A stretch of 64,000 nt of DNA from a virus: the IMG/VR virus record IMGVR_UViG_3300034013_000869, positions 111,661 to 175,660 of that record. The stretch is one strand, 5' to 3'. The notes beneath the pieces were generated by a model that searched no databases, was not told the origin of the DNA, and saw nothing but the letters and a program-made list of their open reading frames with translations. Below are positions 1-64,000 of the stretch, piece after piece. Position numbers and translations under genes: made by a program. Numbering within the stretch: position 1 is the stretch's first letter; the number at the start of each line of letters is the position of its first letter.

Positions 1-468
1 TTTATCTTTTTTATAACCATTAAAACCAGCACCACGAGGATAAACTGAGTTATGAGCTGAAGTGATTAAGAAAGCATAAATAGAAGCTTTTTTGAAGTCA
101 CCTATTTCAAAATCCATATTATCTAGGAATTCATTCTTAATATATTTCTTATAAATTTCTTTATAGAAGTCCCATTTCTTTAATGGTTCTGTTTCATCTG
201 TATGAAGTAAAGTTTTTTTCAAAGCCTCTAAATACTTAACAAATGTTTCAGGCTCAGAACAACACTTATATAGATTCGCCTGGTGACGATTTTTATCATT
301 ATAGATAACTACATCAAACTTTAAGTTTGGGTCGTCCATATATGTTCCCATGGCTCCAGAGAATGGTTCTAAATAGGTTTTTATACTTCCATCTTTAGGA
401 ATTTTTGAATTTATGAATTCAATGAAAACATTTGAGGATTTACCTCCAAAATAGCTTATTACACTCAT
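1..468 (-). CDS. Dam-type (D12 class) adenine-N6 DNA methyltransferase, 3' end cut off by window edge
   Basis: The reading frame starts at the ATG at 466-468 and stays open to base 1, giving 156 visible residues. The N-terminus reads MSVISYFGGKSS, the start seen in Dam/D12 methylases, followed by LEPFSGAMG, the SAM-binding motif I (FxGxG type), and YNDKN, the next conserved strand. A later AHNSVYPRGAGFNGY stretch fits the region before target recognition. The catalytic DPPY motif would lie beyond the left edge and cannot be checked. In phages such enzymes methylate phage DNA against restriction. It is followed after 2 bases by the NADAR gene, both read leftward. Confidence 0.8.
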   Translation of the reverse strand, partial: MSVISYFGGKSSNVFIEFINSKIPKDGSIKTYLEPFSGAMGTYMDDPNLKFDVVIYNDKNRHQANLYKCCSEPETFVKYLEALKKTLLHTDETEPLKKWDFYKEIYKKYIKNEFLDNMDFEIGDFKKASIYAFLITSAHNSVYPRGAGFNGYKKDK

Positions 469-470
469 TA

Positions 471-974
471 TTAATCTAATTTATTTTTATCTTTTATTAT
501 ATCTTCGATTGAAGGTTTTTGATTTGCTAATTTTAATTCTTCTCTAACATCCATTAGAATTTTACCAAGATGATTTTCACCTTTACCATTACAAACTCCC
601 CAGAAATAATCATGCCACCAGTTACCCTCAATAAGTTCATGATCATCAGTATCAATTAATAATTGAGCCAATTCTTCATTTTTAAACTTCTCGCGAACAC
701 CCCAGTTCATTACTTCTAATTTCTTTTCATCCCAATTACTTCGTAGTTTTACTTTAGAACCTATTCTTTTAACTTCAGCAGGATTTGAAATTTTAGCAAT
801 CATTTCTCTGAAATCACCAGGAGTGAAATAAGTACCATTTATTAATTGCTGATCATTAACTTTCATTGCGACATAAAAGTTTTCAACGGATGGGTATGTA
901 ATACCTTGGTGTTCTATCTTACAAGGATAGAAATTGGATAAGAATCTCCAACGACCTTCAAATTTATCAATCAT
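471..974 (-). CDS. NADAR-domain protein (YbiA-like; possible ADP-ribose glycohydrolase)
   Basis: The 167 residues match the NADAR/YbiA fold over most of their length: an F-x-G-x-x-x-FLSNFYPC start (residues 5-19), then ITYPSVENFYVAMK, and a C-terminal GNWWHDYFWGVCNGKGENHLGKILM block. The paired W-x-x-D-x-x-W-G and the NxLG element are family hallmarks. NADAR proteins act on N-glycosidic bonds, and some remove ADP-ribose from guanine in DNA, undoing DarT toxins. A phage copy next to a DNA methylase therefore suggests protection of phage DNA; that role is inference. An ATTATATAA box lies just before the ATG. Confidence 0.8.
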   Translation of the reverse strand: MIDKFEGRWRFLSNFYPCKIEHQGITYPSVENFYVAMKVNDQQLINGTYFTPGDFREMIAKISNPAEVKRIGSKVKLRSNWDEKKLEVMNWGVREKFKNEELAQLLIDTDDHELIEGNWWHDYFWGVCNGKGENHLGKILMDVREELKLANQKPSIEDIIKDKNKLD

Positions 975-1003
975 AGATATTATATAATTAGATTAAACAA
1001 AGT

Positions 1004-1330
1004 TTACCAATACCAAGGTGCATCTTTGTAGTTATCTTCAAAGATATAATTCTCATCACCTTTCATGATTCTATGTACTACTTGTTTAGATTTGGCTCTT
1101 TGTGAACGATTAAGCATATTTCTATACCACCAAGGTGCGCTATTAAAATATCCATTATATTCATTATGGAATTTTTGACGAAGCCTTTCGTTAATTTCAC
1201 AAAGACGTGAATTTTGAGGACGACTCCATTTAGGGTATCTTGGTGTAGAATCGTATATATAATCATGCTCTTTTTTAAGAGAAATATATTCTTTTTCTCT
1301 TAACCAGTGTTTGTTTGTGTGTTTTGACAT
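1004..1330 (-). CDS. Hypothetical basic protein, 108 aa
   Basis: No family recognised. The protein is rich in Arg, Lys, Trp and Tyr (KHWLREKEYISLKKEHDYIY at the start; ending in PWYW) and very basic in its first two thirds, which suggests nucleic-acid binding, but no motif supports that. It sits between the NADAR gene and an RNA-ligase-like remnant, all on the minus strand. The start at 1330 is the only good ATG. An overlapping frame at 1078-1266 is a shadow. Confidence 0.6.
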   Translation of the reverse strand: MSKHTNKHWLREKEYISLKKEHDYIYDSTPRYPKWSRPQNSRLCEINERLRQKFHNEYNGYFNSAPWWYRNMLNRSQRAKSKQVVHRIMKGDENYIFEDNYKDAPWYW

Positions 1331-1354
1331 ATGTATAAGTTATTTTTTAAATAC

Positions 1355-1449
1355 TTACATGTCAATTCTATCTCTTAATTTTTTCATATTCCTAATTTTG
1401 TAGACCCAGGTGACCAAGGCAAATGATATGTTCTGTTATACTTACTCAT
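1355..1449 (-). pseudogene. Remnant of a phage RNA-ligase-type gene
   Basis: From the ATG at 1449 the frame reads MSKYNRTYHLPWSPGSTK and stops at 1384 after 21 codons. The YHLPWSPG start is, from memory, typical of phage RNA-ligase-family proteins, which normally continue for several hundred residues. A second short frame (MKKLRDRIDM, 1387 to 1355) follows immediately and could be the matching C-terminal scrap. This looks like an internal deletion that left only the two ends. It is too short to be functional as a ligase. Confidence 0.4.
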
Positions 1450-1476
1450 TTTACAAATATATATAATTTTCTCATA

Positions 1477-1516
1477 ATAAAAAAAGACCTCACTCCCATT
1501 TCAGGAAGTGAGGTCT
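1477..1516 (-). terminator. Intrinsic terminator after tmRNA
   Basis: On the minus strand AGACCTCACTTCC and GGGAGTGAGGTCT form a long, almost perfect stem (1485-1516) followed by a run of seven T. It lies about 30 bases beyond the 3' end of the tmRNA. Confidence 0.85.
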
Positions 1517-1543
1517 AAAAAATCGATATTACTATCGAACTTG

Positions 1544-1925
1544 TGGAGATGACGTTGTACTGCCCAACGTGTCTTTTTCAGTTACTAATAATTACTCATT
1601 CACAGGCTTAGAAAGTTTTTCTTAACTTACAAACTATTTACTTGATTTTGAAAGACTCTAACAAGTAAAAACAATAAATCTCACCTTTTTTAACCCCGTG
1701 TGAATCGGGATGGAGAATTTTTTGATAACAACTATTGTTTAGACAGTTGCTAGATCTTCTACAGAGATCATGTTGTTTTGTAGAGCCGCTACTAAATCTT
1801 CACGAGTTCCTACTTCATTTGTTTTGCCATTTACGACTTTGCCATCTAATTTATAAATCGGTCATTTGACAACCCGATACCTGCATAAATACCACCACTC
1901 TGCAAATCAATTCTAAAACATCCCC
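1544..1925 (-). ncRNA. ssrA: tmRNA (ssrA), phage-encoded
   Basis: The two ends form the tmRNA tRNA-like domain. The 5' end GGGGATG (1925-1919) pairs with CATCTCC (1551-1545) as a 7-bp acceptor stem, and the discriminator A follows at 1544; a full CCA is not encoded. The 5' arm GGGGATGTTTTAGAATTGAT resembles the bacterial consensus GGGGNUGNUUNUGGAUUCGAC. A stem ATCGG/CCGAT fits the first pseudoknot. The stretch AAAGTC before the resume codon resembles UAGUC in E. coli. The tag frame ends in the loop of a GCAACT/AGTTGT hairpin, like H5. The size of 382 nt is normal. Unusual: the T-arm stem (ACGTTG/CAACGT) carries the loop GGCAGTA instead of a TTCRA-type loop. Its function would be to rescue stalled ribosomes and tag nascent peptides. 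No smpB is visible, so host SmpB is presumably used. Confidence 0.85.
1739..1834 (-). other. tmRNA tag reading frame (31 codons plus TAA)
   Basis: The resume codon is most likely GTA at 1834-1832, directly after AAAGTC. From there an open frame of 31 codons runs to TAA at 1741-1739. The tag starts VNGKTNEVGT and ends VEDLATV. It is about three times the length of most bacterial tags, and its end lacks the ALAA / LAA signal read by ClpXP. The resume position is inferred by analogy and could differ by a codon. Confidence 0.65.
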
Positions 1926-1951
1926 AAGTGTGTATATTTGTTACTATTCTA

Positions 1952-1983
1952 CAAATGTATATATAATATTCTAAAATAACAAA
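1952..1983 (-). promoter_or_regulatory. Candidate Bacteroidota-type promoter of tmRNA
   Basis: On the minus strand a TTTG (1983-1980) is followed after 20 nt by TACATTTG (1959-1952), fitting the Bacteroidota housekeeping pattern TTTG - about 19 nt - TAnnTTTG. Transcription would start near 1945, some 20 nt before the mature tmRNA end, leaving a leader for RNase P. A TATATATA stretch overlaps it and could be a late box. Confidence 0.4.
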
Positions 1984-2000
1984 AAGTTTAATAAATTTAA

Positions 2001-2507
2001 TTAAAAAGGTGTATTATCATCATCTAAACCATCACCATAATAAAAATTAAAAGTCAACATTGGTCTACCATCTTTAGCATACCAAATTTCAAATTCAGAA
2101 TCATATTGTGCTAAGGTATCTCTTTTAAGTTTTTTAGCAACTTCAAATACTCTTATTACATCTCTTAATCTTTCCTTTTCATTCATAAAAGCAACAATAG
2201 AAATATCTAAATCATCATTTGTTATCTCAACTTCAACTCCAGTATTTTTGAACATTAATCTAAGAAGATATAGTAAATGACCAAACTGACCATCATCTTC
2301 TGAATCATCATCTTCATCGTCATCTTCATATGAATAGTCTTCTTCATCATCTGTTAGTTTCTTATAACCTTTATCATCATAAAATTCATCGTCATCATCA
2401 TCGTCATCACCATCTGTACTTGGATAATTAGGTCTTCCAAAAAGAGAGTCATCATCATCATCCCAACGACCTTCATTTACTATTTGTGTATACTTTTTAA
2501 TTTTCAT
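2001..2507 (-). CDS. Acidic protein with capsid-targeting-like leader, 168 aa
   Basis: No family recognised. The N-terminus MKIKKYTQIVNEGRW matches the leader shared by about thirteen proteins of this window, with a likely cleavage after V-N-E (residue 12). Then follow runs of Asp and Glu (residues 16-75), making the first half extremely acidic. The last 90 residues look like a compact alpha/beta domain (GHLLYLLRLMFKNTG, ending in FNFYYGDGLDDDNTPF). Its start codon overlaps the TAA of the upstream peptidase gene (TAATG), so the two are translationally coupled. If packaged, an acidic protein of this kind could act as a DNA mimic or counter-ion inside the head; that is speculation. Confidence 0.7.
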   Translation of the reverse strand: MKIKKYTQIVNEGRWDDDDDSLFGRPNYPSTDGDDDDDDDEFYDDKGYKKLTDDEEDYSYEDDDEDDDSEDDGQFGHLLYLLRLMFKNTGVEVEITNDDLDISIVAFMNEKERLRDVIRVFEVAKKLKRDTLAQYDSEFEIWYAKDGRPMLTFNFYYGDGLDDDNTPF

Positions 2508-3868
2508 TATTTTAGTTCTATTTTTAGGTAAGTTTCATCAAAGAAAGCAGTATCTTCTATCTTATATTTCTTTAATATAACAGATAAAGATGTTAATGAA
2601 TCATAAATTTCTTCAATAGCACCATCTTCTAAATCACATTGTAAAGAAACACCACCACCATCTTCACGGACAACTTTAACATCTATAGCAAATGCTGACT
2701 TTTTAAGTTCTGATATTAAACTACCATGTTTTCTTAAAACTTCTTCATCTAAACCAATTTTTCTAACAGTTGGAAGAGAATTCCAATCAACACCAATACT
2801 TGCCTTAGCAAGTTTTTCTAAATATGTAATATTTTGATACTCATCTGCAGTGTGTTCATGCATATATCCAACAGAAACATTAGTACATTCTGATATTTCT
2901 TCTAAAAATGATGCTGAATCGGTATAAACACCTGTTGGATCTAAAGATAAATCCATACCTTGTTTATTATACTCTTTACAAAGAGCTGTTCCAAAATCAT
3001 TCGAACAACAAACTCTACCTAATTGAGATGTTATAACTGAGTGATAGTTTCTTCTATCAAAAGAAACACATCTCTTAATATCTTTAAGATAATCAACCTC
3101 ATCATAAACTGATGAAAGTAATCCAGAACCGATTCCACCTCTTTCTTCACCAATAAAGAAATAATAAAGACCTGGTACATTATGAGCCATCATATATAAC
3201 ATAACAGCCACACCAGCTTTATCATCAGCTCCTAATATAGAATTACCATCGGTAATAATATATTCTTCACCTTTTTCTTCACTTGAATAAAGTTTTGTTA
3301 TTTTTTGTTCTCTATCAGCAGTATCTAAGTGAGAAGTAAACATAGTTTGTGGTTTTGAATCTCCTATTATTTTATAATAGTTACCAACGATATCTTCTTC
3401 TAATTTTGGAAGAAATTGTAAAACTTCTTTTTCATAACGATTATCTGCAAAGTGAGGGTATGTTTTAGTAACTAATGAAAGGAAAGTGCTTCTTACATCT
3501 TTTGGATTGTATTTAAAATCTTCAACTTTAATTAAATTACCATCAATTGGTTCACCAGCAGATAAAGAGTTATACATTCTAAGAAAATCATTAACATCGG
3601 AAGGACTTAATAGACTTCTAAAGTAATATTTAATAAAATTTGATATAGGCATTGGTGTCACTTTACCATCAATAGTAACATCAAATGAATTTTTCTTTTT
3701 AGAAACACTAACCGTTTCAATTCTTAATCCATTATGATATTTAGCAGATATTTCACCTAGCCAAAGTAGCTCAAATGCTACATAATTATTTGCATCTTCC
3801 AGTTCTTTAAGAATACTTTCTAACTCTTTTGTATAAGTAACTCTTACTGATTTTTTATCTTCTGCCAT
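2507..3868 (-). CDS. Zinc aminopeptidase-like protein (M20/M28/M42 type)
   Basis: The 453 residues carry the metal-ligand pattern of co-catalytic zinc peptidases: HLD (H180, D182), GADDKAG (D215), GEERGGIGS (the catalytic and ligand Glu pair 241-242), FDRR (D272) and a late HEHTADE (338-344). Spacing resembles PepT-like tripeptidases and M28/M42 peptidases. The first 150 residues are not part of the peptidase core and are unique here. All key residues are present, so it should be active. A phage might use it to process peptides or cell-wall stems, or to recycle amino acids; the sequence does not tell. A TTAATATATAAC box lies 22 nt before the ATG. Confidence 0.75.
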   Translation of the reverse strand: MAEDKKSVRVTYTKELESILKELEDANNYVAFELLWLGEISAKYHNGLRIETVSVSKKKNSFDVTIDGKVTPMPISNFIKYYFRSLLSPSDVNDFLRMYNSLSAGEPIDGNLIKVEDFKYNPKDVRSTFLSLVTKTYPHFADNRYEKEVLQFLPKLEEDIVGNYYKIIGDSKPQTMFTSHLDTADREQKITKLYSSEEKGEEYIITDGNSILGADDKAGVAVMLYMMAHNVPGLYYFFIGEERGGIGSGLLSSVYDEVDYLKDIKRCVSFDRRNYHSVITSQLGRVCCSNDFGTALCKEYNKQGMDLSLDPTGVYTDSASFLEEISECTNVSVGYMHEHTADEYQNITYLEKLAKASIGVDWNSLPTVRKIGLDEEVLRKHGSLISELKKSAFAIDVKVVREDGGGVSLQCDLEDGAIEEIYDSLTSLSVILKKYKIEDTAFFDETYLKIELK

Positions 3869-3890
3869 TTATAAAAATATTTTTATTATG

Positions 3891-3902
3891 TTATATATTA
3901 AT
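3891..3902 (-). promoter_or_regulatory. TTAATATATA box before peptidase gene
   Basis: Minus-strand TTAATATATAAC, 22 nt before the ATG at 3868. One of the recurrent boxes read here as late promoters. Confidence 0.5.
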
Positions 3903-3904
3903 TA

Positions 3905-4294
3905 TTAAACTTGAATTTCATAAGAATTTGTATAATCAACTTTAACTTGACCATCATTCATGTTTGGTTCTTTCTTAACAAACCTTCTTTGACAATAAAC
4001 TACAGTAGCCTTACTATCTTTAGATGCTTTACTATTTTTCTTAGCCAATTCAGCTGCTTTTTTAATAACCGAATCAATAGGAAGATTTTCTCTAACTCTA
4101 ATAACAACATGAGAACCCGGAACACCTTTAACGTGCATCCAAATATCTTCTTTATCAGCTATATTAAATGTTAAGTGGTCATTAGATTTAGCATCTTTAC
4201 CTACATAGACAACAAATCCGTCTATATCTAATTTTTGTATATTAGGGAATTTATCTTTTTTACCCTCGAATAGTGAAAATTGTTTTATAATCAT
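3905..4294 (-). CDS. NFACT-R domain protein (DUF814, RqcH C-terminal type) with capsid-targeting-like leader
   Basis: The 129 residues are an almost bare NFACT-R domain: SNDHLTFNIADKEDIWMHVK (residues 37-56), then the hallmark PGSHVVIR (59-66), an AAELAKKNSKASKDSKATV helix-strand block and a C-terminal VKVDYTN strand. In bacteria NFACT-R is one domain of RqcH, which adds C-terminal alanine tails to peptides on split 50S subunits. The NFACT-N, HhH and coiled-coil parts are absent, so it may modulate rather than replace RqcH. The N-terminus MIIKQFSLFE-G fits the shared leader with cleavage after L-F-E. A TATATATAG box ends 3 nt before the ATG, implying a leaderless mRNA. Confidence 0.85.
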   Translation of the reverse strand: MIIKQFSLFEGKKDKFPNIQKLDIDGFVVYVGKDAKSNDHLTFNIADKEDIWMHVKGVPGSHVVIRVRENLPIDSVIKKAAELAKKNSKASKDSKATVVYCQRRFVKKEPNMNDGQVKVDYTNSYEIQV

Positions 4295-4297
4295 ATA

Positions 4298-4308
4298 CTA
4301 TATATAAA
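4298..4308 (-). promoter_or_regulatory. TATATATA box 3 nt before NFACT-R start
   Basis: Minus-strand TTTATATATAG ends 3 nt before the ATG at 4294. If it works like a T4 late -10 box, the RNA would start at or next to the start codon. Confidence 0.45.
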
Positions 4309-4317
4309 CTATTTAAA

Positions 4318-4349
4318 ACAAAAAAAGACCCAAGAAGGGTCTTTTTTTT
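4318..4349 (-). terminator. Terminator after the major capsid gene
   Basis: AGACCC - AAGAA - GGGTCT stem (4326-4342) flanked by A and T runs on both sides, so it can work in both directions. It lies just beyond the capsid stop codon. Confidence 0.85.
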
Positions 4350-4367
4350 AATATTTCAATCAAACTA

Positions 4368-6119
4368 TTAGTTCAATAACTGAGCAGCGTCAGTAACTGT
4401 AATAGTCATAAATTGTTTTTGTGGATACCAACCAACTTCAGTTACTGCGTATCTTGAACGTAACAACATTCTTGGTGCGAATGTAGCTTCAGAGATTACA
4501 GAAATAGACTGAGCCATTAAGTAAGGTACGAAAATGATACCTGGTTGGTCAGGGTTATTCTTACGACCTAATACGATTCTGTTATCGTTATATCTCATAT
4601 ATGGATCTACATAGATAGAGATGTCTCCGATTGAACCTACAGGGTATAATTGACCTTGTCCGTTTAATTTAGATTTAACTGGGTTAATTGTGTAACCAGC
4701 GATATCTTGAAGAGCTGCAGCTAAACCTCCGTTTGTGATAAGGTATTGAGCAGGTCCTACACGACCTTCAGTCGCGATATAGTTCGAAGCGTGAGCAATC
4801 TTAGTGATTAACTTTCTTTGAACAGCGTGAGTTGTTTCACCACCAACATAACCTGATGTTTGATTAGCATAAGCTGTATTCAAGTCAAAGATTGTTGTTC
4901 CTGTACCAACAGCACCACTAGATAATGGAGCACTAGCCGCGTTTAATGTACCCATTTCGAAGATTTTAGCAACGATTTGTTTAGAGATTGTTTGAGACAA
5001 CTCATTAACAAGGATAGATTCCATTTTTTGAACGATATCCATACCTGTATTAGCTTTGATATCTTCAATTTCAGTTCTTCTAAGAGCTGAAGATACTTCG
5101 ATAGTACCAACTGCTACAGTTTTAGAAGAGATTTTTGGTCCGATAACACCAGCATATGAATCATCATCTGACTGACGAGACATTGGGTAAGAACCAGCAG
5201 CACCAGTACCAGCTGTCCAGTTTGCAGAGAAACCTGGGATATGGTCTTCTAAAGCAGATACCAATTCGATAGTTTTTGTTCCAGCAACAACATTACCCGT
5301 AATAGTAGAGTAAGTACCTACTTGAGTAATTTGGTCAATCATAGATTGAGTTGGGTTAAAAGTGTTTCTTGCTTGGTCAAATGCCCAAAGTGTAGATGTT
5401 CCACTTGCTAAAGCTGTAGCAGTATGAGCTGTGTTAGCTTGTCTGTAAGCTCTGAAGATTGGGAAACCATCGATACGAGAGAAACCTAAGAACTCAGCAG
5501 TACCTCTTTTATCAGCATTTTCTTGACTAGTTACAGTAACTGTACCAGCGATAGCTGAAGAAGCATTAAGAGATATCCAAACTCTACCGTTTGCTAAACC
5601 ACCTGTAGTTTCATTGATTGAATTAGTAGCTAAGAAAGCTCTAATTGATCTTTGAATAGATGCGTTTTCTGGACAATTTAATTTGAAAACTTGTGGTCTT
5701 TCATCAGCACCATTAACTGAACGAACGTCATCATATTGAAAATCAATATAAAGTAAGTCGATTTTTGGACCTGGAGTTGGTTTAACAGCTACTAAATCTA
5801 AACCGATTGTTTGAGCTGCAATTTTCATTGCTACTGGTAACAAGTTTTGACCTACGTCTCCTGAACCAAGTGATCCACCGTTTCCGTTTCCAGACCAGTT
5901 ACTACCTAGTAAAGAACCAGCTAATGAAGATGGTTGAGCAGCTGTAACAGCTCCCATACCTGCAACGTTAGAAGCGTTAACATACGCATTCTCGTTGATT
6001 GAGTGATATTCAGCCATTTCTGACATCCATTCAACTCTTTCAGCAGATACACCCATGTTTTCCAATACTGGAGTCCACTTCTTAACTGCTTTTTGTTTGT
6101 CTATTCTAATGTGTGACAT
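4368..6119 (-). CDS. 23: Major capsid protein, T4 gp23-like
   Basis: The 583 residues align in outline with T4 gp23. The start IDKQKAVKKWTPVLENMG mirrors the T4 start (KWKPLLEGEG), the stretch NAYVNASNVAGMGAVT mirrors GYNATNIAAGQTSGAVT, and the middle and end carry SSALRRTEIEDIKANTGMD and KLNGQGQLYPVGSIGDISIY. A cleavage site I-N-E (41-43) stands directly before the NASNVA block, where T4 gp23 is cut by gp21. The mature form would thus start at Asn44. It lies downstream of the protease-scaffold gene, as in T4. A TTATATATAG box and an upstream element precede it, consistent with very strong late expression. Confidence 0.93.
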   Translation of the reverse strand: MSHIRIDKQKAVKKWTPVLENMGVSAERVEWMSEMAEYHSINENAYVNASNVAGMGAVTAAQPSSLAGSLLGSNWSGNGNGGSLGSGDVGQNLLPVAMKIAAQTIGLDLVAVKPTPGPKIDLLYIDFQYDDVRSVNGADERPQVFKLNCPENASIQRSIRAFLATNSINETTGGLANGRVWISLNASSAIAGTVTVTSQENADKRGTAEFLGFSRIDGFPIFRAYRQANTAHTATALASGTSTLWAFDQARNTFNPTQSMIDQITQVGTYSTITGNVVAGTKTIELVSALEDHIPGFSANWTAGTGAAGSYPMSRQSDDDSYAGVIGPKISSKTVAVGTIEVSSALRRTEIEDIKANTGMDIVQKMESILVNELSQTISKQIVAKIFEMGTLNAASAPLSSGAVGTGTTIFDLNTAYANQTSGYVGGETTHAVQRKLITKIAHASNYIATEGRVGPAQYLITNGGLAAALQDIAGYTINPVKSKLNGQGQLYPVGSIGDISIYVDPYMRYNDNRIVLGRKNNPDQPGIIFVPYLMAQSISVISEATFAPRMLLRSRYAVTEVGWYPQKQFMTITVTDAAQLLN

Positions 6120-6146
6120 AATTTAATTTTTATTTTTTTTTGTTAT

Positions 6147-6156
6147 CTATATATAA
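6147..6156 (-). promoter_or_regulatory. Late-type box before the major capsid gene
   Basis: Minus-strand TTATATATAG, 27 nt before the ATG at 6119. An element CTATAAAAAATCCAC (6198-6184) lies exactly 28 nt upstream of its TATATATA core. Confidence 0.55.
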
Positions 6157-6183
6157 CCCTTGTTTTATCTACTTTTCGGAGAT

Positions 6184-6198
6184 GTGGATTTTTTATAG
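6184..6198 (-). promoter_or_regulatory. Upstream element CTATAAAAAATCCAC of the capsid promoter
   Basis: Nearly identical to the elements at 8382-8396 and 8482-8496. In all three the gap to the downstream TATATA / GATAAATA core is 28 nt. It lies between the capsid gene and the stop of the protease gene. Confidence 0.5.
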
Positions 6199-6199
6199 A

Positions 6200-8317
6200 T
6201 TAGATGTTTTTGAATCTTTCCATAATAGCAGTAACATCATTATCAGAAAGTTTATCTTCTTGTATAAGACTTTCGTGTGATACTAACTTTTTAGTTACAG
6301 ATTCATTTGTTTTAAGCTTTCTAGTTGCCCAGAAGTGCTCAACTTGAGATTCGTTCATTAAAACTTCAGCTGGGTAAAGTCTAGCTTGTGATAAGATAGA
6401 TTTTTTAGCAGATTCATTCATTTGACTCCAGATAGCCTTAGTGTTTTCAGGCATTAATCTGATTACTCTTTCTTCAAGTGTTTCATTCTTTGTTGATAAT
6501 GCTTCAGCAATTAGACCTAATACATCTTTGGATGTGAAATAACTTCTCTCGTTTATGTGAAGTTTAACAGATTCCTGTTCTTCGTCTGATAGTGCATAAA
6601 AGCTATCTACTTGTGACTTGTTTAAGAATTTTAAGAAATTCAAGTCTGTAGATTCAGAAACTTTACGTTTTTTAGCTTCTTCTATTAATTTATTAATTGA
6701 TTCAGATAATTCAGAATCTTCATGTCCACCAACTTCATAGTTATGTGAATGAACTTCTTCTTCATTTTCTTCATTTTCATTTTCTTCTTCATTTTCCATA
6801 TTGTAAGCCTCTTCTTCGTGAGCTGAAGGAACACCATTGTATTCTTCTTCATCTTCTTCAGTAGCGTTAGGTCCACAATTTTCATCTTCTTCAGCATCTT
6901 CGAAACCAGCAGCTTGTAATGAAGGGAAAGCTTCTTCTTCATTTGATTCAAATAATTTACCACCTTTAGAATTTAATTTTTCAACGATTAATCCTTGGTA
7001 AGAAATTGATTTGTCTAAGTTTTCAGCGATATATTCTGAATAAGCGATATTATCATCTAAATGTTCAGCGATGTACTCAGAGTAAGCGATGTTACCTTCA
7101 ACGTGTTCAGCTAAATATTCTGAATAAGCGATTGAATTATCAACGTGTTCAGCGATGTACTCACCGTAAGCGATACTTTTATCTAAGTTTTCAGCGATGT
7201 ACTCAGAGTAAGCGATGTTTTTGTCTAAGTTTTCAGCTAAATATTCTGAATACTCAATGTTTTTATCCAAATTCTCAGCTAAATACTCAGAATAAGAAAT
7301 GTTTTTATCCAAATTCTCAGCGATATACTCAGAATAAGAAATATTTTTATCAAGATTTTCAGCTAAATATTCTGAATACTCGATATTTTTATCTAAGTTT
7401 TCAGCCAAATACTCAGAGTAGTTAACAGCCTTTTCAAGATTTTCGGCTAAATAGTCATTATGTTTAATAAGTTTATTTGTAGTCTCTTTTAAAGACTTAT
7501 TCTCATTAACCATAATTTGAACTTTCTCAGCCAAATAATCCAAGTACTTAACAACTTGAGAATTTGTGTTATTTAACTCATCGTAATACTCTAAAAGTTG
7601 TTCAAGTTTTTTAGGACTTAAGTTACCTTTAGAAATTGCACCTTTAACTTCTTTCTTAGTAGAAGCTAATTCTTTAACTAAATATTGAGAATAGTCAGTT
7701 AACTGTTGTTTAGTAACAAATTCATTTTTGTTCATATCAAATAGTTGATTTATTTTGGACTCATCGGACATTTCATATATCCTAAAGTTGGAGTTTTGAT
7801 TATAACCCAAAGACTCGTTAAGAACCTTCACGCTCATCTTAGCCGATGCAAATCCTGGATCAGCTACTATATCATAAGTAAATAATTTCTTTAAGGAAAC
7901 AGTACCATCTGATTCAGTAATACCAGCCGCTCTTGAAGAAACAAAAACTGGACAACCATCATCAACTAATGCTTTAGCTTCTTTACCCCAATAGGTACTA
8001 AGAAGTCTAATTTCACCACTAACAAGGTTAGATTCTTTTACATAATTTGCTTTTGTAATTATGTGAGAAGCTCTAGAAAGAGATGTATCAAAAACATCTG
8101 GGTGATCAAACTCACCATAAACAGCACCTAGACTGCTCATTCTATCATTCATCTCATTTAAAGCAGGAAGAAATTTGTCAGCAGTATAAATTCTTTCATT
8201 ACGATTTTTAACACCGAATTCCGTGAATGTACCACCAAGTATATAATCTTTCTTACCATTGACACTTTCTCTTATAAGAGCATTTGTCGAATTTTCTACA
8301 ATTAAAACTGGTTTCAT
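6200..8317 (-). CDS. Prohead protease fused to scaffold (T4 gp21 + gp22-like)
   Basis: Residues about 20-165 are a gp21-type prohead protease (peptidase family S80): GAVYGEFDHP with the catalytic His72, ASHIITKANYV, and VFVSSRAAG with the candidate catalytic Ser127/128. T4 gp21 is about 212 residues; here the chain continues to 705. Residues 286-439 are eleven 14-residue units of the form YSEY[LI]AENLDKNIx, two heptads each, as expected of a coiled-coil scaffold. Every unit contains L-A-E or I-A-E, the cleavage consensus of gp21. A Glu-rich stretch (about 465-525) and a helical C-terminus follow. So protease and its own digestible scaffold are one polypeptide, made just upstream of the capsid gene. 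Two tandem promoters seem to precede it. Confidence 0.88.
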   Translation of the reverse strand: MKPVLIVENSTNALIRESVNGKKDYILGGTFTEFGVKNRNERIYTADKFLPALNEMNDRMSSLGAVYGEFDHPDVFDTSLSRASHIITKANYVKESNLVSGEIRLLSTYWGKEAKALVDDGCPVFVSSRAAGITESDGTVSLKKLFTYDIVADPGFASAKMSVKVLNESLGYNQNSNFRIYEMSDESKINQLFDMNKNEFVTKQQLTDYSQYLVKELASTKKEVKGAISKGNLSPKKLEQLLEYYDELNNTNSQVVKYLDYLAEKVQIMVNENKSLKETTNKLIKHNDYLAENLEKAVNYSEYLAENLDKNIEYSEYLAENLDKNISYSEYIAENLDKNISYSEYLAENLDKNIEYSEYLAENLDKNIAYSEYIAENLDKSIAYGEYIAEHVDNSIAYSEYLAEHVEGNIAYSEYIAEHLDDNIAYSEYIAENLDKSISYQGLIVEKLNSKGGKLFESNEEEAFPSLQAAGFEDAEEDENCGPNATEEDEEEYNGVPSAHEEEAYNMENEEENENEENEEEVHSHNYEVGGHEDSELSESINKLIEEAKKRKVSESTDLNFLKFLNKSQVDSFYALSDEEQESVKLHINERSYFTSKDVLGLIAEALSTKNETLEERVIRLMPENTKAIWSQMNESAKKSILSQARLYPAEVLMNESQVEHFWATRKLKTNESVTKKLVSHESLIQEDKLSDNDVTAIMERFKNI
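7001..7462 (-). repeat. Eleven tandem 42-bp repeats coding for 14-residue scaffold units
   Basis: In-frame tandem repeats within the protease-scaffold gene, coding for YSEY[LI]AE[NH][LV]DxxIx. The copies differ mainly at third codon positions and a few residues, so they are under selection and not a recent expansion. Confidence 0.9.
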
Positions 8318-8342
8318 TTAAATAGTTATTTTTTAAAATATA

Positions 8343-8355
8343 GAGTATATATTCA
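8343..8355 (-). promoter_or_regulatory. Late-type box P1 before protease-scaffold gene
   Basis: Minus-strand TGAATATATACTC, 25 nt before the ATG at 8317. Element CTGTAAAAAATCCAC (8396-8382) lies 28 nt upstream of the box core. Confidence 0.5.
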
Positions 8356-8381
8356 CTTCAAAAAACCGTTAAAAATAAAGA

Positions 8382-8396
8382 GTGGATTTTTTACAG
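8382..8396 (-). promoter_or_regulatory. Upstream element of P1
   Basis: CTGTAAAAAATCCAC on the minus strand. A 15-base core (8383-8397) is repeated exactly 100 bp away at 8483-8497. Confidence 0.5.
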
Positions 8397-8445
8397 AACT
8401 TCTACAACAATTGACTTTGTTATACTAAGCAGGTTCAAAGTAATG

Positions 8446-8496
8446 TATTTATCGAAATAATGAATATGATTTCCTAAGTGAATGGATTTTTTACAG
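8446..8496 (-). promoter_or_regulatory. Candidate tandem promoter P2 (upstream element plus GATAAATA box)
   Basis: The second copy of the element, CTGTAAAAAATCCAT (8496-8482), has GATAAATA at 8453-8446, again 28 nt away. GATAAATA differs by one base from the T4 late box TATAAATA. It would give a second, longer transcript of the protease-scaffold gene. Confidence 0.45.
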
Positions 8497-8550
8497 AGGG
8501 GCAGTGATTAACTTAATAAATAATAGAAATTTTTGCAAATTCGAGGATTT

Positions 8551-8937
8551 ATGATACTAACAAGAGTAATAGATATTAAAATAAATGAATCAAACTTTCA
8601 ATACTATGAAGATTTGGGATATGATGTAACTATTGGGGAAAATATACAAATACCCATAGAGTTAATGTCAAAAGGATCACATTATAAAATAACTTGTAAA
8701 TGTGATGGATGTGGTATAGAAAAGGATGTAATCTTTAAAAACTATATTAAATATGATAATAAGTGGGGTGAATATTATTGTAGAAAATGTTCCGAAGTAA
8801 AAAGAAAGAAAACACTAAGAGAAAACTTCGGAGTTGACTACCCAATACAAAATAAAAAGGTTCTTACTAAGATGAAAAAAACTCTAGTTGAGAAGTATGG
8901 TGTAGATAATATCTCAAAGAGAGATAAACAAAATTAA
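8551..8937 (+). CDS. Orphan zinc-finger / endonuclease-associated fragment
   Basis: The ATG at 8551 (128 aa) is preferred to an upstream TTG because a GAGG precedes it. Two CxxC pairs (CKCDGCG about residue 50; YYCRKCS about 83) form a probable zinc ribbon. The repeats ENFGVDYPIQN and EKYGVDNISK are the signature found in phage homing-endonuclease-type proteins (YGVxNxxQ), which normally lead into a nuclease domain. Here the protein ends right after the second repeat, so it is either a truncated homing endonuclease or a free DNA-binding module. It sits between the protease and RNase R genes, a likely insertion site. Confidence 0.55.
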   Translation: MILTRVIDIKINESNFQYYEDLGYDVTIGENIQIPIELMSKGSHYKITCKCDGCGIEKDVIFKNYIKYDNKWGEYYCRKCSEVKRKKTLRENFGVDYPIQNKKVLTKMKKTLVEKYGVDNISKRDKQN

Positions 8938-8958
8938 ATTCACTAATAGAATAAACAT

Positions 8959-10839
8959 ATGATAGAATTAAAAGAGGGAGATGTATTTGTAGGACAAATA
9001 GAATTTTCGACAAACGGAAACGCATCTCTAAAAATAGAAGAGAAAGAAGTATTCATTTATAAAAAGAATACACTTAACTCATTACACTTAGATAAAGTGA
9101 AAATTGAAATATTCAAAGCTGAGAAAAAGCTAGAAGGAAAAGTTACTGAAGTAGTTTCAAGATATAAGACAGAATTTGTTGGAAAAGTACAAATAGGTAA
9201 AAAATCAACATTTGTAATACCAGATAGTAATAGAATTCCAGTTGATTTCTATATCAAAGGTGGATTAGTAGCTGAAGATAATCAAAAGGTTATTGTTGAG
9301 TTAGTAAAGTGGACTGATAGTAAATCACCACAAGGTAAAATAGTTAAAATATTAGGAGATTCTGGTGATAACAACGCTGAGATGAACTCAATTATGTATG
9401 AATATAATCTACCTGTTGATTTCCCACAAGATGTTATAAATGAGGCTGAATTAGTACCAGAGATTATAACTGAAAAAGAAATTAAATCTCGAAGAGATAT
9501 GAGAGGTATAACAACCTTAACTATTGACCCAGTTGATGCTAAAGACTTTGATGATGCTTTATCAGTTAATATAATAAGTGATAATAAAATTGAAGTAGGA
9601 GTACACATCGCAGATGTTGCTCATTATGTAAAACCTGAAACTAAATTAGATGAAGAAGCTTTCAAAAGAGCTACCTCTGTTTATTTAGTGGATAGATGTG
9701 TTCCAATGTTACCAGAAAGATTAAGTAATGGGATATGTTCTCTAAAACCTCACGAAGATAGACTAGCATTCTCTGTTATATTCACATTAGACTATGATGG
9801 TAATATATTAGATACTTGGCAAGGAAAAACAATAATACACTCTGATAGAAGATACTCATACGAAGAAGCTCAAGAGATAATTGAAGGTGTTGATGGTGAT
9901 TATAATAAAGAGATAAGAATTTTAGATTCTATTGCTAGAAAAATCAGAAAGAAAAGAATTAAAGATGGTTCTATTGAAATGGGAGGCATTGAAGTTAAAT
10001 TCAAATTAGCACCAGATAACAAGAAACCAATTGGTGTTTATTTCAAAGAACAAAAAGAAGCTAATAAATTAATTGAAGAATTTATGTTATTAGCTAATAA
10101 ATCTGTTGCTAAGACACTTTCAACAGCTGGATGGGCAAATGTATATAGAGTTCACGATACACCTAATATCGATAAGTTAAATGAATTGGTTGGAATTTGC
10201 AACACATTTAAATACGAATTAGATGTAGATGTAGAGTCGAATGACTTGAAGAAGTCACTTAACAATTTACTAGTTCAGATTAAAGGAACACCTGAAGAGA
10301 ATATGATAGAAACATTAGTTACTAGATGTATGTCTAAGGCTACTTATACAATCAAGAACATAGGACACTATGGTTTAGGATTTACACACTATTCACACTT
10401 TACAAGTCCAATTAGAAGATATCCTGATTTAATCACACATAGAATTTTATTTGATTTCTTAAATAAAGGAAAACAGGGAAACCCTGGTAAAGTTGAAGAC
10501 CAAGCTAAATGGTGTTCATCCCGTGAATTGATTGCTGCTAAAGCTCAAAGAGATTCTATTAAATATAAACAAGCTGAATATCTTTTAGATAAAATCGGAA
10601 AAGTATTTGATGGAATCGTATCAGGAGTAAGTGATTGGGGTATGTATGTTGAATTAACCGAAAGTAAATGTGAAGGAATGGTTAGATATCAAACATTAGA
10701 AGGTAAATGGTCAGTTGATACAAATAACTATACTATAACTAATGAATTAGGTGATAAAATCAGATTAGGAGATCCTGTTAAAGTTGTAGTTAAATCAGTA
10801 GACTTAGAAAGAAAACAAATAGATTTCACAATATTTTAA
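8959..10839 (+). CDS. rnr: Exoribonuclease R (RNase II/R family)
   Basis: The 626 residues show the RNase II/R order: N-terminal cold-shock-type OB domains (1-135), the RNB catalytic domain with TIDPVDAKDFDDALS (D190, D193, D196, D198 and D199 region) and VGVHIADVAHYV, then SPIRRYPDLITHR, and a C-terminal S1 domain (KVFDGIVSGVSDWGMYVEL). All catalytic acids are present. Bacterial RNase R degrades structured RNA and, together with tmRNA-SmpB, non-stop mRNAs. It is somewhat shorter than E. coli RNase R (813) and lacks the Lys-rich tail that contacts SmpB. Phage copies are uncommon; here one co-occurs with a tmRNA. The next gene starts directly after its stop. Confidence 0.93.
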   Translation: MIELKEGDVFVGQIEFSTNGNASLKIEEKEVFIYKKNTLNSLHLDKVKIEIFKAEKKLEGKVTEVVSRYKTEFVGKVQIGKKSTFVIPDSNRIPVDFYIKGGLVAEDNQKVIVELVKWTDSKSPQGKIVKILGDSGDNNAEMNSIMYEYNLPVDFPQDVINEAELVPEIITEKEIKSRRDMRGITTLTIDPVDAKDFDDALSVNIISDNKIEVGVHIADVAHYVKPETKLDEEAFKRATSVYLVDRCVPMLPERLSNGICSLKPHEDRLAFSVIFTLDYDGNILDTWQGKTIIHSDRRYSYEEAQEIIEGVDGDYNKEIRILDSIARKIRKKRIKDGSIEMGGIEVKFKLAPDNKKPIGVYFKEQKEANKLIEEFMLLANKSVAKTLSTAGWANVYRVHDTPNIDKLNELVGICNTFKYELDVDVESNDLKKSLNNLLVQIKGTPEENMIETLVTRCMSKATYTIKNIGHYGLGFTHYSHFTSPIRRYPDLITHRILFDFLNKGKQGNPGKVEDQAKWCSSRELIAAKAQRDSIKYKQAEYLLDKIGKVFDGIVSGVSDWGMYVELTESKCEGMVRYQTLEGKWSVDTNNYTITNELGDKIRLGDPVKVVVKSVDLERKQIDFTIF

Positions 10840-11289
10840 ATGGATGGTTGGAGTGTAACAAAGTCTTTTAATATTAAATTAGATAATAATAATTTAGAAC
10901 AATACGAGAAACTATTATCTAATTTTAGTAATTGGAAAGAATATAAAAGAGATATTAAACTAAATTCAATTTTAGAAGATAAAAAGATTGAATTTACTTT
11001 AGATATATCCGCACATTCTCTTGGTGTTATGTATGTAAATGTTGTAACAGATGATAATTATGACTATGATGTTCTTAAAAAATCATCATCTGCTATAAAG
11101 TTTATGAAATTTATACTCAAAGGTAATAATGTTTTAGAATTAGAAATAACAATTAAAACAATGACTACTGAATGGGGTAAGATTATCAGAAACTTAATTG
11201 AATCAGGAGTTGAACTAGAACTCAGACAAAACATAGTAGATAATCAAGTCAAATCTTTCTACTTTACATATCCAAAAATGACAGCATGA
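10840..11289 (+). CDS. Hypothetical protein, possible inactive relative of the prohead protease fold
   Basis: 149 residues, starting at the base after the RNase R stop. No family recognised with certainty. The second half (LELEITIKTMTTEWGKIIRN and LIESGVELELRQN, then SFYFTYP) resembles the protease-scaffold region SGEIRLLSTYWGKEAKALVD and DGCPVFVSSRA, then LFTYD: the same E-I-x(4-5)-T-x-WGK-x(6)-L-x-x-x-G pattern. The catalytic Ser is replaced and no GEFDHP-like His is seen. It may be a catalytically dead paralogue in capsid maturation. This is a by-eye alignment and needs a profile comparison. Confidence 0.55.
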   Translation: MDGWSVTKSFNIKLDNNNLEQYEKLLSNFSNWKEYKRDIKLNSILEDKKIEFTLDISAHSLGVMYVNVVTDDNYDYDVLKKSSSAIKFMKFILKGNNVLELEITIKTMTTEWGKIIRNLIESGVELELRQNIVDNQVKSFYFTYPKMTA

Positions 11290-11723
11290 TGAAATTTATC
11301 AACATATTAACAGAAGCCAATCAGGACTATTTAAATGAAATCATAGATAAAATGTCTATTTCTGAGATTGAATATATCGAATCTTTATATTCCAAATTTA
11401 GTGCAATTGAATACATAGATGATAATGATAATGAATGTATGTTTGCTATATTAGATGATAACCTATTAGTAGACATATCAAATCTATATAAAAAATATGG
11501 AATAAAATTCAAAGTGGTGGATTTATCAACTGATATATTTTTCGACAACCACTTTGATGTTCTTTTTGAAAATAATATTGGACAAGATATGTCTAATATC
11601 ATACTTAAATTAATATTAAGTTTCAAAGAAGATTTTACTACAAAGGATATTGTTCTTGATAAAATATTAAGTAAAGGAATATCCAGTCTTACAAAATTTG
11701 ATAAAGAGATTCTAGATAACTAG
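11286..11723 (+). CDS. Hypothetical protein with capsid-targeting-like leader and DUF6576-like tail
   Basis: Overlaps the previous stop by 4 bp (ATGA), hence translationally coupled; a second ATG at 11289 may be the real start. The N-terminus MKFINILTEAN fits the shared leader with cleavage after L-T-E. The C-terminus DKILSKGISSLTKFDKEIL resembles the helix-turn motif ILDKISKxGxxSLTxxEKxFL found at the end of Bacteroidota rhomboid-like proteins. The rest (145 aa in total) is alpha/beta and unrecognised. Its 3' end overlaps the convergent portal gene by 4 bp. Confidence 0.65.
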   Translation: MMKFINILTEANQDYLNEIIDKMSISEIEYIESLYSKFSAIEYIDDNDNECMFAILDDNLLVDISNLYKKYGIKFKVVDLSTDIFFDNHFDVLFENNIGQDMSNIILKLILSFKEDFTTKDIVLDKILSKGISSLTKFDKEILDN

Positions 11724-13435
11724 AATTCGAATTCCCCACCACCTTCAGCAGGAGGAGTTTCTCCACCCTCAGCCGGAGCTTCTGGAGCGGCTTGAGCACC
11801 TTGAGCAGGAGCTTCACCTTCAGCAGGAGGCGTCTCACCACCTTCAGCAGGAGCTTCACCACCTTCAGCAGGAGCACCACCGGCAGCGGCGGCAGCGGCG
11901 GCGACAGACGCAGCATCTTTAGCCCAGTATCTTTGATTTTCAGCAATTTCCTCTTGAGTAAGTTTAAATACATTGTCTATTAAGTAATCAACGTGGAAGT
12001 AAGGTTTCTCACCATTCATAATTCCAACTAATGTTCCAAATATCTCAGCTTTCTTAGCTAAGTTTCCTAATTTCTTCCACTCTTCAAATACTTGATTTGA
12101 GTTAAAAGTAATATCCATTTGATTCATGATAACTTCATCATCTTTCAACTCAGGGAACTCAATTAACATTTGTAATTTAAGAGGTTTAACAATTAATTCT
12201 TTAAAGTTAGCTCTTAATCTATTAACAAAGTTATAAAACTTAATCTCATCTCTTGTCATCTCAGAAGCATCTGAGAAAAGGTTACCACCACCATTTTCTT
12301 TATCGAATCTTTGGAAAGGAATTTTAGAAGCTCTTTTCAAAGCATTATAGAACCAAGTTAACATATCAGACTCATTCAAGTTATGTCCTTCTGGTGAAAC
12401 TAATTCCATAGCTGGTGTACCAGCATCTCCTTCAGGAAACCAAATTTGTTTATTATAAGGTAAGTGTTTAGCCCCATTGATACTTAAAGTACCTAATGTA
12501 TCATCCCATTCTACTTCTTCAGAATAGTCATTAATTAATTGACCAATTTGTTCTTCAGCTCTTTGTCTTGATAAACCTTTAATTGGAATAGTAAATTTTT
12601 GATAAACGGTAGCATTAATAATGTTAAACATAACTCTTGTTTGTTCAAGAATCTTTAACTGATTATATGGTTTAATTAAACCTTCAACATAAGAAGTTTC
12701 TGAATAATCATTTTGAGTAGAGTAAGAAATATAAACTATTTGAGAATCTAAGAATATTCTTCTTAATTGAGGATCCTCTGGAAACTGAATCCATAAGTGA
12801 CCTATTGTTGGTTCATAAGCTGGAACTAAAGTTTCTGGTCTTAATCTATTAAATCCAATGATATTTTTCTTTTTATCATCATAAATAATTTCAAGTGCTA
12901 AATAACCATCAACTAAAAAGTCTTTCATCATATTCCAAGCCGTGATACTATCACCGAATCCAAACTTATTATAAATTTTTTCAAAATACTCTTGATATTT
13001 ATCTTTTACTTCTTGTGGATACTCATTAGATAATGTTTTTGGAGAACAAAAGTCTCTATCATCATTGTAAACGATACTCTCATCAGCTATCGAACTAACA
13101 AAGTCTCTAATCTCATCTTTAATAGAATACTCTCTTAGGATTCTTCTTTTATCACCATATGCTTTATCTAAGTAAGGAATAGATTTTCTATTTAATACCG
13201 AAGCAACGGCTCTTTGAGAAAAGAAATCATACATTGAGTTACCTCTAGCAGCGTATGGATCTTCGTTGATACCAATACCTACTTGATTTCTAACAATCAT
13301 ATCATCATAATTCATACCATATGATGATAAACTTCTTAAAATTCTATTAAAAAGTCCTTTGTTTTCAACTGCACTATTTGTGTAAGCGAAATTCGAATTT
13401 GATGTATCTTGATTAGATTGATTATAAGAAGCCAT
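11720..13435 (-). CDS. 20: Portal vertex protein, T4 gp20-like
   Basis: The 571 residues match the gp20 family: GYLALEIIYDDKKKNIIGF, LRPETLVPAY, IVYISYSTQND, a portal wing, LGTLSINGAKHLPYNKQIWF, and KIPFQRFDKENG with the long helix that lines the channel (EMTRDEIKFYNFVNRLRANF). T4 gp20 has 524 residues. The extra part here is a C-terminal low-complexity tail of about 70 residues rich in Ala, Pro, Glu and Gly (repeats of APAEGGETPP), unusually GC-rich for this genome. The portal forms the dodecameric DNA gate of the head. A TTTAATATATAA box lies 23 nt before the ATG. Confidence 0.92.
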   Translation of the reverse strand: MASYNQSNQDTSNSNFAYTNSAVENKGLFNRILRSLSSYGMNYDDMIVRNQVGIGINEDPYAARGNSMYDFFSQRAVASVLNRKSIPYLDKAYGDKRRILREYSIKDEIRDFVSSIADESIVYNDDRDFCSPKTLSNEYPQEVKDKYQEYFEKIYNKFGFGDSITAWNMMKDFLVDGYLALEIIYDDKKKNIIGFNRLRPETLVPAYEPTIGHLWIQFPEDPQLRRIFLDSQIVYISYSTQNDYSETSYVEGLIKPYNQLKILEQTRVMFNIINATVYQKFTIPIKGLSRQRAEEQIGQLINDYSEEVEWDDTLGTLSINGAKHLPYNKQIWFPEGDAGTPAMELVSPEGHNLNESDMLTWFYNALKRASKIPFQRFDKENGGGNLFSDASEMTRDEIKFYNFVNRLRANFKELIVKPLKLQMLIEFPELKDDEVIMNQMDITFNSNQVFEEWKKLGNLAKKAEIFGTLVGIMNGEKPYFHVDYLIDNVFKLTQEEIAENQRYWAKDAASVAAAAAAAGGAPAEGGEAPAEGGETPPAEGEAPAQGAQAAPEAPAEGGETPPAEGGGEFEF

Positions 13436-13458
13436 TTATTGTTTTAATAAAATTTATA

Positions 13459-13470
13459 TTATATATTAAA
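13459..13470 (-). promoter_or_regulatory. TTAATATATA box before portal gene
   Basis: Minus-strand TTTAATATATAA, 23 nt before the ATG at 13435. Confidence 0.5.
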
Positions 13471-13506
13471 ATCAAAGAGTCCCTCCAAACAATTGATAAT
13501 GTTGAA

Positions 13507-13983
13507 TTATACATAGAAAGTTCTAAAAACAACCTTCAAATCTGTTGAAGTTAGCTTACTTTCAACGAAAAATGATTGAAAATCGTCTTGATTTTTAGAA
13601 ATTGCATCTACTAATTTTTGAAATTTCATAGCTGATCTTTTCTCTAAAAATTTATTACCTTCACTCCAAGTAATATCACCTGTTTTAGGATCGATAACAG
13701 AGTCTATTCTATGTGTATTATTACCAGAGTTGAATATGGATCTAAGTAAAAAAGACTCACCTGATCTAAATAAACTCATCTCTTGGAACTTAGCCTCAGG
13801 AAAAGGTCTAACACCACCAACTAAAATACCAAAAATCATCTCGTCAACTTCTCTTCTAGACATATTAACAGCGTGTGTTCTTAATTCTTTAGCTCTATCG
13901 ATTTGCCCAAAATCTTCTAATTTATCAGCAGCACTGATATATGTTGAGTAATCCAATTCTTCAAATTTTCTGATGTGTTTCAT
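13507..13983 (-). CDS. Hypothetical protein with capsid-targeting-like leader, 158 aa
   Basis: The N-terminus MKHIRKFEELDYSTY fits the shared leader; cleavage could follow F-E-E or F-E. The body has no recognised family: a helical first part (AADKLEDFGQIDRAKELRTH), a glycine turn (FGILVGGVRPFPEAKF) and a mixed C-terminal half containing DSVIDPKTGDITWSEGNKFL. It lies just upstream of the portal gene, on the same strand, with its own TTAATATATAAT box 22 nt before the start. Location and leader suggest a packaged head protein. Confidence 0.6.
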   Translation of the reverse strand: MKHIRKFEELDYSTYISAADKLEDFGQIDRAKELRTHAVNMSRREVDEMIFGILVGGVRPFPEAKFQEMSLFRSGESFLLRSIFNSGNNTHRIDSVIDPKTGDITWSEGNKFLEKRSAMKFQKLVDAISKNQDDFQSFFVESKLTSTDLKVVFRTFYV

Positions 13984-14005
13984 AGTATTTTGTATATTTT
14001 ATATG

Positions 14006-14017
14006 ATTATATATTAA
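14006..14017 (-). promoter_or_regulatory. TTAATATATA box before the 158-aa gene
   Basis: Minus-strand TTAATATATAAT, 22 nt before the ATG at 13983. It abuts the stop of the upstream gene. Confidence 0.45.
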
Positions 14018-14713
14018 TTATTTATTACCATATTTTTTTTGATTGCTTTGAATTCTTTGTATATGTTTTTTCAATACAACATATTTATCGGAAATTTCTC
14101 CTCGAACATCATAGAAGTCATCCATAGATGAGTTCATTATTTCTTGATGTCTCTTATCCTTATCCTTTAACTTAACTTGCCATATATCAAATAACTTACC
14201 TGGATCATATTTATTTTTAGGGTGTCCAGATATTAAAAATCTAGGAACTAAACTCATATCAATTCTATGAACTAATTTAACCAATCTAACATCATATTCA
14301 ACGATAGAATATTCAAATCCAAACTTTATAAGTTCAGCATACATACCCTCATAATTAACTTTTAATGGTCTATTTTGGTCTAAATCCTCTTCTGTAATAA
14401 ATTTATCAAATAAAAAAGCTCTTACTTCAAGTGGTATAAAATTTAAATTAACACCAAATACTATTATCTGTTTTCCTATTTTTTTATAGTTTGTAACAAA
14501 AATAGGAGACCACTTCATCCAATTAGAACTATCAAGGTAATGTAAGTGAAAAAACATACCAGGCATTAAATCCTTAACATCAATAGCAAAAACATCTTTA
14601 TCAGATTTTTGATACTTATTATAAAAATATAAAGAGTTATTTTTAAAATTATCTGCTATACCATCTCCGTCAACTAACATTCTAAGACCTATTCTATCAA
14701 CCAATTCCCCCAT
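14018..14713 (-). CDS. Phage structural-type protein, tentatively DNA end protector / head-tail protein
   Basis: 231 residues. The core LMPGMFFHLHYLDSSNWMKW followed by IVFGVNLNFIPLEVRAFLFD resembles a motif of T4-type virion proteins (PGxxYxFxY ... GFxGxNLHYLPxxxRxxLxD) that are often annotated as DNA end protectors; I recall this motif but cannot confirm the name. The C-terminal 60 residues are charged and helical (HQEIMNSSMDDFYDVRGEIS). It is divergent from the gp4-like nuclease gene, another head-completion gene, which supports a virion role. Confidence 0.5.
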   Translation of the reverse strand: MGELVDRIGLRMLVDGDGIADNFKNNSLYFYNKYQKSDKDVFAIDVKDLMPGMFFHLHYLDSSNWMKWSPIFVTNYKKIGKQIIVFGVNLNFIPLEVRAFLFDKFITEEDLDQNRPLKVNYEGMYAELIKFGFEYSIVEYDVRLVKLVHRIDMSLVPRFLISGHPKNKYDPGKLFDIWQVKLKDKDKRHQEIMNSSMDDFYDVRGEISDKYVVLKKHIQRIQSNQKKYGNK

Positions 14714-14755
14714 GAGTTTAATTTTCTTTTATATATAAAGAAAACTATTATAGAT

Positions 14756-15280
14756 ATGTTAAATTCAAAACCAAATAACTCTAATTATAATCAAGGAAAT
14801 TATATACCTAAGAATAAAGACAAGGTAATTAAGTTAAATACACAAGGTGGTGTTTATTTTAGAAGTTCTTGGGAAAAGAAAATTATGTATTGGTTAGACA
14901 TGAAATCAGAAATTATAAAATGGGGAGCAGAATGTTTACAAATACCATATCAAATGACACACTTTGATAATGGTGACACAAAAGTCAAAAGTCATATATA
15001 TCACGTTGACTTTTATTATGAAATGAGAATCAATGGAGAACTAAAACAAATAGTAGCCGAAGTTAAACCAATGAAAGAGTATAAAATGGTTCAAGCTCTA
15101 AACGAAGGAAGATTAGAAGTACCTGATAAAGGAACTAAGAAACTAAAAAACTTTGAGTACGACTTAAAAATGGCTTATAAAAATAAACAAAAGTGGGAAA
15201 CCGTGATTGAATGGTGTAATAAAAAGGGATATACCTTCATTATAATAACTGAAGATCATCTTAAGAAGTTTAATGTATAA
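14756..15280 (+). CDS. 4: Head completion nuclease-like protein, T4 gp4-like
   Basis: The 174 residues follow the gp4/gp50 pattern: YFRSSWEKKIMYWLD (34-48), IIKWGAECLQIPY (53-65), a strand HIYHVDFYYE with D85, then IVAEVKP with E102 and K104, together a PD-(D/E)xK nuclease-like core, and finally a GYTFIIITEDHL strand. T4 gp4 has 150 residues and is needed to finish filled heads before tail joining. The plus-strand gene is divergent from the preceding structural gene, with TATATA sequences between them. Its 3' end overlaps the convergent membrane-protein gene by 11 bp. Confidence 0.85.
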   Translation: MLNSKPNNSNYNQGNYIPKNKDKVIKLNTQGGVYFRSSWEKKIMYWLDMKSEIIKWGAECLQIPYQMTHFDNGDTKVKSHIYHVDFYYEMRINGELKQIVAEVKPMKEYKMVQALNEGRLEVPDKGTKKLKNFEYDLKMAYKNKQKWETVIEWCNKKGYTFIIITEDHLKKFNV

Positions 15281-15614
15281 GACTATAAATAAATATCATC
15301 AATATAAAGATGATAGAAATACTAGGTAGTATATTATCCCAAACTGCATATAACCTTTTACTTAAATGATAAAATGGAAATTTAAGAAGATATAGAGAAA
15401 GTAAAGTAATAAATAATACTTTTTGAGATGACCATAATCCTATAATCATCCAAACAAAAAATAGAAATTCTGTGAAGTAATAAACTAAGTCTATTTTTTT
15501 AATAGCCATTAAATCTTTATTTCTAAAGTTTAAGTCCAATCTTTGTTTGTTAAAAACAAGAAATATCTTAGTCCATATAAAAACTAAAATAAAATAATAA
15601 AAAAAAGTAATCAT
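15270..15614 (-). CDS. Small integral membrane protein, 114 aa
   Basis: No family recognised. Hydrophobic segments at about 3-20 (FFYYFILVFIWTKIFLVF), 45-62 (YYFTEFLFFVWMIIGLW), 65-80 and 95-112 suggest four membrane helices with short basic loops. It follows the preceding minus-strand gene with a 4-bp overlap and so is probably co-translated with it. It could be a holin-like or superinfection protein, but nothing specific supports this. Confidence 0.6.
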   Translation of the reverse strand: MITFFYYFILVFIWTKIFLVFNKQRLDLNFRNKDLMAIKKIDLVYYFTEFLFFVWMIIGLWSSQKVLFITLLSLYLLKFPFYHLSKRLYAVWDNILPSISIIFILMIFIYSLIH

Positions 15615-15916
15615 ATCATTTCTGTGTTATATATTATATCTTCAAATTTTATAAGATTTTGAAATTCAACCTCAGATATTTTAACAGAATTTGAAGTGGA
15701 TAATAAATTATAAATACTATCAGTTAGAAAAACTTCAATTCCTTCACCAACAATACTATCATATTCATTGGGTATATCACCAGATTCTCTATTAGAATAA
15801 ATATTTGAAACAAATTTTATTCTTTCATCTTCATTAATATGAATTGAGCATCCATTACTAAACACACCATCATTTTGATTTGACTCTTCCCAAAGTTGTA
15901 AAATAACCTTATTCAT
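15611..15916 (-). CDS. Hypothetical protein, 101 aa
   Basis: No family recognised. It is acidic, alpha/beta, with GCSIHINEDERIKFVSNIYS in the first half and DSIYNLLSTSNSVKISEVEF in the second. It overlaps the downstream membrane-protein gene by 4 bp. Its start faces the glutamine synthetase gene, so both would be transcribed outward from the 70-bp gap between them. Confidence 0.5.
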   Translation of the reverse strand: MNKVILQLWEESNQNDGVFSNGCSIHINEDERIKFVSNIYSNRESGDIPNEYDSIVGEGIEVFLTDSIYNLLSTSNSVKISEVEFQNLIKFEDIIYNTEMI

Positions 15917-15957
15917 TTTTTTAATAATTTATAGTCATTTTATAAAACAATTGTGAG

Positions 15958-15984
15958 AAAGTTTCATAAAATAAAAAAAACTTT
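15958..15984 (+). promoter_or_regulatory. Hairpin in the leader of glutamine synthetase
   Basis: AAAGTTT (15958-15964) and AAACTTT (15978-15984) can pair across a 13-nt A-rich loop and end 3 nt before the ATG at 15988. It might control access to the start codon. Given the AT-rich context it could also be chance. Confidence 0.25.
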
Positions 15985-15987
15985 AAA

Positions 15988-17097
15988 ATGAGCGTAAAAT
16001 TAGAATACATTTGGTTAGATGGTTCGGAACCACAACAATTAAGAAGTAAAACTAAAATTGTCGAAAAATCAGACACACTTTTGGCAAAAGATTACTCTAT
16101 GTGGTCTTTCGATGGAAGTTCAACACTACAAGCAGAATCAGGAAGAGGTAAAAATACAGATTGTCTTTTAAAACCAGTGTTTATAACAAAAGATCCATTC
16201 AGAGGATATCCACACAGATTAGTATTTTGTGAAGTATTAAATCCTGACGGAACTCCACATATAACTAATCACAGATATAAGTTAGAAGAAAAAATGAATC
16301 AGTTAGGATTACTTGAAACGATTGATAAAAACGAACAACCTTGGTTTGGTTGGGAACAAGAATACACACTAACACATAAGACAGGAAATCCTTTTGTTGA
16401 AGGTGAAGGTTTGCCATTAGGATTTACAAAAGATATTTTACACCCAGGAATAGGAACCTCATTAAATCCAAGACCACAAGGTGATTATTATTGTGGTATT
16501 GGAGCTGATACGGTTATTGGTCGTAATATAGTTGAAGAACATATGGATATGTGTATAGAAGTAGGTTTAGATATATCAGGAATAAACGCTGAAGTATTAC
16601 TTGGTCAATGGGAATATCAAATTGGTCCAGTTACATCATTAAATGGATCGGACCAATTATGGGTTTCTAGATATTTACTACAAAGAGTTGCTGAAAAATA
16701 TGATACTAATGTTTCACTTCATCCAAAACCATTAAAAGGGGACTGGAACGGAACTGGATGTCATGTGAACTTTTCTACTAAGGAAATGAGAGAAGAAGGT
16801 GGATTGGATATAATCAAAGAAACAATGCCTAAATTAGAGAGATTTCAAAAAGAACACATTGAAATCTATGGTTTATTCAATGAAGAAAGATTAACAGGAC
16901 AACACGAAACATCAAGTATTAATGATTTCAGCTATGGATTTTCTACAAGAGATACTTCTATCAGAATTCCAGCACAAGCTATAATTGAAAAGAAAGGTTA
17001 CTTTGAAGATAGAAGACCAGCATCAAATTGTGACCCTTATTTAGTTTCAGAAAGAATGTTAGAAACGGTATATAGTGGTGTTGAAACAGAAGCTTAA
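15988..17097 (+). CDS. Glutamine synthetase, type II (GSII)
   Basis: The 369 residues form a complete GSII enzyme, the short type known from eukaryotes and some bacteria including Bacteroidota. Visible are KLEYIWLDG and LRSKTK at the start, SFDGSSTLQA, GWEQEYTL (121-128, metal-binding Glu), the GDYYCGIGAD nucleotide-site block, NAEVLLGQWEYQIGP, GCHVNFST with the active-site His, GQHETSSINDFSYG, SIRIP and YFEDRRPASNCDPY. Every key motif is intact, so ATP-dependent glutamine formation from glutamate and ammonia is expected. Glutamine feeds purine and pyrimidine synthesis, a plausible benefit for a large phage. It stands alone with its own terminator, probably a host-derived metabolic gene. I know of few phage copies. 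Confidence 0.95.
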   Translation: MSVKLEYIWLDGSEPQQLRSKTKIVEKSDTLLAKDYSMWSFDGSSTLQAESGRGKNTDCLLKPVFITKDPFRGYPHRLVFCEVLNPDGTPHITNHRYKLEEKMNQLGLLETIDKNEQPWFGWEQEYTLTHKTGNPFVEGEGLPLGFTKDILHPGIGTSLNPRPQGDYYCGIGADTVIGRNIVEEHMDMCIEVGLDISGINAEVLLGQWEYQIGPVTSLNGSDQLWVSRYLLQRVAEKYDTNVSLHPKPLKGDWNGTGCHVNFSTKEMREEGGLDIIKETMPKLERFQKEHIEIYGLFNEERLTGQHETSSINDFSYGFSTRDTSIRIPAQAIIEKKGYFEDRRPASNCDPYLVSERMLETVYSGVETEA

Positions 17098-17110
17098 TAT
17101 TAATAAAAAT

Positions 17111-17138
17111 AAAAACCTCTCAATTGAGAGGTTTTTTT
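17111..17138 (+). terminator. Terminator after glutamine synthetase
   Basis: Palindrome ACCTCTCAATTGAGAGGT followed by seven T, 14 bases beyond the stop codon. It also overlaps the stop of a small minus-strand frame. Confidence 0.8.
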
Positions 17139-17290
17139 ATTTTAAATAAGTTTTGAATTTTTTCTTTTCGTCTTTTCTGTCTTGAAGGAAATATAGTTAT
17201 TGGTATATTAGCGGCACCAAATGCTGGTGTCATAACTATATCAAATGTTTTTAGATTGATATTAGAGTGAGTGGAGTCCCATGCCATCAT
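17120..17290 (-). CDS. Small basic ORF overlapping the sigma-factor 3' end, 56 aa
   Basis: An ATG pair at 17290/17287, preceded by GAGGGA, opens a frame that leaves the sigma-factor frame and runs on to TGA at 17120. It reads MMAWDSTHSNINLKTFDIVM, then TPAFGAANIPITIFP, then SRQKRRKEKIQNLFKIKKP. The alternation of hydrophobic and basic blocks looks like real protein. It could be a separate coupled gene, or the original C-terminus of the sigma factor reached by a frameshift, since the annotated factor is short for the family. Confidence 0.45.
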   Translation of the reverse strand: MMAWDSTHSNINLKTFDIVMTPAFGAANIPITIFPSRQKRRKEKIQNLFKIKKPLN

Positions 17291-17627
17291 TTGATCCCTC
17301 TATTGATAATAATTTAATTAAATTATCATTATCGCCTTTTTTCTTATATAACTCATTAAACCCCTTAGCTATTCCTCTTTTAAAGACTTCGGTGAAGTAA
17401 GCAAATGCGTTTACTGATTTATCCTCGTTGAAATTGTACCAGTTTTGGAACATATCAAGTAATCCGGATTGGTAACAATCTAATTTATCATCATTAGACC
17501 AGTATCTCATTTTTTTAATTGTTTTCTTTGCTAGTAGCTCTAACATTTTCTCAGCATTTCTTGTGAGTTTTCCTTGAGCTTTTGATATGATTACCTCAAT
17601 ATAAAGGTCTTTGTTGTTTAGATACAT
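17262..17627 (-). CDS. 55: Late-transcription sigma factor, T4 gp55-like (short)
   Basis: The 121 residues resemble gp55: the start NNKDLYIEVIISKAQGKL matches NNKELLQAIIDWK, and residues about 55-100 (DDKLDCYQSGLLDMFQNWYN, then NAFAYFTEVFKRGIAKGFNE) match the sigma region-2 part of T4 gp55 (KQEMIADGIEASIKGLHNF ... NPHAYITQACFNAFVQRI). T4 gp55 has 185 residues; the C-terminal clamp-binding part is missing here or encoded in another frame (see the overlapping ORF). It should direct host RNA polymerase to a TATA-like late box, consistent with the recurrent TTAATATATA boxes. Confidence 0.75.
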   Translation of the reverse strand: MYLNNKDLYIEVIISKAQGKLTRNAEKMLELLAKKTIKKMRYWSNDDKLDCYQSGLLDMFQNWYNFNEDKSVNAFAYFTEVFKRGIAKGFNELYKKKGDNDNLIKLLSIEGSNDGMGLHSL

Positions 17628-17706
17628 TCATATTCATTATTTTTTTAAGGTTCTTAACCTTTCATGATTTCATGTTATATACTTTTTTTATATAAAAGTT
17701 TTAAAA

Positions 17707-17741
17707 TAAAAAAATCCTCAAATAAATTTGAGGATTTTTTA
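17707..17741 (-). terminator. Terminator after the 427-aa gene
   Basis: Stem AATCCTCAAAT / ATTTGAGGATT with T and A runs on both sides, between two minus-strand genes; it ends transcription from the 427-aa gene. Confidence 0.8.
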
Positions 17742-17754
17742 ATATGTTTTGAAA

Positions 17755-19038
17755 TTACGCTCTAACTCTTTCGTTATATTGTAACTCTTTTGTTGCGTTT
17801 AATTCAGTGTTTAAAACATCTCTTCTTTTTTCTAAATTTTTAAGAGCTGTTACTAAAACTGCTGATTCACCAATCATTTGGATAGAACCTTTAACTTTCT
17901 CAATGTTAAATTGAACATCTTCTAATTTAAGAGTGATTTCTCTTTCTTTATCTTCAAGTTTTCTTTTAACGATTAATTCTTTATCTAATCTATTTTCGTA
18001 GAAATATGTTAAATCATAGTTTAATTCATTTCTTACTTCATTTACCAACTCTAAAGCTGATTCATATTTGAAGAAAGAGTTACCATATCTCTCATCACAT
18101 CTATATAAATATGTACTATTTTTATAATTGAATGCGAAGATTTCTAAATAAGGGTTAATTAAGTTATTAACTCTCTTAACAACATCTAATTCTACAAATT
18201 TATCTAAGTTTTTAGAAACCTCAAGTAAAACAGGATAGAAGTTTTTATTAACAATTGGAATAATTGGAGAATCAAATACACTTTCCAATGTAGTCTCTTC
18301 GTTCATCTCATCATCATTGATGAATAAACTACTTTTCTTACCAACCGAAAGACCGATAGTTAAATATTCCGAAATTCTGAAATTAACTCTATCTTCAGTA
18401 ACTGAAGCATATTTCATAGCCGTTTCCAACATTCTTAGACTTTTTAATTCTTCTTCGTTTTTAACGTGATTTTCTAAAAGAGTTTTCTCAATTGTATTTT
18501 CACTTAAAAGGAACCAAGAATCATTAACAAGAGCAACGTGACCATCTTCAACTTGTTCAACAATTGTGAATGTAGATTCACCTTTACCACCACTTAAAAG
18601 ATTATTTCTTTTTTCAGGTGATTTTGTCAAATTATGAACAAATAATTTAACTTCTGGTACCCAATCATAGATAGCTAATTCATTAAGAATTTTAGACATT
18701 CTATCTTGGTCAGTGTCTAAGTTAATTGTTTGAAGAAGAACGTTTAATGGTTGTCTATACAACTCTCCTTGATTTTTAGTATTAATCACATTATATAAAT
18801 TTTTCAACTCATATAATAACTCATAATTCTTCACATCATCATTAAGATTTTCTAACAAAGATTTAACACTTTTATCGTATGTGTATGGTTTAAGCCTCTC
18901 ATTAAGAGAGATAATGATTTGTTTTTCAGATAACTCATTACAAGCATTCATATGTCCCTCAACTATCCCAGATACTTCCTCCTGTTCAAGAGTTAAGTTC
19001 TTTTTGAAGTTAAACAATTCAAGTTTAAGATTCTTCAT
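17755..19038 (-). CDS. Hypothetical protein with coiled-coil C-terminus, 427 aa
   Basis: No family recognised. Residues 1-100 are helical; a central part (STFTIVEQVEDGHVALVNDS, VNFRISEYLTIGLSVG) looks like beta-rich domains; the last 90 residues (DKELIVKRKLEDKEREITLK onward, with LKNLEKRRDVLNTEL) form a coiled coil. It has its own TTAATATATATG box 26 nt before the start and its own terminator, so it is expressed as a single strong late unit. That and its place beside gp15 suggest a virion protein. Confidence 0.6.
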   Translation of the reverse strand: MKNLKLELFNFKKNLTLEQEEVSGIVEGHMNACNELSEKQIIISLNERLKPYTYDKSVKSLLENLNDDVKNYELLYELKNLYNVINTKNQGELYRQPLNVLLQTINLDTDQDRMSKILNELAIYDWVPEVKLFVHNLTKSPEKRNNLLSGGKGESTFTIVEQVEDGHVALVNDSWFLLSENTIEKTLLENHVKNEEELKSLRMLETAMKYASVTEDRVNFRISEYLTIGLSVGKKSSLFINDDEMNEETTLESVFDSPIIPIVNKNFYPVLLEVSKNLDKFVELDVVKRVNNLINPYLEIFAFNYKNSTYLYRCDERYGNSFFKYESALELVNEVRNELNYDLTYFYENRLDKELIVKRKLEDKEREITLKLEDVQFNIEKVKGSIQMIGESAVLVTALKNLEKRRDVLNTELNATKELQYNERVRA

Positions 19039-19064
19039 ATTTTAAAATATTTTTTTTTATATAA

Positions 19065-19076
19065 CATATATATTAA
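19065..19076 (-). promoter_or_regulatory. TTAATATATA box before the 427-aa gene
   Basis: Minus-strand TTAATATATATG, 26 nt before the ATG at 19038. Upstream, GGTAAAAAATGACTTTTAAG resembles the sequence before the box at 23638. Confidence 0.5.
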
Positions 19077-19116
19077 GGCTTAAAAGTCATTTTTTACCAT
19101 TTTTGAAAATTTATTT

Positions 19117-20274
19117 TTAATTTCCATTATTAGCATTATTAGGGTCCTGAGCATTAGGATTTATATTTCCACCTGATGCTCTTTCTCTTGCCTTCAGTAT
19201 ATTATTAAACCATCTAGTTCTTTTTGGTCGAATATCATAAAAGTCAGTATTTGCAAAAGAACCTAAAGGATCACCTGGACTTGTAGAACCTTGTGTATTA
19301 TAGAACGATCCAGTCACACCAATATTTCCATTTGGACCTTGATTACCACCAGCATTCTCACTACCACCAACGGTACCAAATGCGGGATTGATAGCTCCAC
19401 CACCAGGACCACCAGATCCACCAGGACCGCCACCAACATATCCACTAGGATTTTGTTGATTTCCTGAACCAGGAGAACCAGGAAAAGCACCAGGAGCACC
19501 ACCAAAAGAATTTGAACTACCATAACCCGGAGAACCAGGTTGTGCAAAACTATCAGAAATTCCACCAGCCAATGCAAATCCATTTGAATCAGCCATACCC
19601 GAACCTTGTGTTTGAGGATATCCAGTTGAATTAATTCTATCTCTTCTAAAAGCTGGATAATAAGTCTCAACAGTAAAAGAAACTTTTAATTTAATATTAT
19701 TATCAGATGTTAAATTCTTCTCTCTAGCCATTTCTATTGAATTACTATCAGGCATCAATATAACAGCATCTATATTCATAAAGTTATGTTCAAAATACAT
19801 AAATTTATATAACCAAAGTGTGTCTAATATTGCTTGACTACATTTAAAGGTATCTATCTCAGAACTAAGTAATATTTCTAAATCATAATTTACCGTAACC
19901 GGAACTGCTCTAACTTTAGCTAAAACTTTTCTAATCTCAACCTCGTTCTCAACAACCATTCTTAACCAAACATTAGGGTTGGCGAATTCATCAGATTTAA
20001 TATTAAATCCAGTCATAGTTAGGTGCCCTCTTGGTATTAAATCAGTGTTTAATTCAACAAATCTGTTTTCAGAAACAATATCATCTTGAAAAGAATCTAG
20101 TAAAAATCTTTCATCTCCTGTAAGAGAGTAGTAAAAAGGAACCTGAACAAATTTATCACCTGAGGAAAATCTATTAATCCATTTTATCTGACCTTCAAGT
20201 GTATCTAAAACACAAACGGTAAGATCTCTAAAAAATATGTCTTCGAAATTAAATCTTTCTCCTATCATAGTCAT
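19117..20274 (-). CDS. 15: Tail sheath stabiliser / terminator, T4 gp15-like
   Basis: The first 215 residues correspond by eye to T4 gp15: SSGDKFVQVPFYYSLTGDE against SGDKFIRVPITYASKE, then PRGHLTMTGFNIKSDEFANP against PRINLHLVDFSYNAPF, and later AVPVTVNYDLEILLSS against SPIKMIYELSIFTR, ending in a VSFTVETYYPAF strand. gp15 closes the top of sheath and tube and docks the tail to the head. Here a C-terminal extension of about 170 residues is rich in Gly, Pro, Asn and Ser (GGPGGSGGPGG type), probably disordered and on the virion surface. Two start codons (20274, 20268) are possible. Confidence 0.75.
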   Translation of the reverse strand: MTMIGERFNFEDIFFRDLTVCVLDTLEGQIKWINRFSSGDKFVQVPFYYSLTGDERFLLDSFQDDIVSENRFVELNTDLIPRGHLTMTGFNIKSDEFANPNVWLRMVVENEVEIRKVLAKVRAVPVTVNYDLEILLSSEIDTFKCSQAILDTLWLYKFMYFEHNFMNIDAVILMPDSNSIEMAREKNLTSDNNIKLKVSFTVETYYPAFRRDRINSTGYPQTQGSGMADSNGFALAGGISDSFAQPGSPGYGSSNSFGGAPGAFPGSPGSGNQQNPSGYVGGGPGGSGGPGGGAINPAFGTVGGSENAGGNQGPNGNIGVTGSFYNTQGSTSPGDPLGSFANTDFYDIRPKRTRWFNNILKARERASGGNINPNAQDPNNANNGN

Positions 20275-20335
20275 ATATATTAAATATAAACTTTCTCTTC
20301 ATGAGATTATATACCTATTAATTAAGCGAATAAAT

Positions 20336-21298
20336 ATGTCTGTTAAATCATTACTATTATGGGAAAAGTGGCGTCCAAAAACTATGGAGGATGTCATTCT
20401 TTTACCTAGAATCAGGAAACACTTTGAAAATGGTGTCAATCAAAACTTTATATTCTATGGTCACTTTGGAACTGGAAAAACAAGTTTGGCTAGAATTCTT
20501 ATTGGAAAATATACAAAAGATAAACCATTTTTAGAACTTAACTCTTCTTTATACACATCTATTGATGTTTTAAGAAGTGAGATTGAAGATTTCTGTAAGT
20601 TCACTCCAATGATGGAGACTGATTCCGATATTAAATATATTTTCTTAGATGAGTTTGAAAGAGTGTCGGCTCAATTCCAAGACGCATTCAAAGCATTTAT
20701 TGAAAAATATAATAAGAATGTTAGATTTATCATTACAACGAATCACTTAAATAAGATTTCAGATGGTATTAAATCAAGAATACCCCAAATAAATTTTGAT
20801 TGTCAAAATCTTGAAGAAGAGAAATATCTTAAACAAGAAGTTTACAGAAGAATCAACAATGTAATTCTACCTAAAGAAGGTAAAGAAATTCCTAAAGAAG
20901 ATTTAGTTTCTATTATTACTAAAAAGTTTCCTGACTTCAGATCTATAATGGTCGAGGTTCAAAACTATTTAGAAACTGGTAGTTTAGGTGAAAATTCATC
21001 CAATGTGTCTAATAAGGTAAAATTAGATTTATACTCTTGTATATATGATAAGTCAATGGATTATGAAAAGATATATCACTTCTTAATGTCTAACTTTGGA
21101 CCTGAAAAAATTGATGTAATGATTAAACTATTAGGTAAACCATTTATTGATTGGTCTATATCCGAAAGTAAGAATATAGATAAATTATTTGATTGTAATT
21201 TTATTATAGCTGATTATTCATCTAAGTTAGAAACTAATACAGATCCAATAATATTGGGTCTGACTATAATTGGAAAGTTTAGAGACATTTTAAATTAA
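20336..21298 (+). CDS. 44: Sliding-clamp loader large subunit, T4 gp44-like
   Basis: The start ATG at 20336 is chosen; the frame is open further upstream but overlaps the divergent gp15 gene. The 320 residues are an AAA+ RFC-type ATPase: LWEKWRPKTMEDVILL at the start, Walker A GHFGTGKTS (42-50), Walker B FLDEFE, and sensor 1 FIITTNHLNKI. An arginine-finger-like SRI follows, as in gp44, and a helical collar forms the C-terminus. It loads the phage sliding clamp at primer ends. The gp62 and gp45 partners are not in this window. Confidence 0.88.
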   Translation: MSVKSLLLWEKWRPKTMEDVILLPRIRKHFENGVNQNFIFYGHFGTGKTSLARILIGKYTKDKPFLELNSSLYTSIDVLRSEIEDFCKFTPMMETDSDIKYIFLDEFERVSAQFQDAFKAFIEKYNKNVRFIITTNHLNKISDGIKSRIPQINFDCQNLEEEKYLKQEVYRRINNVILPKEGKEIPKEDLVSIITKKFPDFRSIMVEVQNYLETGSLGENSSNVSNKVKLDLYSCIYDKSMDYEKIYHFLMSNFGPEKIDVMIKLLGKPFIDWSISESKNIDKLFDCNFIIADYSSKLETNTDPIILGLTIIGKFRDILN

Positions 21299-21314
21299 AT
21301 AAGGGTATAATATA

Positions 21315-21326
21315 TTTAATATATAT
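21315..21326 (+). promoter_or_regulatory. TTAATATATA box 3 nt before gp25-like gene
   Basis: TTTAATATATAT ends 3 nt before the ATG at 21330, so a transcript would have almost no leader. Confidence 0.45.
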
Positions 21327-21329
21327 GTT

Positions 21330-21704
21330 ATGCCAGCTGATTTTACAGATTTCTACATATTATACCCAGGTCATCCAAGATTCACTGATTCAAAAATCAT
21401 CGAAGATGATATTATAAGTGTCATTATACAAAAATGGCAGATGATATTATTTACTAATAAAGGTGATGTTTTTGGATTACCAAATTTTGGAGGAAATTTA
21501 GTAGAATTACTACATGAAACAAGACTATCAGCTGATGTAATACAAGGAGATCTTACACAACAAATATTATCCTATATACCAGAAATATCTGGATTACCAT
21601 ACACATTAAAAGTAAACATATATGAGGATCCTGAAAGATATCAGGAATGGATGGAAATAGCCTTCACTATATCAGAATATGAAGTTTATGTAAGTGTTAT
21701 CTAA
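21330..21704 (+). CDS. 25: Baseplate wedge protein, gp25 / GpW family
   Basis: 124 residues with the family core: IIEDDIISVIIQKWQMILFT, then the signature GDVFGLPNFGGNLVELLHE (matching GERxxxPxFGxxLxxLLFE) and a helical segment with QQILSYIP before the final strands. gp25 of contractile tails links the wedge to the first sheath ring and starts sheath assembly. The length is that of the family (132 in T4). It follows the clamp loader on the same strand after 31 bp. Confidence 0.85.
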   Translation: MPADFTDFYILYPGHPRFTDSKIIEDDIISVIIQKWQMILFTNKGDVFGLPNFGGNLVELLHETRLSADVIQGDLTQQILSYIPEISGLPYTLKVNIYEDPERYQEWMEIAFTISEYEVYVSVI

Positions 21705-21720
21705 AATTGACTGGATTTTT

Positions 21721-21730
21721 TTATATATAG
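21721..21730 (+). promoter_or_regulatory. TATATATA box 4 nt before the 175-aa gene
   Basis: TTATATATAG ends 4 nt before the ATG at 21735; leaderless-type spacing. Confidence 0.4.
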
Positions 21731-21734
21731 TATT

Positions 21735-22262
21735 ATGAAAAAACTAGTTTATCTAAAGAAATTTAATGAAGCATCTGAAGAAGAATGTGACTTTGAAACA
21801 TTTAAGGAAATAATGATGGATTTATCTGATTATTTTCAATGTGAATTTCATGATTATACCAAAAATCTTGATAATGGCTTTCTAGAAAATGATTATTTTT
21901 ATGATTGTGAATTAACTATACCTCAGATAACCAATGATGATGTAGATGAAGAAGGAACATATCTAACAGCTAGATACCTAAATGATATATTACCACCAAC
22001 AGATGACCCACAAGATGTCACTGAATTCTATACAGAATTACAAGACTCTGTTGACAATCAAATTGAAAATCTTCAAAAATTAAAGAATAACTTAGATGTT
22101 ATTATGAGTAATAATAACAAAATTAAAAATATATTCAAAATTTTAGAAGAAGAAATAGTTCCAAGATTTGAACACTTTTCAAACTTTGAATTATGTTCAG
22201 TTGGATTTGACGGAGATGTAATTAGAATTTCTTTTGATATGCCCGAACCCGAAGAGGATTAA
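21735..22262 (+). CDS. Acidic hypothetical protein with capsid-targeting-like leader, 175 aa
   Basis: The N-terminus MKKLVYLKKFNEASEEE fits the shared leader with cleavage after F-N-E. The rest is acidic (EEECDFETF, DDVDEEGTYL, ending MPEPEED), with a helical middle (QIENLQKLKNNLDVIMSNNN). No family recognised. The 3' end overlaps the convergent cysteine-hydrolase-like gene by 4 bp. The start is set by the close TATATATAG box and the leader motif. Confidence 0.65.
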   Translation: MKKLVYLKKFNEASEEECDFETFKEIMMDLSDYFQCEFHDYTKNLDNGFLENDYFYDCELTIPQITNDDVDEEGTYLTARYLNDILPPTDDPQDVTEFYTELQDSVDNQIENLQKLKNNLDVIMSNNNKIKNIFKILEEEIVPRFEHFSNFELCSVGFDGDVIRISFDMPEPEED

Positions 22263-22870
22263 ATAGGACAACTACTAGCAGTATAAATATACTTATAATC
22301 TCTTTTAATTTTAACCCCAAGACTTTCAGCGGTTGTAACTACATCTTCTAAACATTCAGAATCAGCACCACCAACAATTGTAACTTCTCTACCTTTTAAC
22401 GATTTAAGTAGTTCATATAATTTCTTAGGAACGTGAAACCAGACATGATTATTATTTATAAAAGTAATAATAGTTCCTTCTTTAGTATTGAAGATATCAC
22501 CTTTTTTCAAAGTTTTCTCTTCTTCCATTTTACTAACTTTGTTATAAACTTCTTTATCTAAAATCTTTTTATAAAAATCAGCATCTACATCATAGTTATA
22601 TCTTTTTTCTATAAGGTCTTTCTGATTAGGGAAATGATAAAGGTCTTTATGAACTGGAATATCAGGTTTATCATCATATAAATAATCTTTATCCACATTT
22701 TTACCATCGACATGATTATCCCACAATTGATAAACATTTTGAAAGTTTTTACAATACTTTTTCAATTCATTTAAGTACATCTCAGAAAAGAACTTTTTAA
22801 ATGACTTCTGAACATCAACAATAATCAATGTATCATCGTTATAACTCTCAAATGTTTTAATGAATTTCAT
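22259..22870 (-). CDS. Isochorismatase-like cysteine hydrolase with capsid-targeting-like leader
   Basis: After the leader MKFIKTFESYND (cleavage after F-E) comes TLIIVDVQKSFKKFF, the D-x-Q first strand of the isochorismatase-like fold (Asp19). The last third has REVTIVGGADSECLEDVV followed by AESLGVKI, matching the nucleophile block GxxTxxCVxxTAxxAxxxGY, with the Cys in the right place. The middle is divergent and longer in loops than usual, so the substrate is unknown; family members cleave isochorismate, nicotinamide or carbamoyl groups. A packaged NAD- or signalling-related hydrolase is conceivable. A TTTAATATATAG box ends 3 nt before the ATG. Confidence 0.55.
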   Translation of the reverse strand: MKFIKTFESYNDDTLIIVDVQKSFKKFFSEMYLNELKKYCKNFQNVYQLWDNHVDGKNVDKDYLYDDKPDIPVHKDLYHFPNQKDLIEKRYNYDVDADFYKKILDKEVYNKVSKMEEEKTLKKGDIFNTKEGTIITFINNNHVWFHVPKKLYELLKSLKGREVTIVGGADSECLEDVVTTAESLGVKIKRDYKYIYTASSCPI

Positions 22871-22873
22871 ATA

Positions 22874-22885
22874 CTATATATTAAA
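22874..22885 (-). promoter_or_regulatory. TTAATATATA box 3 nt before the hydrolase gene
   Basis: Minus-strand TTTAATATATAG, ending 3 nt before the ATG at 22870. Confidence 0.45.
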
Positions 22886-22914
22886 TAAAAAACCCATCAA
22901 TTTCTTGATGGGTT
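22885..22914 (-). terminator. Terminator after the Gln-rich gene
   Basis: AACCCATCAA - TTTC - TTGATGGGTT stem (22891-22914) followed on the minus strand by a T run. It is directly next to the promoter box of the following gene. Confidence 0.8.
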
Positions 22915-22937
22915 TTAATTCTTTGAATATTTATAGA

Positions 22938-23615
22938 TTAAAGAGGTAATTCTTCTTCACCTTCTTCAGTTTCTTCTTCCTCTTCTTCCTCTTCTTCACC
23001 TTGAGCTGGTTGAGCTTGTGCTTGTCCTTGAACTGGTTGTGCTTGACCTTGTGCTTGTGCTTGACCTTGTGCTTGACCTTGTGCTTGACCTTGTGCTTGA
23101 CCTTGACCTTGACCTTGTGCTGGTTCTTCAAATTCACCTTGAGTTTGTCCTTGAGCTGGTTGAGCTTGTCCTTGAGCTGGTTGAGCTTGTGCTTGACCTT
23201 CTGGTTGAGCCTGTGGCTGAGCCTGTGGTTGAGCCTGTGGCTGAGCTTGTGGTTGAGCTTGTGGTTGAGTTTGAGCCTCACCTTCAGTTTGTACTTGTGG
23301 TTGTGCTTGACCTTGAGTTTGTCCTTGTGCTTGACCACCCATTAATGCTCCACCTGGAATTTTTTCAACATCTAAGTTGTTCATATTGATATACTTAACG
23401 ATTTCTTCAGCGATGTCAACATCACCAAAAAATTGACGAAGGTTTTTACCAGTAGTATCTTTTACTTTCTTCACATAAGCATTAATTAATGACTGAGGAA
23501 TATCAATCATAGTCTTAACTTTATAAATATCGTTTACTTGAAAAACAGACTCTTTAATAATTTCTTCTCTGTTCTTTTTAATACGATAGGTTTCAAATGT
23601 TCTAATATGCTTCAT
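22938..23615 (-). CDS. Gln/Ala/Pro/Gly-rich protein with capsid-targeting-like leader, 225 aa
   Basis: The leader MKHIRTFETYRIKK (cleavage after F-E) is followed by a folded part to about residue 90 (VNDIYKVKTMIDIPQSLINA, KNLRQFFGDVDIAEEIVKY). Residues about 95-205 are a low-complexity stretch of Q, A, P and G in two- to four-residue repeats, and the chain ends in a run of Glu. It carries its own late box and terminator, so it is probably abundant. Overlapping long frames on both strands at 22931-23389 come from the repeat composition. No family recognised. Confidence 0.7.
   Translation of the reverse strand: MKHIRTFETYRIKKNREEIIKESVFQVNDIYKVKTMIDIPQSLINAYVKKVKDTTGKNLRQFFGDVDIAEEIVKYINMNNLDVEKIPGGALMGGQAQGQTQGQAQPQVQTEGEAQTQPQAQPQAQPQAQPQAQPQAQPEGQAQAQPAQGQAQPAQGQTQGEFEEPAQGQGQGQAQGQAQGQAQGQAQAQGQAQPVQGQAQAQPAQGEEEEEEEEETEEGEEELPL
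22995..23340 (-). repeat. Short tandem repeats coding for Gln-Ala/Pro/Gly runs
   Basis: Degenerate 6- to 12-bp repeats of the type CAAGGTCAAGCA (minus strand), in frame within the 225-aa gene. Slippage-prone, so the length probably varies between related phages. Confidence 0.8.
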
Positions 23616-23637
23616 TTTATTTGAATATTTTTTATAG

Positions 23638-23649
23638 ATTATATATTAA
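23638..23649 (-). promoter_or_regulatory. TTAATATATA box before the Gln-rich gene
   Basis: Minus-strand TTAATATATAAT, 22 nt before the ATG at 23615; upstream GATAAAAAATGAGTTTTTAG as at 19065. Confidence 0.5.
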
Positions 23650-23673
23650 GTCTAAAAACTCATTTTTTATCAT

Positions 23674-24183
23674 TTAATGAATAAGTAAAGATAATACTAA
23701 GCCTATTATAGCCACTCCACCGATACCACCACCAATAATCATTTTTACTTTTTGTTTGTGAATTTTATCTAAGTGTAATTTTATTTCTTTATCCTTATTC
23801 TCTATTTCTTTAATATATGTAAGTTCTTTATTCTTATAATCAATAATTTGACTTTGTAGGTTTGATATTTCCTTGTCTTTAACTACTATTAAAGACTTTT
23901 GATTATTTAATTGAACCTCTTGACTAGCAATCACCATATCTTTTTCATTAATAACTTTAATACAAGCGGAATCAACTGATCCTATTTGAACATTAAGTTT
24001 TTCAAAAAGTGGAATTAAATCTGTTTTATTATCAAGTGCTTGTGCTTGTTCAATTGTCATCACAATAACTTTTTGACCCAATGAGTCAGTCTCAAATCTC
24101 GGATATTCTATTACTTGAGCCGAAACACTCATTGTTAAAAATAAAAAAGATACACAAATAATATATTTAATTAAATTTTTCAT
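23674..24183 (-). CDS. Exported coiled-coil protein with C-terminal membrane helix (spanin-like)
   Basis: 169 residues. The N-terminus MKNLIKYIICVSFLFLTMSVSAQ is a clear signal peptide with SAQ at the cleavage site, typical of Bacteroidota. Residues 75-140 form a long coiled coil (IVVKDKEISNLQSQIIDYKN and on). The last 20 residues (GGGIGGVAIIGLVLSLLIH) are a membrane helix. Exported, helical and membrane-anchored at the far end, it pairs with the preceding gene (4-bp overlap ATGA), whose product is an N-anchored coiled coil. The pair resembles a two-part spanin that joins inner and outer membranes at lysis, but there is no lipobox Cys, so this stays tentative. Confidence 0.6.
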   Translation of the reverse strand: MKNLIKYIICVSFLFLTMSVSAQVIEYPRFETDSLGQKVIVMTIEQAQALDNKTDLIPLFEKLNVQIGSVDSACIKVINEKDMVIASQEVQLNNQKSLIVVKDKEISNLQSQIIDYKNKELTYIKEIENKDKEIKLHLDKIHKQKVKMIIGGGIGGVAIIGLVLSLLIH

Positions 24184-24596
24184 TTTATTGTTTTAATTTT
24201 TAGAGAATTAATTAAATCCTGATCAGTTCTATTAGGAGGATTATTTTTTAATTCTTGAATTTTCTTTCTTGTTTCTTCCATCTCCTTTAATAACTTATTA
24301 AGTTGTTCTTTAGAAGCATTAGCTTTAGTTTTAAATTTCTGTATTTCTAATTCTTGATCAGAAATTTTAATTTTTAATAGAGAATCTTGTTTTCTCAACT
24401 CATTAAAACTAATATTAAGAGAGTTTAAGTGTAATTGAATCGAATCTCTCTTTTCATGAAGTTCTTTGTTCTCTTGTTTTAATTTTTTTAAGTCATCTTT
24501 ATAGTTATCACTTCCTCTGAAATACCACATATAGAAAAATATAAGTGAGAATCCAAGTAATACCAAAATCAGTATAGATTTAATATCCAGTTTCAT
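24180..24596 (-). CDS. Membrane-anchored coiled-coil protein (i-spanin-like)
   Basis: 138 residues. One membrane helix near the N-terminus (ILILVLLGFSLIFFYMWYF), then a long coiled coil (DLKKLKQENKELHEKRDSIQ to about residue 115) and a short polar tail. This is the layout of Rz-type i-spanins. The stop overlaps the next start by 4 bp, as in Rz/Rz1-type pairs. No endolysin or holin is recognised next to it. A TTTTATATATATC box lies 20 nt before the ATG. Confidence 0.6.
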   Translation of the reverse strand: MKLDIKSILILVLLGFSLIFFYMWYFRGSDNYKDDLKKLKQENKELHEKRDSIQLHLNSLNISFNELRKQDSLLKIKISDQELEIQKFKTKANASKEQLNKLLKEMEETRKKIQELKNNPPNRTDQDLINSLKIKTIK

Positions 24597-24616
24597 AAAA
24601 ACTTTTTAATTTTAAT

Positions 24617-24630
24617 GATATATATAAAAT
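24617..24630 (-). promoter_or_regulatory. TATATATA box before the spanin-like pair
   Basis: Minus-strand ATTTTATATATATC, 20 nt before the ATG at 24596. Confidence 0.4.
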
Positions 24631-24708
24631 AATAAATGTTTCGTGATAAATTATTATCTTTTTAATATTTTCACTATATTTGCATTCGATAAAATTTATA
24701 AATAGTAA

Positions 24709-25236
24709 ATGAAGTATAAAAGATTAATATCATTCGATTTTGATGACACCTTATGTCACACGCCAAAACCCGAAGAAGGTGAAAAAATTTGGAAAGAAAA
24801 AACCGGAACAGATTGGCCATACAATGGTTGGTGGGGTAGACCAGAAAGTATTGATCCAGAAATATTTTATGTACCATTAAATCAATGGGTATATGCTAAG
24901 TATTTAGAAGCAGTGGCTGATCCAGATAACTATGTTATTTTAGCAACTGGTCGTCTTAAAAAGAAGGAAGGAATGCTTGCTAATGTTATGAGTATTCTAA
25001 ATCAACACAATTTATCATTTGATGAAATCCACTTAAACTGGGGAGGTGACACATATAACTTTAAAACTAAACTATTTGAAGAAAAAATAGAAGAACTTGG
25101 TGTTAAAGAGTTTGTTATGTATGATGATAGACACGAACACTTAGTTAAATTTGAAGAATGGGCATCTGAACATCATGTTGATGTAACAATAGTAGACGTT
25201 ATTAAAAAAGAAGAGACTAAATATAAAAATATATAA
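24709..25236 (+). CDS. HAD-superfamily phosphatase, Swiss-Army-Knife RNA-repair type
   Basis: 175 residues. Motif I is SFDFDDTLCHTPKP (nucleophile D10, acid D12), followed by NGWWGRPESIDP, the W-W-rich cap seen in the HAD domain of so-called Swiss Army Knife RNA repair proteins. Motif II is ATGR (Thr after LATG), motif III lies in the KTKLFEEK helix, and motif IV is YDDRHEHL. All catalytic residues are present. A role in removing 3' or 5' phosphates from damaged RNA ends is known for relatives and would fit the RNA-ligase remnant elsewhere; here it is inference. ClpS follows 3 bases later. Confidence 0.75.
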   Translation: MKYKRLISFDFDDTLCHTPKPEEGEKIWKEKTGTDWPYNGWWGRPESIDPEIFYVPLNQWVYAKYLEAVADPDNYVILATGRLKKKEGMLANVMSILNQHNLSFDEIHLNWGGDTYNFKTKLFEEKIEELGVKEFVMYDDRHEHLVKFEEWASEHHVDVTIVDVIKKEETKYKNI

Positions 25237-25239
25237 TTT

Positions 25240-25524
25240 ATGGCAACAATTACAAAGAAGAAAACAAAATCGAAAGTACAAGAAATTTTAGCAAAACCTT
25301 ATAAGCTAATTCTTCACAATGATGATCACAATACATTTGATTGGGTTATTACTTGTTTAATGAAAGTTTGTAACCACGAGTTAGAACAAGCTAATCAATG
25401 TGCTCATATAATTCACTATAGAGGAAAGTGTGATGTTAAATACGGAGATTTAGAAACAATCTCAACAATGAAAGATAAACTAAGAGGTGCTGGTCTTTCA
25501 GCAACTATGGAGTCTAATGATTAA
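25240..25524 (+). CDS. clpS: ClpS-like adaptor protein
   Basis: 94 residues, the normal size. YKLILHNDDHNTFDWVITCL (21-40) contains the ClpS hallmark HNDD, whose Asn and two Asp hold the N-degron amino group; the IIHYRGK block supplies the second pocket residue (His59), and a KDKLRGAGLSATME strand ends the fold. ClpS hands proteins with N-degron residues to ClpAP and blocks SsrA-tagged substrates from ClpA. A phage copy could steer host proteolysis. It is co-directional with the HAD gene; its end overlaps the convergent terminase gene by 4 bp. Confidence 0.9.
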   Translation: MATITKKKTKSKVQEILAKPYKLILHNDDHNTFDWVITCLMKVCNHELEQANQCAHIIHYRGKCDVKYGDLETISTMKDKLRGAGLSATMESND

Positions 25525-27650
25525 CTATTAAACCAGTTTTTCCCCTGACTACCTTTATATCTATTCATTTGTTGCTTTCTTATTTTCAGGACTTGTCCAT
25601 AATCAACTCCGTCAACATAGTCCATATTTTTAAGACTTTCTTGAACATAGTTTGTAAATTCTTTATCAACAAATTTACTAGACCAATCCTCTACCATTTC
25701 AGAAAATTCATGTCTACTAAATATAGTAGTAGCATTAACTATAGTCATAACACTATCATCATTCCCAACATCAGCCGCATATCTAGTATTACCGGCTGTT
25801 GTTGTGTGCTTGACAAAAGTTGTTATTTCTCTGATATTATCTTCATTGTTTATAACAAATGATTTACTTTGCATTAGGTCTTGATAATCTTTAACCATAA
25901 GATTTTTATTCTCACCTACCTTTAAACCCATTTTTTCTTCAGTTGCGTCAGCTCTATGTTTATATCTAACAAAAACCGAAGAACCATAGTTATTATTACC
26001 ATCAAAAACATGTGGTAACTCAGCAAATAAAGTATTACCATAGTTATTTAACTCAACTACTACTTTAATATTTTCTGGATTTAAGTATTCAAAGACGATC
26101 ATATAAAGTAACTCAGCTAATTGTTTAACTGAAATAAAATTATTTCTGAAAATACCAATTTGTTCTAGTCTAAAGAAATCAACAATAGATTTATAAGACG
26201 CTTTTTGAGATTCTATGAGATCTTTCGGTTTCTCAGAAACTCTAAAAATGTTTATTATAGAGTAATCTTGACCTAAACCTTCAGATATATCAACTGAAAT
26301 GACTATTTTATAATCTTTTCTTTTAAGTGGTATGAATATATCATCATCATCAACCCACTTTAAGTCGTTATAACTAAATTTAAGTTTTCTATCAAACTCT
26401 TGTATTTCTTCAAATACATAGTTCTTTTTATTTCTCAACAAATCATCAATAATAGCCTCATTAAGTAATGATTTAGAAGCATTAATAAATCTTAGTCCAT
26501 ATTCTTGATTGAAGGCATCTTCACCACCGATATCCTTTATAGCCTCTTCTTTCCAAGTTGTCATTTCAGATATAGCTAAAATAGGAACTTCAAATCCATT
26601 CTTATCAATAAAAGTTGTTTTCTTAACTTCTTCATCTGTACATTTATCATTATTATAAACATAGATAACATCTTTCATATTATCAGTGATATACTTCATC
26701 TCAAGTTTTGTATGTTGAGACCATCTATCCTGCACTACTTGAAATATCTCTTCTTTAGTAACACCATACTCATACATTTTATGAGCGTTTAATCTAATAT
26801 AAGTTATAAATCGACCCGGAACTTGATACCAATAAACCCTCATCGCTTTATAGTTATTCTTTAGTGGATCTCCATCTGGTCGTTCAGCATCAATTAGTAA
26901 TCTATGGAATAAATTCATACCATTTGGAGTTGATGTAATAATAATCTTTGAATTTTGAACGGCTGATACGGTTGGGAAAGCAGCAGTATAGTAAGGTTCA
27001 ATAATATTTGAAGGAATATGAGCAAACTCATCTAAGTAAAGTACGTCAATCGTAAAACCAATAGCCGGAGTCTTTGTTCTAGCAGATGTTTTAATTCTAC
27101 ATCCATTTTCAAATGTTAATGACTTCTGATTCCAAGTTTTAATACCGGGTTTTAAGAAGAAAGGTAATAAAGAGTAGATAGATTTAATCTTATCAACAAT
27201 TTCAACAGCGGTATCACCTTTGTTGGCAACAATCATTATGTTCTTATCATTATTAAATAGAATAGTATGTAACATAAAAATAGAAGATGAGATAGTCTTA
27301 CCTACCTGACGAGATGCCATTAAAATACTAAATCTATTATTAACAAAGTTGTCAAGCATTTCTTTCTGATAATCTCTTAGTAGAATATTATCAATAGATC
27401 CATCTTCTGTTTTAACCTTACAATATTTTTCGGTAAAGTAGTGAACATCTAAAGCACATCTAACATACTCCTGTTGTTCGTCAGGTGTCATCTTAAATGA
27501 GGCACCCGCTCTTCGAAGACCAACCTCACTTTTTAACCAAGGGTTTTGGTATCTTTTAACGACTACTCCATCGTTTATTTTATCTGTTGCTTCATCTACT
27601 AATTTAGTAGTGAAAATCATCTGTCTTTCTTGTTGTTTAGCTACTGCCAT
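25521..27650 (-). CDS. 17: Terminase large subunit, T4 gp17-like
   Basis: 709 residues. The ATPase half has Walker A SRQVGKT (113-119), Walker B VLYLDE (203-208) and the coupling motif ITSTPNG. The nuclease half shows VISVDISEGLGQDYS, VVVELNNYG and DVGNDDS, the three acidic clusters of the RNase H-like packaging nuclease. It is longer than T4 gp17 (610), mainly in the middle. It cuts concatemers and drives DNA into the head through the portal. It is divergent from the small-subunit candidate, with 50 bp between the two start codons. Confidence 0.95.
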   Translation of the reverse strand: MAVAKQQERQMIFTTKLVDEATDKINDGVVVKRYQNPWLKSEVGLRRAGASFKMTPDEQQEYVRCALDVHYFTEKYCKVKTEDGSIDNILLRDYQKEMLDNFVNNRFSILMASRQVGKTISSSIFMLHTILFNNDKNIMIVANKGDTAVEIVDKIKSIYSLLPFFLKPGIKTWNQKSLTFENGCRIKTSARTKTPAIGFTIDVLYLDEFAHIPSNIIEPYYTAAFPTVSAVQNSKIIITSTPNGMNLFHRLLIDAERPDGDPLKNNYKAMRVYWYQVPGRFITYIRLNAHKMYEYGVTKEEIFQVVQDRWSQHTKLEMKYITDNMKDVIYVYNNDKCTDEEVKKTTFIDKNGFEVPILAISEMTTWKEEAIKDIGGEDAFNQEYGLRFINASKSLLNEAIIDDLLRNKKNYVFEEIQEFDRKLKFSYNDLKWVDDDDIFIPLKRKDYKIVISVDISEGLGQDYSIINIFRVSEKPKDLIESQKASYKSIVDFFRLEQIGIFRNNFISVKQLAELLYMIVFEYLNPENIKVVVELNNYGNTLFAELPHVFDGNNNYGSSVFVRYKHRADATEEKMGLKVGENKNLMVKDYQDLMQSKSFVINNEDNIREITTFVKHTTTAGNTRYAADVGNDDSVMTIVNATTIFSRHEFSEMVEDWSSKFVDKEFTNYVQESLKNMDYVDGVDYGQVLKIRKQQMNRYKGSQGKNWFNS

Positions 27651-27670
27651 AATTTTAGGAACAATATCTT

Positions 27671-27682
27671 TTTAATATATAT
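27671..27682 (+). promoter_or_regulatory. TTAATATATA box between terminase genes
   Basis: TTTAATATATAT, 18 nt before the ATG at 27701. The sequence is nearly symmetrical and may also serve the divergent large-subunit gene, whose ATG is 20 nt away. Confidence 0.45.
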
Positions 27683-27700
27683 TGTAAAAAACCACCTTCT

Positions 27701-28336
27701 ATGTCAAAAGCAGAAAATGAAAGAAATAGAATAAAGGATGAATTTGATGAAATTCAGTCCGAAAGCGGAGAATTTGATATCAGCAAACACTTAGCAAGAC
27801 CTGAAGATTTACCAGATTTAGGAGCAATTGAGATGTATGATTATGACTCAGATATGACCGTTGCTTCACAACAATCAATGGAAGTATTAGAATCACTTGT
27901 AGATTTATATCTAAGTGACGTACCACAATTAAAAGAACACCCATATATAAAAAATAAGCTGAGAGATGATGCTTTAGTTTATGCTGAAACAATCTTCTTA
28001 TCAAAAATGACTAGAAAGAACTTCTTATCACAATTGAGACAAGTAGATAATGGTGACAATTCAGCAAGAATGCACGAGGTTGTCAACCAAACAATTGGCC
28101 AAATTAGAGAAAACTCTAAATTCTCATCTACTCAAAGAACTGAATTGGAGAAATTTTATAAAGGACTAAGAAAAGATTTAGGTTTGAACGAAATCGAAAG
28201 TCCAGATGTTCAAAAAGCAATTGATGACTTCTCAGGAGAAATGCCAGAGTCAGATACAGGTGCTATCATGGATAACAGAAAGTTGAATGATTTGATTAAA
28301 AATGCGATGATAGGGAAAGATAAAGATTCTAAGTAA
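27701..28336 (+). CDS. 16: Probable terminase small subunit, T4 gp16-like
   Basis: 211 residues, acidic and helical. The layout fits gp16: an N-terminal acidic segment (EDLPDLGAIEMYDYDSDMTV) close in style to T4 gp16, a long central coiled coil (QQSMEVLESLVDLYL ... LVYAETIFLSKMTRKNFLSQ) and a polar C-terminus (GAIMDNRKLNDLIKNAM). No DNA-binding motif is seen. The position head-to-head with gp17 supports the call. T4 gp16 has 164 residues. Confidence 0.6.
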   Translation: MSKAENERNRIKDEFDEIQSESGEFDISKHLARPEDLPDLGAIEMYDYDSDMTVASQQSMEVLESLVDLYLSDVPQLKEHPYIKNKLRDDALVYAETIFLSKMTRKNFLSQLRQVDNGDNSARMHEVVNQTIGQIRENSKFSSTQRTELEKFYKGLRKDLGLNEIESPDVQKAIDDFSGEMPESDTGAIMDNRKLNDLIKNAMIGKDKDSK

Positions 28337-28337
28337 A

Positions 28338-29183
28338 TTATCTATACTTAAAACTTTCAAAAGCCTTAATCAAGTTACTAAATTCAATTTTTACCTTTGT
28401 TGTAACGAATCGGTTAACTCTATTACCAGTAACAAGGTTAACAAAAAGTAATCTTTCTTCTTGTTTTAATTCACTTTTAATTCTATCCTTTAAATTAGAA
28501 TCGGTATTAGAAAGTAAAACGGTTAAGAGTTTATTTGAATCGATTGCTAATTTTATAGCATTTTCTTCATCATCATAAAAATACAATTCAGTATATTTCT
28601 GTAACTCTTCTTCAGTGAATTTATCACCTTCTGTTTTCAATCCTATAATGTGTTGTAGTAATAGTCTAGCTTTTTTATAAGATATATCATCACTATTTCT
28701 ATTATAGAATGTCTCAGAGATGAAATAATACTTTTTAATTTTTAATCCATTTTCTTTTAATTTCTCTTCTATTTTAGAAATCATTACTTCATAGTTTCTT
28801 TTATTATTTCTAGAACATATAAAGTAAATATCATCATCTGTATTTTTAAGATGTAGTATATTATCTAAATTTAGTGTATATTCTAAATTCTCCATTAACT
28901 CTTTATTCATAAATTCCTGCATAGAGAATATTAGATTAGAAAAATTAGCTTGATGATTTTTAGATTTAACTTTTATCTTATTCATAAAATCCGAAGAAAC
29001 CCAATAGTCGGTTCCTCCAAACTTCATAGAGCTTTCTTGACCTTTATAAATACCTTTTTTTATTAAATTAAACTCGGATTGAGATATTTTTAATATAGGT
29101 ATACTAGGCACAGCTTTATCCACAACCCAAACCATACTATTAGTATTTAATATAACATCGATGTCAAAAAAGTGAGCTTTCAT
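28338..29183 (-). CDS. HAD-like hydrolase, 281 aa
   Basis: The start KAHFFDIDVILN gives the D-x-D of HAD motif I (D7, D9). YFICSRNNKRNYEVMISKIE fits motif II (Ser/Thr after a hydrophobic strand), and ELYFYDDEENAIKLA fits motif IV (DD). A conserved NGLKIKKYYFISETFYN strand lies between. This layout is common in phage HAD proteins of unknown substrate. The last 80 residues (DRIKSELKQEERLLFVNLVT) are extra and lysine/arginine-rich. It overlaps the upstream small zinc-type gene by 1 bp. Confidence 0.6.
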   Translation of the reverse strand: MKAHFFDIDVILNTNSMVWVVDKAVPSIPILKISQSEFNLIKKGIYKGQESSMKFGGTDYWVSSDFMNKIKVKSKNHQANFSNLIFSMQEFMNKELMENLEYTLNLDNILHLKNTDDDIYFICSRNNKRNYEVMISKIEEKLKENGLKIKKYYFISETFYNRNSDDISYKKARLLLQHIIGLKTEGDKFTEEELQKYTELYFYDDEENAIKLAIDSNKLLTVLLSNTDSNLKDRIKSELKQEERLLFVNLVTGNRVNRFVTTKVKIEFSNLIKAFESFKYR

Positions 29184-29458
29184 TATTTAAAATTTGTTAC
29201 TTTATATCTTACCTGATGAGGCATACCATCAAATCTACTTCCTTCATATTCTTTATCTTTCCATTCAATTCCACCACTAAGTTCAGAATCAAAGCTTTTA
29301 CATTTATAACAATATAAAGGAGCCATCATTTCAATATCATCCATTGGTTCATTTTTTGTTATTTTAACATCTGGATTCACAGGTACCATATCTTCTTTTC
29401 TATAAACAAAAGTCGCTTTACACCAGGCATTTCGACAAATAGATTTTAATTGTTCCAT
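29183..29458 (-). CDS. Small putative zinc-binding protein, 91 aa
   Basis: Two cysteine pairs, CRNAWC (8-13) and CYKC (50-53), could bind one zinc ion. Otherwise unrecognised; the middle is acidic (NEPMDDIEMMAPLY) and the end basic. It is coupled to the HAD gene (shared base of stop and start). A TTTAATATATAAT box ends 3 nt before the ATG, a leaderless-type spacing. Confidence 0.55.
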   Translation of the reverse strand: MEQLKSICRNAWCKATFVYRKEDMVPVNPDVKITKNEPMDDIEMMAPLYCYKCKSFDSELSGGIEWKDKEYEGSRFDGMPHQVRYKVTNFK

Positions 29459-29461
29459 GTA

Positions 29462-29474
29462 ATTATATATTAAA
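29462..29474 (-). promoter_or_regulatory. TTAATATATA box 3 nt before the zinc-type gene
   Basis: Minus-strand TTTAATATATAAT, ending 3 nt before the ATG at 29458. It touches the terminator of the gene upstream. Confidence 0.45.
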
Positions 29475-29500
29475 AAAAAATCCCATCATTTAGATGGGAT
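29472..29500 (-). terminator. Terminator after the 151-aa gene
   Basis: ATCCCATC - ATTTA - GATGGGAT stem (29480-29500) followed on the minus strand by nine T. Confidence 0.8.
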
Positions 29501-29525
29501 TTTAATTAACATATATATTTTTTAT

Positions 29526-29981
29526 TTATTTTACCATATCTCTACTAATTGCAAAGTTGTATAAAATTGGTAGATTAAGATACTTTACAAATCCGTCTCT
29601 TACATCTGCTAGTTTTTTTGATTTTTTAATGATATTTATTATTAGAAATCCAAATTCTTCTTGAAATTCTAAATAACTATCACACCATGGTTTATTATAG
29701 TGGTTTAGTGTTCTCCACTCTGCATAACCACCTGTTAACCAAAATAAGGCCTTCTCAGGTGTTATATCTTCATAAATTATTTTATCTATCTCGGTATTCC
29801 AAATCGGGTCATTCCATTCTAATTTTCTCATAAGAATTGATACACCTTCTGCAATGTCAGAAGTTGACTCTTTTCCTATTTCAAAAAAATAATCACCTGA
29901 TTCTTTTTTAACTCTGATTACATTTTGATTCAAAATTTCCTTAGCTCTTTCTTCTTCAAGAACAATTCTTTTTCTCTTCAT
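29526..29981 (-). CDS. Hypothetical protein, 151 aa
   Basis: No family recognised. Basic start KRKRIVLEEERAKEILNQNV, then GDYFFEIGKESTSDIAEGVS and a C-terminal helical part with ALFWLTGGYAEWRTLNHYNK. It follows the 100-aa repeat protein after 9 bp on the same strand and ends at its own terminator. Confidence 0.5.
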   Translation of the reverse strand: MKRKRIVLEEERAKEILNQNVIRVKKESGDYFFEIGKESTSDIAEGVSILMRKLEWNDPIWNTEIDKIIYEDITPEKALFWLTGGYAEWRTLNHYNKPWCDSYLEFQEEFGFLIINIIKKSKKLADVRDGFVKYLNLPILYNFAISRDMVK

Positions 29982-29990
29982 AATAATTTG

Positions 29991-30293
29991 TTATTTTTTT
30001 ATATCTTGAGTTAAATTAACACCACTATGCCATTTTCCCCCAAAATTACCACTCTCCCATATCCCGTTTTCCCAATTTCCATAAAAGTCACCATTTTTAA
30101 AAATACCATAGTGCCAGTCTCCAGTAAAGAAACTACCACCATTCCAAATAAGTGTACCTTTTTCTATCTCAATTTGAGCATTCTCGATTTCCGAGTCGAT
30201 TAACCAATAAAAATTCTCACTTAAAAGAATATCATCGATTTCTACCTCTGTGGTATAAGTCTTATTACGATATTTTAGCTCTATGTATCTCAT
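29991..30293 (-). CDS. Small beta-repeat protein (G-x-W-x-x-G-x-F type), 100 aa
   Basis: Residues 48-93 consist of short repeats: LIWNGGSFFTGDWHYGIF, KNGDFYGNWENGIW, ESGNFGGKWHSG. The regular W/F and G spacing suggests a MORN-like or beta-meander sheet. The first half (YIELKYRNKTYTTEVEIDDI) is ordinary alpha/beta. Function unknown; similar repeats occur in host and phage proteins of Bacteroidota. Confidence 0.6.
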   Translation of the reverse strand: MRYIELKYRNKTYTTEVEIDDILLSENFYWLIDSEIENAQIEIEKGTLIWNGGSFFTGDWHYGIFKNGDFYGNWENGIWESGNFGGKWHSGVNLTQDIKK

Positions 30294-30401
30294 ACAAAAA
30301 ATTTAATTGTATAATATATATATTCAATTTTTGAACAGTTAAATAATTGACCTTGATTTTTTATCAAAAAATGGTGGTGCTTAAAAAAAATATATTTTAA
30401 A

Positions 30402-30428
30402 ATAAAAAAACCGGAATTATTCCCGGTT
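30402..30428 (-). terminator. Terminator after the 115-aa gene
   Basis: AACCGG / CCGGTT stem with flanking A and T runs, 30 bp beyond the stop of the minus-strand gene. Confidence 0.75.
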
Positions 30429-30457
30429 TTTTAAGATTTGTATAAAAATAGGTATTT

Positions 30458-30805
30458 TTATTGACCATCAAGAAAACTTTTTTCGTTTTCAGTTATGGAT
30501 GTGATACCATATTTAGCAATTTTATCAAGTATTGAATCTACATCCATTACAACTTCTTTTTTAGCCAATGTGATTGTTTCCATTTTTGACAAGAAATCCA
30601 TGTATTCGTCAGAGTAAATCATTTTTGTGATCTTCTTAGTAGTAAAAGCCACTAATATACCAGAACTCAAGTCGATCCAGATTTTAACAGAGTCAGCTTT
30701 TTTATGTTTGTCTAAGAAATCATAATTAAGTTTGTATACAGAAGCAAGTTCTTGAAGTTTGCTTTGATTGTATTTTGTTAAGTCGATACAGATTATATTT
30801 TTCAT
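30458..30805 (-). CDS. Hypothetical protein with DUF6576-like C-terminal motif, 115 aa
   Basis: The body (CIDLTKYNQSKLQELASVYK, VKIWIDLSSGILVAFTTKKI) is alpha/beta and unrecognised. The C-terminus DSILDKIAKYGITSITENEK then SFLDGQ matches the short motif ILDKISKxGxxSLTxxEKxFL found at the end of Bacteroidota proteins. It is a single-gene unit with its own terminator. The gap from 30806 to 30986 upstream holds no convincing gene; a 13-codon frame there was not accepted. Confidence 0.55.
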   Translation of the reverse strand: MKNIICIDLTKYNQSKLQELASVYKLNYDFLDKHKKADSVKIWIDLSSGILVAFTTKKITKMIYSDEYMDFLSKMETITLAKKEVVMDVDSILDKIAKYGITSITENEKSFLDGQ

Positions 30806-30951
30806 AGTGGATTTATTATTTATACAAATATAACAATAATTTCAATTCAAATCAAATATTATGATATATATTTTTTATTATTTTCAATAAATATTATCAA
30901 TGTCTCAAATATACGGACTTATTATGAATAATGAAAAATAGAGTTAAATCT

Positions 30952-30963
30952 TTTAATATATAC
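30952..30963 (+). promoter_or_regulatory. TTAATATATA box before the 915-aa gene
   Basis: TTTAATATATAC, 23 nt before the ATG at 30987. Confidence 0.5.
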
Positions 30964-30986
30964 TTTTGAAAAAAATACATATTTAT

Positions 30987-33734
30987 ATGAAGTATATTAG
31001 TGGAAGAGATGAATTTCTTAGAAAAAGTATCAATAAAGTAAATGAATTTAAATCTTTAGAAGAAAAATATCCATCTCTGAAAGAAGAATATAAATCATCT
31101 GATTTCGAGCTAATACTTGAAGATAGTGGTCCTTTTGCAAATGATATTCCTTGGGGTGACTCATTATTAGGTAGATTAATTAATAGTACAATCAGAAAAG
31201 CTAAAATACAAGCTAATTTAGTTAGAATGAAAGGCGTTGTTTCTCGTTTAAAAAGTACATTTGATGACTTACTATTAGAATCAAAAGTAAATGACTTAGA
31301 TGAAAGTGATTTAGCTGAATGGGCTAAAATTAGAAACTTCATATATCTTTATAACTTAGAAAAGGCTGTAAAGAATATGCATGTTGAAAAGACTCCTTTA
31401 CAAGAAATAAAAAACTTAACTAATATAGCTATTGAAAAAACAGAAGAAACTGCTGATATACCTAAGAAAAATGAGTTACTAAGACAATTAAATGAATGGA
31501 AGAAGTTTTTAGATTCAATTAAGGAAGAAGATAACGTAACCGAAGAGGATATGGATCCAGAGAAAAAAGCTGAAAGAATCTCAGGTGAAAAAGTTTATCT
31601 ATCATATATTGCTAATTTTCAAAGTGCTCTTAGAATCGTTAATAAATTTATAGTAGCTAACAAAAAAAGATCAGACGCTGTTCTTCCACACTTAGCTGGA
31701 AATAAAGGGTTTAAAGACGGAAAATTAACAGATGCTGAAAAAGCAGAATTAGCTAAGAAAAAGGTACCAACAACAGGAGCTACAACAACTACAGTTGGGG
31801 CAACACAATCTGTTAATGCATCACATGAGTATGAATTTAATTGGGTTTACTCAATTAACGAGGCTACTCCACCAGTACCACCAGCTCCACCAAAGTCAGA
31901 TAGTAAAGTTTATAACTTAATAAAATCACTACATGGTGTAGTTGCTCAAATAATGCCACCAAAAGAAAAGGGGTCTCAAATTGAAGGTATAAATGATTTT
32001 CTTAAAAAGGATATAAATGCACTTAAGAATGACCAATATAAAAACCCAATTAAAAAAGTATATCAAACAGTTGCCAAAATTACAAAAATTGGTGATATAG
32101 CTAGTTCTGAGAATGATATAAATGCTTTATTGGCTAGGCCTGAAGATTTGGGTAAAAGAATGGCTGAACTTTATATAGTATCAAAAACAAAAGAAGATGG
32201 TAAATTCGAAGGACTTGATAAAGAACTACAAGATGAGTTAGCTATCTTTAACACTACAATGAAAGGTGCTTTATATTATAATCTTCAGTTTGGAAAACAA
32301 CAATCAACTGAAAAATCAAATAAACCCGAAGATAAAAAAGAAAGTATTATTAAAAAATACGATCTATTTATGAAAGTATTTGAAGCCGATGAAGCTCAAA
32401 TAACAGAAGATAAACCTGAGGATAAAAAAGAGGATAAAAAAGAAGATAAATCAGGTGAGGTCGGAGATAGACCTAAATCAGGTTTTATAACAAAGATACA
32501 AGACTGGTGGGGCCAAAATATGGACTTAAAAGAGTGGATGATGGACAAAGCCGAGGTTGAAAAAATAAGAATAAACTTAGATAAAAAACTTGCTGAGAAA
32601 AAAGATTCTGTTACAATAAGTAGTATTGATCCTGTATTAGAAATATGTAAAATATTTAATAGATCTTATAGAATACACACAACACAAGTCATACCAACTG
32701 GAAGAAGTGGTGGTAAAGTATCTAACAAAACATACATGGAATATACTTGTTTTGGTTCAGGATCACCAGCAAATGCAGGTGAAGGAGGAGGACCATATAG
32801 AAATAATAAGTTATTTGATCAATGGTATGATGCTGTGATGGATATACTTAAAGAGAAAAAATATCAACCTATATTTAATGTTGGAACAAGAATGAAAGTT
32901 GGTGATGAATATATCGACAGAGCTGGATCTAACTTAGGTAAATTTATGAGAGATATGTTAGAAGGTGATGAGTTCTTTACTAAGAGTAAAGATGGTGGTG
33001 GTCCACAATCAAAATTCTTAGATAAATATTTTGGATATAAAGATCCAGCAAATATAGAAAAAGACATAGCATATGAAGGAACAGCTGAGATGGATGAAAT
33101 TAGCACAGTTGCTGGAAGTATGCCAAAACCAATTGATATTAGGTTTGTAAAAACTCTGATACCATACACCGAAGCTAAGGAATTGGTAGGAACATTTTTT
33201 GCTATAAAAGACAAAACATCATCCGAATATACTTTCTTTTTCATACAAAGTATAGATGGTGACTTTGCTTATGTTTTATTTAGTAATGGATTTGGAAAAT
33301 TCAAAAATTCAATATCTAGAGGAGCACCAAAAGGTAACTATAATTCAAAAGATGGTGACGTTAAACTTGGAAATAATGTAACAACAGAAACAAATTCAAA
33401 TGGATTACCATGGTCAATATATGGTGCAAAGATAGCTATAAAAACATTGATAAATGTATCAGGTGGAATTGCAAATACCAATAAGAAAACATTAACTGGA
33501 ATAGGATTATCAAAAGATGATGAATCTAAAATTGTAGTTGGTGGTGGAGAAGAAAAAGGAGGAGTTAGAGATGAGATAACACCAAGTGAGATAATAACTC
33601 TAATAAAATTAGAAGGTGAAGTACCATCAAATAATAGATATAAACTATCAAAAGCGGAAACTGATAAACTTAAAACACCTTTCTCTAAGTTACTAAGAGA
33701 AATACCAGAAATAAACTCAACAAGCTTTAAATAA
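30987..33734 (+). CDS. Large hypothetical protein, probable virion-internal or structural, 915 aa
   Basis: The ATG at 30987 is preferred to an upstream TTG. No family recognised. The N-terminus (MKYISGRDEFLRKSINKVNE) vaguely resembles the shared leader, and L-I-L-E near residue 44 is another possible processing site. Long helical parts follow, then a Pro-rich linker (TPPVPPAPPKS), a Lys/Glu/Asp repeat (EDKPEDKKEDKKEDK) and a C-terminal half with GSGSPANAGEGGGPYRNNKL and two beta-rich domains. It starts a plus-strand group leading to the tail sheath; the next start overlaps its stop. Confidence 0.6.
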   Translation: MKYISGRDEFLRKSINKVNEFKSLEEKYPSLKEEYKSSDFELILEDSGPFANDIPWGDSLLGRLINSTIRKAKIQANLVRMKGVVSRLKSTFDDLLLESKVNDLDESDLAEWAKIRNFIYLYNLEKAVKNMHVEKTPLQEIKNLTNIAIEKTEETADIPKKNELLRQLNEWKKFLDSIKEEDNVTEEDMDPEKKAERISGEKVYLSYIANFQSALRIVNKFIVANKKRSDAVLPHLAGNKGFKDGKLTDAEKAELAKKKVPTTGATTTTVGATQSVNASHEYEFNWVYSINEATPPVPPAPPKSDSKVYNLIKSLHGVVAQIMPPKEKGSQIEGINDFLKKDINALKNDQYKNPIKKVYQTVAKITKIGDIASSENDINALLARPEDLGKRMAELYIVSKTKEDGKFEGLDKELQDELAIFNTTMKGALYYNLQFGKQQSTEKSNKPEDKKESIIKKYDLFMKVFEADEAQITEDKPEDKKEDKKEDKSGEVGDRPKSGFITKIQDWWGQNMDLKEWMMDKAEVEKIRINLDKKLAEKKDSVTISSIDPVLEICKIFNRSYRIHTTQVIPTGRSGGKVSNKTYMEYTCFGSGSPANAGEGGGPYRNNKLFDQWYDAVMDILKEKKYQPIFNVGTRMKVGDEYIDRAGSNLGKFMRDMLEGDEFFTKSKDGGGPQSKFLDKYFGYKDPANIEKDIAYEGTAEMDEISTVAGSMPKPIDIRFVKTLIPYTEAKELVGTFFAIKDKTSSEYTFFFIQSIDGDFAYVLFSNGFGKFKNSISRGAPKGNYNSKDGDVKLGNNVTTETNSNGLPWSIYGAKIAIKTLINVSGGIANTNKKTLTGIGLSKDDESKIVVGGGEEKGGVRDEITPSEIITLIKLEGEVPSNNRYKLSKAETDKLKTPFSKLLREIPEINSTSFK

Positions 33735-34300
33735 TGAGACACTTAAAAAAATTCAAACTATTTAATGAGGAAGTTGATTTTGAAACAAATATCACTGATG
33801 AGCCTGATTTAAAAATGTCTAAGGAAAAATTATCAACATTAAAGAAAAATCTTACTGATTATAAGACGAAGAAACCTTTACTAGATAAAGCTTACCTAAC
33901 AGCTCTAACAGACATTGATTTAAAATCGGCTGTAGATGGAATTGTTGGTAAGACTGACACTTTACCAGAAAAAGATAGGAATCCTTTTTTAGTAGAATAT
34001 TTACATGTAGCTAATCTTAAAAGAAAAGTAGATAAGTTTCAAAAAGATATAACTAAGGATAAAATATCAAAAGATGATTTTCAAGAAGAATTAAGTTTAG
34101 CAACTGAAACTAGTACAAAAGCTGCTGTTAGTAAAAAGTTAACCGATATAAATACAAGAATATCGACTAAAACTACTACTATATCATCATTAGTTAAAGA
34201 TATTTCAGATGCTCAAAAGGCTCTTGATACAAAAATGTCTAATGTAGAAAAAGAAATGATGGATTATATTAAAAAAATATCCTCAGAAACTCAAAAATAG
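33734..34300 (+). CDS. Coiled-coil protein with capsid-targeting-like leader, 188 aa
   Basis: The leader MRHLKKFKLFNEEVDF has cleavage expected after F-N-E. The body is almost entirely helical and lysine-rich (KEKLSTLKKNLTDYKTKKPL; KTTTISSLVKDISDAQKALD), i.e. a coiled coil similar in style to T4 internal proteins. The start shares one base with the previous stop. It lies just before the tail sheath gene. No family recognised. Confidence 0.65.
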   Translation: MRHLKKFKLFNEEVDFETNITDEPDLKMSKEKLSTLKKNLTDYKTKKPLLDKAYLTALTDIDLKSAVDGIVGKTDTLPEKDRNPFLVEYLHVANLKRKVDKFQKDITKDKISKDDFQEELSLATETSTKAAVSKKLTDINTRISTKTTTISSLVKDISDAQKALDTKMSNVEKEMMDYIKKISSETQK

Positions 34301-34320
34301 AAAAAATATCGTTTTTTAAG

Positions 34321-34332
34321 TTTTATATATAC
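34321..34332 (+). promoter_or_regulatory. TATATATA box before the tail sheath gene
   Basis: TTTTATATATAC, 29 nt before the ATG at 34362. Confidence 0.45.
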
Positions 34333-34361
34333 TACATAACATAAAAAAAATTATAAATAAT

Positions 34362-37300
34362 ATGGCAATTCAAATTGGAAAATACAAAAGACCAGGAATC
34401 TTCATAGAAGAATTTGACAATTCAATTATCAGTAGCCCAATAGTAGAGGGAATTACTAACATGGTAATTGGTGTGTCTAAAAAAGGACCAGTTAATACTC
34501 CTATTAGATTAACTACTACAGGTGATCTTGAATCTATCTTTGGTCAATTGGACAGAGGTTTAGAAAGAAAAGGTTCTTTTTTCCACAGAACAATAGCTAA
34601 GATGTTAGAGTCATCTCCTGTTTTCGCTATCAATCTTTTAACTACAGATGATACATTAGATTTAATTGAATATAAATCTTTATCAGCATCTTCAGGATAT
34701 GTAAATGATATAGAAAGAGAAGGACCTTATAGAAGATTCTTTGATACTACTGGATTCTGGAAAAGAGACGCTGAGTCTTTCATGAATCTTACAAAAAGTA
34801 ATGTTGGATATTCTGAAAGAGCATTCAGCTTAACAAACTTATCTGATAAGTATGTTACTGCATTTGTAGTAAAAAGTGCTAGAACTGGATTTGATAGAAC
34901 ATTAATCGAATGGTATGGTTCTATTGAAAAACTTCCAGCATATGTTAATGCTAATGACTTCGCATCTGACTATTTAGTTGATGTTATCGTTGTTAGTGGT
35001 GACTGGTCAAATTATCAAGAATTGGCAATTGATACAAGATGGAGTGCTTACTTTAACGCATCTGGTTTAGTTAAAACTCAATTAAGATCTTTCGCTAATG
35101 ATAGAAATGTTACATTGTTAGCATACTACGAAGGATTGTCATTGATTCCATATTTTAGAGATTCAAACGGAACAAACATATTTATTGAAACTACAATTAA
35201 CAGAGATACTGATAGAACTGGATTATTCTGTTCATTCAATGCTGATTTAGTTGAAACAGACTATTACAATGGTTTATTAGACTTAGTTGGTAATACAATA
35301 GCTGGTGAGAATGAGACTGATATTGAATTCTTATCTTATAAAGAAACTATAGCTGAATCAATTGAGATTACAGCAGTTCCTCTTGATTTACCAGGTAACG
35401 TAACAGCTGTCTTAGGTGGTAGTTTTAGTTATGTTCAATTTCCACACGCATTTGACTCAAGTTTACCAGGAGATAGTCCTGTATCAAGTGGTGTTATAGA
35501 TGCTAGTAACTTCGATAATAGAACTTCTTGGTTTGGTGAGAATTATGTTCATAATGTTGTTCAAGACTCAACAGTTTCAGCAGCATCTGCATCAATATCT
35601 ATATCATATAATGTTGCATCTGGAGCATTTGCTGTAATTGGTGATAAAGAAGTTCCTGTTTCTGGAACAACATCATTAGTAATAACAGCTAGTGATTATG
35701 CTTTTTCAGGATCACAATTAACATTTGCATCTGTATTCACACTTGATTCAACAGGTGAGATTTCAGTAACAAGTAATTTGGTTGGTAGTCCAGCAGGAAC
35801 ACCAGCGAATCCAACGGTTGCTTTAAGTGACATCGTTCTTGGATACGCTACATTTAGTATGATAAATCAACAAATTATCCCAACATCTGTAAAAATAAAT
35901 CCAGTAAATATTGGAACAAGTAGTACAACATCAGGTTTTGTTGATTACAAATTTGGAACATCAATTACAGATGATTATTTTATCGCAACACAAAGTACAG
36001 CAGGTTCAATTAAAGTTGAGTTCCAAAACACGAACACATCTGCATCACCAGCTAACTACAAACAATATAGAAGATTTAAGATGTTCTATAAATTAGTTGA
36101 CCTAATTAGTTCATCTAATAAAGATAAAATGTCTATATGTTTAGGTCCAAATCTTGGATATAGAAAAGTAAGTCTTTCATCAATGACTATAACTGATATT
36201 GTTGCAACAACAACAACATCAAACAAATCATTTGTATTAAACACTGGTTTAACTAATGTTGAATTAGCTGATGTATTGAAAGGTTACTTATCATTCTACA
36301 CAGTAGATAACGAGTTTATCCTTGGTACTGATTCTGTATCTACAAAAGAAGCACAACCAACAGGTACTAATGGTGTTGTTGGTAGATACTCTAAATTCTA
36401 CTCAAGATACTTTGATGGAATAATTAATACAGGAGATTACTTCTACTCAAATAAAATTACAATCGCTCCACCATTTGCGGTTGGAGATACAGTAAATGTA
36501 ATATTCATTGATGGTGAAGATAATACAAATGGTGGAACAAATATGGGACCTACTTCTTCATTCGCTGGAAATAATTATGTAGTGATTGAAAGTTCAGTTG
36601 ACCCAGCATGGGGTACTTATGACCAATTTATAGTTCCTAATTCAGAAAAGAATACGGGTACATTTACTATCATAGATACCGATTCGTCATTAGCTTCAGA
36701 CCTTGGATATGGTGCTGGATACTACGCATATGGAGTAACTGAAGAAGTAGTATATGAAGAATTATTTAATGTAAATACTATATTTGATTACAATATCAAA
36801 CATTACTTAAAAATGTATTTAGATAATGATGGAGTTTTAGAAGTTGAGTTCAAAGATGAAACGTTCACAGCAACTGAGCCGGTAGATGTAACATCAAATA
36901 ATACATTCTTTATTCAATCAGCTAAATCAAACTTCAAACAAACAATCGAAGTTGAATTACCAGCTGGATATATTCAAGTACCTAATAAGATACTTGTAAC
37001 AGGAACAAGATACACTGAAGTAAGAGTTGGTGACTTCTTATCAGCATACTATGACTCAAGTTTATTAGCAATTGGTGAAGTCCCAAGAAAACTTACAAGA
37101 ATTCTTTCTAAAAGACAATATAGTGGAGATCCTACTTTAGTTGAAATCACTTGTGACTCTAGAATCGCAACAAGTTATAGTGGTTCAGCATTACAAGCTA
37201 CAAGATATACTTCTGTTGACAATTACGCAACAACTTACAAGGCAATATCTCTTAAAGGATTTAGAATTAGACAAGCATCTTTACCTGATGGAACTGAAGC

Positions 37301-38282
37301 TAGACAAAACTCTATTCTTAACTTAGTTGCTAAAGGAACACCATTGTTCAAAGCAGTAACTAATAAAGAAGCAATTGACTTTAGATATTTAATAGATTCA
37401 TTTGGACTTGGTCTGACTGAAAGATCTAAACAACAATTGGTTGATATATGTGGTGATAGATTAGACGCATTTGGTGTCTTAAACATGCCTTCGATGAAGT
37501 CATTCAAAAACTCATCTTCTCCATCTTTTGTTAACTCTGAAGGAGTTTTACAATTAGAGTATGTAGCGAGTGGAGGAGACCCTGAAAGTTCACCAGCATT
37601 CCTTTACTCATTCGGTGACGGAGCAGGTTCAACTTGTGTTGGTTACTTTATGCCGTATGTAGTTACAAATGATAATGGTAGACCAGTTGATGTTCCACCA
37701 GCAGCATGGGTAGCAACTACATATATGAGAAAACAAAACTCAAATGCAAGTGGTATAACTCCTTGGACAATTGCAGCGGGTGTTACTAATGGTAGAATCA
37801 CTAACATCGTGGAAACTGAAATGGATTTTACTTTAACTGATATCGAATATATTAACCAAGCTCAAATGAACCCTATCGTGTTCAAGAGAAATAGAGGAAA
37901 TGTAATTGAGACTGAAAACACAGCTCAAACACTTTACAAATCAGCTCTTTCTTACATTCACGTTAGAGAGGTCCTTATCGAACTTGAAAGAGAATTATCA
38001 AGTATGTTATTAGACTTCCAATGGAAATTTAATACACCTGATATTAGAGCTGAGATTAAACTTAGAGCTGACGTAATTTGTGAGACTTACGTTTCTAGAA
38101 ATGGTTTATTTAACTACTTCAATAAAATGGATGAGGAAAATAACACTAATGAGATTATCGATAACCAAATTGGTGTCCTTGATACATATGTTGAACCAAT
38201 CAAAGGTATGGGAATAATTGTGAATAACATTACAATTCTTAGAACTGGAGCAATCAACGCAGGTGGTTTCATGAATGGATAA
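34362..38282 (+). CDS. 18: Tail sheath protein, T4 gp18-like, greatly enlarged
   Basis: The ends are those of a contractile sheath: KYKRPGIFIEEFDNS (7-21), VIGVSKKGPVNTPIRLTT and FGQLDRG at the start; RNRGNVIETENTAQTLYKSA, SYIHVREVLIELERELSSML, DFQWKFNTPDIRAEIKLRAD and GMGIIVNNITILRTGAINAG at the end. T4 gp18 has 659 residues; this one has 1306. The extra sequence is in the middle (about residues 250-950), beta-rich and Ser/Thr-rich, so extra domains should project from the sheath surface. It carries its own late box and a strong terminator. Confidence 0.92.
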   Translation: MAIQIGKYKRPGIFIEEFDNSIISSPIVEGITNMVIGVSKKGPVNTPIRLTTTGDLESIFGQLDRGLERKGSFFHRTIAKMLESSPVFAINLLTTDDTLDLIEYKSLSASSGYVNDIEREGPYRRFFDTTGFWKRDAESFMNLTKSNVGYSERAFSLTNLSDKYVTAFVVKSARTGFDRTLIEWYGSIEKLPAYVNANDFASDYLVDVIVVSGDWSNYQELAIDTRWSAYFNASGLVKTQLRSFANDRNVTLLAYYEGLSLIPYFRDSNGTNIFIETTINRDTDRTGLFCSFNADLVETDYYNGLLDLVGNTIAGENETDIEFLSYKETIAESIEITAVPLDLPGNVTAVLGGSFSYVQFPHAFDSSLPGDSPVSSGVIDASNFDNRTSWFGENYVHNVVQDSTVSAASASISISYNVASGAFAVIGDKEVPVSGTTSLVITASDYAFSGSQLTFASVFTLDSTGEISVTSNLVGSPAGTPANPTVALSDIVLGYATFSMINQQIIPTSVKINPVNIGTSSTTSGFVDYKFGTSITDDYFIATQSTAGSIKVEFQNTNTSASPANYKQYRRFKMFYKLVDLISSSNKDKMSICLGPNLGYRKVSLSSMTITDIVATTTTSNKSFVLNTGLTNVELADVLKGYLSFYTVDNEFILGTDSVSTKEAQPTGTNGVVGRYSKFYSRYFDGIINTGDYFYSNKITIAPPFAVGDTVNVIFIDGEDNTNGGTNMGPTSSFAGNNYVVIESSVDPAWGTYDQFIVPNSEKNTGTFTIIDTDSSLASDLGYGAGYYAYGVTEEVVYEELFNVNTIFDYNIKHYLKMYLDNDGVLEVEFKDETFTATEPVDVTSNNTFFIQSAKSNFKQTIEVELPAGYIQVPNKILVTGTRYTEVRVGDFLSAYYDSSLLAIGEVPRKLTRILSKRQYSGDPTLVEITCDSRIATSYSGSALQATRYTSVDNYATTYKAISLKGFRIRQASLPDGTEARQNSILNLVAKGTPLFKAVTNKEAIDFRYLIDSFGLGLTERSKQQLVDICGDRLDAFGVLNMPSMKSFKNSSSPSFVNSEGVLQLEYVASGGDPESSPAFLYSFGDGAGSTCVGYFMPYVVTNDNGRPVDVPPAAWVATTYMRKQNSNASGITPWTIAAGVTNGRITNIVETEMDFTLTDIEYINQAQMNPIVFKRNRGNVIETENTAQTLYKSALSYIHVREVLIELERELSSMLLDFQWKFNTPDIRAEIKLRADVICETYVSRNGLFNYFNKMDEENNTNEIIDNQIGVLDTYVEPIKGMGIIVNNITILRTGAINAGGFMNG

Positions 38283-38302
38283 TAAATAATAAAAAATAAA
38301 AA

Positions 38303-38329
38303 AACCAGATAGAAATATCTGGTTTTTTT
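38303..38329 (+). terminator. Terminator after the tail sheath gene
   Basis: AACCAGATA - GAAA - TATCTGGTT perfect stem with a GAAA tetraloop, then a T run. Confidence 0.85.
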
Positions 38330-38420
38330 ATTTTAAAATAGTTAAACTTTCTACTCTTTTTTAGTTATAAAACTAACGATAAAAATATATTTGTTCAAAA
38401 AACAGAAGAGAGAACGAATA

Positions 38421-38432
38421 CTAATATATAAT
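38421..38432 (+). promoter_or_regulatory. TAATATATA box before the gp26-like gene
   Basis: CTAATATATAAT, 23 nt before the ATG at 38456. Confidence 0.45.
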
Positions 38433-38455
38433 AAAATAAAAAATAATTACACAAT

Positions 38456-39400
38456 ATGTCTAATGAAAACGAAATGAGTGAAGAAGAATACCTTAAGAAA
38501 CATCTTAGTGGTATAGATAGCTCAAGTAATAACTCACAAAACTCTGATATCCCGTTTGTAGCTCAACCAAAAGTTGATAATACAAGAACAACTGACCTTC
38601 AGTATTTTAACTTCAATATTGAAGAGTTACCTTGTGGTGATTTCTACCCAACTGGCACACTATTTATGGTAAGACCAGCAAAAGTAAGAGAAATTCAAGC
38701 ATATTCAATGGTTGATGATAATAACTTTTATGATATAGTAGAAAAAATGAATGATATGTTACAATCTTGTGTAAGAATTAAATACTCAGATGGTAAAATA
38801 GGTTCTTATCTAGAAGTGAAAGACCAAGATAGATTATATTTACTATTCTTAATAAGAGAACTTACTTTCCAACAAGGAAATACATTAACAATTCCAGCGA
38901 AATGTGGAGTTTGTTCTACTGAATTATCAATTGATCTTAAAAGAGAAAACTTTACTTTCCATGATGTTGATGAAAAATTGGATAGATATTTCAGTTTATC
39001 TGATAGAACATATCACTTTTCTACAGTAAACGGAAGAAACTTTGAATTAACACCACCAAATATTGGTCTTCAAAAAGCTTTCACAGATTATATCTTAAGA
39101 GAGAATAATGAGAAAAGAACTCCAAATCTTTCTTTCTTAAAGATTATTCCTTTTATGTTAGGTGGAAGAACTACAATTACATATGAAGGAATCAAAGCTA
39201 AACTTAAAGAGTTTGAAGAAATAGATGATATTTCATTCCAATTCCTAAACGCAGCTGTAAGTAAAATGACTTTTGGTATCAAGGAATTGAAGAAAACCTG
39301 TACGTGTGGTGAGGAGGTCCACACAGATATGCAATTTCCCAACGGAGCCTCAGGTATTTTCATTATTCACGATGCCTTTGAAGCATATATTAAAGAATAA
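38456..39400 (+). CDS. Baseplate hub-type protein, T4 gp26-like
   Basis: 314 residues. After a disordered acidic start, FNIEELPCGDFYPTGTLFMV and RPAKVREIQAYSM match the pattern of T4-type baseplate proteins (leading P-S-x-G, then a VRxxTxxEE helix). A zinc site is likely: CGVC in the first part and CTCG near the end (KKTCTCGEEVHTDMQFPNG). T4 gp26 (208 aa) is a hub assembly factor. The next gene overlaps its 3' end in another frame. The family call rests on pattern memory and position among tail genes. Confidence 0.55.
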   Translation: MSNENEMSEEEYLKKHLSGIDSSSNNSQNSDIPFVAQPKVDNTRTTDLQYFNFNIEELPCGDFYPTGTLFMVRPAKVREIQAYSMVDDNNFYDIVEKMNDMLQSCVRIKYSDGKIGSYLEVKDQDRLYLLFLIRELTFQQGNTLTIPAKCGVCSTELSIDLKRENFTFHDVDEKLDRYFSLSDRTYHFSTVNGRNFELTPPNIGLQKAFTDYILRENNEKRTPNLSFLKIIPFMLGGRTTITYEGIKAKLKEFEEIDDISFQFLNAAVSKMTFGIKELKKTCTCGEEVHTDMQFPNGASGIFIIHDAFEAYIKE

Positions 39401-39623
39401 GTTATTGCTACAAAAACATTTCAAAACTCAAGAAATATCAATGGATGAGTGGCCATTTTGGATGTTTGAAGAAAACATAAAACTGGTAAACGAAATCATA
39501 GAAGAGGAAGATTCAGAGAAAAAGAAACAAGAAGGAGAACAATCAAAAGGAATGCCGAACTTCGACGCAAACTCAATGATGAAAAACGCATCTAGTTTCT
39601 CAAGTAACATACCCAAATTTTAA
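39372..39623 (+). CDS. Small tail-assembly chaperone-like protein
   Basis: About 83 residues from the ATG at 39372; a later ATG at 39441 (MDEWPFWMFEENIKLVNEII) is the other candidate. The W-P-F-W motif with a following charged helix and a Lys/Glu tail is typical of short tail-assembly chaperones placed before the tape measure or hub genes. The frame overlaps the gp26-like gene by up to 29 bp from the first ATG and is open further upstream, so a +1 frameshift fusion with the gp26-like protein is possible. Followed by a UUCG-loop terminator. Confidence 0.5.
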   Translation: MPLKHILKNKLLLQKHFKTQEISMDEWPFWMFEENIKLVNEIIEEEDSEKKKQEGEQSKGMPNFDANSMMKNASSFSSNIPKF

Positions 39624-39633
39624 TTAAAATAAA

Positions 39634-39657
39634 AACCCACTTCGGTGGGTTTTTTTA
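39634..39657 (+). terminator. Terminator with UUCG loop
   Basis: AACCCAC - TTCG - GTGGGTT followed by a T run, 10 bp after the stop at 39623. Confidence 0.85.
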
Positions 39658-39672
39658 TGCAACAAAAAGGCA

Positions 39673-39702
39673 TAAAAAAACCATCAATTTTTATTGATGG
39701 TT
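39673..39702 (-). terminator. Terminator after the tail tube gene
   Basis: AACCATCAAT - TTTT - ATTGATGGTT stem followed on the minus strand by seven T. Confidence 0.85.
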
Positions 39703-39721
39703 TTTAATTAATATTTAAATG

Positions 39722-40348
39722 TTATTGACCATATCCAGAAACTAGTGGATTAGTAATTGTAAAGTCATTATCAATATATTCATCAATAAAGTAGTCATAG
39801 ATAAAGTCAGCTTGAAGATTCTCCATAATGTTATTAGAAGACCAGTCAAGTGCGTAACCAGCTAATTGTTTGATTTGTACGTTTTGATAAGTAACACGTC
39901 TTAATACAACACCTTTTTTATCATGTTGATTAACGATAACTGTACCAATGATATCACTCTTATAGTGTAATGAACCATTTTGAGAATTGAATACTAAATC
40001 GTACCAAGCTTTCAAAGCATTCCATACCTCCATCGAACCTGCTTGATTTACGTTAACATTGAATTTAATGTTAAATTCACCAGCGGTTTTAGTTGGAGTT
40101 GTCAAAAATTGACGAGTTGAATACTTGAATCTTTGTTCTTTGATACCAACGTCAAATTGAGTTAAGTTCATATCAATATTAAGTGCGTTTTGTAATAACA
40201 AAACTGGGTTTCTCCCTTGAGCAACCAAAATTGTAGGTAAAACGAATGTCACCTCAAATAAGTTAAGGTAAACTACTTCATCCGGAAATGTTCCAGGTCC
40301 ACCTGGAGATCCTACATTTATCAACTGTGTATAATGTGGTAATGGCAT
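39722..40348 (-). CDS. 19: Tail tube protein, T4 gp19-like
   Basis: 208 residues. The gp19 pattern is visible: LNLFEVTFVLPTILV and NPVLLLQNALNID near the start, FKYSTRQFLTTPTKTAGEFN and NVNVNQAGSMEVWNALKAWY in the middle, and YQNVQIKQLAGYALDWSSNN near the end, which is the W-xx-(D/N)-N strand of tube proteins. T4 gp19 has 163 residues. It is a single gene with its own box (22 nt before ATG) and terminator, as expected for the second most abundant tail protein. It lies on the strand opposite the sheath gene. Confidence 0.88.
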   Translation of the reverse strand: MPLPHYTQLINVGSPGGPGTFPDEVVYLNLFEVTFVLPTILVAQGRNPVLLLQNALNIDMNLTQFDVGIKEQRFKYSTRQFLTTPTKTAGEFNIKFNVNVNQAGSMEVWNALKAWYDLVFNSQNGSLHYKSDIIGTVIVNQHDKKGVVLRRVTYQNVQIKQLAGYALDWSSNNIMENLQADFIYDYFIDEYIDNDFTITNPLVSGYGQ

Positions 40349-40370
40349 ATTTTTTTTAATTATTTTTTAT

Positions 40371-40384
40371 AAGTTATATATTTT
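40371..40384 (-). promoter_or_regulatory. TATATA box before the tail tube gene
   Basis: Minus-strand AAAATATATAACTT, 22 nt before the ATG at 40348. Confidence 0.4.
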
Positions 40385-40462
40385 AATTTTTACTTCCTTT
40401 ATCTCTATTTTGAAAATTATGTTGTAAAAAATGCCATTTCCACTATTTAATAAATAGTATAT

Positions 40463-40810
40463 ATGAATTGTAATTATAGATACTGTAATAAAGAAATTGT
40501 TTGGGGTAGACCAGATAGAAAGTTTTGTAACAAAAATTGCAAGTCAAAAGAAAATGCCATAATAAAAGAACTAAAGTCACTTAATAGAAGAAACAAGGGA
40601 AATAAAGACTTTGTAGAAAAATCAAATATTAAACATAACTATAAGTACAACTATGACTTAACAGTATATGAAAATTGTAGAAGTTTAGTTAAAATAATAT
40701 GCCCAATACACGGAGAATTTGAACAAACACCAAATGCTCATCTATATGCTGGAAGTGGATGTGAGAAATGCGCTAGAGAAGCTAGAAGAAAAGAAACAAT
40801 TTCAGAATAA
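40463..40810 (+). CDS. DUF723-like endonuclease-associated fragment, 115 aa
   Basis: The N-terminus (NCNYRYCNKEIVW ... DRKFCNKNCKSKE) holds a Cys4 zinc knuckle. The second half is the domain common in phage homing-endonuclease-type proteins: FVEKSNIKHNYKYNYDLTVY, then KIICPIHGEFEQTPNAHLYA and GSGCEKC. It ends directly after this domain, so the nuclease part is missing. It sits alone between tail tube and gp47, a likely site of a past insertion. Confidence 0.6.
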   Translation: MNCNYRYCNKEIVWGRPDRKFCNKNCKSKENAIIKELKSLNRRNKGNKDFVEKSNIKHNYKYNYDLTVYENCRSLVKIICPIHGEFEQTPNAHLYAGSGCEKCAREARRKETISE

Positions 40811-40836
40811 TTTCATATAAAAAGAAAACGTTTTTA

Positions 40837-41961
40837 ATGAAAGTTTTTATTACAACCGATTGGCATTTTGGAGTATATCTAAATAACCTAGATAAATGGT
40901 TAGATATGATGGAAGATTACTTCTACAACTCTTTTATCCCATACATCAAAGAAAATTCAAAACCAGGAGACATTCTTATTCATTGTGGTGACTTATACGA
41001 CAATAGAACATCTATTCCTATCATTGCATCATATAAGGCAGAGAAAATACTTATAGAGCTATCTAAAATACTACCACTACATATTATAGTAGGTAATCAC
41101 GACCTTTGGAATAAAGGATCTAATGATATAAACTCAGTTAGGTTATTCAATCACGTTCCAAATGTGTCAGTTTACACACAAACAACATCTATTGACTTAG
41201 ATGGTCAAAAATTGATTCTTATGCCTTGGGTAGAAAAGAGATTAGATATGATTAAAGAAATTGATAGTAATCCAGGTGATTATCTTTTCTGTCACTCTGA
41301 TTTAAATGGATGTTTAATGCACTTAAATTCAGTTGCTCACAGAAATGCTGATAAAATCGATGTTGATAACTTTGGAAAATACAAACACGTTTTTTCAGGA
41401 CATATTCACATTCGACAAACTAACAAAAACTTCTCTTTTATCGGATCTCCTTACCAAATGGATAGGAATGATATGGGTGATCAAAAAGGTATAACTATAC
41501 TTGATTTATCAAGTGATAAAGTTACTTTTGAACCAAATACATATTCACCAGTATTTAAAAAATTCAGAGTTGTTAACGAAGAAGATATTGATAAGTTAGA
41601 TGAGTTAAAAGATACTAAAGATTATATAGATTTAGCTATATCAAACAATCTTTTAATTAGTAATAGAAAGCTTCGTAGAAAGTTAGAAGTGATGTTAGAA
41701 AAAGGTAATTTTGCTTCTGTAGAGTATATTGATGATATTACTAAAGAATTAGTAGATGGTGAAGAAGTAAATGAATCCAATGACATTGAATTTGATGAAA
41801 ATGGAATGGAAATATCTGTTCAATTAGAATACGAGGATTATATCAAAGAGTATATCTTGAAACAAAAATATGATAGTGATAATTTCAAATCAGGAATTGT
41901 AAATGAATTTGATGAAGTCATTAAGATATACAATGAAAATTATAAAGTCAAATCTGACTAA
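40837..41961 (+). CDS. 47: Recombination nuclease subunit, T4 gp47 / SbcD / Mre11-like
   Basis: 374 residues. The phosphoesterase motifs are complete: FITTDWHFG (D-x-H, 7-9), HCGDLYDNR (GD), VGNHDLW (GNHD), FCHSD, and FSGHIHIRQT (GHxH). With gp46 it forms a nuclease that resects DNA ends for recombination-dependent replication and degrades host DNA. The ATP-binding partner gp46 is not in the window. T4 gp47 has 339 residues; the extra part is an acidic C-terminal region (ELVDGEEVNESNDIEFDENG). Confidence 0.9.
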   Translation: MKVFITTDWHFGVYLNNLDKWLDMMEDYFYNSFIPYIKENSKPGDILIHCGDLYDNRTSIPIIASYKAEKILIELSKILPLHIIVGNHDLWNKGSNDINSVRLFNHVPNVSVYTQTTSIDLDGQKLILMPWVEKRLDMIKEIDSNPGDYLFCHSDLNGCLMHLNSVAHRNADKIDVDNFGKYKHVFSGHIHIRQTNKNFSFIGSPYQMDRNDMGDQKGITILDLSSDKVTFEPNTYSPVFKKFRVVNEEDIDKLDELKDTKDYIDLAISNNLLISNRKLRRKLEVMLEKGNFASVEYIDDITKELVDGEEVNESNDIEFDENGMEISVQLEYEDYIKEYILKQKYDSDNFKSGIVNEFDEVIKIYNENYKVKSD

Positions 41962-41990
41962 AAAAACCCATCTTTAGGATGGGTTTTTTG
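41961..41990 (+). terminator. Terminator after gp47 gene
   Basis: AACCCATC - TTTAG - GATGGGTT stem with A and T runs on either side. It works for both convergent genes; the stop of the minus-strand cupin gene lies within it. Confidence 0.8.
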
Positions 41991-42240
41991 TTAACTTTAT
42001 TTTTAAATCATTTGTTCCTTTTATTAATCGATGATAAGTACCCATTGGTATAAATACTTCTCCTTTTATTTCTTTAGGTAGTTCATTGTCAATTTGAATT
42101 AACCAATCTGTTTCACCAATAGACTCAATTATTCTATCTTCTCTATCACGATGCCACATAAACTCACCAGAATCGACCATCTGACTGAATTCTCTGATAA
42201 AAGTGTTATCACTTAATTTATTTTCTTGAAATGGTAACAT
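41974..42240 (-). CDS. Cupin-like small protein, 88 aa
   Basis: The sequence is a single small beta-barrel type: SGEFMWHRDREDRIIESIGE (with the H-x-D/H-R-E cluster), TDWLIQIDNELPKEIKGEVF, IPMGTYHRLIKGTNDLKIKL. The two blocks with His and Glu fit the two cupin motifs that bind a metal ion. Its substrate is unknown. The start shares one base with the stop of the ART-like gene, so it belongs to the same operon as the following packaged-protein candidates. Confidence 0.55.
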   Translation of the reverse strand: MLPFQENKLSDNTFIREFSQMVDSGEFMWHRDREDRIIESIGETDWLIQIDNELPKEIKGEVFIPMGTYHRLIKGTNDLKIKLTKNPS

Positions 42241-42824
42241 TATATAATCTTATTAAAATTTTCAATTAAAGACTCATCAAATATTGCTACATTTTTAGAA
42301 CCTCTTTCTACTACATAAAATCCATCATATCCTTTAGACTTTATTTGATTGATAATTGGATCAGACTCAACAACTCTCCAAGCTCCATTTTTTACTCTCC
42401 ATAGATAATGATAAACACTTTGTTCTTTTTCTGTTATATCAAATTCCTCATCTGTGTCCGGATTATATCCTTTCATACCATTACTAACTTTGATAAACTT
42501 AGTACCATTTACCTCATCGATATAATTATTATCTATCATTTTTTGAATCACTGTAACTAAATCTAATTCTTTCATTGTTTCAATATCCATTAGATTACAT
42601 AACTTAATATTAGATTTAAGTTTAACTTCAAAAACAGAGGCATCAGGAAATTCATCTTTCTCATCAAGTGAGGCAAAGTTTTTAGCAAAGTCTAAATTAT
42701 TCGTTAAAAATATAGCACCTGCGAATCTTTTCTTTTCAGGTGGAAAATCACCTTTTCTGTTACCATGATATAATTTTTCACTTGTAGTAGATTCAAATAA
42801 TTGATATGTTTTTAAGTATTTCAT
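42240..42824 (-). CDS. Putative ADP-ribosyltransferase-like protein with capsid-targeting-like leader
   Basis: After the leader MKYLKTYQLFESTTS (cleavage after L-F-E) comes KLYHGNRKGDFPPEKKRFAG with an H-G pair, then AIFLTNNLDFAKNFAS, the S/T-containing strand and helix found in ART-type folds, a VFEVKLKSNIKLCNL strand, and a late GYDGFYVVERGSKNVAIFDE block. This order (xYHG, F(L/F)xxxxxxA, YDGxxV ... VxFD) is that of ADP-ribosyltransferases in phage polyvalent proteins. The catalytic Glu is not certain. In T4 the Alt ADP-ribosyltransferase is likewise packaged with the genome and modifies host RNA polymerase. This call is inference from pattern and leader. Confidence 0.55.
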   Translation of the reverse strand: MKYLKTYQLFESTTSEKLYHGNRKGDFPPEKKRFAGAIFLTNNLDFAKNFASLDEKDEFPDASVFEVKLKSNIKLCNLMDIETMKELDLVTVIQKMIDNNYIDEVNGTKFIKVSNGMKGYNPDTDEEFDITEKEQSVYHYLWRVKNGAWRVVESDPIINQIKSKGYDGFYVVERGSKNVAIFDESLIENFNKII

Positions 42825-42827
42825 ATA

Positions 42828-43400
42828 TTACCAAAAACCGGGATAAGTGCGTCCTCCAAAAAGATGACCATATTTATTGAGTCTGCAGCTCCAATATCCA
42901 GCTTTAGTCTTATCTTTCTTTAAATGACATTGGTGTCTAGCAGCAAATGACTTTCTTGCCTTAGGATTACTAACTTTAGCAGTTAACCCACCATGAACAT
43001 CACCAAAAGAAATCTTTTTAACATTTCCTTTTGCACTCTTGACATATACATAGTATTTTTTAACACCACCACGCATTGGATAATTTAATTTAACATCTTT
43101 ACCTTTATATTCGGCTTCCTCTCTTATCTCTTCTATATTTTCCATAGGTAAATCTAAAGGAACTAGTTCACCATTGAACATTCCAAACTTACCAATATCA
43201 GTTGATTCATATAATTCTTTATCAACATCACATAGATTAACTTTACCTAAATCAAATAATTGTCTAGCTTCTTTGATAACTTCATAGAAAGCTTCTGAAC
43301 CTGGTCTGAATATATTTTCAGTAATAGGTTTATTATTCTCTAGGTGGTATTTAAGAGACTCTGATACATTAACAGATTCTGTGAATTTTATAATCTTCAT
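42828..43400 (-). CDS. Phage protein with C-terminal Cys/His domain and capsid-targeting-like leader, 190 aa
   Basis: The leader MKIIKFTESVNVSES has cleavage expected after F-T-E. The C-terminal 80 residues form a distinct domain: KKYYVYVKSAKGNVKKISFG, NPKARKSFAARHQCHLKKDK, AGYWSCRLNKYGHLFGG. H-x-C, W-S-C and a further His could bind zinc. I recall this block as a conserved module in T4-like phage proteins of unknown function. Four similar leader-bearing genes stand in a row here (42240-44228). Confidence 0.6.
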   Translation of the reverse strand: MKIIKFTESVNVSESLKYHLENNKPITENIFRPGSEAFYEVIKEARQLFDLGKVNLCDVDKELYESTDIGKFGMFNGELVPLDLPMENIEEIREEAEYKGKDVKLNYPMRGGVKKYYVYVKSAKGNVKKISFGDVHGGLTAKVSNPKARKSFAARHQCHLKKDKTKAGYWSCRLNKYGHLFGGRTYPGFW

Positions 43401-43414
43401 AAATTATATATTTT

Positions 43415-43843
43415 TTATTGATTAGCAATTGAATTTATAAAGTCTGAAATATTCATAACTTTAACATCATTTTCTGGGTTTGATTGTTCAACCTCTTCAA
43501 CTTCACCACTACAAGTACAATCCTGACAACATCCACAATCTTCTTGACCATTACATTGATCACAACATCCACATCCAACTTCTTGAGTAGGTACTTGAGG
43601 TTCTTGTGAGAATTCTTCTCCTTCAGGTTTAACCCCAACTTCGATTTCGATTGTAAAGTTTTCGAAATTTTTAATCTTTCTTAGTTTATCAAATTCTTTT
43701 TTAACCTTTTCTTGATCTTCAACTTCTGTTTTAAATGATGGCTTCTCATCTTTATCAGCTAAAACCTCTACATTAAAAAGAACTTCTTGGTCTTTGACTT
43801 TCTCATCCTTTTTTGTTTCGTTAAATTTTTTAATTTGTATCAT
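43415..43843 (-). CDS. Cys-cluster protein with capsid-targeting-like leader, 142 aa
   Basis: The leader MIQIKKFNETKKDE has cleavage expected after F-N-E. A charged alpha/beta part (NFTIEIEVGVKPEGEEF) follows. Residues 91-111 hold nine Cys in 21 residues (CGCCDQCNGQEDCGCCQDCT then C), a metallothionein-like metal or Fe-S binding cluster. The end is acidic (SNPENDVKVMNISDF). No known family; the cluster is flanked by disordered acidic sequence. An antisense-like shadow frame exists at 43453-43638. Confidence 0.65.
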   Translation of the reverse strand: MIQIKKFNETKKDEKVKDQEVLFNVEVLADKDEKPSFKTEVEDQEKVKKEFDKLRKIKNFENFTIEIEVGVKPEGEEFSQEPQVPTQEVGCGCCDQCNGQEDCGCCQDCTCSGEVEEVEQSNPENDVKVMNISDFINSIANQ

Positions 43844-43853
43844 AGTTTATTAT

Positions 43854-44228
43854 TTATTTTTGGCTTAATTTTTTTACAATTAAAGCACATTTTTCATATT
43901 CCTCTTCGGATTCCAACTCATCTTTATATTCCATAAGTTGTTTTCTATCACCTAATTCTAATTTAAGTCTGAATCTAACTTCTCTTAATTCATCCATATT
44001 ATTAACTTCAGAGTCTATTAATTTATCAATAACATCTCTATCAAATTGCGACATTTTTAGAAATTGATTCCAGTTATAAACATCATTCTCAGATAGAAAG
44101 TCTAAAATATTAACAACACAAGAATCAACTCTACTAAGTTTAGTAGTCTTGTTCTTTTTCTTAGAGTTATTAAATATCTTCTTAAAAAACTCTTCGTTGA
44201 TAAATTGATTATATCTGTTAATTTTCAT
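43854..44228 (-). CDS. Hypothetical protein with capsid-targeting-like leader, 124 aa
   Basis: The ATG at 44228 is chosen although the frame is open to an ATG at 44249: from 44228 the protein begins MKINRYNQFINEEFFKK, an almost exact copy of the leader seen at 56962 (MKIKSFRKFINEEVSG), and a TTTAATATATAA box ends 4 nt before it. The rest is helical and charged (CVVNILDFLSENDVYNWNQF, DELESEEEYEKCALIVKKLS). No family recognised. Confidence 0.65.
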   Translation of the reverse strand: MKINRYNQFINEEFFKKIFNNSKKKNKTTKLSRVDSCVVNILDFLSENDVYNWNQFLKMSQFDRDVIDKLIDSEVNNMDELREVRFRLKLELGDRKQLMEYKDELESEEEYEKCALIVKKLSQK

Positions 44229-44232
44229 ACTC

Positions 44233-44244
44233 TTATATATTAAA
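44233..44244 (-). promoter_or_regulatory. TTAATATATA box 4 nt before the 124-aa gene
   Basis: Minus-strand TTTAATATATAA; it overlaps the longer start option at 44249, which supports the start at 44228. Confidence 0.45.
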
Positions 44245-44267
44245 TTCACTTACTAAGAAAAGATAAA

Positions 44268-44279
44268 TTAATATATATG
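44268..44279 (+). promoter_or_regulatory. TTAATATATA box before the 2052-aa gene
   Basis: TTAATATATATG, 19 nt before the ATG at 44299. Confidence 0.5.
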
Positions 44280-44298
44280 TAAAAGTTTACATTATTAA

Positions 44299-47200
44299 AT
44301 GTCAAATCATAAAAACCTATTATTCTTCAACAAAGAAGGAGATTATTTAAATTTCAACTACAACTATACGACAGATAGATTTGAAGGAGATTTACTTTTT
44401 CACGAAAACTCTTCAGATACTTTCAAAACATTAGGAATTTATATGTTGGAGAATATACCATCATTTGAGTTCGAACTACCTGGAACGCTAACCTTAAATA
44501 AATTCCAGTTATTCAATGAATATGGATTGTTTTTCTATAATAGCAAATATGAGAATCAAAGTATTAATAGAATTGAACCCATTAACAATGATCCAACATT
44601 TTATTCGAAATGGATATTTGGTGATAACTTTGAAAAGAAATTTCCAATAGGTAGTATAATTAGATTTGATTCAGTATTTTTAGAGTTCAACAATCCTACA
44701 CAAACTTATACCGTTGTATCAACGAAAAAAGGAGCTGTAATGATTATAAGTTCTGTTGATAATGCAACATTTGAGTCAATGTATATTTCACAATATTCCG
44801 ATCAGTCAATATATGTAGGAAGAACAATATCAGCAATAAATGGAATTGGAGTTTATAATTATATAAATAGTTTATATAGTGATAATCTTTCTTATTGGAA
44901 TGAACCACAATTTTATGATAAATTATATAAAAAGAAAAAATTAAATATAATAAACTCACAATTAAATGATGGGATTTACACAGTAAAAGAAGAAGAACTA
45001 ACAGATAACAAACACTTTGAATACTACACATCAGGAATGAATGGTGAAGATATAATAATTGAGGTTGTTAGTAAAACAGATTTACCAAGAATATATGATG
45101 GTGGTTTAAATATAAACCAAGTATCAAATCAAATAACATCAGGTGGTGAGATTTTAACATTCTCATACACATCAAATGTAGGAGCTAACGGACCATATAC
45201 ATCATTAACTTCAAATGGCGCATCATCTTCCGTAACGGGAACTGGTGGATTATTTGATGTTGTAGTTTCCGGTGGTGTTGTATCATCAGTTACAATAAAT
45301 AAAATAGGTAAACAATATACTGTTGGTGATTTATTTGTTATAGATGGTGTATCTATAGGTGGTAGCACAATAATAGATGATATTTATATAACTATAAATA
45401 GTGTAGCGGATCCGATAGTAAGTGTAGAAAATAAAATATACTTCTCTAGTAGTGTTCCGGATATATTAAAACCTGGTAGAGAATTTAAAATAATAGGCTC
45501 AACAACAAATCAAAACTTCTTTACTATAGCTAATATTCCTACATTTACGGGAAACACACAAGAAACATTCTACGGAACTCAATCACAAGTTCTTTGGAAT
45601 AATAAAATATATCAATGTATATTAGCTTATACTCAAAGTTTTACTGGAGCGACTCAGTTTGTAGATCCATATACAACAGAATATTGGTCACCGTCCATAA
45701 GTTATATAAAAGTAGACCAAGTAGTAACACCTGAAATATTACTAGGTGCTCAAATATACCTAACAACTGATAGAATATATTTTGGATATGGATTCACATA
45801 TAGCACGGCAGCAACTTTAGCATCTGCTGCTGAAAAATATAAAGATGATTTAAAGTCATTTAATATTGATTTATTTTATGAAAATAATAAATTAAAGGCA
45901 GATTTAATATATCCGAGTAAATATGCAGAAGTAAATTTCTATCAAAATCAAATTGGACCAACATATTCAATAGGAAATGTTACACAAACATATGAGAGAG
46001 TGACTCAAGTAGAAGAGTCTGTAAACTCTGAACTAAATTATGATATATCTCAAAATATTTTGGTCAATATTGTATTTACAGATATAGATGAATATGGATT
46101 TAAAGTTATTATAAACGGACAAGTTTATCAAGAAGAATTAGCAGCGATATACAGCGGTGGTCTTTTAGATATGCAAAGAACAATTGACAGAACTCTTAGA
46201 AATTGGCTAGCTAGACATTATACAGAACTAATAGGATTAGGTATAATAGCTGATATACAATACACGGGTCCTATATTTTCACCATTTGTAAACTCAATAA
46301 AACTACAAACACAATATCCGAATGTTCCTTTAATAATAGATGATATTTTTGTAGGGATAACTGCTGATTATTATATTGAACACTCTAGAGTTCTTTTTAG
46401 TAACAATGATTATACTAATACTAGACCAACTATTGGACCAGTTTTAACTTTAACTATAAATGACGATGAATTTAGTCAAAATACAATATATCAAACCGGA
46501 TCATATTCACAATATCCTGATATTCCGGCTACTTTATCAGCATGGGTTGATGAACACGGAGACTATTTAAGAACATTTGGAATTTTAGTAACACCTATAA
46601 ATAATTTACTAAAATTTGATGTTAAAAGATTAGATAGGAGACTTGATTACACTATAAACACAGGCAAATTATCAATACCAGGTATTATAGACTACACAAT
46701 AACTAAAAAAATAAAGGGTAATGATGGTTTACTTATAACCTCAAATGAGGTATCTTTACCTACTGATTTAGTATCATTTGAAGATGCTGGATTTGCAACA
46801 GGAATGGTTTTCTCTATTAATAATACCATACATCCTTATAACAATCAAGAGTTTGTTATTCAATTTTTGGATCCACAAGTCTTAAATTTAAGTTATCAGG
46901 GACCATTCTGGGGATTAACATCTGGAATTTGTAATTCATCAGCATTTATCACATTAGCATTTGACACTGGATATGGACAAACAGCATGTGATGGACCTAT
47001 TGTTGGACCAACTCCTAGTGGAGCAGGACCATATCAAATAGGAGCATTTGATCCATCAGCATTTACTTTAACATATAATCCAAATACTTATACACTAAAC
47101 ACATATAATCTTCAAGGTTATCCAGGAACATCAGGCTTAGTAGACTTAATCTATGTTCAGTTATCTAATTCAATTTATGCTTTTGGAGATGACTTAACGG

Positions 47201-50200
47201 TAATGGATTCATATCTAACTAGCTATTTAACAACAGTCTCTTTACCTGGAAATACTCAAAGTATTGAGATAGAGTATAACTCATATAATAACTATCTTTA
47301 TTGTTTATCAAAGAATAATATATTCGTAGTTGATCCTCTACTAAATACATTAGTAGCAACAATGTCACTTGCTAATAACGCACATGATATGGAAATCAAT
47401 CCAAACAATGGTGATATTTATGTAACATATGATAATAGTCCAAATATTGATATTTGGGACTATACAAATACATTAGCTGTGACTTTAGGAACATCATCAC
47501 TTAATTTTCCACCATCTGCAACATCTTGTGGAAAGATGGTATTTAATGAATTTGAAGGTGATATGTATGTAATAACAGATGCTAATCAAACTCTTAGAAT
47601 AAATGGAGGTCCTAGTTTACCAGGATACTTACCACCAAATTCATCAAATCCTAATAGAACAATACAAACAACTTATGGTATACCAGGATTAACAAATTCA
47701 ATATTCTATGAACCTATTAATGAAGCTATTTATGTTTATGGTTCTTCTAGTTTATGGAAAATTGACAATGGTGTGTCTCAGTCAATTTCTGGAATAACAA
47801 CACAACCATTTAATGATATTATATTTAATAATCTAACAGGTGAGATGAACATTTCAGATTCATCAACATCATTTAAATCTCTTAATCTATCTACTGATGC
47901 CATTACAATAAATACTGGAGTATCAAACTATGGTTATTTAGCATTAAATCAATTTGACGGAGATGTTTATTTATCATCACTTTCATCAAATAGTGTTAGT
48001 GTAATTAGACCAACAACAGGAGCAGTGGTTCAAACAGTTCCTTTACCTTCTGGTAGTACAAGAATTATATACAATCCAGACAGAAGATCAGTTTGGGTAA
48101 TAGAACCATCTACCAATACGATAACAGAAGTAGAAGTTACATTAAATAGTAGTATTAATATTAACCCAAGTGTTTATAATCCAATTAATGACAATTCATA
48201 TGGAACCTTAGATCCTAATTATGAACCACATGTTGACCTATGGTTAAAAACTAAAGAGTATGTAAGAAGACCAAGAGAAAATTTTGAAGGAGAAGTTCAA
48301 GTTAAATATTATTGGAAATGGTTTGCTGATGATGTTCCTGAATTTTTCATGTATGACTTTAGTGGAGATCAGTTACCAGTAAATGGATCATATTCATATA
48401 CAGGAATAAAACCACTTAGCCCAGTAGTGTTGAATAAAAACGCTAATAAGGATTTAACTAAACTTAACGCACCTGAATATCAACAAACTATATTTAATAA
48501 AGTTGAGTATAAACTAAGTTATATAGATGATGAATCTAATATATCAATAGAACCTGAGCCTATTCAATTATTTATTGGATATAAATCAGAAGAAGAAGGA
48601 GCATTAAGATCTGTTTTACAACTTTGGAAGAAAGAAGAGGTTACTATTGAATTTGAATCAACTCAAATAAATGGAACAATATTAAGATTTGAAACCTTAG
48701 ATGAATTTGGACCAGATAAAAGAGGTATGATAAGTATAAATACACTATCATCAGAATTCTTCATAGGAAAGGGTTTAAAAGAAGGTCAATTAATAACTAT
48801 TTATGTAAGAGATTTAACAAATAAATCATCTCAATATATATCAAACAACAATGGACTTATAATGAAAATAAGAACCGTCTATGCTAAGAATATGGTATTG
48901 GACTTTTTATCTGGTAATGACTTATTATATCCAGAATCAACAGTAATAGTAGACTACCCTAAAGTAAATAATACTACTTATTTAAAAACAACTATAAAGG
49001 TTATAGACAGAGAGATATCTAGATTTATTGTATATGGTCAAACTGAAGTAGAGGATGAGAGATTTAAAATTGAATTAGGTAATGTTGGAAAACTAATAGC
49101 ACCAAATGAAGTATTTATTTTCAAAGAATATGATATTTTAGAAGGTGGTACAGATTGGACAATTTTAAATAAGAAAAGAAAAGAGATGTTGATGATGAAA
49201 CATCTTATATACCCGTATATAGGAGCTTACAAATCAATAATAAATGCAATAAACTTCTTTGGATATAATGACTTACAATTAAATGAATATTATAGAGATA
49301 TAAATCCTAATTCAGAAAAGTTTTTAAAACTATTCAAAGTAGAAATACCGGATATGTTTGATAACACAGTAGAAGGATTTACTGAAAGTGAATTTGTAAA
49401 AAATAACTTTCCAAACGAAAACTACGAAGAAACAAATATGTTTAACCTAACATATCAAATAACAGATAAGGAAGGAACAAATGTACTAAACTATTCAATA
49501 GATGAAGTTGTAATTAAACTACAAGGTCTTAAATATTGGCTTAAGAGAAATATAATTCCATTAACTCACAAAATAATGGATATAACAGGGAAAGCATATC
49601 TAAAAAGCACAAATGAGATTGTACATACGACATATGATGTTAGATTTATAAACTCAAAAGAGAATATGACCCCTATAACATTTAGGTTAAATGAGGCTTA
49701 TTTAATGCCAATTAATAGTGGTTCTACCGTTTACAATTGTGTATTAGATTTTTATACAATAATTGAAGGAATAGGATCTGATAAAAATCCAACTGGTTTA
49801 GTTCCACCTCCGAAACCATTTAATGGAGTAGATTTAGAAATACCTGATTACTTTAATATTTCTATAAGAACTTATAAAACATATAAAGAATGGGCACCAT
49901 TTAAAACTTACAACGCTGGTGATAAAATAACATACTATGATAAAATATATGAATCAGCCAAAGAAAATAATAAAATTAATAATCCTCGAAAATATGAAAA
50001 TACTAAATCTTGGATACCTAATACCTCATATGAAGTAACAAATGTAGTTGAGTATAACAGAGATATTTATGTGTGTACTGGATTAGGCACATTCGCGACA
50101 TCATCAGGAACAGCATCTATAACAACAAGTGTTCCACCAGTTTTAGATAATGGATCTGATAAAAATTGGCTTAATATAACTCAGTGGAGAGAAATAGATT

Positions 50201-50457
50201 TAGAACCTGTTCAAACACTATCTGAATTTAGAAAAGTTCCAAAAAACTCTGAAATGAATCCTATATTACCCTATAATTTCACAATAGATTCAAATATTGA
50301 TCCATTTGTTGTAATTGAAGTAACATCTGATAATGGATATGGATTAATCTATAGAGATAGAAAAAACTATGAAATAAGAGGAAATAAAGATTTAACAGAG
50401 CCTACAAAATATATAGATCCAATAGGTCCATTTATTCCTATATCTCAAATATACTAA
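44299..50457 (+). CDS. Giant baseplate/tail structural protein, 2052 aa
   Basis: No single family covers it. The first 250 residues look like a baseplate arm protein. Residues about 278-372 are a beta module also present in the fibre gene at the right edge. Residues about 945-1295 read as a beta-propeller: SIYAFGDDLTVMDSYL, NNYLYCLSKNNIFVVDPLLN, NNGDIYVTYDNSPNIDIWDY, EFEGDMYVITDANQTLRING and further blades. A C-terminal part contains two W-x-P-x-x-x-Y-x(8-9)-Y motifs (EWAPFKTYNAGDKITYYDKI; SWIPNTSYEVTNVVEYNRDI) as in small carbohydrate-binding modules. Position between tail genes and these domains suggest a wedge protein (gp6/gp7/gp10 rank) with host-glycan contacts. Confidence 0.7.
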   Translation: MSNHKNLLFFNKEGDYLNFNYNYTTDRFEGDLLFHENSSDTFKTLGIYMLENIPSFEFELPGTLTLNKFQLFNEYGLFFYNSKYENQSINRIEPINNDPTFYSKWIFGDNFEKKFPIGSIIRFDSVFLEFNNPTQTYTVVSTKKGAVMIISSVDNATFESMYISQYSDQSIYVGRTISAINGIGVYNYINSLYSDNLSYWNEPQFYDKLYKKKKLNIINSQLNDGIYTVKEEELTDNKHFEYYTSGMNGEDIIIEVVSKTDLPRIYDGGLNINQVSNQITSGGEILTFSYTSNVGANGPYTSLTSNGASSSVTGTGGLFDVVVSGGVVSSVTINKIGKQYTVGDLFVIDGVSIGGSTIIDDIYITINSVADPIVSVENKIYFSSSVPDILKPGREFKIIGSTTNQNFFTIANIPTFTGNTQETFYGTQSQVLWNNKIYQCILAYTQSFTGATQFVDPYTTEYWSPSISYIKVDQVVTPEILLGAQIYLTTDRIYFGYGFTYSTAATLASAAEKYKDDLKSFNIDLFYENNKLKADLIYPSKYAEVNFYQNQIGPTYSIGNVTQTYERVTQVEESVNSELNYDISQNILVNIVFTDIDEYGFKVIINGQVYQEELAAIYSGGLLDMQRTIDRTLRNWLARHYTELIGLGIIADIQYTGPIFSPFVNSIKLQTQYPNVPLIIDDIFVGITADYYIEHSRVLFSNNDYTNTRPTIGPVLTLTINDDEFSQNTIYQTGSYSQYPDIPATLSAWVDEHGDYLRTFGILVTPINNLLKFDVKRLDRRLDYTINTGKLSIPGIIDYTITKKIKGNDGLLITSNEVSLPTDLVSFEDAGFATGMVFSINNTIHPYNNQEFVIQFLDPQVLNLSYQGPFWGLTSGICNSSAFITLAFDTGYGQTACDGPIVGPTPSGAGPYQIGAFDPSAFTLTYNPNTYTLNTYNLQGYPGTSGLVDLIYVQLSNSIYAFGDDLTVMDSYLTSYLTTVSLPGNTQSIEIEYNSYNNYLYCLSKNNIFVVDPLLNTLVATMSLANNAHDMEINPNNGDIYVTYDNSPNIDIWDYTNTLAVTLGTSSLNFPPSATSCGKMVFNEFEGDMYVITDANQTLRINGGPSLPGYLPPNSSNPNRTIQTTYGIPGLTNSIFYEPINEAIYVYGSSSLWKIDNGVSQSISGITTQPFNDIIFNNLTGEMNISDSSTSFKSLNLSTDAITINTGVSNYGYLALNQFDGDVYLSSLSSNSVSVIRPTTGAVVQTVPLPSGSTRIIYNPDRRSVWVIEPSTNTITEVEVTLNSSININPSVYNPINDNSYGTLDPNYEPHVDLWLKTKEYVRRPRENFEGEVQVKYYWKWFADDVPEFFMYDFSGDQLPVNGSYSYTGIKPLSPVVLNKNANKDLTKLNAPEYQQTIFNKVEYKLSYIDDESNISIEPEPIQLFIGYKSEEEGALRSVLQLWKKEEVTIEFESTQINGTILRFETLDEFGPDKRGMISINTLSSEFFIGKGLKEGQLITIYVRDLTNKSSQYISNNNGLIMKIRTVYAKNMVLDFLSGNDLLYPESTVIVDYPKVNNTTYLKTTIKVIDREISRFIVYGQTEVEDERFKIELGNVGKLIAPNEVFIFKEYDILEGGTDWTILNKKRKEMLMMKHLIYPYIGAYKSIINAINFFGYNDLQLNEYYRDINPNSEKFLKLFKVEIPDMFDNTVEGFTESEFVKNNFPNENYEETNMFNLTYQITDKEGTNVLNYSIDEVVIKLQGLKYWLKRNIIPLTHKIMDITGKAYLKSTNEIVHTTYDVRFINSKENMTPITFRLNEAYLMPINSGSTVYNCVLDFYTIIEGIGSDKNPTGLVPPPKPFNGVDLEIPDYFNISIRTYKTYKEWAPFKTYNAGDKITYYDKIYESAKENNKINNPRKYENTKSWIPNTSYEVTNVVEYNRDIYVCTGLGTFATSSGTASITTSVPPVLDNGSDKNWLNITQWREIDLEPVQTLSEFRKVPKNSEMNPILPYNFTIDSNIDPFVVIEVTSDNGYGLIYRDRKNYEIRGNKDLTEPTKYIDPIGPFIPISQIY
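45130..45415 (+). repeat. Second copy of the shared beta module (in the 2052-aa protein)
   Basis: Coded residues about 278-372: SGGEILTFSYTS, GTGGLFDVVVSGGVVSSVTI, NKIGKQYTVGDLFVIDGVSI, DDIYITINSV. It aligns along its full length with the module at 61830-62095. Confidence 0.75.
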
Positions 50458-50470
50458 TTACCTTAAAATA

Positions 50471-50502
50471 AAAAACCTCCAATTATATTGGAGGTTTTTT
50501 TA
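50471..50502 (+). terminator. Terminator after the 2052-aa gene
   Basis: AACCTCCAAT - TAT - ATTGGAGGTT perfect stem, T run following; bidirectional for the convergent gene. Confidence 0.85.
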
Positions 50503-50516
50503 TTCAGTGAGATTAA

Positions 50517-51167
50517 TTATGCTTCTGGTTGTAAAACAGAACCACTAGCAGTTTCAAAGTCAACACCAGAATCAAAAGTAACAATCCAATCTTGGATTTC
50601 TTTTGATAGATTTTTACTTGTAGCTTCGTAATAATTAAAGATTTTAGAGATATCTCCAATTTTTAATAAAAGTTTAGAGAAAGTATAAGCATCTTTTGTA
50701 AGACCTTTAATTTTATGTTTAGAAATTAAATGATAGATGTAAGTAATCTCAGTAGCATCAACTGGGAAAGCAACTACATCTTTATCATTAACATACTTAG
50801 CATCTTTCATACCACCCATCGTATTTGTCAATTCAATAGCGAAGAAGATAGTATTTACGTCATACTCTAATTTAGTTAGAATTAAGTCTGTTAAGAACTT
50901 ATGTTCAGATCTATTAAGGAAGAAGTTATACTTTGCTTCTTTTAATGAATTAACAAAGTTATACCAAAGAACTTGAGCCTCTTTATATAACTCATCTTTC
51001 TCCTCATCAGTTTTATCTTTACCAACATTAGAACTCATATAGTTCTCAACATCAGAAATTTTACTATCAAGAATAGATTCTTGTTGAAGACTTAGAATTA
51101 AATGCTCAACACCTTCATTTGTGATAGATAATTGTGGTTTTACTGTATTTGTTTCGATTTTGTCCAT
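50517..51167 (-). CDS. Hypothetical helical protein, 216 aa
   Basis: No family recognised. Mostly helical (LILSLQQESILDSKISDVEN, LWYNFVNSLKEAKYNFFLNR, EITYIYHLISKHKIKGLTKD), with a short disordered C-terminus. It is the last of four small genes downstream of the tape measure (52325 to 50517), a region that in phages often codes for tail chaperones or hub proteins. Confidence 0.55.
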   Translation of the reverse strand: MDKIETNTVKPQLSITNEGVEHLILSLQQESILDSKISDVENYMSSNVGKDKTDEEKDELYKEAQVLWYNFVNSLKEAKYNFFLNRSEHKFLTDLILTKLEYDVNTIFFAIELTNTMGGMKDAKYVNDKDVVAFPVDATEITYIYHLISKHKIKGLTKDAYTFSKLLLKIGDISKIFNYYEATSKNLSKEIQDWIVTFDSGVDFETASGSVLQPEA

Positions 51168-51183
51168 ATTTTTATTTTTATTT

Positions 51184-51396
51184 TTATCCTTTAATTAAGG
51201 TTTCTAAACTCTCTAGTTTATCTTTAGCATCTGTATATTTACCAATCCATTTATCTTGTTCTTCAAGTAAATCAGAATGTTCACCGATAGCCGCTAGGTT
51301 ATCATTTGATAAATAAAGTTCTAATGCTGCCTCTGCTTCAGCCATATCTGATTGATATCTAAGTCTAAGAGCTTTTATATATTTTTCGTTTTTCAT
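51184..51396 (-). CDS. Small helical protein, 70 aa
   Basis: A single helical hairpin by appearance (RLRYQSDMAEAEAALELYLS, HSDLLEEQDKWIGKYTDAKD, KLESLETLIKG). Unrecognised. Between two minus-strand genes with spacings of 16 and 12 bp, so part of one operon. Confidence 0.55.
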   Translation of the reverse strand: MKNEKYIKALRLRYQSDMAEAEAALELYLSNDNLAAIGEHSDLLEEQDKWIGKYTDAKDKLESLETLIKG

Positions 51397-51408
51397 ATTT
51401 TTTAAATT

Positions 51409-51840
51409 TTATGCTATAAATTCTTCATCAATTTTAGCATCTTTCTTTTGCTCTTGGTATAACTCTTCCACTTTATTAGCTCTTGCTACTTTCTCAACAC
51501 CATATTTATTAACGATTGATGAAAAGGTATTTAGGTCTGTTTTTCCTAATTTGATTTTACCAGTCTCTACATTGATATTAATTTTATCAATTTCTTGTTC
51601 AATTAAAATTGTAATTGACTCTTCATCAAATACCATCATTAAATCTTCATTGATAGATACCATTATTTCTTTTTGTAAAAGAAATGCAAATTTTGGTGGA
51701 ATTACTGATACTTTAATCAGTTCTTTTTGTTTCTCATCTCCCTCAAATTGAAATTTGACAGAAACTGGAAATGCTTTTTTGTTAAATACTTCAAAGAATG
51801 TTGATATTGTATCCTCTGACAACTCGTAGAAATTATCCAT
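51409..51840 (-). CDS. Hypothetical protein, 143 aa
   Basis: Unrecognised alpha/beta protein: SVKFQFEGDEKQKELIKVSV, PKFAFLLQKEIMVSINEDLM, KININVETGKIKLGKTDLNT, and a charged C-terminal helix. In the same operon as the 70- and 216-aa genes behind the tape measure. Confidence 0.55.
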   Translation of the reverse strand: MDNFYELSEDTISTFFEVFNKKAFPVSVKFQFEGDEKQKELIKVSVIPPKFAFLLQKEIMVSINEDLMMVFDEESITILIEQEIDKININVETGKIKLGKTDLNTFSSIVNKYGVEKVARANKVEELYQEQKKDAKIDEEFIA

Positions 51841-51893
51841 ATATTATTTTTTATTTGTTTTTTATTATAAAAAATATTCGAGGAAAAGTTTAG

Positions 51894-52325
51894 TTAGAGA
51901 AATAAAATAAGTAATAAAATAAGAGAAATAACTGAAATTGTTGGTAATATTCTATATCTAATAATATCATAATACTCATTACTCTTGAACAGAGAAAATC
52001 CAATAACTACAAGGTATGAATATTTATCAACTTTTTTAACTTCATAAAAATCATATAACTCTTGTAAACCTTTAGTGTTCAAGAATTTAGACAATTCTGT
52101 AGTATATTCTTTTACAGAGCTCTCAGCTATCTTATCAATATCTGCCTTTCTTAAGTTATAAGGCTCTCCTATAACCTCATTAGGAATATTTATAACATTA
52201 TAAATTCTCCAAGCATTATCAATTCTTGCACCAAATGTTTGTTCTAATTCAGTCTTAATGGATTTAAGAGACTTTTTATATTCTCTAAAAACACTTATTT
52301 TTTTAAATAGAGATATTCTTTTCAT
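51894..52325 (-). CDS. C-terminally membrane-anchored protein, 143 aa
   Basis: Basic helical start (MKRISLFKKISVFREYKKSL), a soluble middle part (IDNAWRIYNVINIPNEVIGE), and a C-terminal membrane helix (LPTISVISLILLLILFL). No family recognised. It follows the tape measure gene by 37 bp. The start resembles the shared leader weakly (MK-x-I-x-x-F) but has no matching Glu. Confidence 0.5.
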   Translation of the reverse strand: MKRISLFKKISVFREYKKSLKSIKTELEQTFGARIDNAWRIYNVINIPNEVIGEPYNLRKADIDKIAESSVKEYTTELSKFLNTKGLQELYDFYEVKKVDKYSYLVVIGFSLFKSNEYYDIIRYRILPTISVISLILLLILFL

Positions 52326-52362
52326 TTGTATTATATAATTTATATATCAATTAGTTTAGTCA

Positions 52363-55300
52363 CTATGGTTTTTCAGTTCCTAATTTCTCTTCTTTTTTAG
52401 CAGTCATTATGTGCATTACTAAATCATCAACTGTATCAACATTCTTGTTAATTGAGTCTAATAAATGAGCAATTCTATCCAATTTATGTAAAGCACTTTC
52501 ACCTTTACCATCAACAGGACCTTGATTACCTTTCTTAGCCCAAACTTCTCTTTGACCACCACCTGGTTTCTCACCAACATTTGGACCACCTCCTCTTTTT
52601 GGTGAATCAAGTAACTTAGAAAATACACTACTTCTTTTTTCTAGAACGGTCAACATATTATTGAACATTTTAGAATCCATTGACGAAAGTATTGCAATAT
52701 TACCAGTCAACTTTCTTATCATATTAACTTTTTGACCATCAACTGATTTAATAGCCGAACTAAACTTATTAAGTGATGAGGCCAATTTATCAAATGCACT
52801 AGCCATTTTATTCATACCTAAAGCTGCTCTTGAAACAGGATCCAATCCAAATACGCTTAAAAGACCACCACCAGATAAAGTATCATCTTTACTAAGATAT
52901 CTAACTAAACTAGCAAAGTCTCTAATATTAGTAGCCATATTTTTTACATAACTAGGATCTATTTTATTTTCAAAGAATTTTTTATTCTTCCATAATATAC
53001 CAGCAGTCATCACTAACTGATTTACAATCCTATTAACGGTTCCAACATCAGCGGCTCTAGTAGTTTCTACAGAGTAACTACCAAATCTACCAAGACTCAT
53101 AGTTTTAACCTCTTTAATAGTAAGAATCTTATCAAGTATTCTAGTTAATTTAGCATAATTTTCTAAGTTCCAATGTAGATCATAAACCCAATTTCTATCT
53201 AATTTAAATTTGAAAAACTTTTGATTAATATGTAAAATTCTAGCTGTTTCAACAATTTGACTAACAACTCTATTAACAATAGAAACATCTTTCATCTTTC
53301 TTGTTGTAGTACTAGTAGTTGACGCACCAACTCCCATAAATCCACCAGATTTGATAGATGTTTTTTCATCAAATCCTAACATCTTATCTAATTGTTGAGT
53401 TATAGATGCAAACCCTATAACATTTTTACCCAAATTAGTAACCCAAGACTTATCTAACTTAAATTTAAAGTATTTCTGAGCACTCCACAAATGTTTAGCT
53501 GACATAGATATAGACTTAATACCTCCTTCAAGAATCTTAGAATACATCGAAAATATGGCAACATTAAATCCTCTTTCTTCAATTTCACCAAAAATATCCA
53601 TAAATCCTACTATAGATAATTTAACACCGTTGGCCCAAGCCTGACTAGGATATGCTTTCCAAGCATCAGCACCAATAGTATTAAAAGCAAATGCGGCGTC
53701 TGTCAATGAGTAAGCTAAAGTTCTAACACCATATGACATATTATCAACTACCTCAGTACCAGATGTAAACCAACCAGTATCCTCACTTAATGATTTGAAA
53801 ACAGGAGCAAAAGCGTTAAGAGCAGCACCAACTCCTTCTCCCCACTTCTTAGAAGGATAACCCTCATCAAATGTGGCTTTATTAGCGGCGAATATTTTAG
53901 CAGCATCTATAATACCTTTAGATATAGTTATTATAGCAGCGCTCATTTTTTTACCTCCACTAAACGGGAAGTCAACTAACATCTTATAAACAGGAGCAAA
54001 AGCACCAATAGCTAAACCGACTCCTTCGGCCCATGCTTTTGGAGGACCATTCTTAAATACTGCTTTATTCTTAGCAAAGAATCCAGCAGCATCAACAATA
54101 CCACGAGAAACAACTTTGATAGCTCTAGCAAAGTCATCAGGACCCACACCACCTCCACCAAATGCCTCCATTACAGAACTCATCACCAACATCTGATAAA
54201 CTTGACCAAATGCACCAATCGCGATAGCAACTCCTTCAGCCCATGCTTTAGTTGGTCCGCCCGTATATTTACCAAAAGCTAAGATACTAGATACTTCAAC
54301 TATTGACCAAGCAATAGAAGCTAACATACTCCTTCCTTGTTCAAACGGGTCTGAACCGGTGAAAAAACTTATAACAGCTGCCGCCATACCAATTGCACCT
54401 AATACAAGAATAAGTGGAGCAAAAGTTGAAAATAATAATACAGTAGCGACCGTCCATCCAAGCATTCCTTTATTATCATATTTACCTTTTGATAGTATTT
54501 TAGAGGTCTCAACAATAGTTTCTGCAACAGCAAGTACCAAAGGAACACCCAATGCAAATGCTATTAATCCGATACCAGTCATTGCTATCCCACCCAAGAC
54601 CACCGCCATAAGAGCAAAAGGAACCATAGCAGCCACAGTACCAAGTGTCCATTTAATAGGTGGATACTTGTTATATTTACCCATCGCTAGAATATGTGAA
54701 GTTGCAACAATTGCTAAGGCAACAACCAGAACCATAGCCCCACCCGCCAAGATGGCCAACGCGCCAAACCCAGACATAGCGATACTACCTAAAACAAGCA
54801 TTGCTGGAATAAATGCCAATAGTGATAAACCAACTCCTAATGCCCATTTCCAATCTGGATATTTTTTATAATTACCCATTGCTAGTATATGAGATGAAAC
54901 CATTATAGCAACTGATATAATAACAATTAACAATGCTCCCATAATAGCATCTTTAACACTAACTTTCAACTTACTAAGAGCGAACATAGCTACCCCTATC
55001 GCAATAACAGCAATCGCCAATACCACCGAGTATATTGCAATCTTCAACATTGTCATAAATGGTATTGTCTTAGTCTTACTAAGAATATGAGAAGATAACA
55101 TTATAGCTATAGAAATCGCAACAAAGAAAAGAGGTAATTTAAAAACATCTTGCATCTTCATTTTAGAAACTGCTTTTATTATAAATTTAGCCGCAAAAGA
55201 AATAACAATAAATACAATAGCAATACCAAGAGCTGTTAAAAACTGAGAGAATCCTATTGGCTTAATCATAGAAAAAGCATGTGATGAAAGAGCAATAGCA

Positions 55301-56430
55301 TATGAGATAGCAACAAGTATAATAGGTATTCCAATAGCAGCAACTAACATTTCAACCGGAGTCAACCCCTTGAAAGCTGTCATTAATTTTCTAATTCCAA
55401 AGGCAATTATAGTAAATGCCAATGCAATAAATATAGTTGTAAAGAACTGACCAAGACTAATTGGTCTAACTAATTGTAAGGCGTAAGATGATAAAGCAAT
55501 ACCCAAAGCGATAGCAGGTAATATCAAAGGCAAGAATATAACAGACTTTGATAAAGCTGCCATTCCAATCCCTTTAAATGCTTGTAATAATTTTCTTATA
55601 CCAAATGATATAACGGTGAAAGCCAAAGCTATAAATATAGTTGTAAACATCTGACTAAATCCAACAGGTTTAACTAACTGAAAAGCCCAAGATGCAAAGG
55701 CGATACCTAAAGCAATCGCGGGTAATATCATAGGTAAGAATAAAACACTTTTAACAACTTCCAGGAATGACATACCCTTAAATGCTCGTATCAATTTATA
55801 TATAGCCGGTGATAAAGCAGAGAATCCAACACTTATTAATATTATAGTAAACATTTTAGTAAATGTAACTGGAGTAACCATTGACAATATCCAAGAAGAG
55901 ATTGTTATACCAAGTGAAATAGCTGTAATAGCTATAATAAAATTCTTAGAATCTTTCTTAGCATCAAACCCAACTTGTTTTAATACGGTATGAACTTTAG
56001 CAAAACCTATAGCTAATAAAGGAAGAGCTATAGATAAGGCAATAACGGATAAGAAATTAACTTTACCAACAAGATTGAAGGCGATACCTAAAGCTAAAAC
56101 AGCAACAGCTAACAATAAAATAACTCCAATTCCTTCTTTGAAGTTTTTTTGTTTTTGCTTGTCTTTACCAAGTCCTTCAGCAGCATCAGCACCTTTACTC
56201 TTGCTTTTACCCATCTTCATTATAGTTTGTTGATTAGCAAGTATTTGTTTACTATCTTTTTGTAATTGCTTTACACCAGCGTTAATCTCTTTTATTTCTT
56301 TTATAAAATTACCACCTTTCATCGCTTTAGCAGTAGCAGATGAAGCCTCACTCTTACTCTTAAGAGAGTCTGAAATATCTTGCAGGGCAATTGATAAATT
56401 ATTTAAAGAATCCAGTAACTTCTTATCCAT
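52363..56430 (-). CDS. Tail tape measure protein, 1355 aa
   Basis: Length, location and composition fit a tape measure. An N-terminal helical and charged part (to about 100) is followed by about eight repeats of some 70 residues with two hydrophobic helices each, e.g. FLPMILPAIALGIAFASWAF - QLVKPVGFSQMFTTIFIALA and FLPLILPAIALGIALSSYAL - QLVRPISLGQFFTTIFIALA, to about residue 690. The C-terminal half has amphipathic repeats (NVVSRGIVDAAGFFAKNKAV style, KAWAEGV). Such hydrophobic blocks may enter the host inner membrane during DNA passage. By the usual 1.5 angstrom per residue rule the tail would be near 200 nm. Confidence 0.85.
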   Translation of the reverse strand: MDKKLLDSLNNLSIALQDISDSLKSKSEASSATAKAMKGGNFIKEIKEINAGVKQLQKDSKQILANQQTIMKMGKSKSKGADAAEGLGKDKQKQKNFKEGIGVILLLAVAVLALGIAFNLVGKVNFLSVIALSIALPLLAIGFAKVHTVLKQVGFDAKKDSKNFIIAITAISLGITISSWILSMVTPVTFTKMFTIILISVGFSALSPAIYKLIRAFKGMSFLEVVKSVLFLPMILPAIALGIAFASWAFQLVKPVGFSQMFTTIFIALAFTVISFGIRKLLQAFKGIGMAALSKSVIFLPLILPAIALGIALSSYALQLVRPISLGQFFTTIFIALAFTIIAFGIRKLMTAFKGLTPVEMLVAAIGIPIILVAISYAIALSSHAFSMIKPIGFSQFLTALGIAIVFIVISFAAKFIIKAVSKMKMQDVFKLPLFFVAISIAIMLSSHILSKTKTIPFMTMLKIAIYSVVLAIAVIAIGVAMFALSKLKVSVKDAIMGALLIVIISVAIMVSSHILAMGNYKKYPDWKWALGVGLSLLAFIPAMLVLGSIAMSGFGALAILAGGAMVLVVALAIVATSHILAMGKYNKYPPIKWTLGTVAAMVPFALMAVVLGGIAMTGIGLIAFALGVPLVLAVAETIVETSKILSKGKYDNKGMLGWTVATVLLFSTFAPLILVLGAIGMAAAVISFFTGSDPFEQGRSMLASIAWSIVEVSSILAFGKYTGGPTKAWAEGVAIAIGAFGQVYQMLVMSSVMEAFGGGGVGPDDFARAIKVVSRGIVDAAGFFAKNKAVFKNGPPKAWAEGVGLAIGAFAPVYKMLVDFPFSGGKKMSAAIITISKGIIDAAKIFAANKATFDEGYPSKKWGEGVGAALNAFAPVFKSLSEDTGWFTSGTEVVDNMSYGVRTLAYSLTDAAFAFNTIGADAWKAYPSQAWANGVKLSIVGFMDIFGEIEERGFNVAIFSMYSKILEGGIKSISMSAKHLWSAQKYFKFKLDKSWVTNLGKNVIGFASITQQLDKMLGFDEKTSIKSGGFMGVGASTTSTTTRKMKDVSIVNRVVSQIVETARILHINQKFFKFKLDRNWVYDLHWNLENYAKLTRILDKILTIKEVKTMSLGRFGSYSVETTRAADVGTVNRIVNQLVMTAGILWKNKKFFENKIDPSYVKNMATNIRDFASLVRYLSKDDTLSGGGLLSVFGLDPVSRAALGMNKMASAFDKLASSLNKFSSAIKSVDGQKVNMIRKLTGNIAILSSMDSKMFNNMLTVLEKRSSVFSKLLDSPKRGGGPNVGEKPGGGQREVWAKKGNQGPVDGKGESALHKLDRIAHLLDSINKNVDTVDDLVMHIMTAKKEEKLGTEKP

Positions 56431-56449
56431 TTAGAAATATAAATTTTAC

Positions 56450-56464
56450 AATGTATATATAAAA
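56450..56464 (-). promoter_or_regulatory. TATATATA box before the tape measure gene
   Basis: Minus-strand TTTTATATATACATT, about 20 nt before the ATG at 56430. Confidence 0.4.
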
Positions 56465-56478
56465 TATGATTATTCTTC

Positions 56479-56490
56479 TTAATATATAAC
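56479..56490 (+). promoter_or_regulatory. TTAATATATA box before the 152-aa gene
   Basis: TTAATATATAAC, 23 nt before the ATG at 56514. Confidence 0.5.
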
Positions 56491-56513
56491 TATAAGAAAT
56501 CATCGGTGATATT

Positions 56514-56972
56514 ATGAAAATTAAAAGATTAATAGAACATTATTTATTTAACAAATCAGTTAAAGAGATGGAATTAGACAAAATTTTAGAGAAAGTCTTA
56601 AAAAAGAAAACTCTAACACCAAGGGAAAAGGGATTTATTGAGTTATACAACTCAACCCAAGAAGTCTTAATGAAAGACTATTTATATCTTTCAAAAAACT
56701 CAGCTTTTAAAAAGATAACTGAGATATTAGAAGTTGGTAAAAAGATAATATGTGACCTACACGACAGAAATGGTAAGATAGGTCTTGAAATTATAGGAAT
56801 TGTGAACAATTTTGAACAAGAAACTTGCTCATTAACTTTAAAAGGTGGTGAAAAACACAATCTTCATGATAAGTTCCTTTATAATTTAATATATAACATA
56901 AAGAAGGACCAATATTCAATTGAAGAACAAGATGAATACTTCGAAAAAATACCTACTGAGAATGAAGATTAA
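56514..56972 (+). CDS. Hypothetical protein with DUF6576-like motif, 152 aa
   Basis: Residues 21-45 (MELDKILEKVLKKKTLTPRE then KGFIELYN) match the IL-x-K-[IV]-x-K-x-x-x-LT-x-x-EK-x-F motif noted in two other proteins here. The rest includes a small beta barrel-like part (KIICDLHDRNGKIGLEIIGI, CSLTLKGGEKHNLHDKFL). Unknown function. The next gene starts inside its last codons (11-bp overlap). Confidence 0.55.
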   Translation: MKIKRLIEHYLFNKSVKEMELDKILEKVLKKKTLTPREKGFIELYNSTQEVLMKDYLYLSKNSAFKKITEILEVGKKIICDLHDRNGKIGLEIIGIVNNFEQETCSLTLKGGEKHNLHDKFLYNLIYNIKKDQYSIEEQDEYFEKIPTENED

Positions 56973-57243
56973 AAGTTTTAGAAAATTTATAAACGAAGAA
57001 GTATCAGGTACTGAGTTAGTAGGACCAATTGGTCCGGCTTATGGAGAAACAGGTCTTCAAAATAAGACTGTTACTTTCCATGACACCAATGTTATTCAAT
57101 CAGATATAGATAATAAAATATACACCATAGACGAATATAATAATGTATATGGTGACTATCTAAAATCAGGTGGTAAGCCACTACCAGAAGGATTTAATCG
57201 TGAAAATTTAAACAAAATACTCGATTTTTTATCAGGTAAGTAA
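56962..57243 (+). CDS. Small protein with capsid-targeting-like leader, 93 aa
   Basis: The ATG at 56962 is preferred: it gives MKIKSFRKFINEEVSG, nearly identical to the leader at 44228 and to T4 MKTYQEFIAE. The frame is open further upstream, but that part overlaps the previous gene. Cleavage is expected after I-N-E. The mature part (GPIGPAYGETGLQNKTVTFH, DNKIYTIDEYNNVYGDYLKS) is unrecognised. Confidence 0.65.
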   Translation: MKIKSFRKFINEEVSGTELVGPIGPAYGETGLQNKTVTFHDTNVIQSDIDNKIYTIDEYNNVYGDYLKSGGKPLPEGFNRENLNKILDFLSGK

Positions 57244-57248
57244 TTATA

Positions 57249-57260
57249 TTCAATATATAA
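57249..57260 (+). promoter_or_regulatory. TTAATATATA-type box 4 nt before the APS-kinase fusion gene
   Basis: TTCAATATATAA ends 4 nt before the ATG at 57265. Confidence 0.4.
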
Positions 57261-57264
57261 TTAT

Positions 57265-58164
57265 ATGGATACAATATATTGGTTTACCGGACAACCCGGA
57301 CACGGAAAGACAGTACTTTCAAACTTACTTATCAAATACCTAGAAGAAAAATACAACAAAAAAGTATTTCACGTAGATGGTGATGATTTAAGAAGCTTAA
57401 CTAACAATCAAAACTACTCAAAGGAAGGTAGATATGAGAATATCAAAAGAGCTCAAAGTATCGCACAATACATACAAAACAAAGGAAATGATGTTGTTGT
57501 GTCTTTAGTAGCTCCATATAGAGAACTAAGAGAAGAATTAAAATCGAGAACAAAAGTTGTAGAAATATATGTACACACGACTGATATAAGAGGTCGTGAG
57601 AAATTTCACTCAGATGAATATGAATCTCCTGTAGAAGACTACATAGACATTAACACTACAGATGAAGAACCAGAGGTTACAATCAAAAGACTTATAGATA
57701 AGTTAGATTTACCTTGGTCTAAGTCAAATCATGGTGGACTACCAACCAATAATAAAGATAAAAAAAGAGCTATTTTCATTGGAAGATATCAACCATATCA
57801 TAATGGACATATTCAACTGATTGAGCAAAAATTAAAATCTGGAGTAGGAGCTTTAATAATGATTAGAGATATTGAACCAGATGATAAAAATCCATTCACA
57901 ACTCAACAAACGGTTGATATGATAAGAAAGTATCACTCATCAAAAGGTGATGATGTTGAAGTTATAATAATACCAGATATAGAGTCAGTTAATTATGGAA
58001 GAGGTGTTGGATATGAAATAAATGAGTTTACACCACCAGATAACATAGGCAACATATCAGCAACAAAGGTAAGAGATTGTATAAAAGAAGGAGATGATAG
58101 TTGGAAATTAATGGTTGATGAGTCAATCCAAGAAGATATAAAAAAATATCTACTAAATGAGTAA
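57265..58164 (+). CDS. APS-kinase-like / NMNAT-like nucleotidyltransferase fusion
   Basis: 299 residues, two enzymes. Residues 1-150 resemble adenylylsulfate kinase (CysC): Walker A GQPGHGKTVLS (9-19), HVDGDDLR (37-44), NIKRAQSIAQYIQNKG, VSLVAPYRELRE, and FHSDEYESPVEDYIDINT near its end. Residues 167-299 are an HxGH nucleotidyltransferase of the archaeal NMNAT type: AIFIGRYQPYHNGHIQLIE (HNGH 179-182), KNPFTTQQ, and the ISATKVR signature (264-270). The kinase makes PAPS from APS. The second half could make the adenylate (APS or NAD). It starts the cassette with DUF2061 and sulfotransferase genes; the next ORF overlaps its end by 8 bp. Confidence 0.8.
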   Translation: MDTIYWFTGQPGHGKTVLSNLLIKYLEEKYNKKVFHVDGDDLRSLTNNQNYSKEGRYENIKRAQSIAQYIQNKGNDVVVSLVAPYRELREELKSRTKVVEIYVHTTDIRGREKFHSDEYESPVEDYIDINTTDEEPEVTIKRLIDKLDLPWSKSNHGGLPTNNKDKKRAIFIGRYQPYHNGHIQLIEQKLKSGVGALIMIRDIEPDDKNPFTTQQTVDMIRKYHSSKGDDVEVIIIPDIESVNYGRGVGYEINEFTPPDNIGNISATKVRDCIKEGDDSWKLMVDESIQEDIKKYLLNE

Positions 58165-58582
58165 AGAAAAAACTTATCAGATAAGATACAACACAAAATC
58201 AACTTCAGATAAAGATACTTGGAGATTAATATGTGGAGATGAAGAAATATTAGTATCTAATATATTTATAAAATCAAAAGTAATAACAACAAAAGATTTT
58301 ATTGAGAAACTTGGATGGAAATATCATGTTACATGTGTAGGAGTTCTAAAAATTGAAAATGGAGTAGCTTATATAAATGAAGTAGACAACTCAACAAAAA
58401 GACACATACTTAAAACCTTATCATATAGAATACTTGGAACATCAGTTACTGTAATTGGTGCTTATTGCTTTGGTTTGTCAATAGAGATGTCATCTTTATT
58501 AGGAATGAGTGAATTATTAATAAAACCATTAATTTACTTTTTACATGAAAGATTTTGGTTCAGGTTTATAAAAATAAAATAA
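58157..58582 (+). CDS. DUF2061 membrane protein, 141 aa
   Basis: The last 60 residues are the DUF2061 domain: STKRHILKTLSYRILGTSVT then VIGAYCFGLSIEMSSLLGM and ELLIKPLIYFLHERFWFRF, with two membrane helices and the H-E-R-x-W end. The N-terminal 80 residues are a separate soluble part (DTWRLICGDEEILVSNIFIK). DUF2061 is often found beside or fused to sulfate-activation genes in bacteria, which fits its place between an APS-kinase-like and a sulfotransferase gene. It starts inside the fusion gene (8-bp overlap). Confidence 0.75.
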   Translation: MSKEKTYQIRYNTKSTSDKDTWRLICGDEEILVSNIFIKSKVITTKDFIEKLGWKYHVTCVGVLKIENGVAYINEVDNSTKRHILKTLSYRILGTSVTVIGAYCFGLSIEMSSLLGMSELLIKPLIYFLHERFWFRFIKIK

Positions 58583-58585
58583 AAA

Positions 58586-59260
58586 ATGTTAGTATCACAT
58601 CTATATAAATTTATTTTTATAAAATCATTAAAAACAGCTGGTACAAGTACTGAGGTATTTTTAGAACAATATTGTATATCCAATATAACGGAAGATCATA
58701 AGAGAGAAGCAATTGCAACCGAAGAAGGTATAATAGGTAAAAGAGGTAAAAAGGGAACATCAACAACAGCTTATGGTGAATATTGGAACCACATGAAAGC
58801 TGGTGTACTAAGAGAATCATTAGGTAGTGAGATATTTGACAACTATACTAAAGTGATAAATGTCAGAAACCCATTTGATATGTTAGTAAGTAACTACTTT
58901 TTCAAACCATTTTATGATGTTTATAGTAAAGGAGCAATCCTAACTTTCAAAGAATTTATAATGACAACTAACATACTAGTTGAACTAACAGATAAACACA
59001 ATAGATTTATGTTTATTGATGGAAATTTTATAATTGATGAGGCAATTAGATATGAAAATTTAGAAAATGATATAAATGGTTTAATCTCTAAGTTAGAAAT
59101 GCCACCATCTCAAAGATCTCTTGGTTATTATAAAAAGTCAAAAAGAAGAGATGATTCAGTTCACTATTCAACAATGTATGACTCAGAAACTAGAGAGTTT
59201 GTTGAAGAAGTAATGAAAGACTATTTAGAAAGATTTGACTATAAATTTGAAAATAATTAA
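58586..59260 (+). CDS. Sulfotransferase family protein, 224 aa
   Basis: The PAPS-binding 5'-PSB loop is at residues 12-21 (IKSLKTAGTS, with Lys16), and the 3'-PB motif is VINVRNPFDMLVSNYFF (R93, S101), both as in carbohydrate and Stf0-like sulfotransferases. The middle has HMKAGVLRESLG, the end is charged and helical. It transfers sulfate from PAPS to a hydroxyl or amine, usually of a sugar. It follows DUF2061 by 3 bp, so PAPS supply and use are in one operon. The acceptor is unknown; the glycosyltransferase gene next door hints at a glycan. Confidence 0.8.
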   Translation: MLVSHLYKFIFIKSLKTAGTSTEVFLEQYCISNITEDHKREAIATEEGIIGKRGKKGTSTTAYGEYWNHMKAGVLRESLGSEIFDNYTKVINVRNPFDMLVSNYFFKPFYDVYSKGAILTFKEFIMTTNILVELTDKHNRFMFIDGNFIIDEAIRYENLENDINGLISKLEMPPSQRSLGYYKKSKRRDDSVHYSTMYDSETREFVEEVMKDYLERFDYKFENN

Positions 59261-59269
59261 TTTTAAAAA

Positions 59270-59280
59270 TTAATATATAA
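59270..59280 (+). promoter_or_regulatory. TTAATATATA box before the 72-aa gene
   Basis: TTAATATATAA, 15 nt before the ATG at 59296. Confidence 0.45.
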
Positions 59281-59295
59281 AAGAAAAATAAAAAG

Positions 59296-59514
59296 ATGGT
59301 AGTTAATTTTAATAATCCTAAAAACCCAGCAATTACTAAAGTAACCGTAAAAAGAGTAGTTGATAACAATGAAAAGAAGAAAGTTACAGCTCACGTAAAA
59401 GAATTTAGTGGTAAAATTACTTTATGGGAAGGCGATGTTGCTTATACAGCTATTGGTCAATGGACTGATACAGATGTACAAAATAGACTTTTGGAAATTT
59501 ATAATAATAACTAA
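59296..59514 (+). CDS. Small protein, 72 aa
   Basis: Unrecognised, beta-rich by appearance: NPAITKVTVKRVVDNNEKKK, VTAHVKEFSGKITLWEGDVA, IGQWTDTDVQNRLLEIYNNN. It has its own late box and a length typical of small virion proteins. The convergent glycosyltransferase gene starts right after its stop, with no terminator between. Confidence 0.55.
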   Translation: MVVNFNNPKNPAITKVTVKRVVDNNEKKKVTAHVKEFSGKITLWEGDVAYTAIGQWTDTDVQNRLLEIYNNN

Positions 59515-60501
59515 TTAAATTAGTCTTTCTATAATTTTCATCTCTAATAAGTATTCATTCATAACATTTTCAATTGAAAATTTGGAATAATCTTGATTTT
59601 TATCAAATTTATAATCTCCATTATAGGTAGCTTTTAAAGCTGCCCTATAATCTTTATAATCTATATCCTCCCATTCTGATTCCTTTGAATAGATTAAAAC
59701 ACTATCAAAACTTTGTTCTATTTGTATTGGAAAGGTTTCAATAAGACAAGCATTACTAGGATTAATAAAATCCATATATCCACTTATTTTAGAGTTGAAG
59801 CAAATAATATCTTTTTTAAGAACGGCTGCGTATAAAAGTGGTATACAAAATCCTTCCATATATGATAAACAAATATAACAATCAATTCCTTTTCTAATTG
59901 ACATTAATTCTTCAATTGATAAAAAATCTCTTATTATTACAATCTCTGGTGAGTTTTCATTTTTTTCTATTAAACTCTCAACATCATTACGATACTTACC
60001 TTCAGAAATTTTAATAACTAATCTAACATTATCATTATTGGTGAATGTTTTATTAAAATGTTTTATAATATTTATAACATTCTTTCTAGGTATTCCGGTT
60101 GTCTCTGAATAAAATGTATATTTTTTATCTGTAAACTTATCACTAAAATAAGTATTATCAGAATCTAATAAATCTGTGTAGTAATAGTTTGGTATTATAG
60201 AAATTGGAGATATAACTCCATTTTCAATTAATATTCTCTCACAATTGGTAGAAGGAGTTATAATTAAATCATAGGTATTAAACGCGTCTATGGTATTTCT
60301 ATAAAACTTAGTACCATCCACAGGTTGTATCAGAATACACTTTTTGTATCTATCTCTATGAGGAACTTTCTTTAAGTAATGTTGTAGTAAAACATCACAT
60401 CTAACTGAATTTATAGTGTAGTATTTACTTAAAAAGTCAAATATATCTTTATTTATTTCTTTAAGAGAGTGACCAAATACATCTTTAATATTAATTCTCA
60501 A
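59515..60501 (-). CDS. Glycosyltransferase, GT-B fold (GT4-like)
   Basis: 328 residues. The N-terminal half has KKCILIQPVDGTKFYRNTID and LIITPSTNCERILIENGV, the acceptor-side Rossmann part with the S/T-x-x-x-x-x-L helix of GT4 enzymes; the C-terminal half has KYTFYSETTGIPRKNVINII and YICLSYMEGFCIPLLYAAVL, the E-G-F-x-x-P-x-L-x-A sugar-nucleotide motif. It lies convergent to the sulfotransferase operon. It could glycosylate phage tail proteins, DNA bases or host surface polymers; the sequence cannot decide which. Confidence 0.78.
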   Translation of the reverse strand: MRINIKDVFGHSLKEINKDIFDFLSKYYTINSVRCDVLLQHYLKKVPHRDRYKKCILIQPVDGTKFYRNTIDAFNTYDLIITPSTNCERILIENGVISPISIIPNYYYTDLLDSDNTYFSDKFTDKKYTFYSETTGIPRKNVINIIKHFNKTFTNNDNVRLVIKISEGKYRNDVESLIEKNENSPEIVIIRDFLSIEELMSIRKGIDCYICLSYMEGFCIPLLYAAVLKKDIICFNSKISGYMDFINPSNACLIETFPIQIEQSFDSVLIYSKESEWEDIDYKDYRAALKATYNGDYKFDKNQDYSKFSIENVMNEYLLEMKIIERLI

Positions 60502-60533
60502 AATTAAAATTCTTTTTTATTAATATAAAGAAA

Positions 60534-61232
60534 TTAACTATTTGTTTTACCTGAATTTGAAATATATAATTCAAAGGCCTTTGTCAATTTAACTTTGTGT
60601 AAATTTTGTCTCTCTGTAAATTTTTTAACAAACAATACAATCTCATCAACTTGATATGAGTTTTTAGGAACTGGAATTTTAGACTTATTTGGAATAGCCG
60701 GCATTTCTTCAATTTCTTCACGACTAGGTAAATCAGGAACCTTATTAAAAGTCTCTTTTTGTTTTTCTGCTTTAGTTTTTGAGTTTTTAATTATACCATC
60801 CGTATATCTTTTAAGACTAAGCATCTTATTTTTAGAATTTTTCTTAATATTAACCACATCATTACCTATTAGCTTATCAGATATGAAAAGAGATAGTTCT
60901 GTTTCACTAAGAGAGTTATAATCATTTAATATTTTATTTCTTTTTCTTAAATTAGAATTAAGATCATCTATTTTTTTCTGAGTTCTTTTAATTAAAGCTT
61001 GATCAGTCAATCCTTCAATTGATTTTTCAAATTCACCAATACTATTTTGAATCTTATGACATTCCATAGATAATGTATTCCCAGCAGATCTAATACCATC
61101 AATCTCACCTAATATAGAATTTATGATGTCAGAAGTATATTGTTGATTATCTTCAAAATATGAAGTAGAATTTCTTTTAACCGGAGTTATATCAGGTCTT
61201 GGTCTTGTTGATTTTTTTACTAGTCCTTCCAT
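60534..61232 (-). CDS. Coiled-coil structural-type protein, 232 aa
   Basis: No family recognised. Basic disordered start (KKSTRPRPDITPVKRNSTS), then a long coiled coil (LTDQALIKRTQKKIDDLNSN, LRKRNKILNDYNSL), a Pro/Glu-rich linker (KVPDLPSREEIEEMPAIP) and a helical end. It follows the 156-aa gene by 5 bp and the fibre gene, so it is likely a tail or fibre-associated protein. Confidence 0.55.
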   Translation of the reverse strand: MEGLVKKSTRPRPDITPVKRNSTSYFEDNQQYTSDIINSILGEIDGIRSAGNTLSMECHKIQNSIGEFEKSIEGLTDQALIKRTQKKIDDLNSNLRKRNKILNDYNSLSETELSLFISDKLIGNDVVNIKKNSKNKMLSLKRYTDGIIKNSKTKAEKQKETFNKVPDLPSREEIEEMPAIPNKSKIPVPKNSYQVDEIVLFVKKFTERQNLHKVKLTKAFELYISNSGKTNS

Positions 61233-61237
61233 ATCTT

Positions 61238-61708
61238 TTATTCATTAAATCTTTTTTTTATTGGTAAATCAATACCTGGAAAACGTCCACTACTACTATC
61301 ACCAGCAACAATTGACATAGCTTTTCCAATATTTGTAAAAAATTTAGCATTGTCTCGAACCAAATTTTTATATTCTTTAACTTTAAAAAAGAAACTAAAA
61401 ATTTTGGTTGTTAGTATAACTTCTGTCAATTCAACTACATTACCTATTTCTTCTTGTTGTTTAACGTATTTTTCATTAGACGCAGAGACTCTGATTGATC
61501 CACCAACTTTAGAATTAACTATCAAAGAACTTCCATCTATTTGAACACCACCAAGGTCTTCAACTAGACTCCATGTATCAACTACAAAACCTTCAATATC
61601 AGTCACGGTATTTAAATTATATGATGTTTGTCTATCATCATCTGAAGTGATTCTTGATATAAACATACCACTCACTACTGTATCCGCATTATTTGGTTGT
61701 TCCTCCAT
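61238..61708 (-). CDS. Hypothetical tail-region protein, 156 aa
   Basis: Unrecognised. Beta-rich middle (TDIEGFVVDTWSLVEDLGGV, GSSLIVNSKVGGSIRVSASN) and helical end (FFFKVKEYKNLVRDNAKFFT). It starts 3 bp after the fibre gene's stop, with an ATTAATATATAAA box ending 2 nt before the ATG, overlapping the end of the fibre gene. Confidence 0.55.
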   Translation of the reverse strand: MEEQPNNADTVVSGMFISRITSDDDRQTSYNLNTVTDIEGFVVDTWSLVEDLGGVQIDGSSLIVNSKVGGSIRVSASNEKYVKQQEEIGNVVELTEVILTTKIFSFFFKVKEYKNLVRDNAKFFTNIGKAMSIVAGDSSSGRFPGIDLPIKKRFNE

Positions 61709-61710
61709 AG

Positions 61711-61723
61711 TTTATATATTAAT
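61711..61723 (-). promoter_or_regulatory. TTAATATATA box 2 nt before the 156-aa gene
   Basis: Minus-strand ATTAATATATAAA, ending 2 nt before the ATG at 61708. It lies within the last codons of the fibre gene. Confidence 0.4.
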
Positions 61724-64000
61724 ATTTTTTACTGTTAACGCATCAAAAGCATTATGATAAGTTAATCTCTTAACACCATCATATCTTTCAATTATGTGAC
61801 AACTATAAGTCGCATAAACTGATGGAATTCTAACATTATTTATGGTTATTATTATATCATCTGTTACTGAAACACCACCAACATTTACACCATCTATTCC
61901 AAATGTATTACCAGTTACATAATTTTTACCACTTGTGTTGATAGAAACAGATGATACAGTACCACCAGATGATATAACAACATCAAAAGTGGCTCCGGTT
62001 CCATTAAGACTTGAAGGACCGCTCGGTGTTAATCCACTGTAAGTACCAGTAATCCCCGAATTAGAAGTTGTTAAAGTATAAGTTAATATCTCACCATTAT
62101 ATGTTGTAAAATCAACTGAACTTATTTCAGTTTCAATTATATTTTGTTTAAAATTTGAATCAATAGTATTTAGGAAAAACTTATTTGTTACTATCTTATT
62201 ATAAGAGAAGTAATCAAGTATATTATTATCACGGAACCAACCATTAATCTCATTGTTATAAAATTGACTTTTAATTATATTATCATGAAAGTAATATCCT
62301 ACTCTATTTTCAGTAAAAAAGTTTTCTATTTGATTACCTTCAAACGAATCACTAATATGATTTTTGGAAAAAACAATTCCTATATTATTATCAATAAAGT
62401 AGTTAGCAATATGATTACTTTGATATGATGACTGAATAGTATTATACAAAAATAAATTACCAATGTGATTATCCATAAAGTCCTCCGCTATATAATTACC
62501 ACCTGCGTTATTTCCAGCTTTTGGATCAGATCCAAAATGATCACCTATAACATTTCTCTGAAATCCAGCACGAATGTCATTTGAAGGACCTGATAATGTA
62601 GAATTACCAAATCTATTTCCGATTTTATTATGTTGAAATTCTCTTCTTATCTGATTAAATCCAGTAATATCACCTATAGAGTTTAAAACAAATCTCGGAC
62701 CCATCATATTAGGCCAACCACCATTACCACTATTACCAACAAATAGGTTTCCAATTTTATTACTTCTAGAAGATCTACCAAAAGAGTTGAACCAAATTTC
62801 ATTTCCTAATTGATTCCATTGAAAGTTTTTATCAAAAATATTAAAAATAACATTATCACCAAATGTGTTATTTTTAAATGAACTGGCCATTAAATTACCA
62901 CCATCTTCACCACCAGAACCAGCTGGATAATTAAAATCATTACCAAAATAATTTCCAATTTTATTACCTATAAAGTCTTCTTGTGTATTATTTCCAGTAG
63001 GAGTATAAGTAGAGAAGAATAGATTTTGTTTAGCTCCAAAATAGCTTCCGATTTCATTATGTTGAAACCTAACACCAATATTATTACCTTCAAAGAATGT
63101 TCCGATTTTATTGTATTGGAATTCATTAGCAATAGTATTTAATCTAAAGTTATTACCAATATTATTATCTGTAAAATCTTTACCTATTGTATTACCAAGT
63201 GTAGTAGATCCCATTAAATCACCTATAACATTTCTAGCACAACCAATGTTGATAAAGTTACCAATAAATGAGTCACCAATATGATTTGACTCAAATCCAT
63301 CTTTAATAGTATTAAACATACTAGTATATGATAATACATTTGATGTAAAATATTTACCTATTGTATTTGAATAAAAGAAATAAGGAATAGTATTTCCAGT
63401 AAAATCACTAGCTATATCATTATTTGAGAATAAATTTCCAATTGTATTAAAATTAAAATGTGGTTTTATTACATTAAATGTGAAATCATCACCAATATTA
63501 TTAGTAGACATATTATCACCACCAAATTGGTCAGTATATGTAATATTAAATACAAATCCATGTCCAATTGTATTGAAGTTGAATTTAGTACCGATTAAGT
63601 TACCACCGTTTCCACCACCACCATTTATATCATACCCGAAATAGTCACCAATTCTATTATTATTAAAAAAGTCTTTGATTCTATTTGAGAACGGAGTTGG
63701 AAAATAGAAATTAGGAGTAGTTTCCTCATTCCCGAAATAACTACCAATTACATTATACTTGAAAGCATATCCTATTTCATTTTTGATGAAATAATCTTTA
63801 ATTTGATTACTTTTGAATCCTTGACCAATTCTATTAGATTTAAATGAATGTCCAATAAAATTCTTTTCAAAGTTTGCACTATTACCATAAACACTTGATG
63901 TTCCAATTACATTTAACTTGAAGTCATTATCAATATCATTTTCTAAGAAGTTATCTAGAATATAATTAGATTCAAAATTACTACCAACATTATTATATTC
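61712..64000 (-). CDS. Beta-helical tail fibre-type protein with N-x-I-G-x-x-F repeats, 5' end beyond window
   Basis: The frame has no stop from 61712 to base 64000: 762 visible residues. The ATG at 63511 (MSTNNIGDDF) is internal; the repeats continue upstream of it without a break and there is no in-frame ATG up to the edge. About 550 residues consist of units of 10-12 residues like NTIGKYFTSN, NHIGDSFIGN, NRVGYYFHDN. This N/I/G/F periodicity predicts a right-handed beta helix, as in fibres and spikes. Loops with GGEDGG or GGNGGW interrupt it. The C-terminal 100 residues hold the beta module shared with the 2052-aa protein (GTGATFDVVISSGGTVSSVS). Confidence 0.8.
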   Translation of the reverse strand, partial: EYNNVGSNFESNYILDNFLENDIDNDFKLNVIGTSSVYGNSANFEKNFIGHSFKSNRIGQGFKSNQIKDYFIKNEIGYAFKYNVIGSYFGNEETTPNFYFPTPFSNRIKDFFNNNRIGDYFGYDINGGGGNGGNLIGTKFNFNTIGHGFVFNITYTDQFGGDNMSTNNIGDDFTFNVIKPHFNFNTIGNLFSNNDIASDFTGNTIPYFFYSNTIGKYFTSNVLSYTSMFNTIKDGFESNHIGDSFIGNFINIGCARNVIGDLMGSTTLGNTIGKDFTDNNIGNNFRLNTIANEFQYNKIGTFFEGNNIGVRFQHNEIGSYFGAKQNLFFSTYTPTGNNTQEDFIGNKIGNYFGNDFNYPAGSGGEDGGNLMASSFKNNTFGDNVIFNIFDKNFQWNQLGNEIWFNSFGRSSRSNKIGNLFVGNSGNGGWPNMMGPRFVLNSIGDITGFNQIRREFQHNKIGNRFGNSTLSGPSNDIRAGFQRNVIGDHFGSDPKAGNNAGGNYIAEDFMDNHIGNLFLYNTIQSSYQSNHIANYFIDNNIGIVFSKNHISDSFEGNQIENFFTENRVGYYFHDNIIKSQFYNNEINGWFRDNNILDYFSYNKIVTNKFFLNTIDSNFKQNIIETEISSVDFTTYNGEILTYTLTTSNSGITGTYSGLTPSGPSSLNGTGATFDVVISSGGTVSSVSINTSGKNYVTGNTFGIDGVNVGGVSVTDDIIITINNVRIPSVYATYSCHIIERYDGVKRLTYHNAFDALTVKNINI
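61830..62095 (-). repeat. Beta module shared by the fibre and the 2052-aa protein
   Basis: The coded sequence follows G-E-I-L-T ... G-T-G-x-x-FDVV-x-S-G-G-x-VSSV-x-IN-x-x-GK-x-Y-x-x-G ... IDGV-x-[IV]-GG ... DDI-x-ITIN. The second copy is at about 45130-45415 on the plus strand. The two copies are clearly diverged at DNA level. Confidence 0.75.

Follow-up and report, generated by a model that had tools for sequence, protein, structure and literature searches.

The locus and its head module

The window analysed here, 64,000 nucleotides of the 175-kb viral record IMGVR_UViG_3300034013_000869, belongs to a phage related to the giant phages that infect Bacteroidetes. It contains a T4-type head module, consisting of a protease, a gp23-type capsid protein and a portal, together with genes whose products begin with a short leader ending in Glu (Table 1). 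The S77-like protease and the scaffold are fused in one ORF, for which the Pfam S77 model gives 18.3 bits, below its 27-bit cut-off; the scaffold repeat has mostly a 14-residue period (YSEYIAENLDKNIx), and the region carrying it (residues 235-450) is predicted to form one long helix. In the capsid protein cleavage is predicted at INE/NAYVNA after residue 43 (codon 5991-5993), a site that has INE/N in common with the leaders, without an aromatic pair. Of 20 distinct contexts, 18 have Glu followed by Asn at this position; PAU and T4 are the exceptions and align poorly there (5 of the 87 sources surveyed gave no usable capsid ORF), for which reason a transfer of the site to either of them was rejected.

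Table 1. Head genes and leader genes of the window (slash, predicted cleavage; bits, leader score)
Feature	Coordinates	Strand	Evidence or remark
Major capsid protein, gp23 type	4368..6119	-	PF07068, 3.9e-28
Prohead protease (S77-like) fused to scaffold	6200..8317	-	phrog_207 head maturation protease, 1.8e-30
Scaffold repeat array within protease-scaffold ORF	7022..7546	-	11 copies of [FYW]xx[FYW][ILVM]xE
Portal protein, gp20 type	11720..13435	-	phrog_213, 2e-61
Leader protein MKIKKYTQIVNE/GRW, cut before GRW predicted; acidic body	2001..2507	-	16.2 bits
Leader + NFACT-R, MIIKQFSLFE/GKK	3905..4294	-	PF05670; own leader score only 5.8 bits; adjoins capsid gene
Leader protein MKHIRKFE/ELDYSTYISAADK	13507..13983	-	14.2 bits; orthologues MKHLRKFEELDYSTYMSAADK
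Leader protein MKKLVYLKKFNE/ASE	21735..22262	+	10.6 bits
Leader protein MKFIKTFE/SYN, hydrolase-like according to the earlier note	22259..22870	-	8.9 bits
Leader protein MKHIRTFE/TYR, Q/P/A-rich tail	22938..23615	-	8.2 bits
Leader protein MRHLKKFKLFNE/EVD	33734..34300	+	10.8 bits; orthologue MKYLKGYSSFNE
Leader + ART-like domain, MKYLKTYQLFE/STT	42240..42824	-	Kin leaders; own score <3 bits
Leader protein MKIIKFTE/SVN	42828..43400	-	9.7 bits; orthologue MIHKFNQYKE/ISENLKYHL
Leader + Cys-cluster protein, MIQIKKFNE/TKK	43415..43843	-	7.6 bits; orthologue MKKIKRFNE/AKK
Leader protein MKINRYNQFINE/EFF, start taken as inner ATG	43854..44228	-	13.3 bits
Leader protein MKIKSFRKFINE/EVS	56962..57243	+	Read directly from translation; 11-base overlap with preceding gene

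Leader genes of the window

An earlier note on this DNA had assigned the leader to thirteen genes of the window. The N-termini of all thirteen read as it had claimed, the gene at 43854 probably starting at an inner ATG (44228), and the assignment stands, in differing degrees, for twelve of them. Genes were called with our own simple script, which cuts those spanning the borders of 20-kb pieces, and were scored leave-one-out against a leader matrix whose seeds had been chosen by eye from the 175-kb record. At the threshold of at least 6 bits nine window genes are recovered (2001, 13507, 21735, 22259, 22938, 33734, 42828, 43415 and 43854); those at 3905 and 42240 fall short of it but have orthologues that retain the leader; that at 56962 lies outside this scoring, the gene caller having taken an overlapping ORF, and its leader comes from direct reading. 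The thirteenth gene, 11286, was rejected, since it scores 3.1 bits and lacks the Glu at that place in 9 of 12 distinct orthologue N-termini. Two of these nine have a Glu elsewhere; of the three that have it at the leader place, one is from locus L036 and two come from phages nearly identical to this one.

Orthologues of 2001, the third gene after the capsid gene, retain leaders of the form aromatic...E (for example MKLKKYKDIFE and MKLKNYKELFE). Likewise, those of 22259 begin MKYIKTYE and MKHIKIFE, that of 22938 in the 642-kb relative LR756502 begins MKHIRQFE, and those of 43854 begin MIRIDSYMEFINE and MSRIRKYKEFITE. No orthologue of 56962 was found among the loci compared, nor one of 21735 among those compared at the time. 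The T4 sequence MKTYQEFIAE, which the earlier note gave for IPI, IPII and IPIII alike, is that of IPII and IPIII; IPI reads MKTFKEFTSTTTPVSTITE in the T4 record. A short form (MKHLKKFNE/S), which falls outside the T4 pattern, is common among the leaders. A scan for consensus promoters from 40000 to 46000 gave fewer sites than shuffles.

Extent of the leader in the genome and in relatives

A motif search over the whole genome and related phages shows the leader to extend beyond the window. At the same threshold it is found, leave-one-out, in 36 of the 210 genes of the 175-kb record (17%, against 3.5% of composition-shuffled N-termini), the control of internal-Met windows yielding 16 of 920, and we estimate the number of leader-bearing genes there at 35-45. 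With the matrix from this record, 147 of 1002 genes of LR756502 carry the leader, compared with 40 of 3246 internal Met windows. Cellular genes do not bear it equally often: it matches 7 of 363 low-GC Bacteroidota genes (1.9% at 6 bits) and 1 of 577 genes at other cellular loci. PTm1 (7/152) and Lak-B5 (0/37) have no clear leader of this kind by the same matrix; for these two, as for LR756501, MA9V-1 and T4, samples of sequence were used. A pattern for the leader at the DNA level, which was too strict, matched nothing in the record.

The proposal that the proteins are unrelated beyond the Glu was examined in LR756502, where the 133 leader proteins scoring at least 7 bits fall into 124 body families at E<1e-5. 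Upstream of the leader genes of this phage a TATATA box is found in 39 of 112 cases, compared with 80 of 798 for other genes. The genome-wide scale and the link to the scaffold repeat lie outside the earlier, window-only view.

A pattern common to leaders and scaffold

In T4, mutants indicate that residues 4 and 7 of the leader matter for targeting and residues 8 and 10 for processing (Y4, F7, I8, E10), and the internal proteins co-purify with the scaffold gp22 (PMC9026906, in part). The class pattern [FYW]xx[FYW][ILVM]xE takes its positions from these mutants and was applied after the leaders and the repeat had been seen. At N-termini it is found, in long-form leaders only, in 14 of 209 genes of the record against 0.6 expected from shuffles, in 29 of 970 in LR756502 against 2.2 expected, and in 0 of 363 in Bacteroidota against 0.3 expected. 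Lys or Arg followed by the aromatic pair is similarly enriched, with 35 occurrences versus 8.8 shuffled in the record and 126 versus 37.7 in LR756502, the Bacteroidota giving 10 versus 9.1.

The protein richest in the class pattern is, in each of four related proteomes, the protease-scaffold, which contains 11 copies in the record, 11 in LR756502, 14 in pieces of LR756501 and 11 in G001, the runner-up having 2; all 48 distinct protease-scaffold ORFs among the loci carry 10-14. The scaffold and protease proteins of PAU, PTm1 and MA9V-1 contain at most one copy and are not among the richest. T4 gp22 contains none, and targeting in T4 works, therefore, without such repeats. Scored with a letter-level matrix, the repeat units do no better than the top 8-22% among internal 7-mers that end in Glu. 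As judged from the protein sequences, the likeness between leader and repeat is one of residue classes, weak by letters and strong by class, and holds within this phage group only.

Predicted cleavage sites matched within lineages

Judged by their predicted cleavage sites, the leaders of both PAU and MA9V-1 match the core proteins of the same phage. In PAU the form L[YF]E/[AS] is found in 16 leaders and at 3 core-protein sites (0.1 expected) and LNE/[AS] in 8 leaders and at 3 core sites (0.1 expected), [FIV]NE being absent from both. MA9V-1 has [FIV]NE in 6 leaders and at 12 core sites (0.5 expected), with L[YF]E absent from both; its core proteins also contain 5 LNE sites, which the leaders do not use. 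The PAU scaffold in this comparison is gp155, by our choice; gp152, labelled as scaffolding in the PAU record, has the PAU leader at its own N-terminus and was left out of the core set. In the 175-kb record, [FIV]NE occurs in 12 leaders and at 2 core sites (0.6 expected), versus 9 core sites of the form [IL]AE/[AN], which the leaders never use.

NFACT-R and ART-like proteins

The NFACT-R assignment among the leader proteins, made from the sequence alone, is confirmed by PF05670 (1.8e-16; 61.1 bits against a cut-off of 29.8). The leader Glu is kept in all 36 alignable distinct N-terminal contexts of this family. Five of these are fusions in which the leader site is internal, two of them without a nearby Met; a signal acting in sorting from the N-terminus only would not require the Glu at such internal borders. 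The cysteine-hydrolase-like protein of the earlier note has no Pfam match at E<=0.1.

The protein at 42240 likely carries an ART fold, for which the evidence from comparison of its structure model is moderate. Foldseek gives a best E of 0.02, with none <=0.001, and VIA-align a best Z of 6.9, most of its 50 listed matches being what we take to be ART-related enzymes; Pfam gives no ART match. Its leader is disordered in the structure model; of 17 aligned relatives, 16 have a leader of the same kind.

Proposed targeting and cleavage, and the alternatives

The sequences contain the leader, the head module, the pattern in common, the kept Glu and the matched sites in two other phages. Because the head module lies in the window, the leader agrees with the T4 residues, the Glu is kept and the sites are matched by lineage, we consider that the leader very probably serves for targeting and cleavage. 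The fuller account, which we regard as probable, is that the leader, like those of T4, is a portable propeptide for capsid targeting and cleavage, in which a single scaffold-repeat unit is copied, and that the cargo is freed and injected; confidence in this whole is lowered since the scaffolds of T4, PAU, PTm1 and MA9V-1 are without the repeated pattern. Further points against it are the few [FIV]NE sites in the record's own core proteins, although its leaders use that form, the likeness to the repeat by class rather than letter, the number of short-form leaders, and tagged proteins such as PPK2 and lysozyme.

The steps that we infer for the tagged proteins, namely targeting, cleavage, injection and cargo function, would run as follows. 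The leader would copy a repeat unit, with two aromatics (i and i+3), one aliphatic residue and, as candidate protease site, a Glu, and tagged proteins would join the protease-scaffold fusion as the core of the prohead assembles. Cleavage after Glu by the S77-like protease would follow in leaders, scaffold repeats and capsid protein. The cargo, released in this way inside the head, would be injected with the DNA and might act against host defences and in the takeover of the cell. This suggests that the virions may deliver a large set of proteins together with their DNA.

The most serious alternative, which we nevertheless think unlikely, is that the leader is a targeting signal and protease propeptide that copies no scaffold, the likeness arising from common protease substrates or a common kind of helix. 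The four scaffolds without the repeated pattern, despite which T4 targeting works, the INE/N of the capsid protein without an aromatic pair and the modest letter-level similarity to the repeat all favour it, but the aromatic pair, which precedes the cleavage site, shows an N-terminal enrichment of its own and corresponds to T4 residues required for targeting, not processing (PMC9026906, in part). An uncleaved signal for other sorting, to a replication compartment, a membrane or an infection-stage partner, is improbable: the great diversity of the tagged proteins would suit a general sorting signal, and the commoner TATATA box allows co-regulation for another reason, but the agreement with T4 capsid targeting and with the scaffold, the lineage-matched sites and the retention of the Glu at domain borders inside fusion proteins argue against it. 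Although AT-rich genomes often have Lys-rich starts and the gene starts come from a simple script, an effect of translation starts or composition, by which A-rich starts give Met-Lys-rich N-termini, is very improbable given the shuffled N-termini, the low counts in AT-rich Bacteroidota by both matrix and class pattern, and the Glu kept among NFACT-R orthologues and in diverse leaders.

Relation to known systems

T4 packages three internal proteins plus Alt, a packaged and injected ADP-ribosyltransferase. The phage described here resembles T4 in the short leader before Glu common to unrelated small proteins, as in IPI-IPIII, in the S77-type protease, gp23-type capsid and gp20-type portal in one genome, and in the identical aromatic-aromatic-aliphatic-Glu positions of the long-form leader. 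It differs in the number of tagged genes, estimated at 35-45 and, in the 642-kb relative, at more than 100, and in having protease and scaffold in one ORF with 10-14 tag-like units, of which T4 gp22 has none. The protein at 42240, whose ART-like domain follows a leader of the packaging type, may be likened to Alt, although Pfam gives it no ART match.

In SPN3US and phiKZ several head proteins are trimmed after Glu, often before Ser, by a gp245-type protease, with an A-X-E motif, propeptides of 20, 24 or 111-254 residues and nine known substrates (PMC10052503, in part). These are likewise large phages whose head proteins have Glu-site propeptides, which here are predicted from sequence. In the present group, however, leaders have about 8-16 residues, dozens of proteins are tagged and P3 is mostly I, F, Y or L (96 of 112 LR756502 leaders scoring at least 8 bits), such that the A-X-E motif does not describe them. 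In Sphingomonas phage PAU many small proteins have one leader, MKT[LI]xxLYE; several are encoded near head genes, and two carry the depositors' label of internal capsid protein. The letters of this leader (LYE/A/S and LNE/A/S) differ from those here and match the core proteins of PAU itself; a literature search for PAU proteomics yielded nothing of use.

The leader is of a known kind, that of the T4 internal proteins, and what is new is the scale, which exceeds that in the literature covered. Neither a leader on dozens of proteins nor a scaffold repeat matching the tag is described in the parts covered of PMC10052503, PMC9026906, PMC7824862, PMC13282480, PMC9503650, PMC7162821 and PMC9723584, subscription papers and preprints lying outside this scope. 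Because T4 gp22 is without the pattern, the scaffold match may have no bearing on T4; for this group it offers a testable idea of targeting, in which cargo would pose as a scaffold unit.

More tentatively still, and with rather less confidence than in the account above, huge Bacteroidetes phages of the Mahaphage type might be bulk protein-delivery particles, with about 120-135 proteins per head carrying a copy of the scaffold repeat as tag and freed by the protease that dismantles the scaffold, and with lineages such as PAU having tag codes of their own. If so, about one gene in eight of the 642-kb genome would be loaded into the head by a tag of 8-16 residues, and with one code per lineage the injected set of such a phage could be read from its sequence. 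Few genes of huge phages have an assigned function. A packaging tag that can be read would flag proteins that enter the cell with the DNA, before phage gene expression.

Among the tagged proteins of LR756502, 8 of the 133 were removed before the family scans as doubtful or cut. A GT17 match (L136:10156) was judged a false leader, the motif lying inside the domain, and an IMPDH-like match (L138:100) is doubtful as a leader protein. PADLOC returned no match for 40 leader proteins of this phage. Tagged proteins include PPK2 and lysozyme, which are not obvious injected effectors, and, in LR756502, an Rnl1-type RNA ligase and an Acb1-like anti-CBASS phosphoesterase, two types of enzyme that serve to overcome host defence.

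The leader within the record and across its relatives

Gene calling over the whole 175,660-base IMG/VR virus record, whose last 64 kb form the window, yielded 210 genes. Their N-termini were scored with a weight matrix derived from 36 leaders, a leader being omitted from the matrix when its own gene was scored. At a threshold of at least 6 bits the leader, a short N-terminal tag ending in Glu, is found on 36 of the 210 genes, as against 16 of 920 internal-Met windows and 3.5% of internally shuffled N-termini, and consequently we regard it as real, ordered and spread across the whole record. Subtracting about 4 chance hits from the 36, and adding the clear cases lying under the threshold, we estimate that the record contains 35-45 leader genes. 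The thirteen leader-type N-termini that the earlier note had read in the window, on genes named by their start coordinates, are all present. Nine of them reach at least 6 bits; genes 3905 (5.8 bits) and 42240 (below 3 bits) are backed by their orthologues, and gene 56962 was identified by reading, outside the scored set. Gene 11286 (3.1 bits) is dropped as unsupported, since Glu is absent at that place in 9 of 12 distinct orthologue N-termini. The leader protein encoded at 22938-23615 closes with a Q-, A-, P- and G-rich stretch of about 100 residues and an acidic tail.

The search with the leader profile over the whole genome and related phages, which the earlier note had proposed, also bears on scale. 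In the related phage genome LR756502 (32 pieces, 640 kb) the matrix trained on the record picks out 147 of 1002 genes, against 2.8% of shuffled N-termini and 40 of 3246 windows opening at an internal Met, leaving some 120-135 after removal of either background rate. Here the 133 proteins scoring at least 7 bits fall by body into 124 families, and same-strand adjacent leader genes (at least 8 bits) number 29, against 8.8 in permutations (maximum 18 in 1000). Further phages were covered by a first census with the same matrix and by a second, restricted to genes of at least 50 aa with a fixed background. Equal frequency in host genes, which the earlier note held would speak against packaging, is not what is seen: it occurs in 7/363 genes of a low-GC Bacteroidota control and in 1/577 at other cellular loci. 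In the Prevotella phage Lak-B5 (pieces L297-L310) the sequences xLYESIMxSxSxTVKxKLNE and LxESLFDDD each recur on several N-termini; a loose leader motif is in only mild excess there (46/329 against 29.7 shuffled), and this phage may, judging from sequence, have leader families of its own.

Leader censuses and N-terminal patterns (expected or shuffled numbers in brackets)
Source	First census	Second census	[FYW]xx[FYW][ILVM]xE	Basic residue then aromatic pair
This record			14/209 (0.6)	35 (8.8)
LR756502		140/970	29/970 (2.2)	126 (37.7)
LR756501 pieces	21/248	15/236	9/236 (0.7)	19 (9.2)
G001		22/251	9/251 (0.7)	32 (9.8)
G003		29/165	8/165 (0.5)	31 (7.3)
PAU	16/301	17/293	0/293 (0.4)	
PTm1 (first census, pieces)	7/152	7/143	1/143 (0.2)	
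MA9V-1 (first census, pieces)	7/159	7/151	3/151 (0.2)	
T4 (first census, 49 kb)	2/72	2/70	2/70 (0.1)	3 (2.3)
Lak-B5 (41 kb)	0/37			
Low-GC Bacteroidota		7/363	0/363 (0.3)	10 (9.1)

The head module

The window contains a T4-type head module, with the leader genes 3905 and 2001 closely behind the capsid gene; the C-terminal half of the prohead protease ORF is taken for the scaffold. With its counterparts in LR756502 (642 kb) and LR745206 (635 kb) the capsid protein shares 73-74% identity, a figure that falls to 53% for LR756504 (636 kb) and 51% for LR756501 (735 kb). PMC7162821 assigns genomes of 634, 636, 642 and 735 kb to the Mahaphage clade, with predicted Bacteroidetes hosts.

Features of the head module and family matches of LR756502 leader cargo
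Feature	Window position	Match
gp23-like capsid protein	4368-6119	PF07068, 3.9e-28
Prohead protease	6200-8317	phrog_207, 1.8e-30
Portal	11720-13435	phrog_213, 2e-61
LR756502 leader cargo		Rnl1-type RNA ligase, 1.7e-20
LR756502 leader cargo		phage lysozyme, 4.3e-23
LR756502 leader cargo		PPK2, 5.9e-77
LR756502 leader cargo		RNase T, 7.4e-7
LR756502 leader cargo		SET, 2.3e-11
LR756502 leader cargo		Acb1, 1.6e-6
LR756502 leader cargo		2'-5' RNA ligase, 2e-11

Between two leader genes beside the capsid gene lies a 453-aa protein (2507-3868) matching phrog_4191 (peptidase) at 6e-65, for which a Pfam search returned no match. Several relatives, downstream of their capsid gene, also have starts resembling that of the 471-974 protein (MIDKFEGRWRFLSNFYPC), which to us has a NADAR-type look. 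A 163-aa ORF (L002:1622-2113), possibly another head protein, matches the gp23-type capsid family weakly (phrog_138: 9.8e-6 over the full protein, with no individual stretch passing). LR756501 encodes, at L146:11314-11850, a second prohead-protease-like ORF, which is short (178 aa) and lacks the scaffold part.

The predicted cleavage site

The 66 homologues of the NFACT-R protein (gene 3905) reduce to 41 distinct N-terminal contexts, and every one of the 36 that align from the domain start retains the Glu despite widely differing leaders. Five of the 36 are fusions that carry another domain ahead of an internal site, and two of these five have no Met nearby. Five contexts fall outside the domain-start rule: one (L029) plainly retains the Glu, and the other four have diverged bodies behind leader-like starts. 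At one position of the capsid protein, Glu precedes Asn in 18 of 20 distinct contexts, and 17 of these read INE/N (the slash marks the predicted cut). Among 112 LR756502 leaders of at least 8 bits, Asn at P2 is enriched 9-fold over background, and Ser and Ala at P1' 4-fold and 2.8-fold, the P1 Glu being built into the score.

In two other phages, PAU and MA9V-1, the predicted leader sites track lineage. The PAU leaders end in L[YF]E/[AS] (n=16) or LNE/[AS] (n=8), and the PAU protease, scaffold candidate (gp155, our choice) and capsid N-terminus together hold three of each (0.1 expected each) and zero [FIV]NE; PAU gp152, labelled scaffolding, itself bears the PAU leader. In MA9V-1, [FIV]NE is found in 6 leaders and 12 times in the protease polyprotein and capsid N-terminus (0.5 expected), with zero L[YF]E in the core. 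Against a neat rule, however, the MA9V-1 core proteins have five further LNE sites unused by leaders, and in this record the core proteins hold 2 [FIV]NE (0.6 expected) against 9 [IL]AE/[AN], mostly in the scaffold repeat, the corresponding leader counts being 12 and 0.

Likeness of the leader to the scaffold repeat

A review of T4 head assembly (PMC9026906) reports that alterations in the ten-residue T4 targeting sequence map targeting chiefly to residues 4 and 7, and processing to 8 and 10; it also states that T4 internal proteins co-purify with the scaffold gp22. These residues in the T4 record (MKTYQEFIAE) are Y4, F7, I8 and E10, from which we derived the class pattern [FYW]xx[FYW][ILVM]xE. 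Internal copies of this pattern are most numerous in the protease-scaffold ORF in each of four proteomes, namely this record (11), LR756502 (11), the LR756501 pieces (14) and G001 (11), the runner-up protein having at most 2; the G003 scaffold lies outside the pieces read and is thus absent from this count. All 48 distinct protease-scaffold ORFs, picked by start motif from 87 sources, contain 10-14 copies, most of them in a 14-residue tandem repeat, and the repeats are modelled within one helix (residues 235-450), albeit in a poor model (mean pLDDT 55.6; repeats about 67-81).

Since the pattern is common to N-termini and scaffold repeats, the leader resembles one isolated scaffold unit; within the scaffold, every unit has its own candidate cleavage site. 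The likeness is one of residue classes at the positions important in T4, because letter by letter the match is modest, the repeat units ranking in the top 8-22% of internal Glu-ending 7-mers. It holds in this phage group only: none of the four internal pattern matches in T4 falls in gp22, and the scaffold or protease proteins of PAU, PTm1 and MA9V-1 have at most one copy. Taken alone, an aromatic pair behind a basic residue is likewise in excess over shuffled N-termini (last column of the census table). Away from the head module, at about 620.0-620.4 kb of LR756501 (L148:1-380), collagen-like GSSG/GTSG repeats are followed in one frame by three scaffold-repeat copies (IKYAEYLAEQIDKSINYQEYIAEQLDKSIQYSEYVAEHID).

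Cargo of the leader

A Pfam scan of 43 proteins of this record gave, as leader cargo, NFACT-R, NUDIX (1e-13), DUF5856 (4.5e-14) and a weak methyltransferase match, to which the ART-like protein (gene 42240) is added. In its model, a good one (pLDDT 86), residues 1-14, the leader, are disordered. No Foldseek match reached E<=0.001, and the top match in a second structure comparison is part of the cyanophage A4 pre-ejectosome (142 residues, 4.6 A) at Z 6.9, in a range where matches may be mere common arrangements. Among the matches listed in that comparison, most are what we take to be ART relatives (ParT, RES, Tpt1, PARPs). The same ART-like body occurs behind a wholly different N-terminus (MNLQEQTYKMKKLMGLKELTLEND) at L292:2908-3537 and L293:872-1501, perhaps another packaging tag.

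For LR756502, 125 of the 133 leader proteins of at least 7 bits were scanned; the Acb1-like match is assigned to L137:13773-14312 on account of two HxT motifs there. Most scanned leader proteins have no Pfam match at 0.01.

A proposed model for tagging and release

We take as most economical a reading in which capsid targeting and prohead cleavage of the T4 type extend to a large part of the genome, and in which the tag, within this phage group, copies the scaffold repeat. Tagged proteins would be targeted into the head like the T4 internal proteins, the tag mimicking a scaffold unit; the prohead protease would then cut the leader, freeing the cargo as it dismantles the scaffold, and the freed cargo would subsequently be injected. 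That targeting sequences allow T4-like phages to load varied proteins is an idea already published in PMC9026906; in the accessible literature we found no description of tagging on this scale, of the match to the scaffold or of cleavage sites that follow the lineage.

An upstream TATATA box

TATATA at -18 to -4 is commoner before leader genes than before other genes. In LR756502 it precedes 39 of 112 leader genes and 80 of 798 others (p = 1e-10), and in the LR756501 pieces the corresponding counts are 4 of 14 and 12 of 209 (p = 0.01); it may be a late promoter. A TAATATATA box stands a few bases ahead of many leader start codons, for example at 22871-22885 and 44229-44245 of the window.
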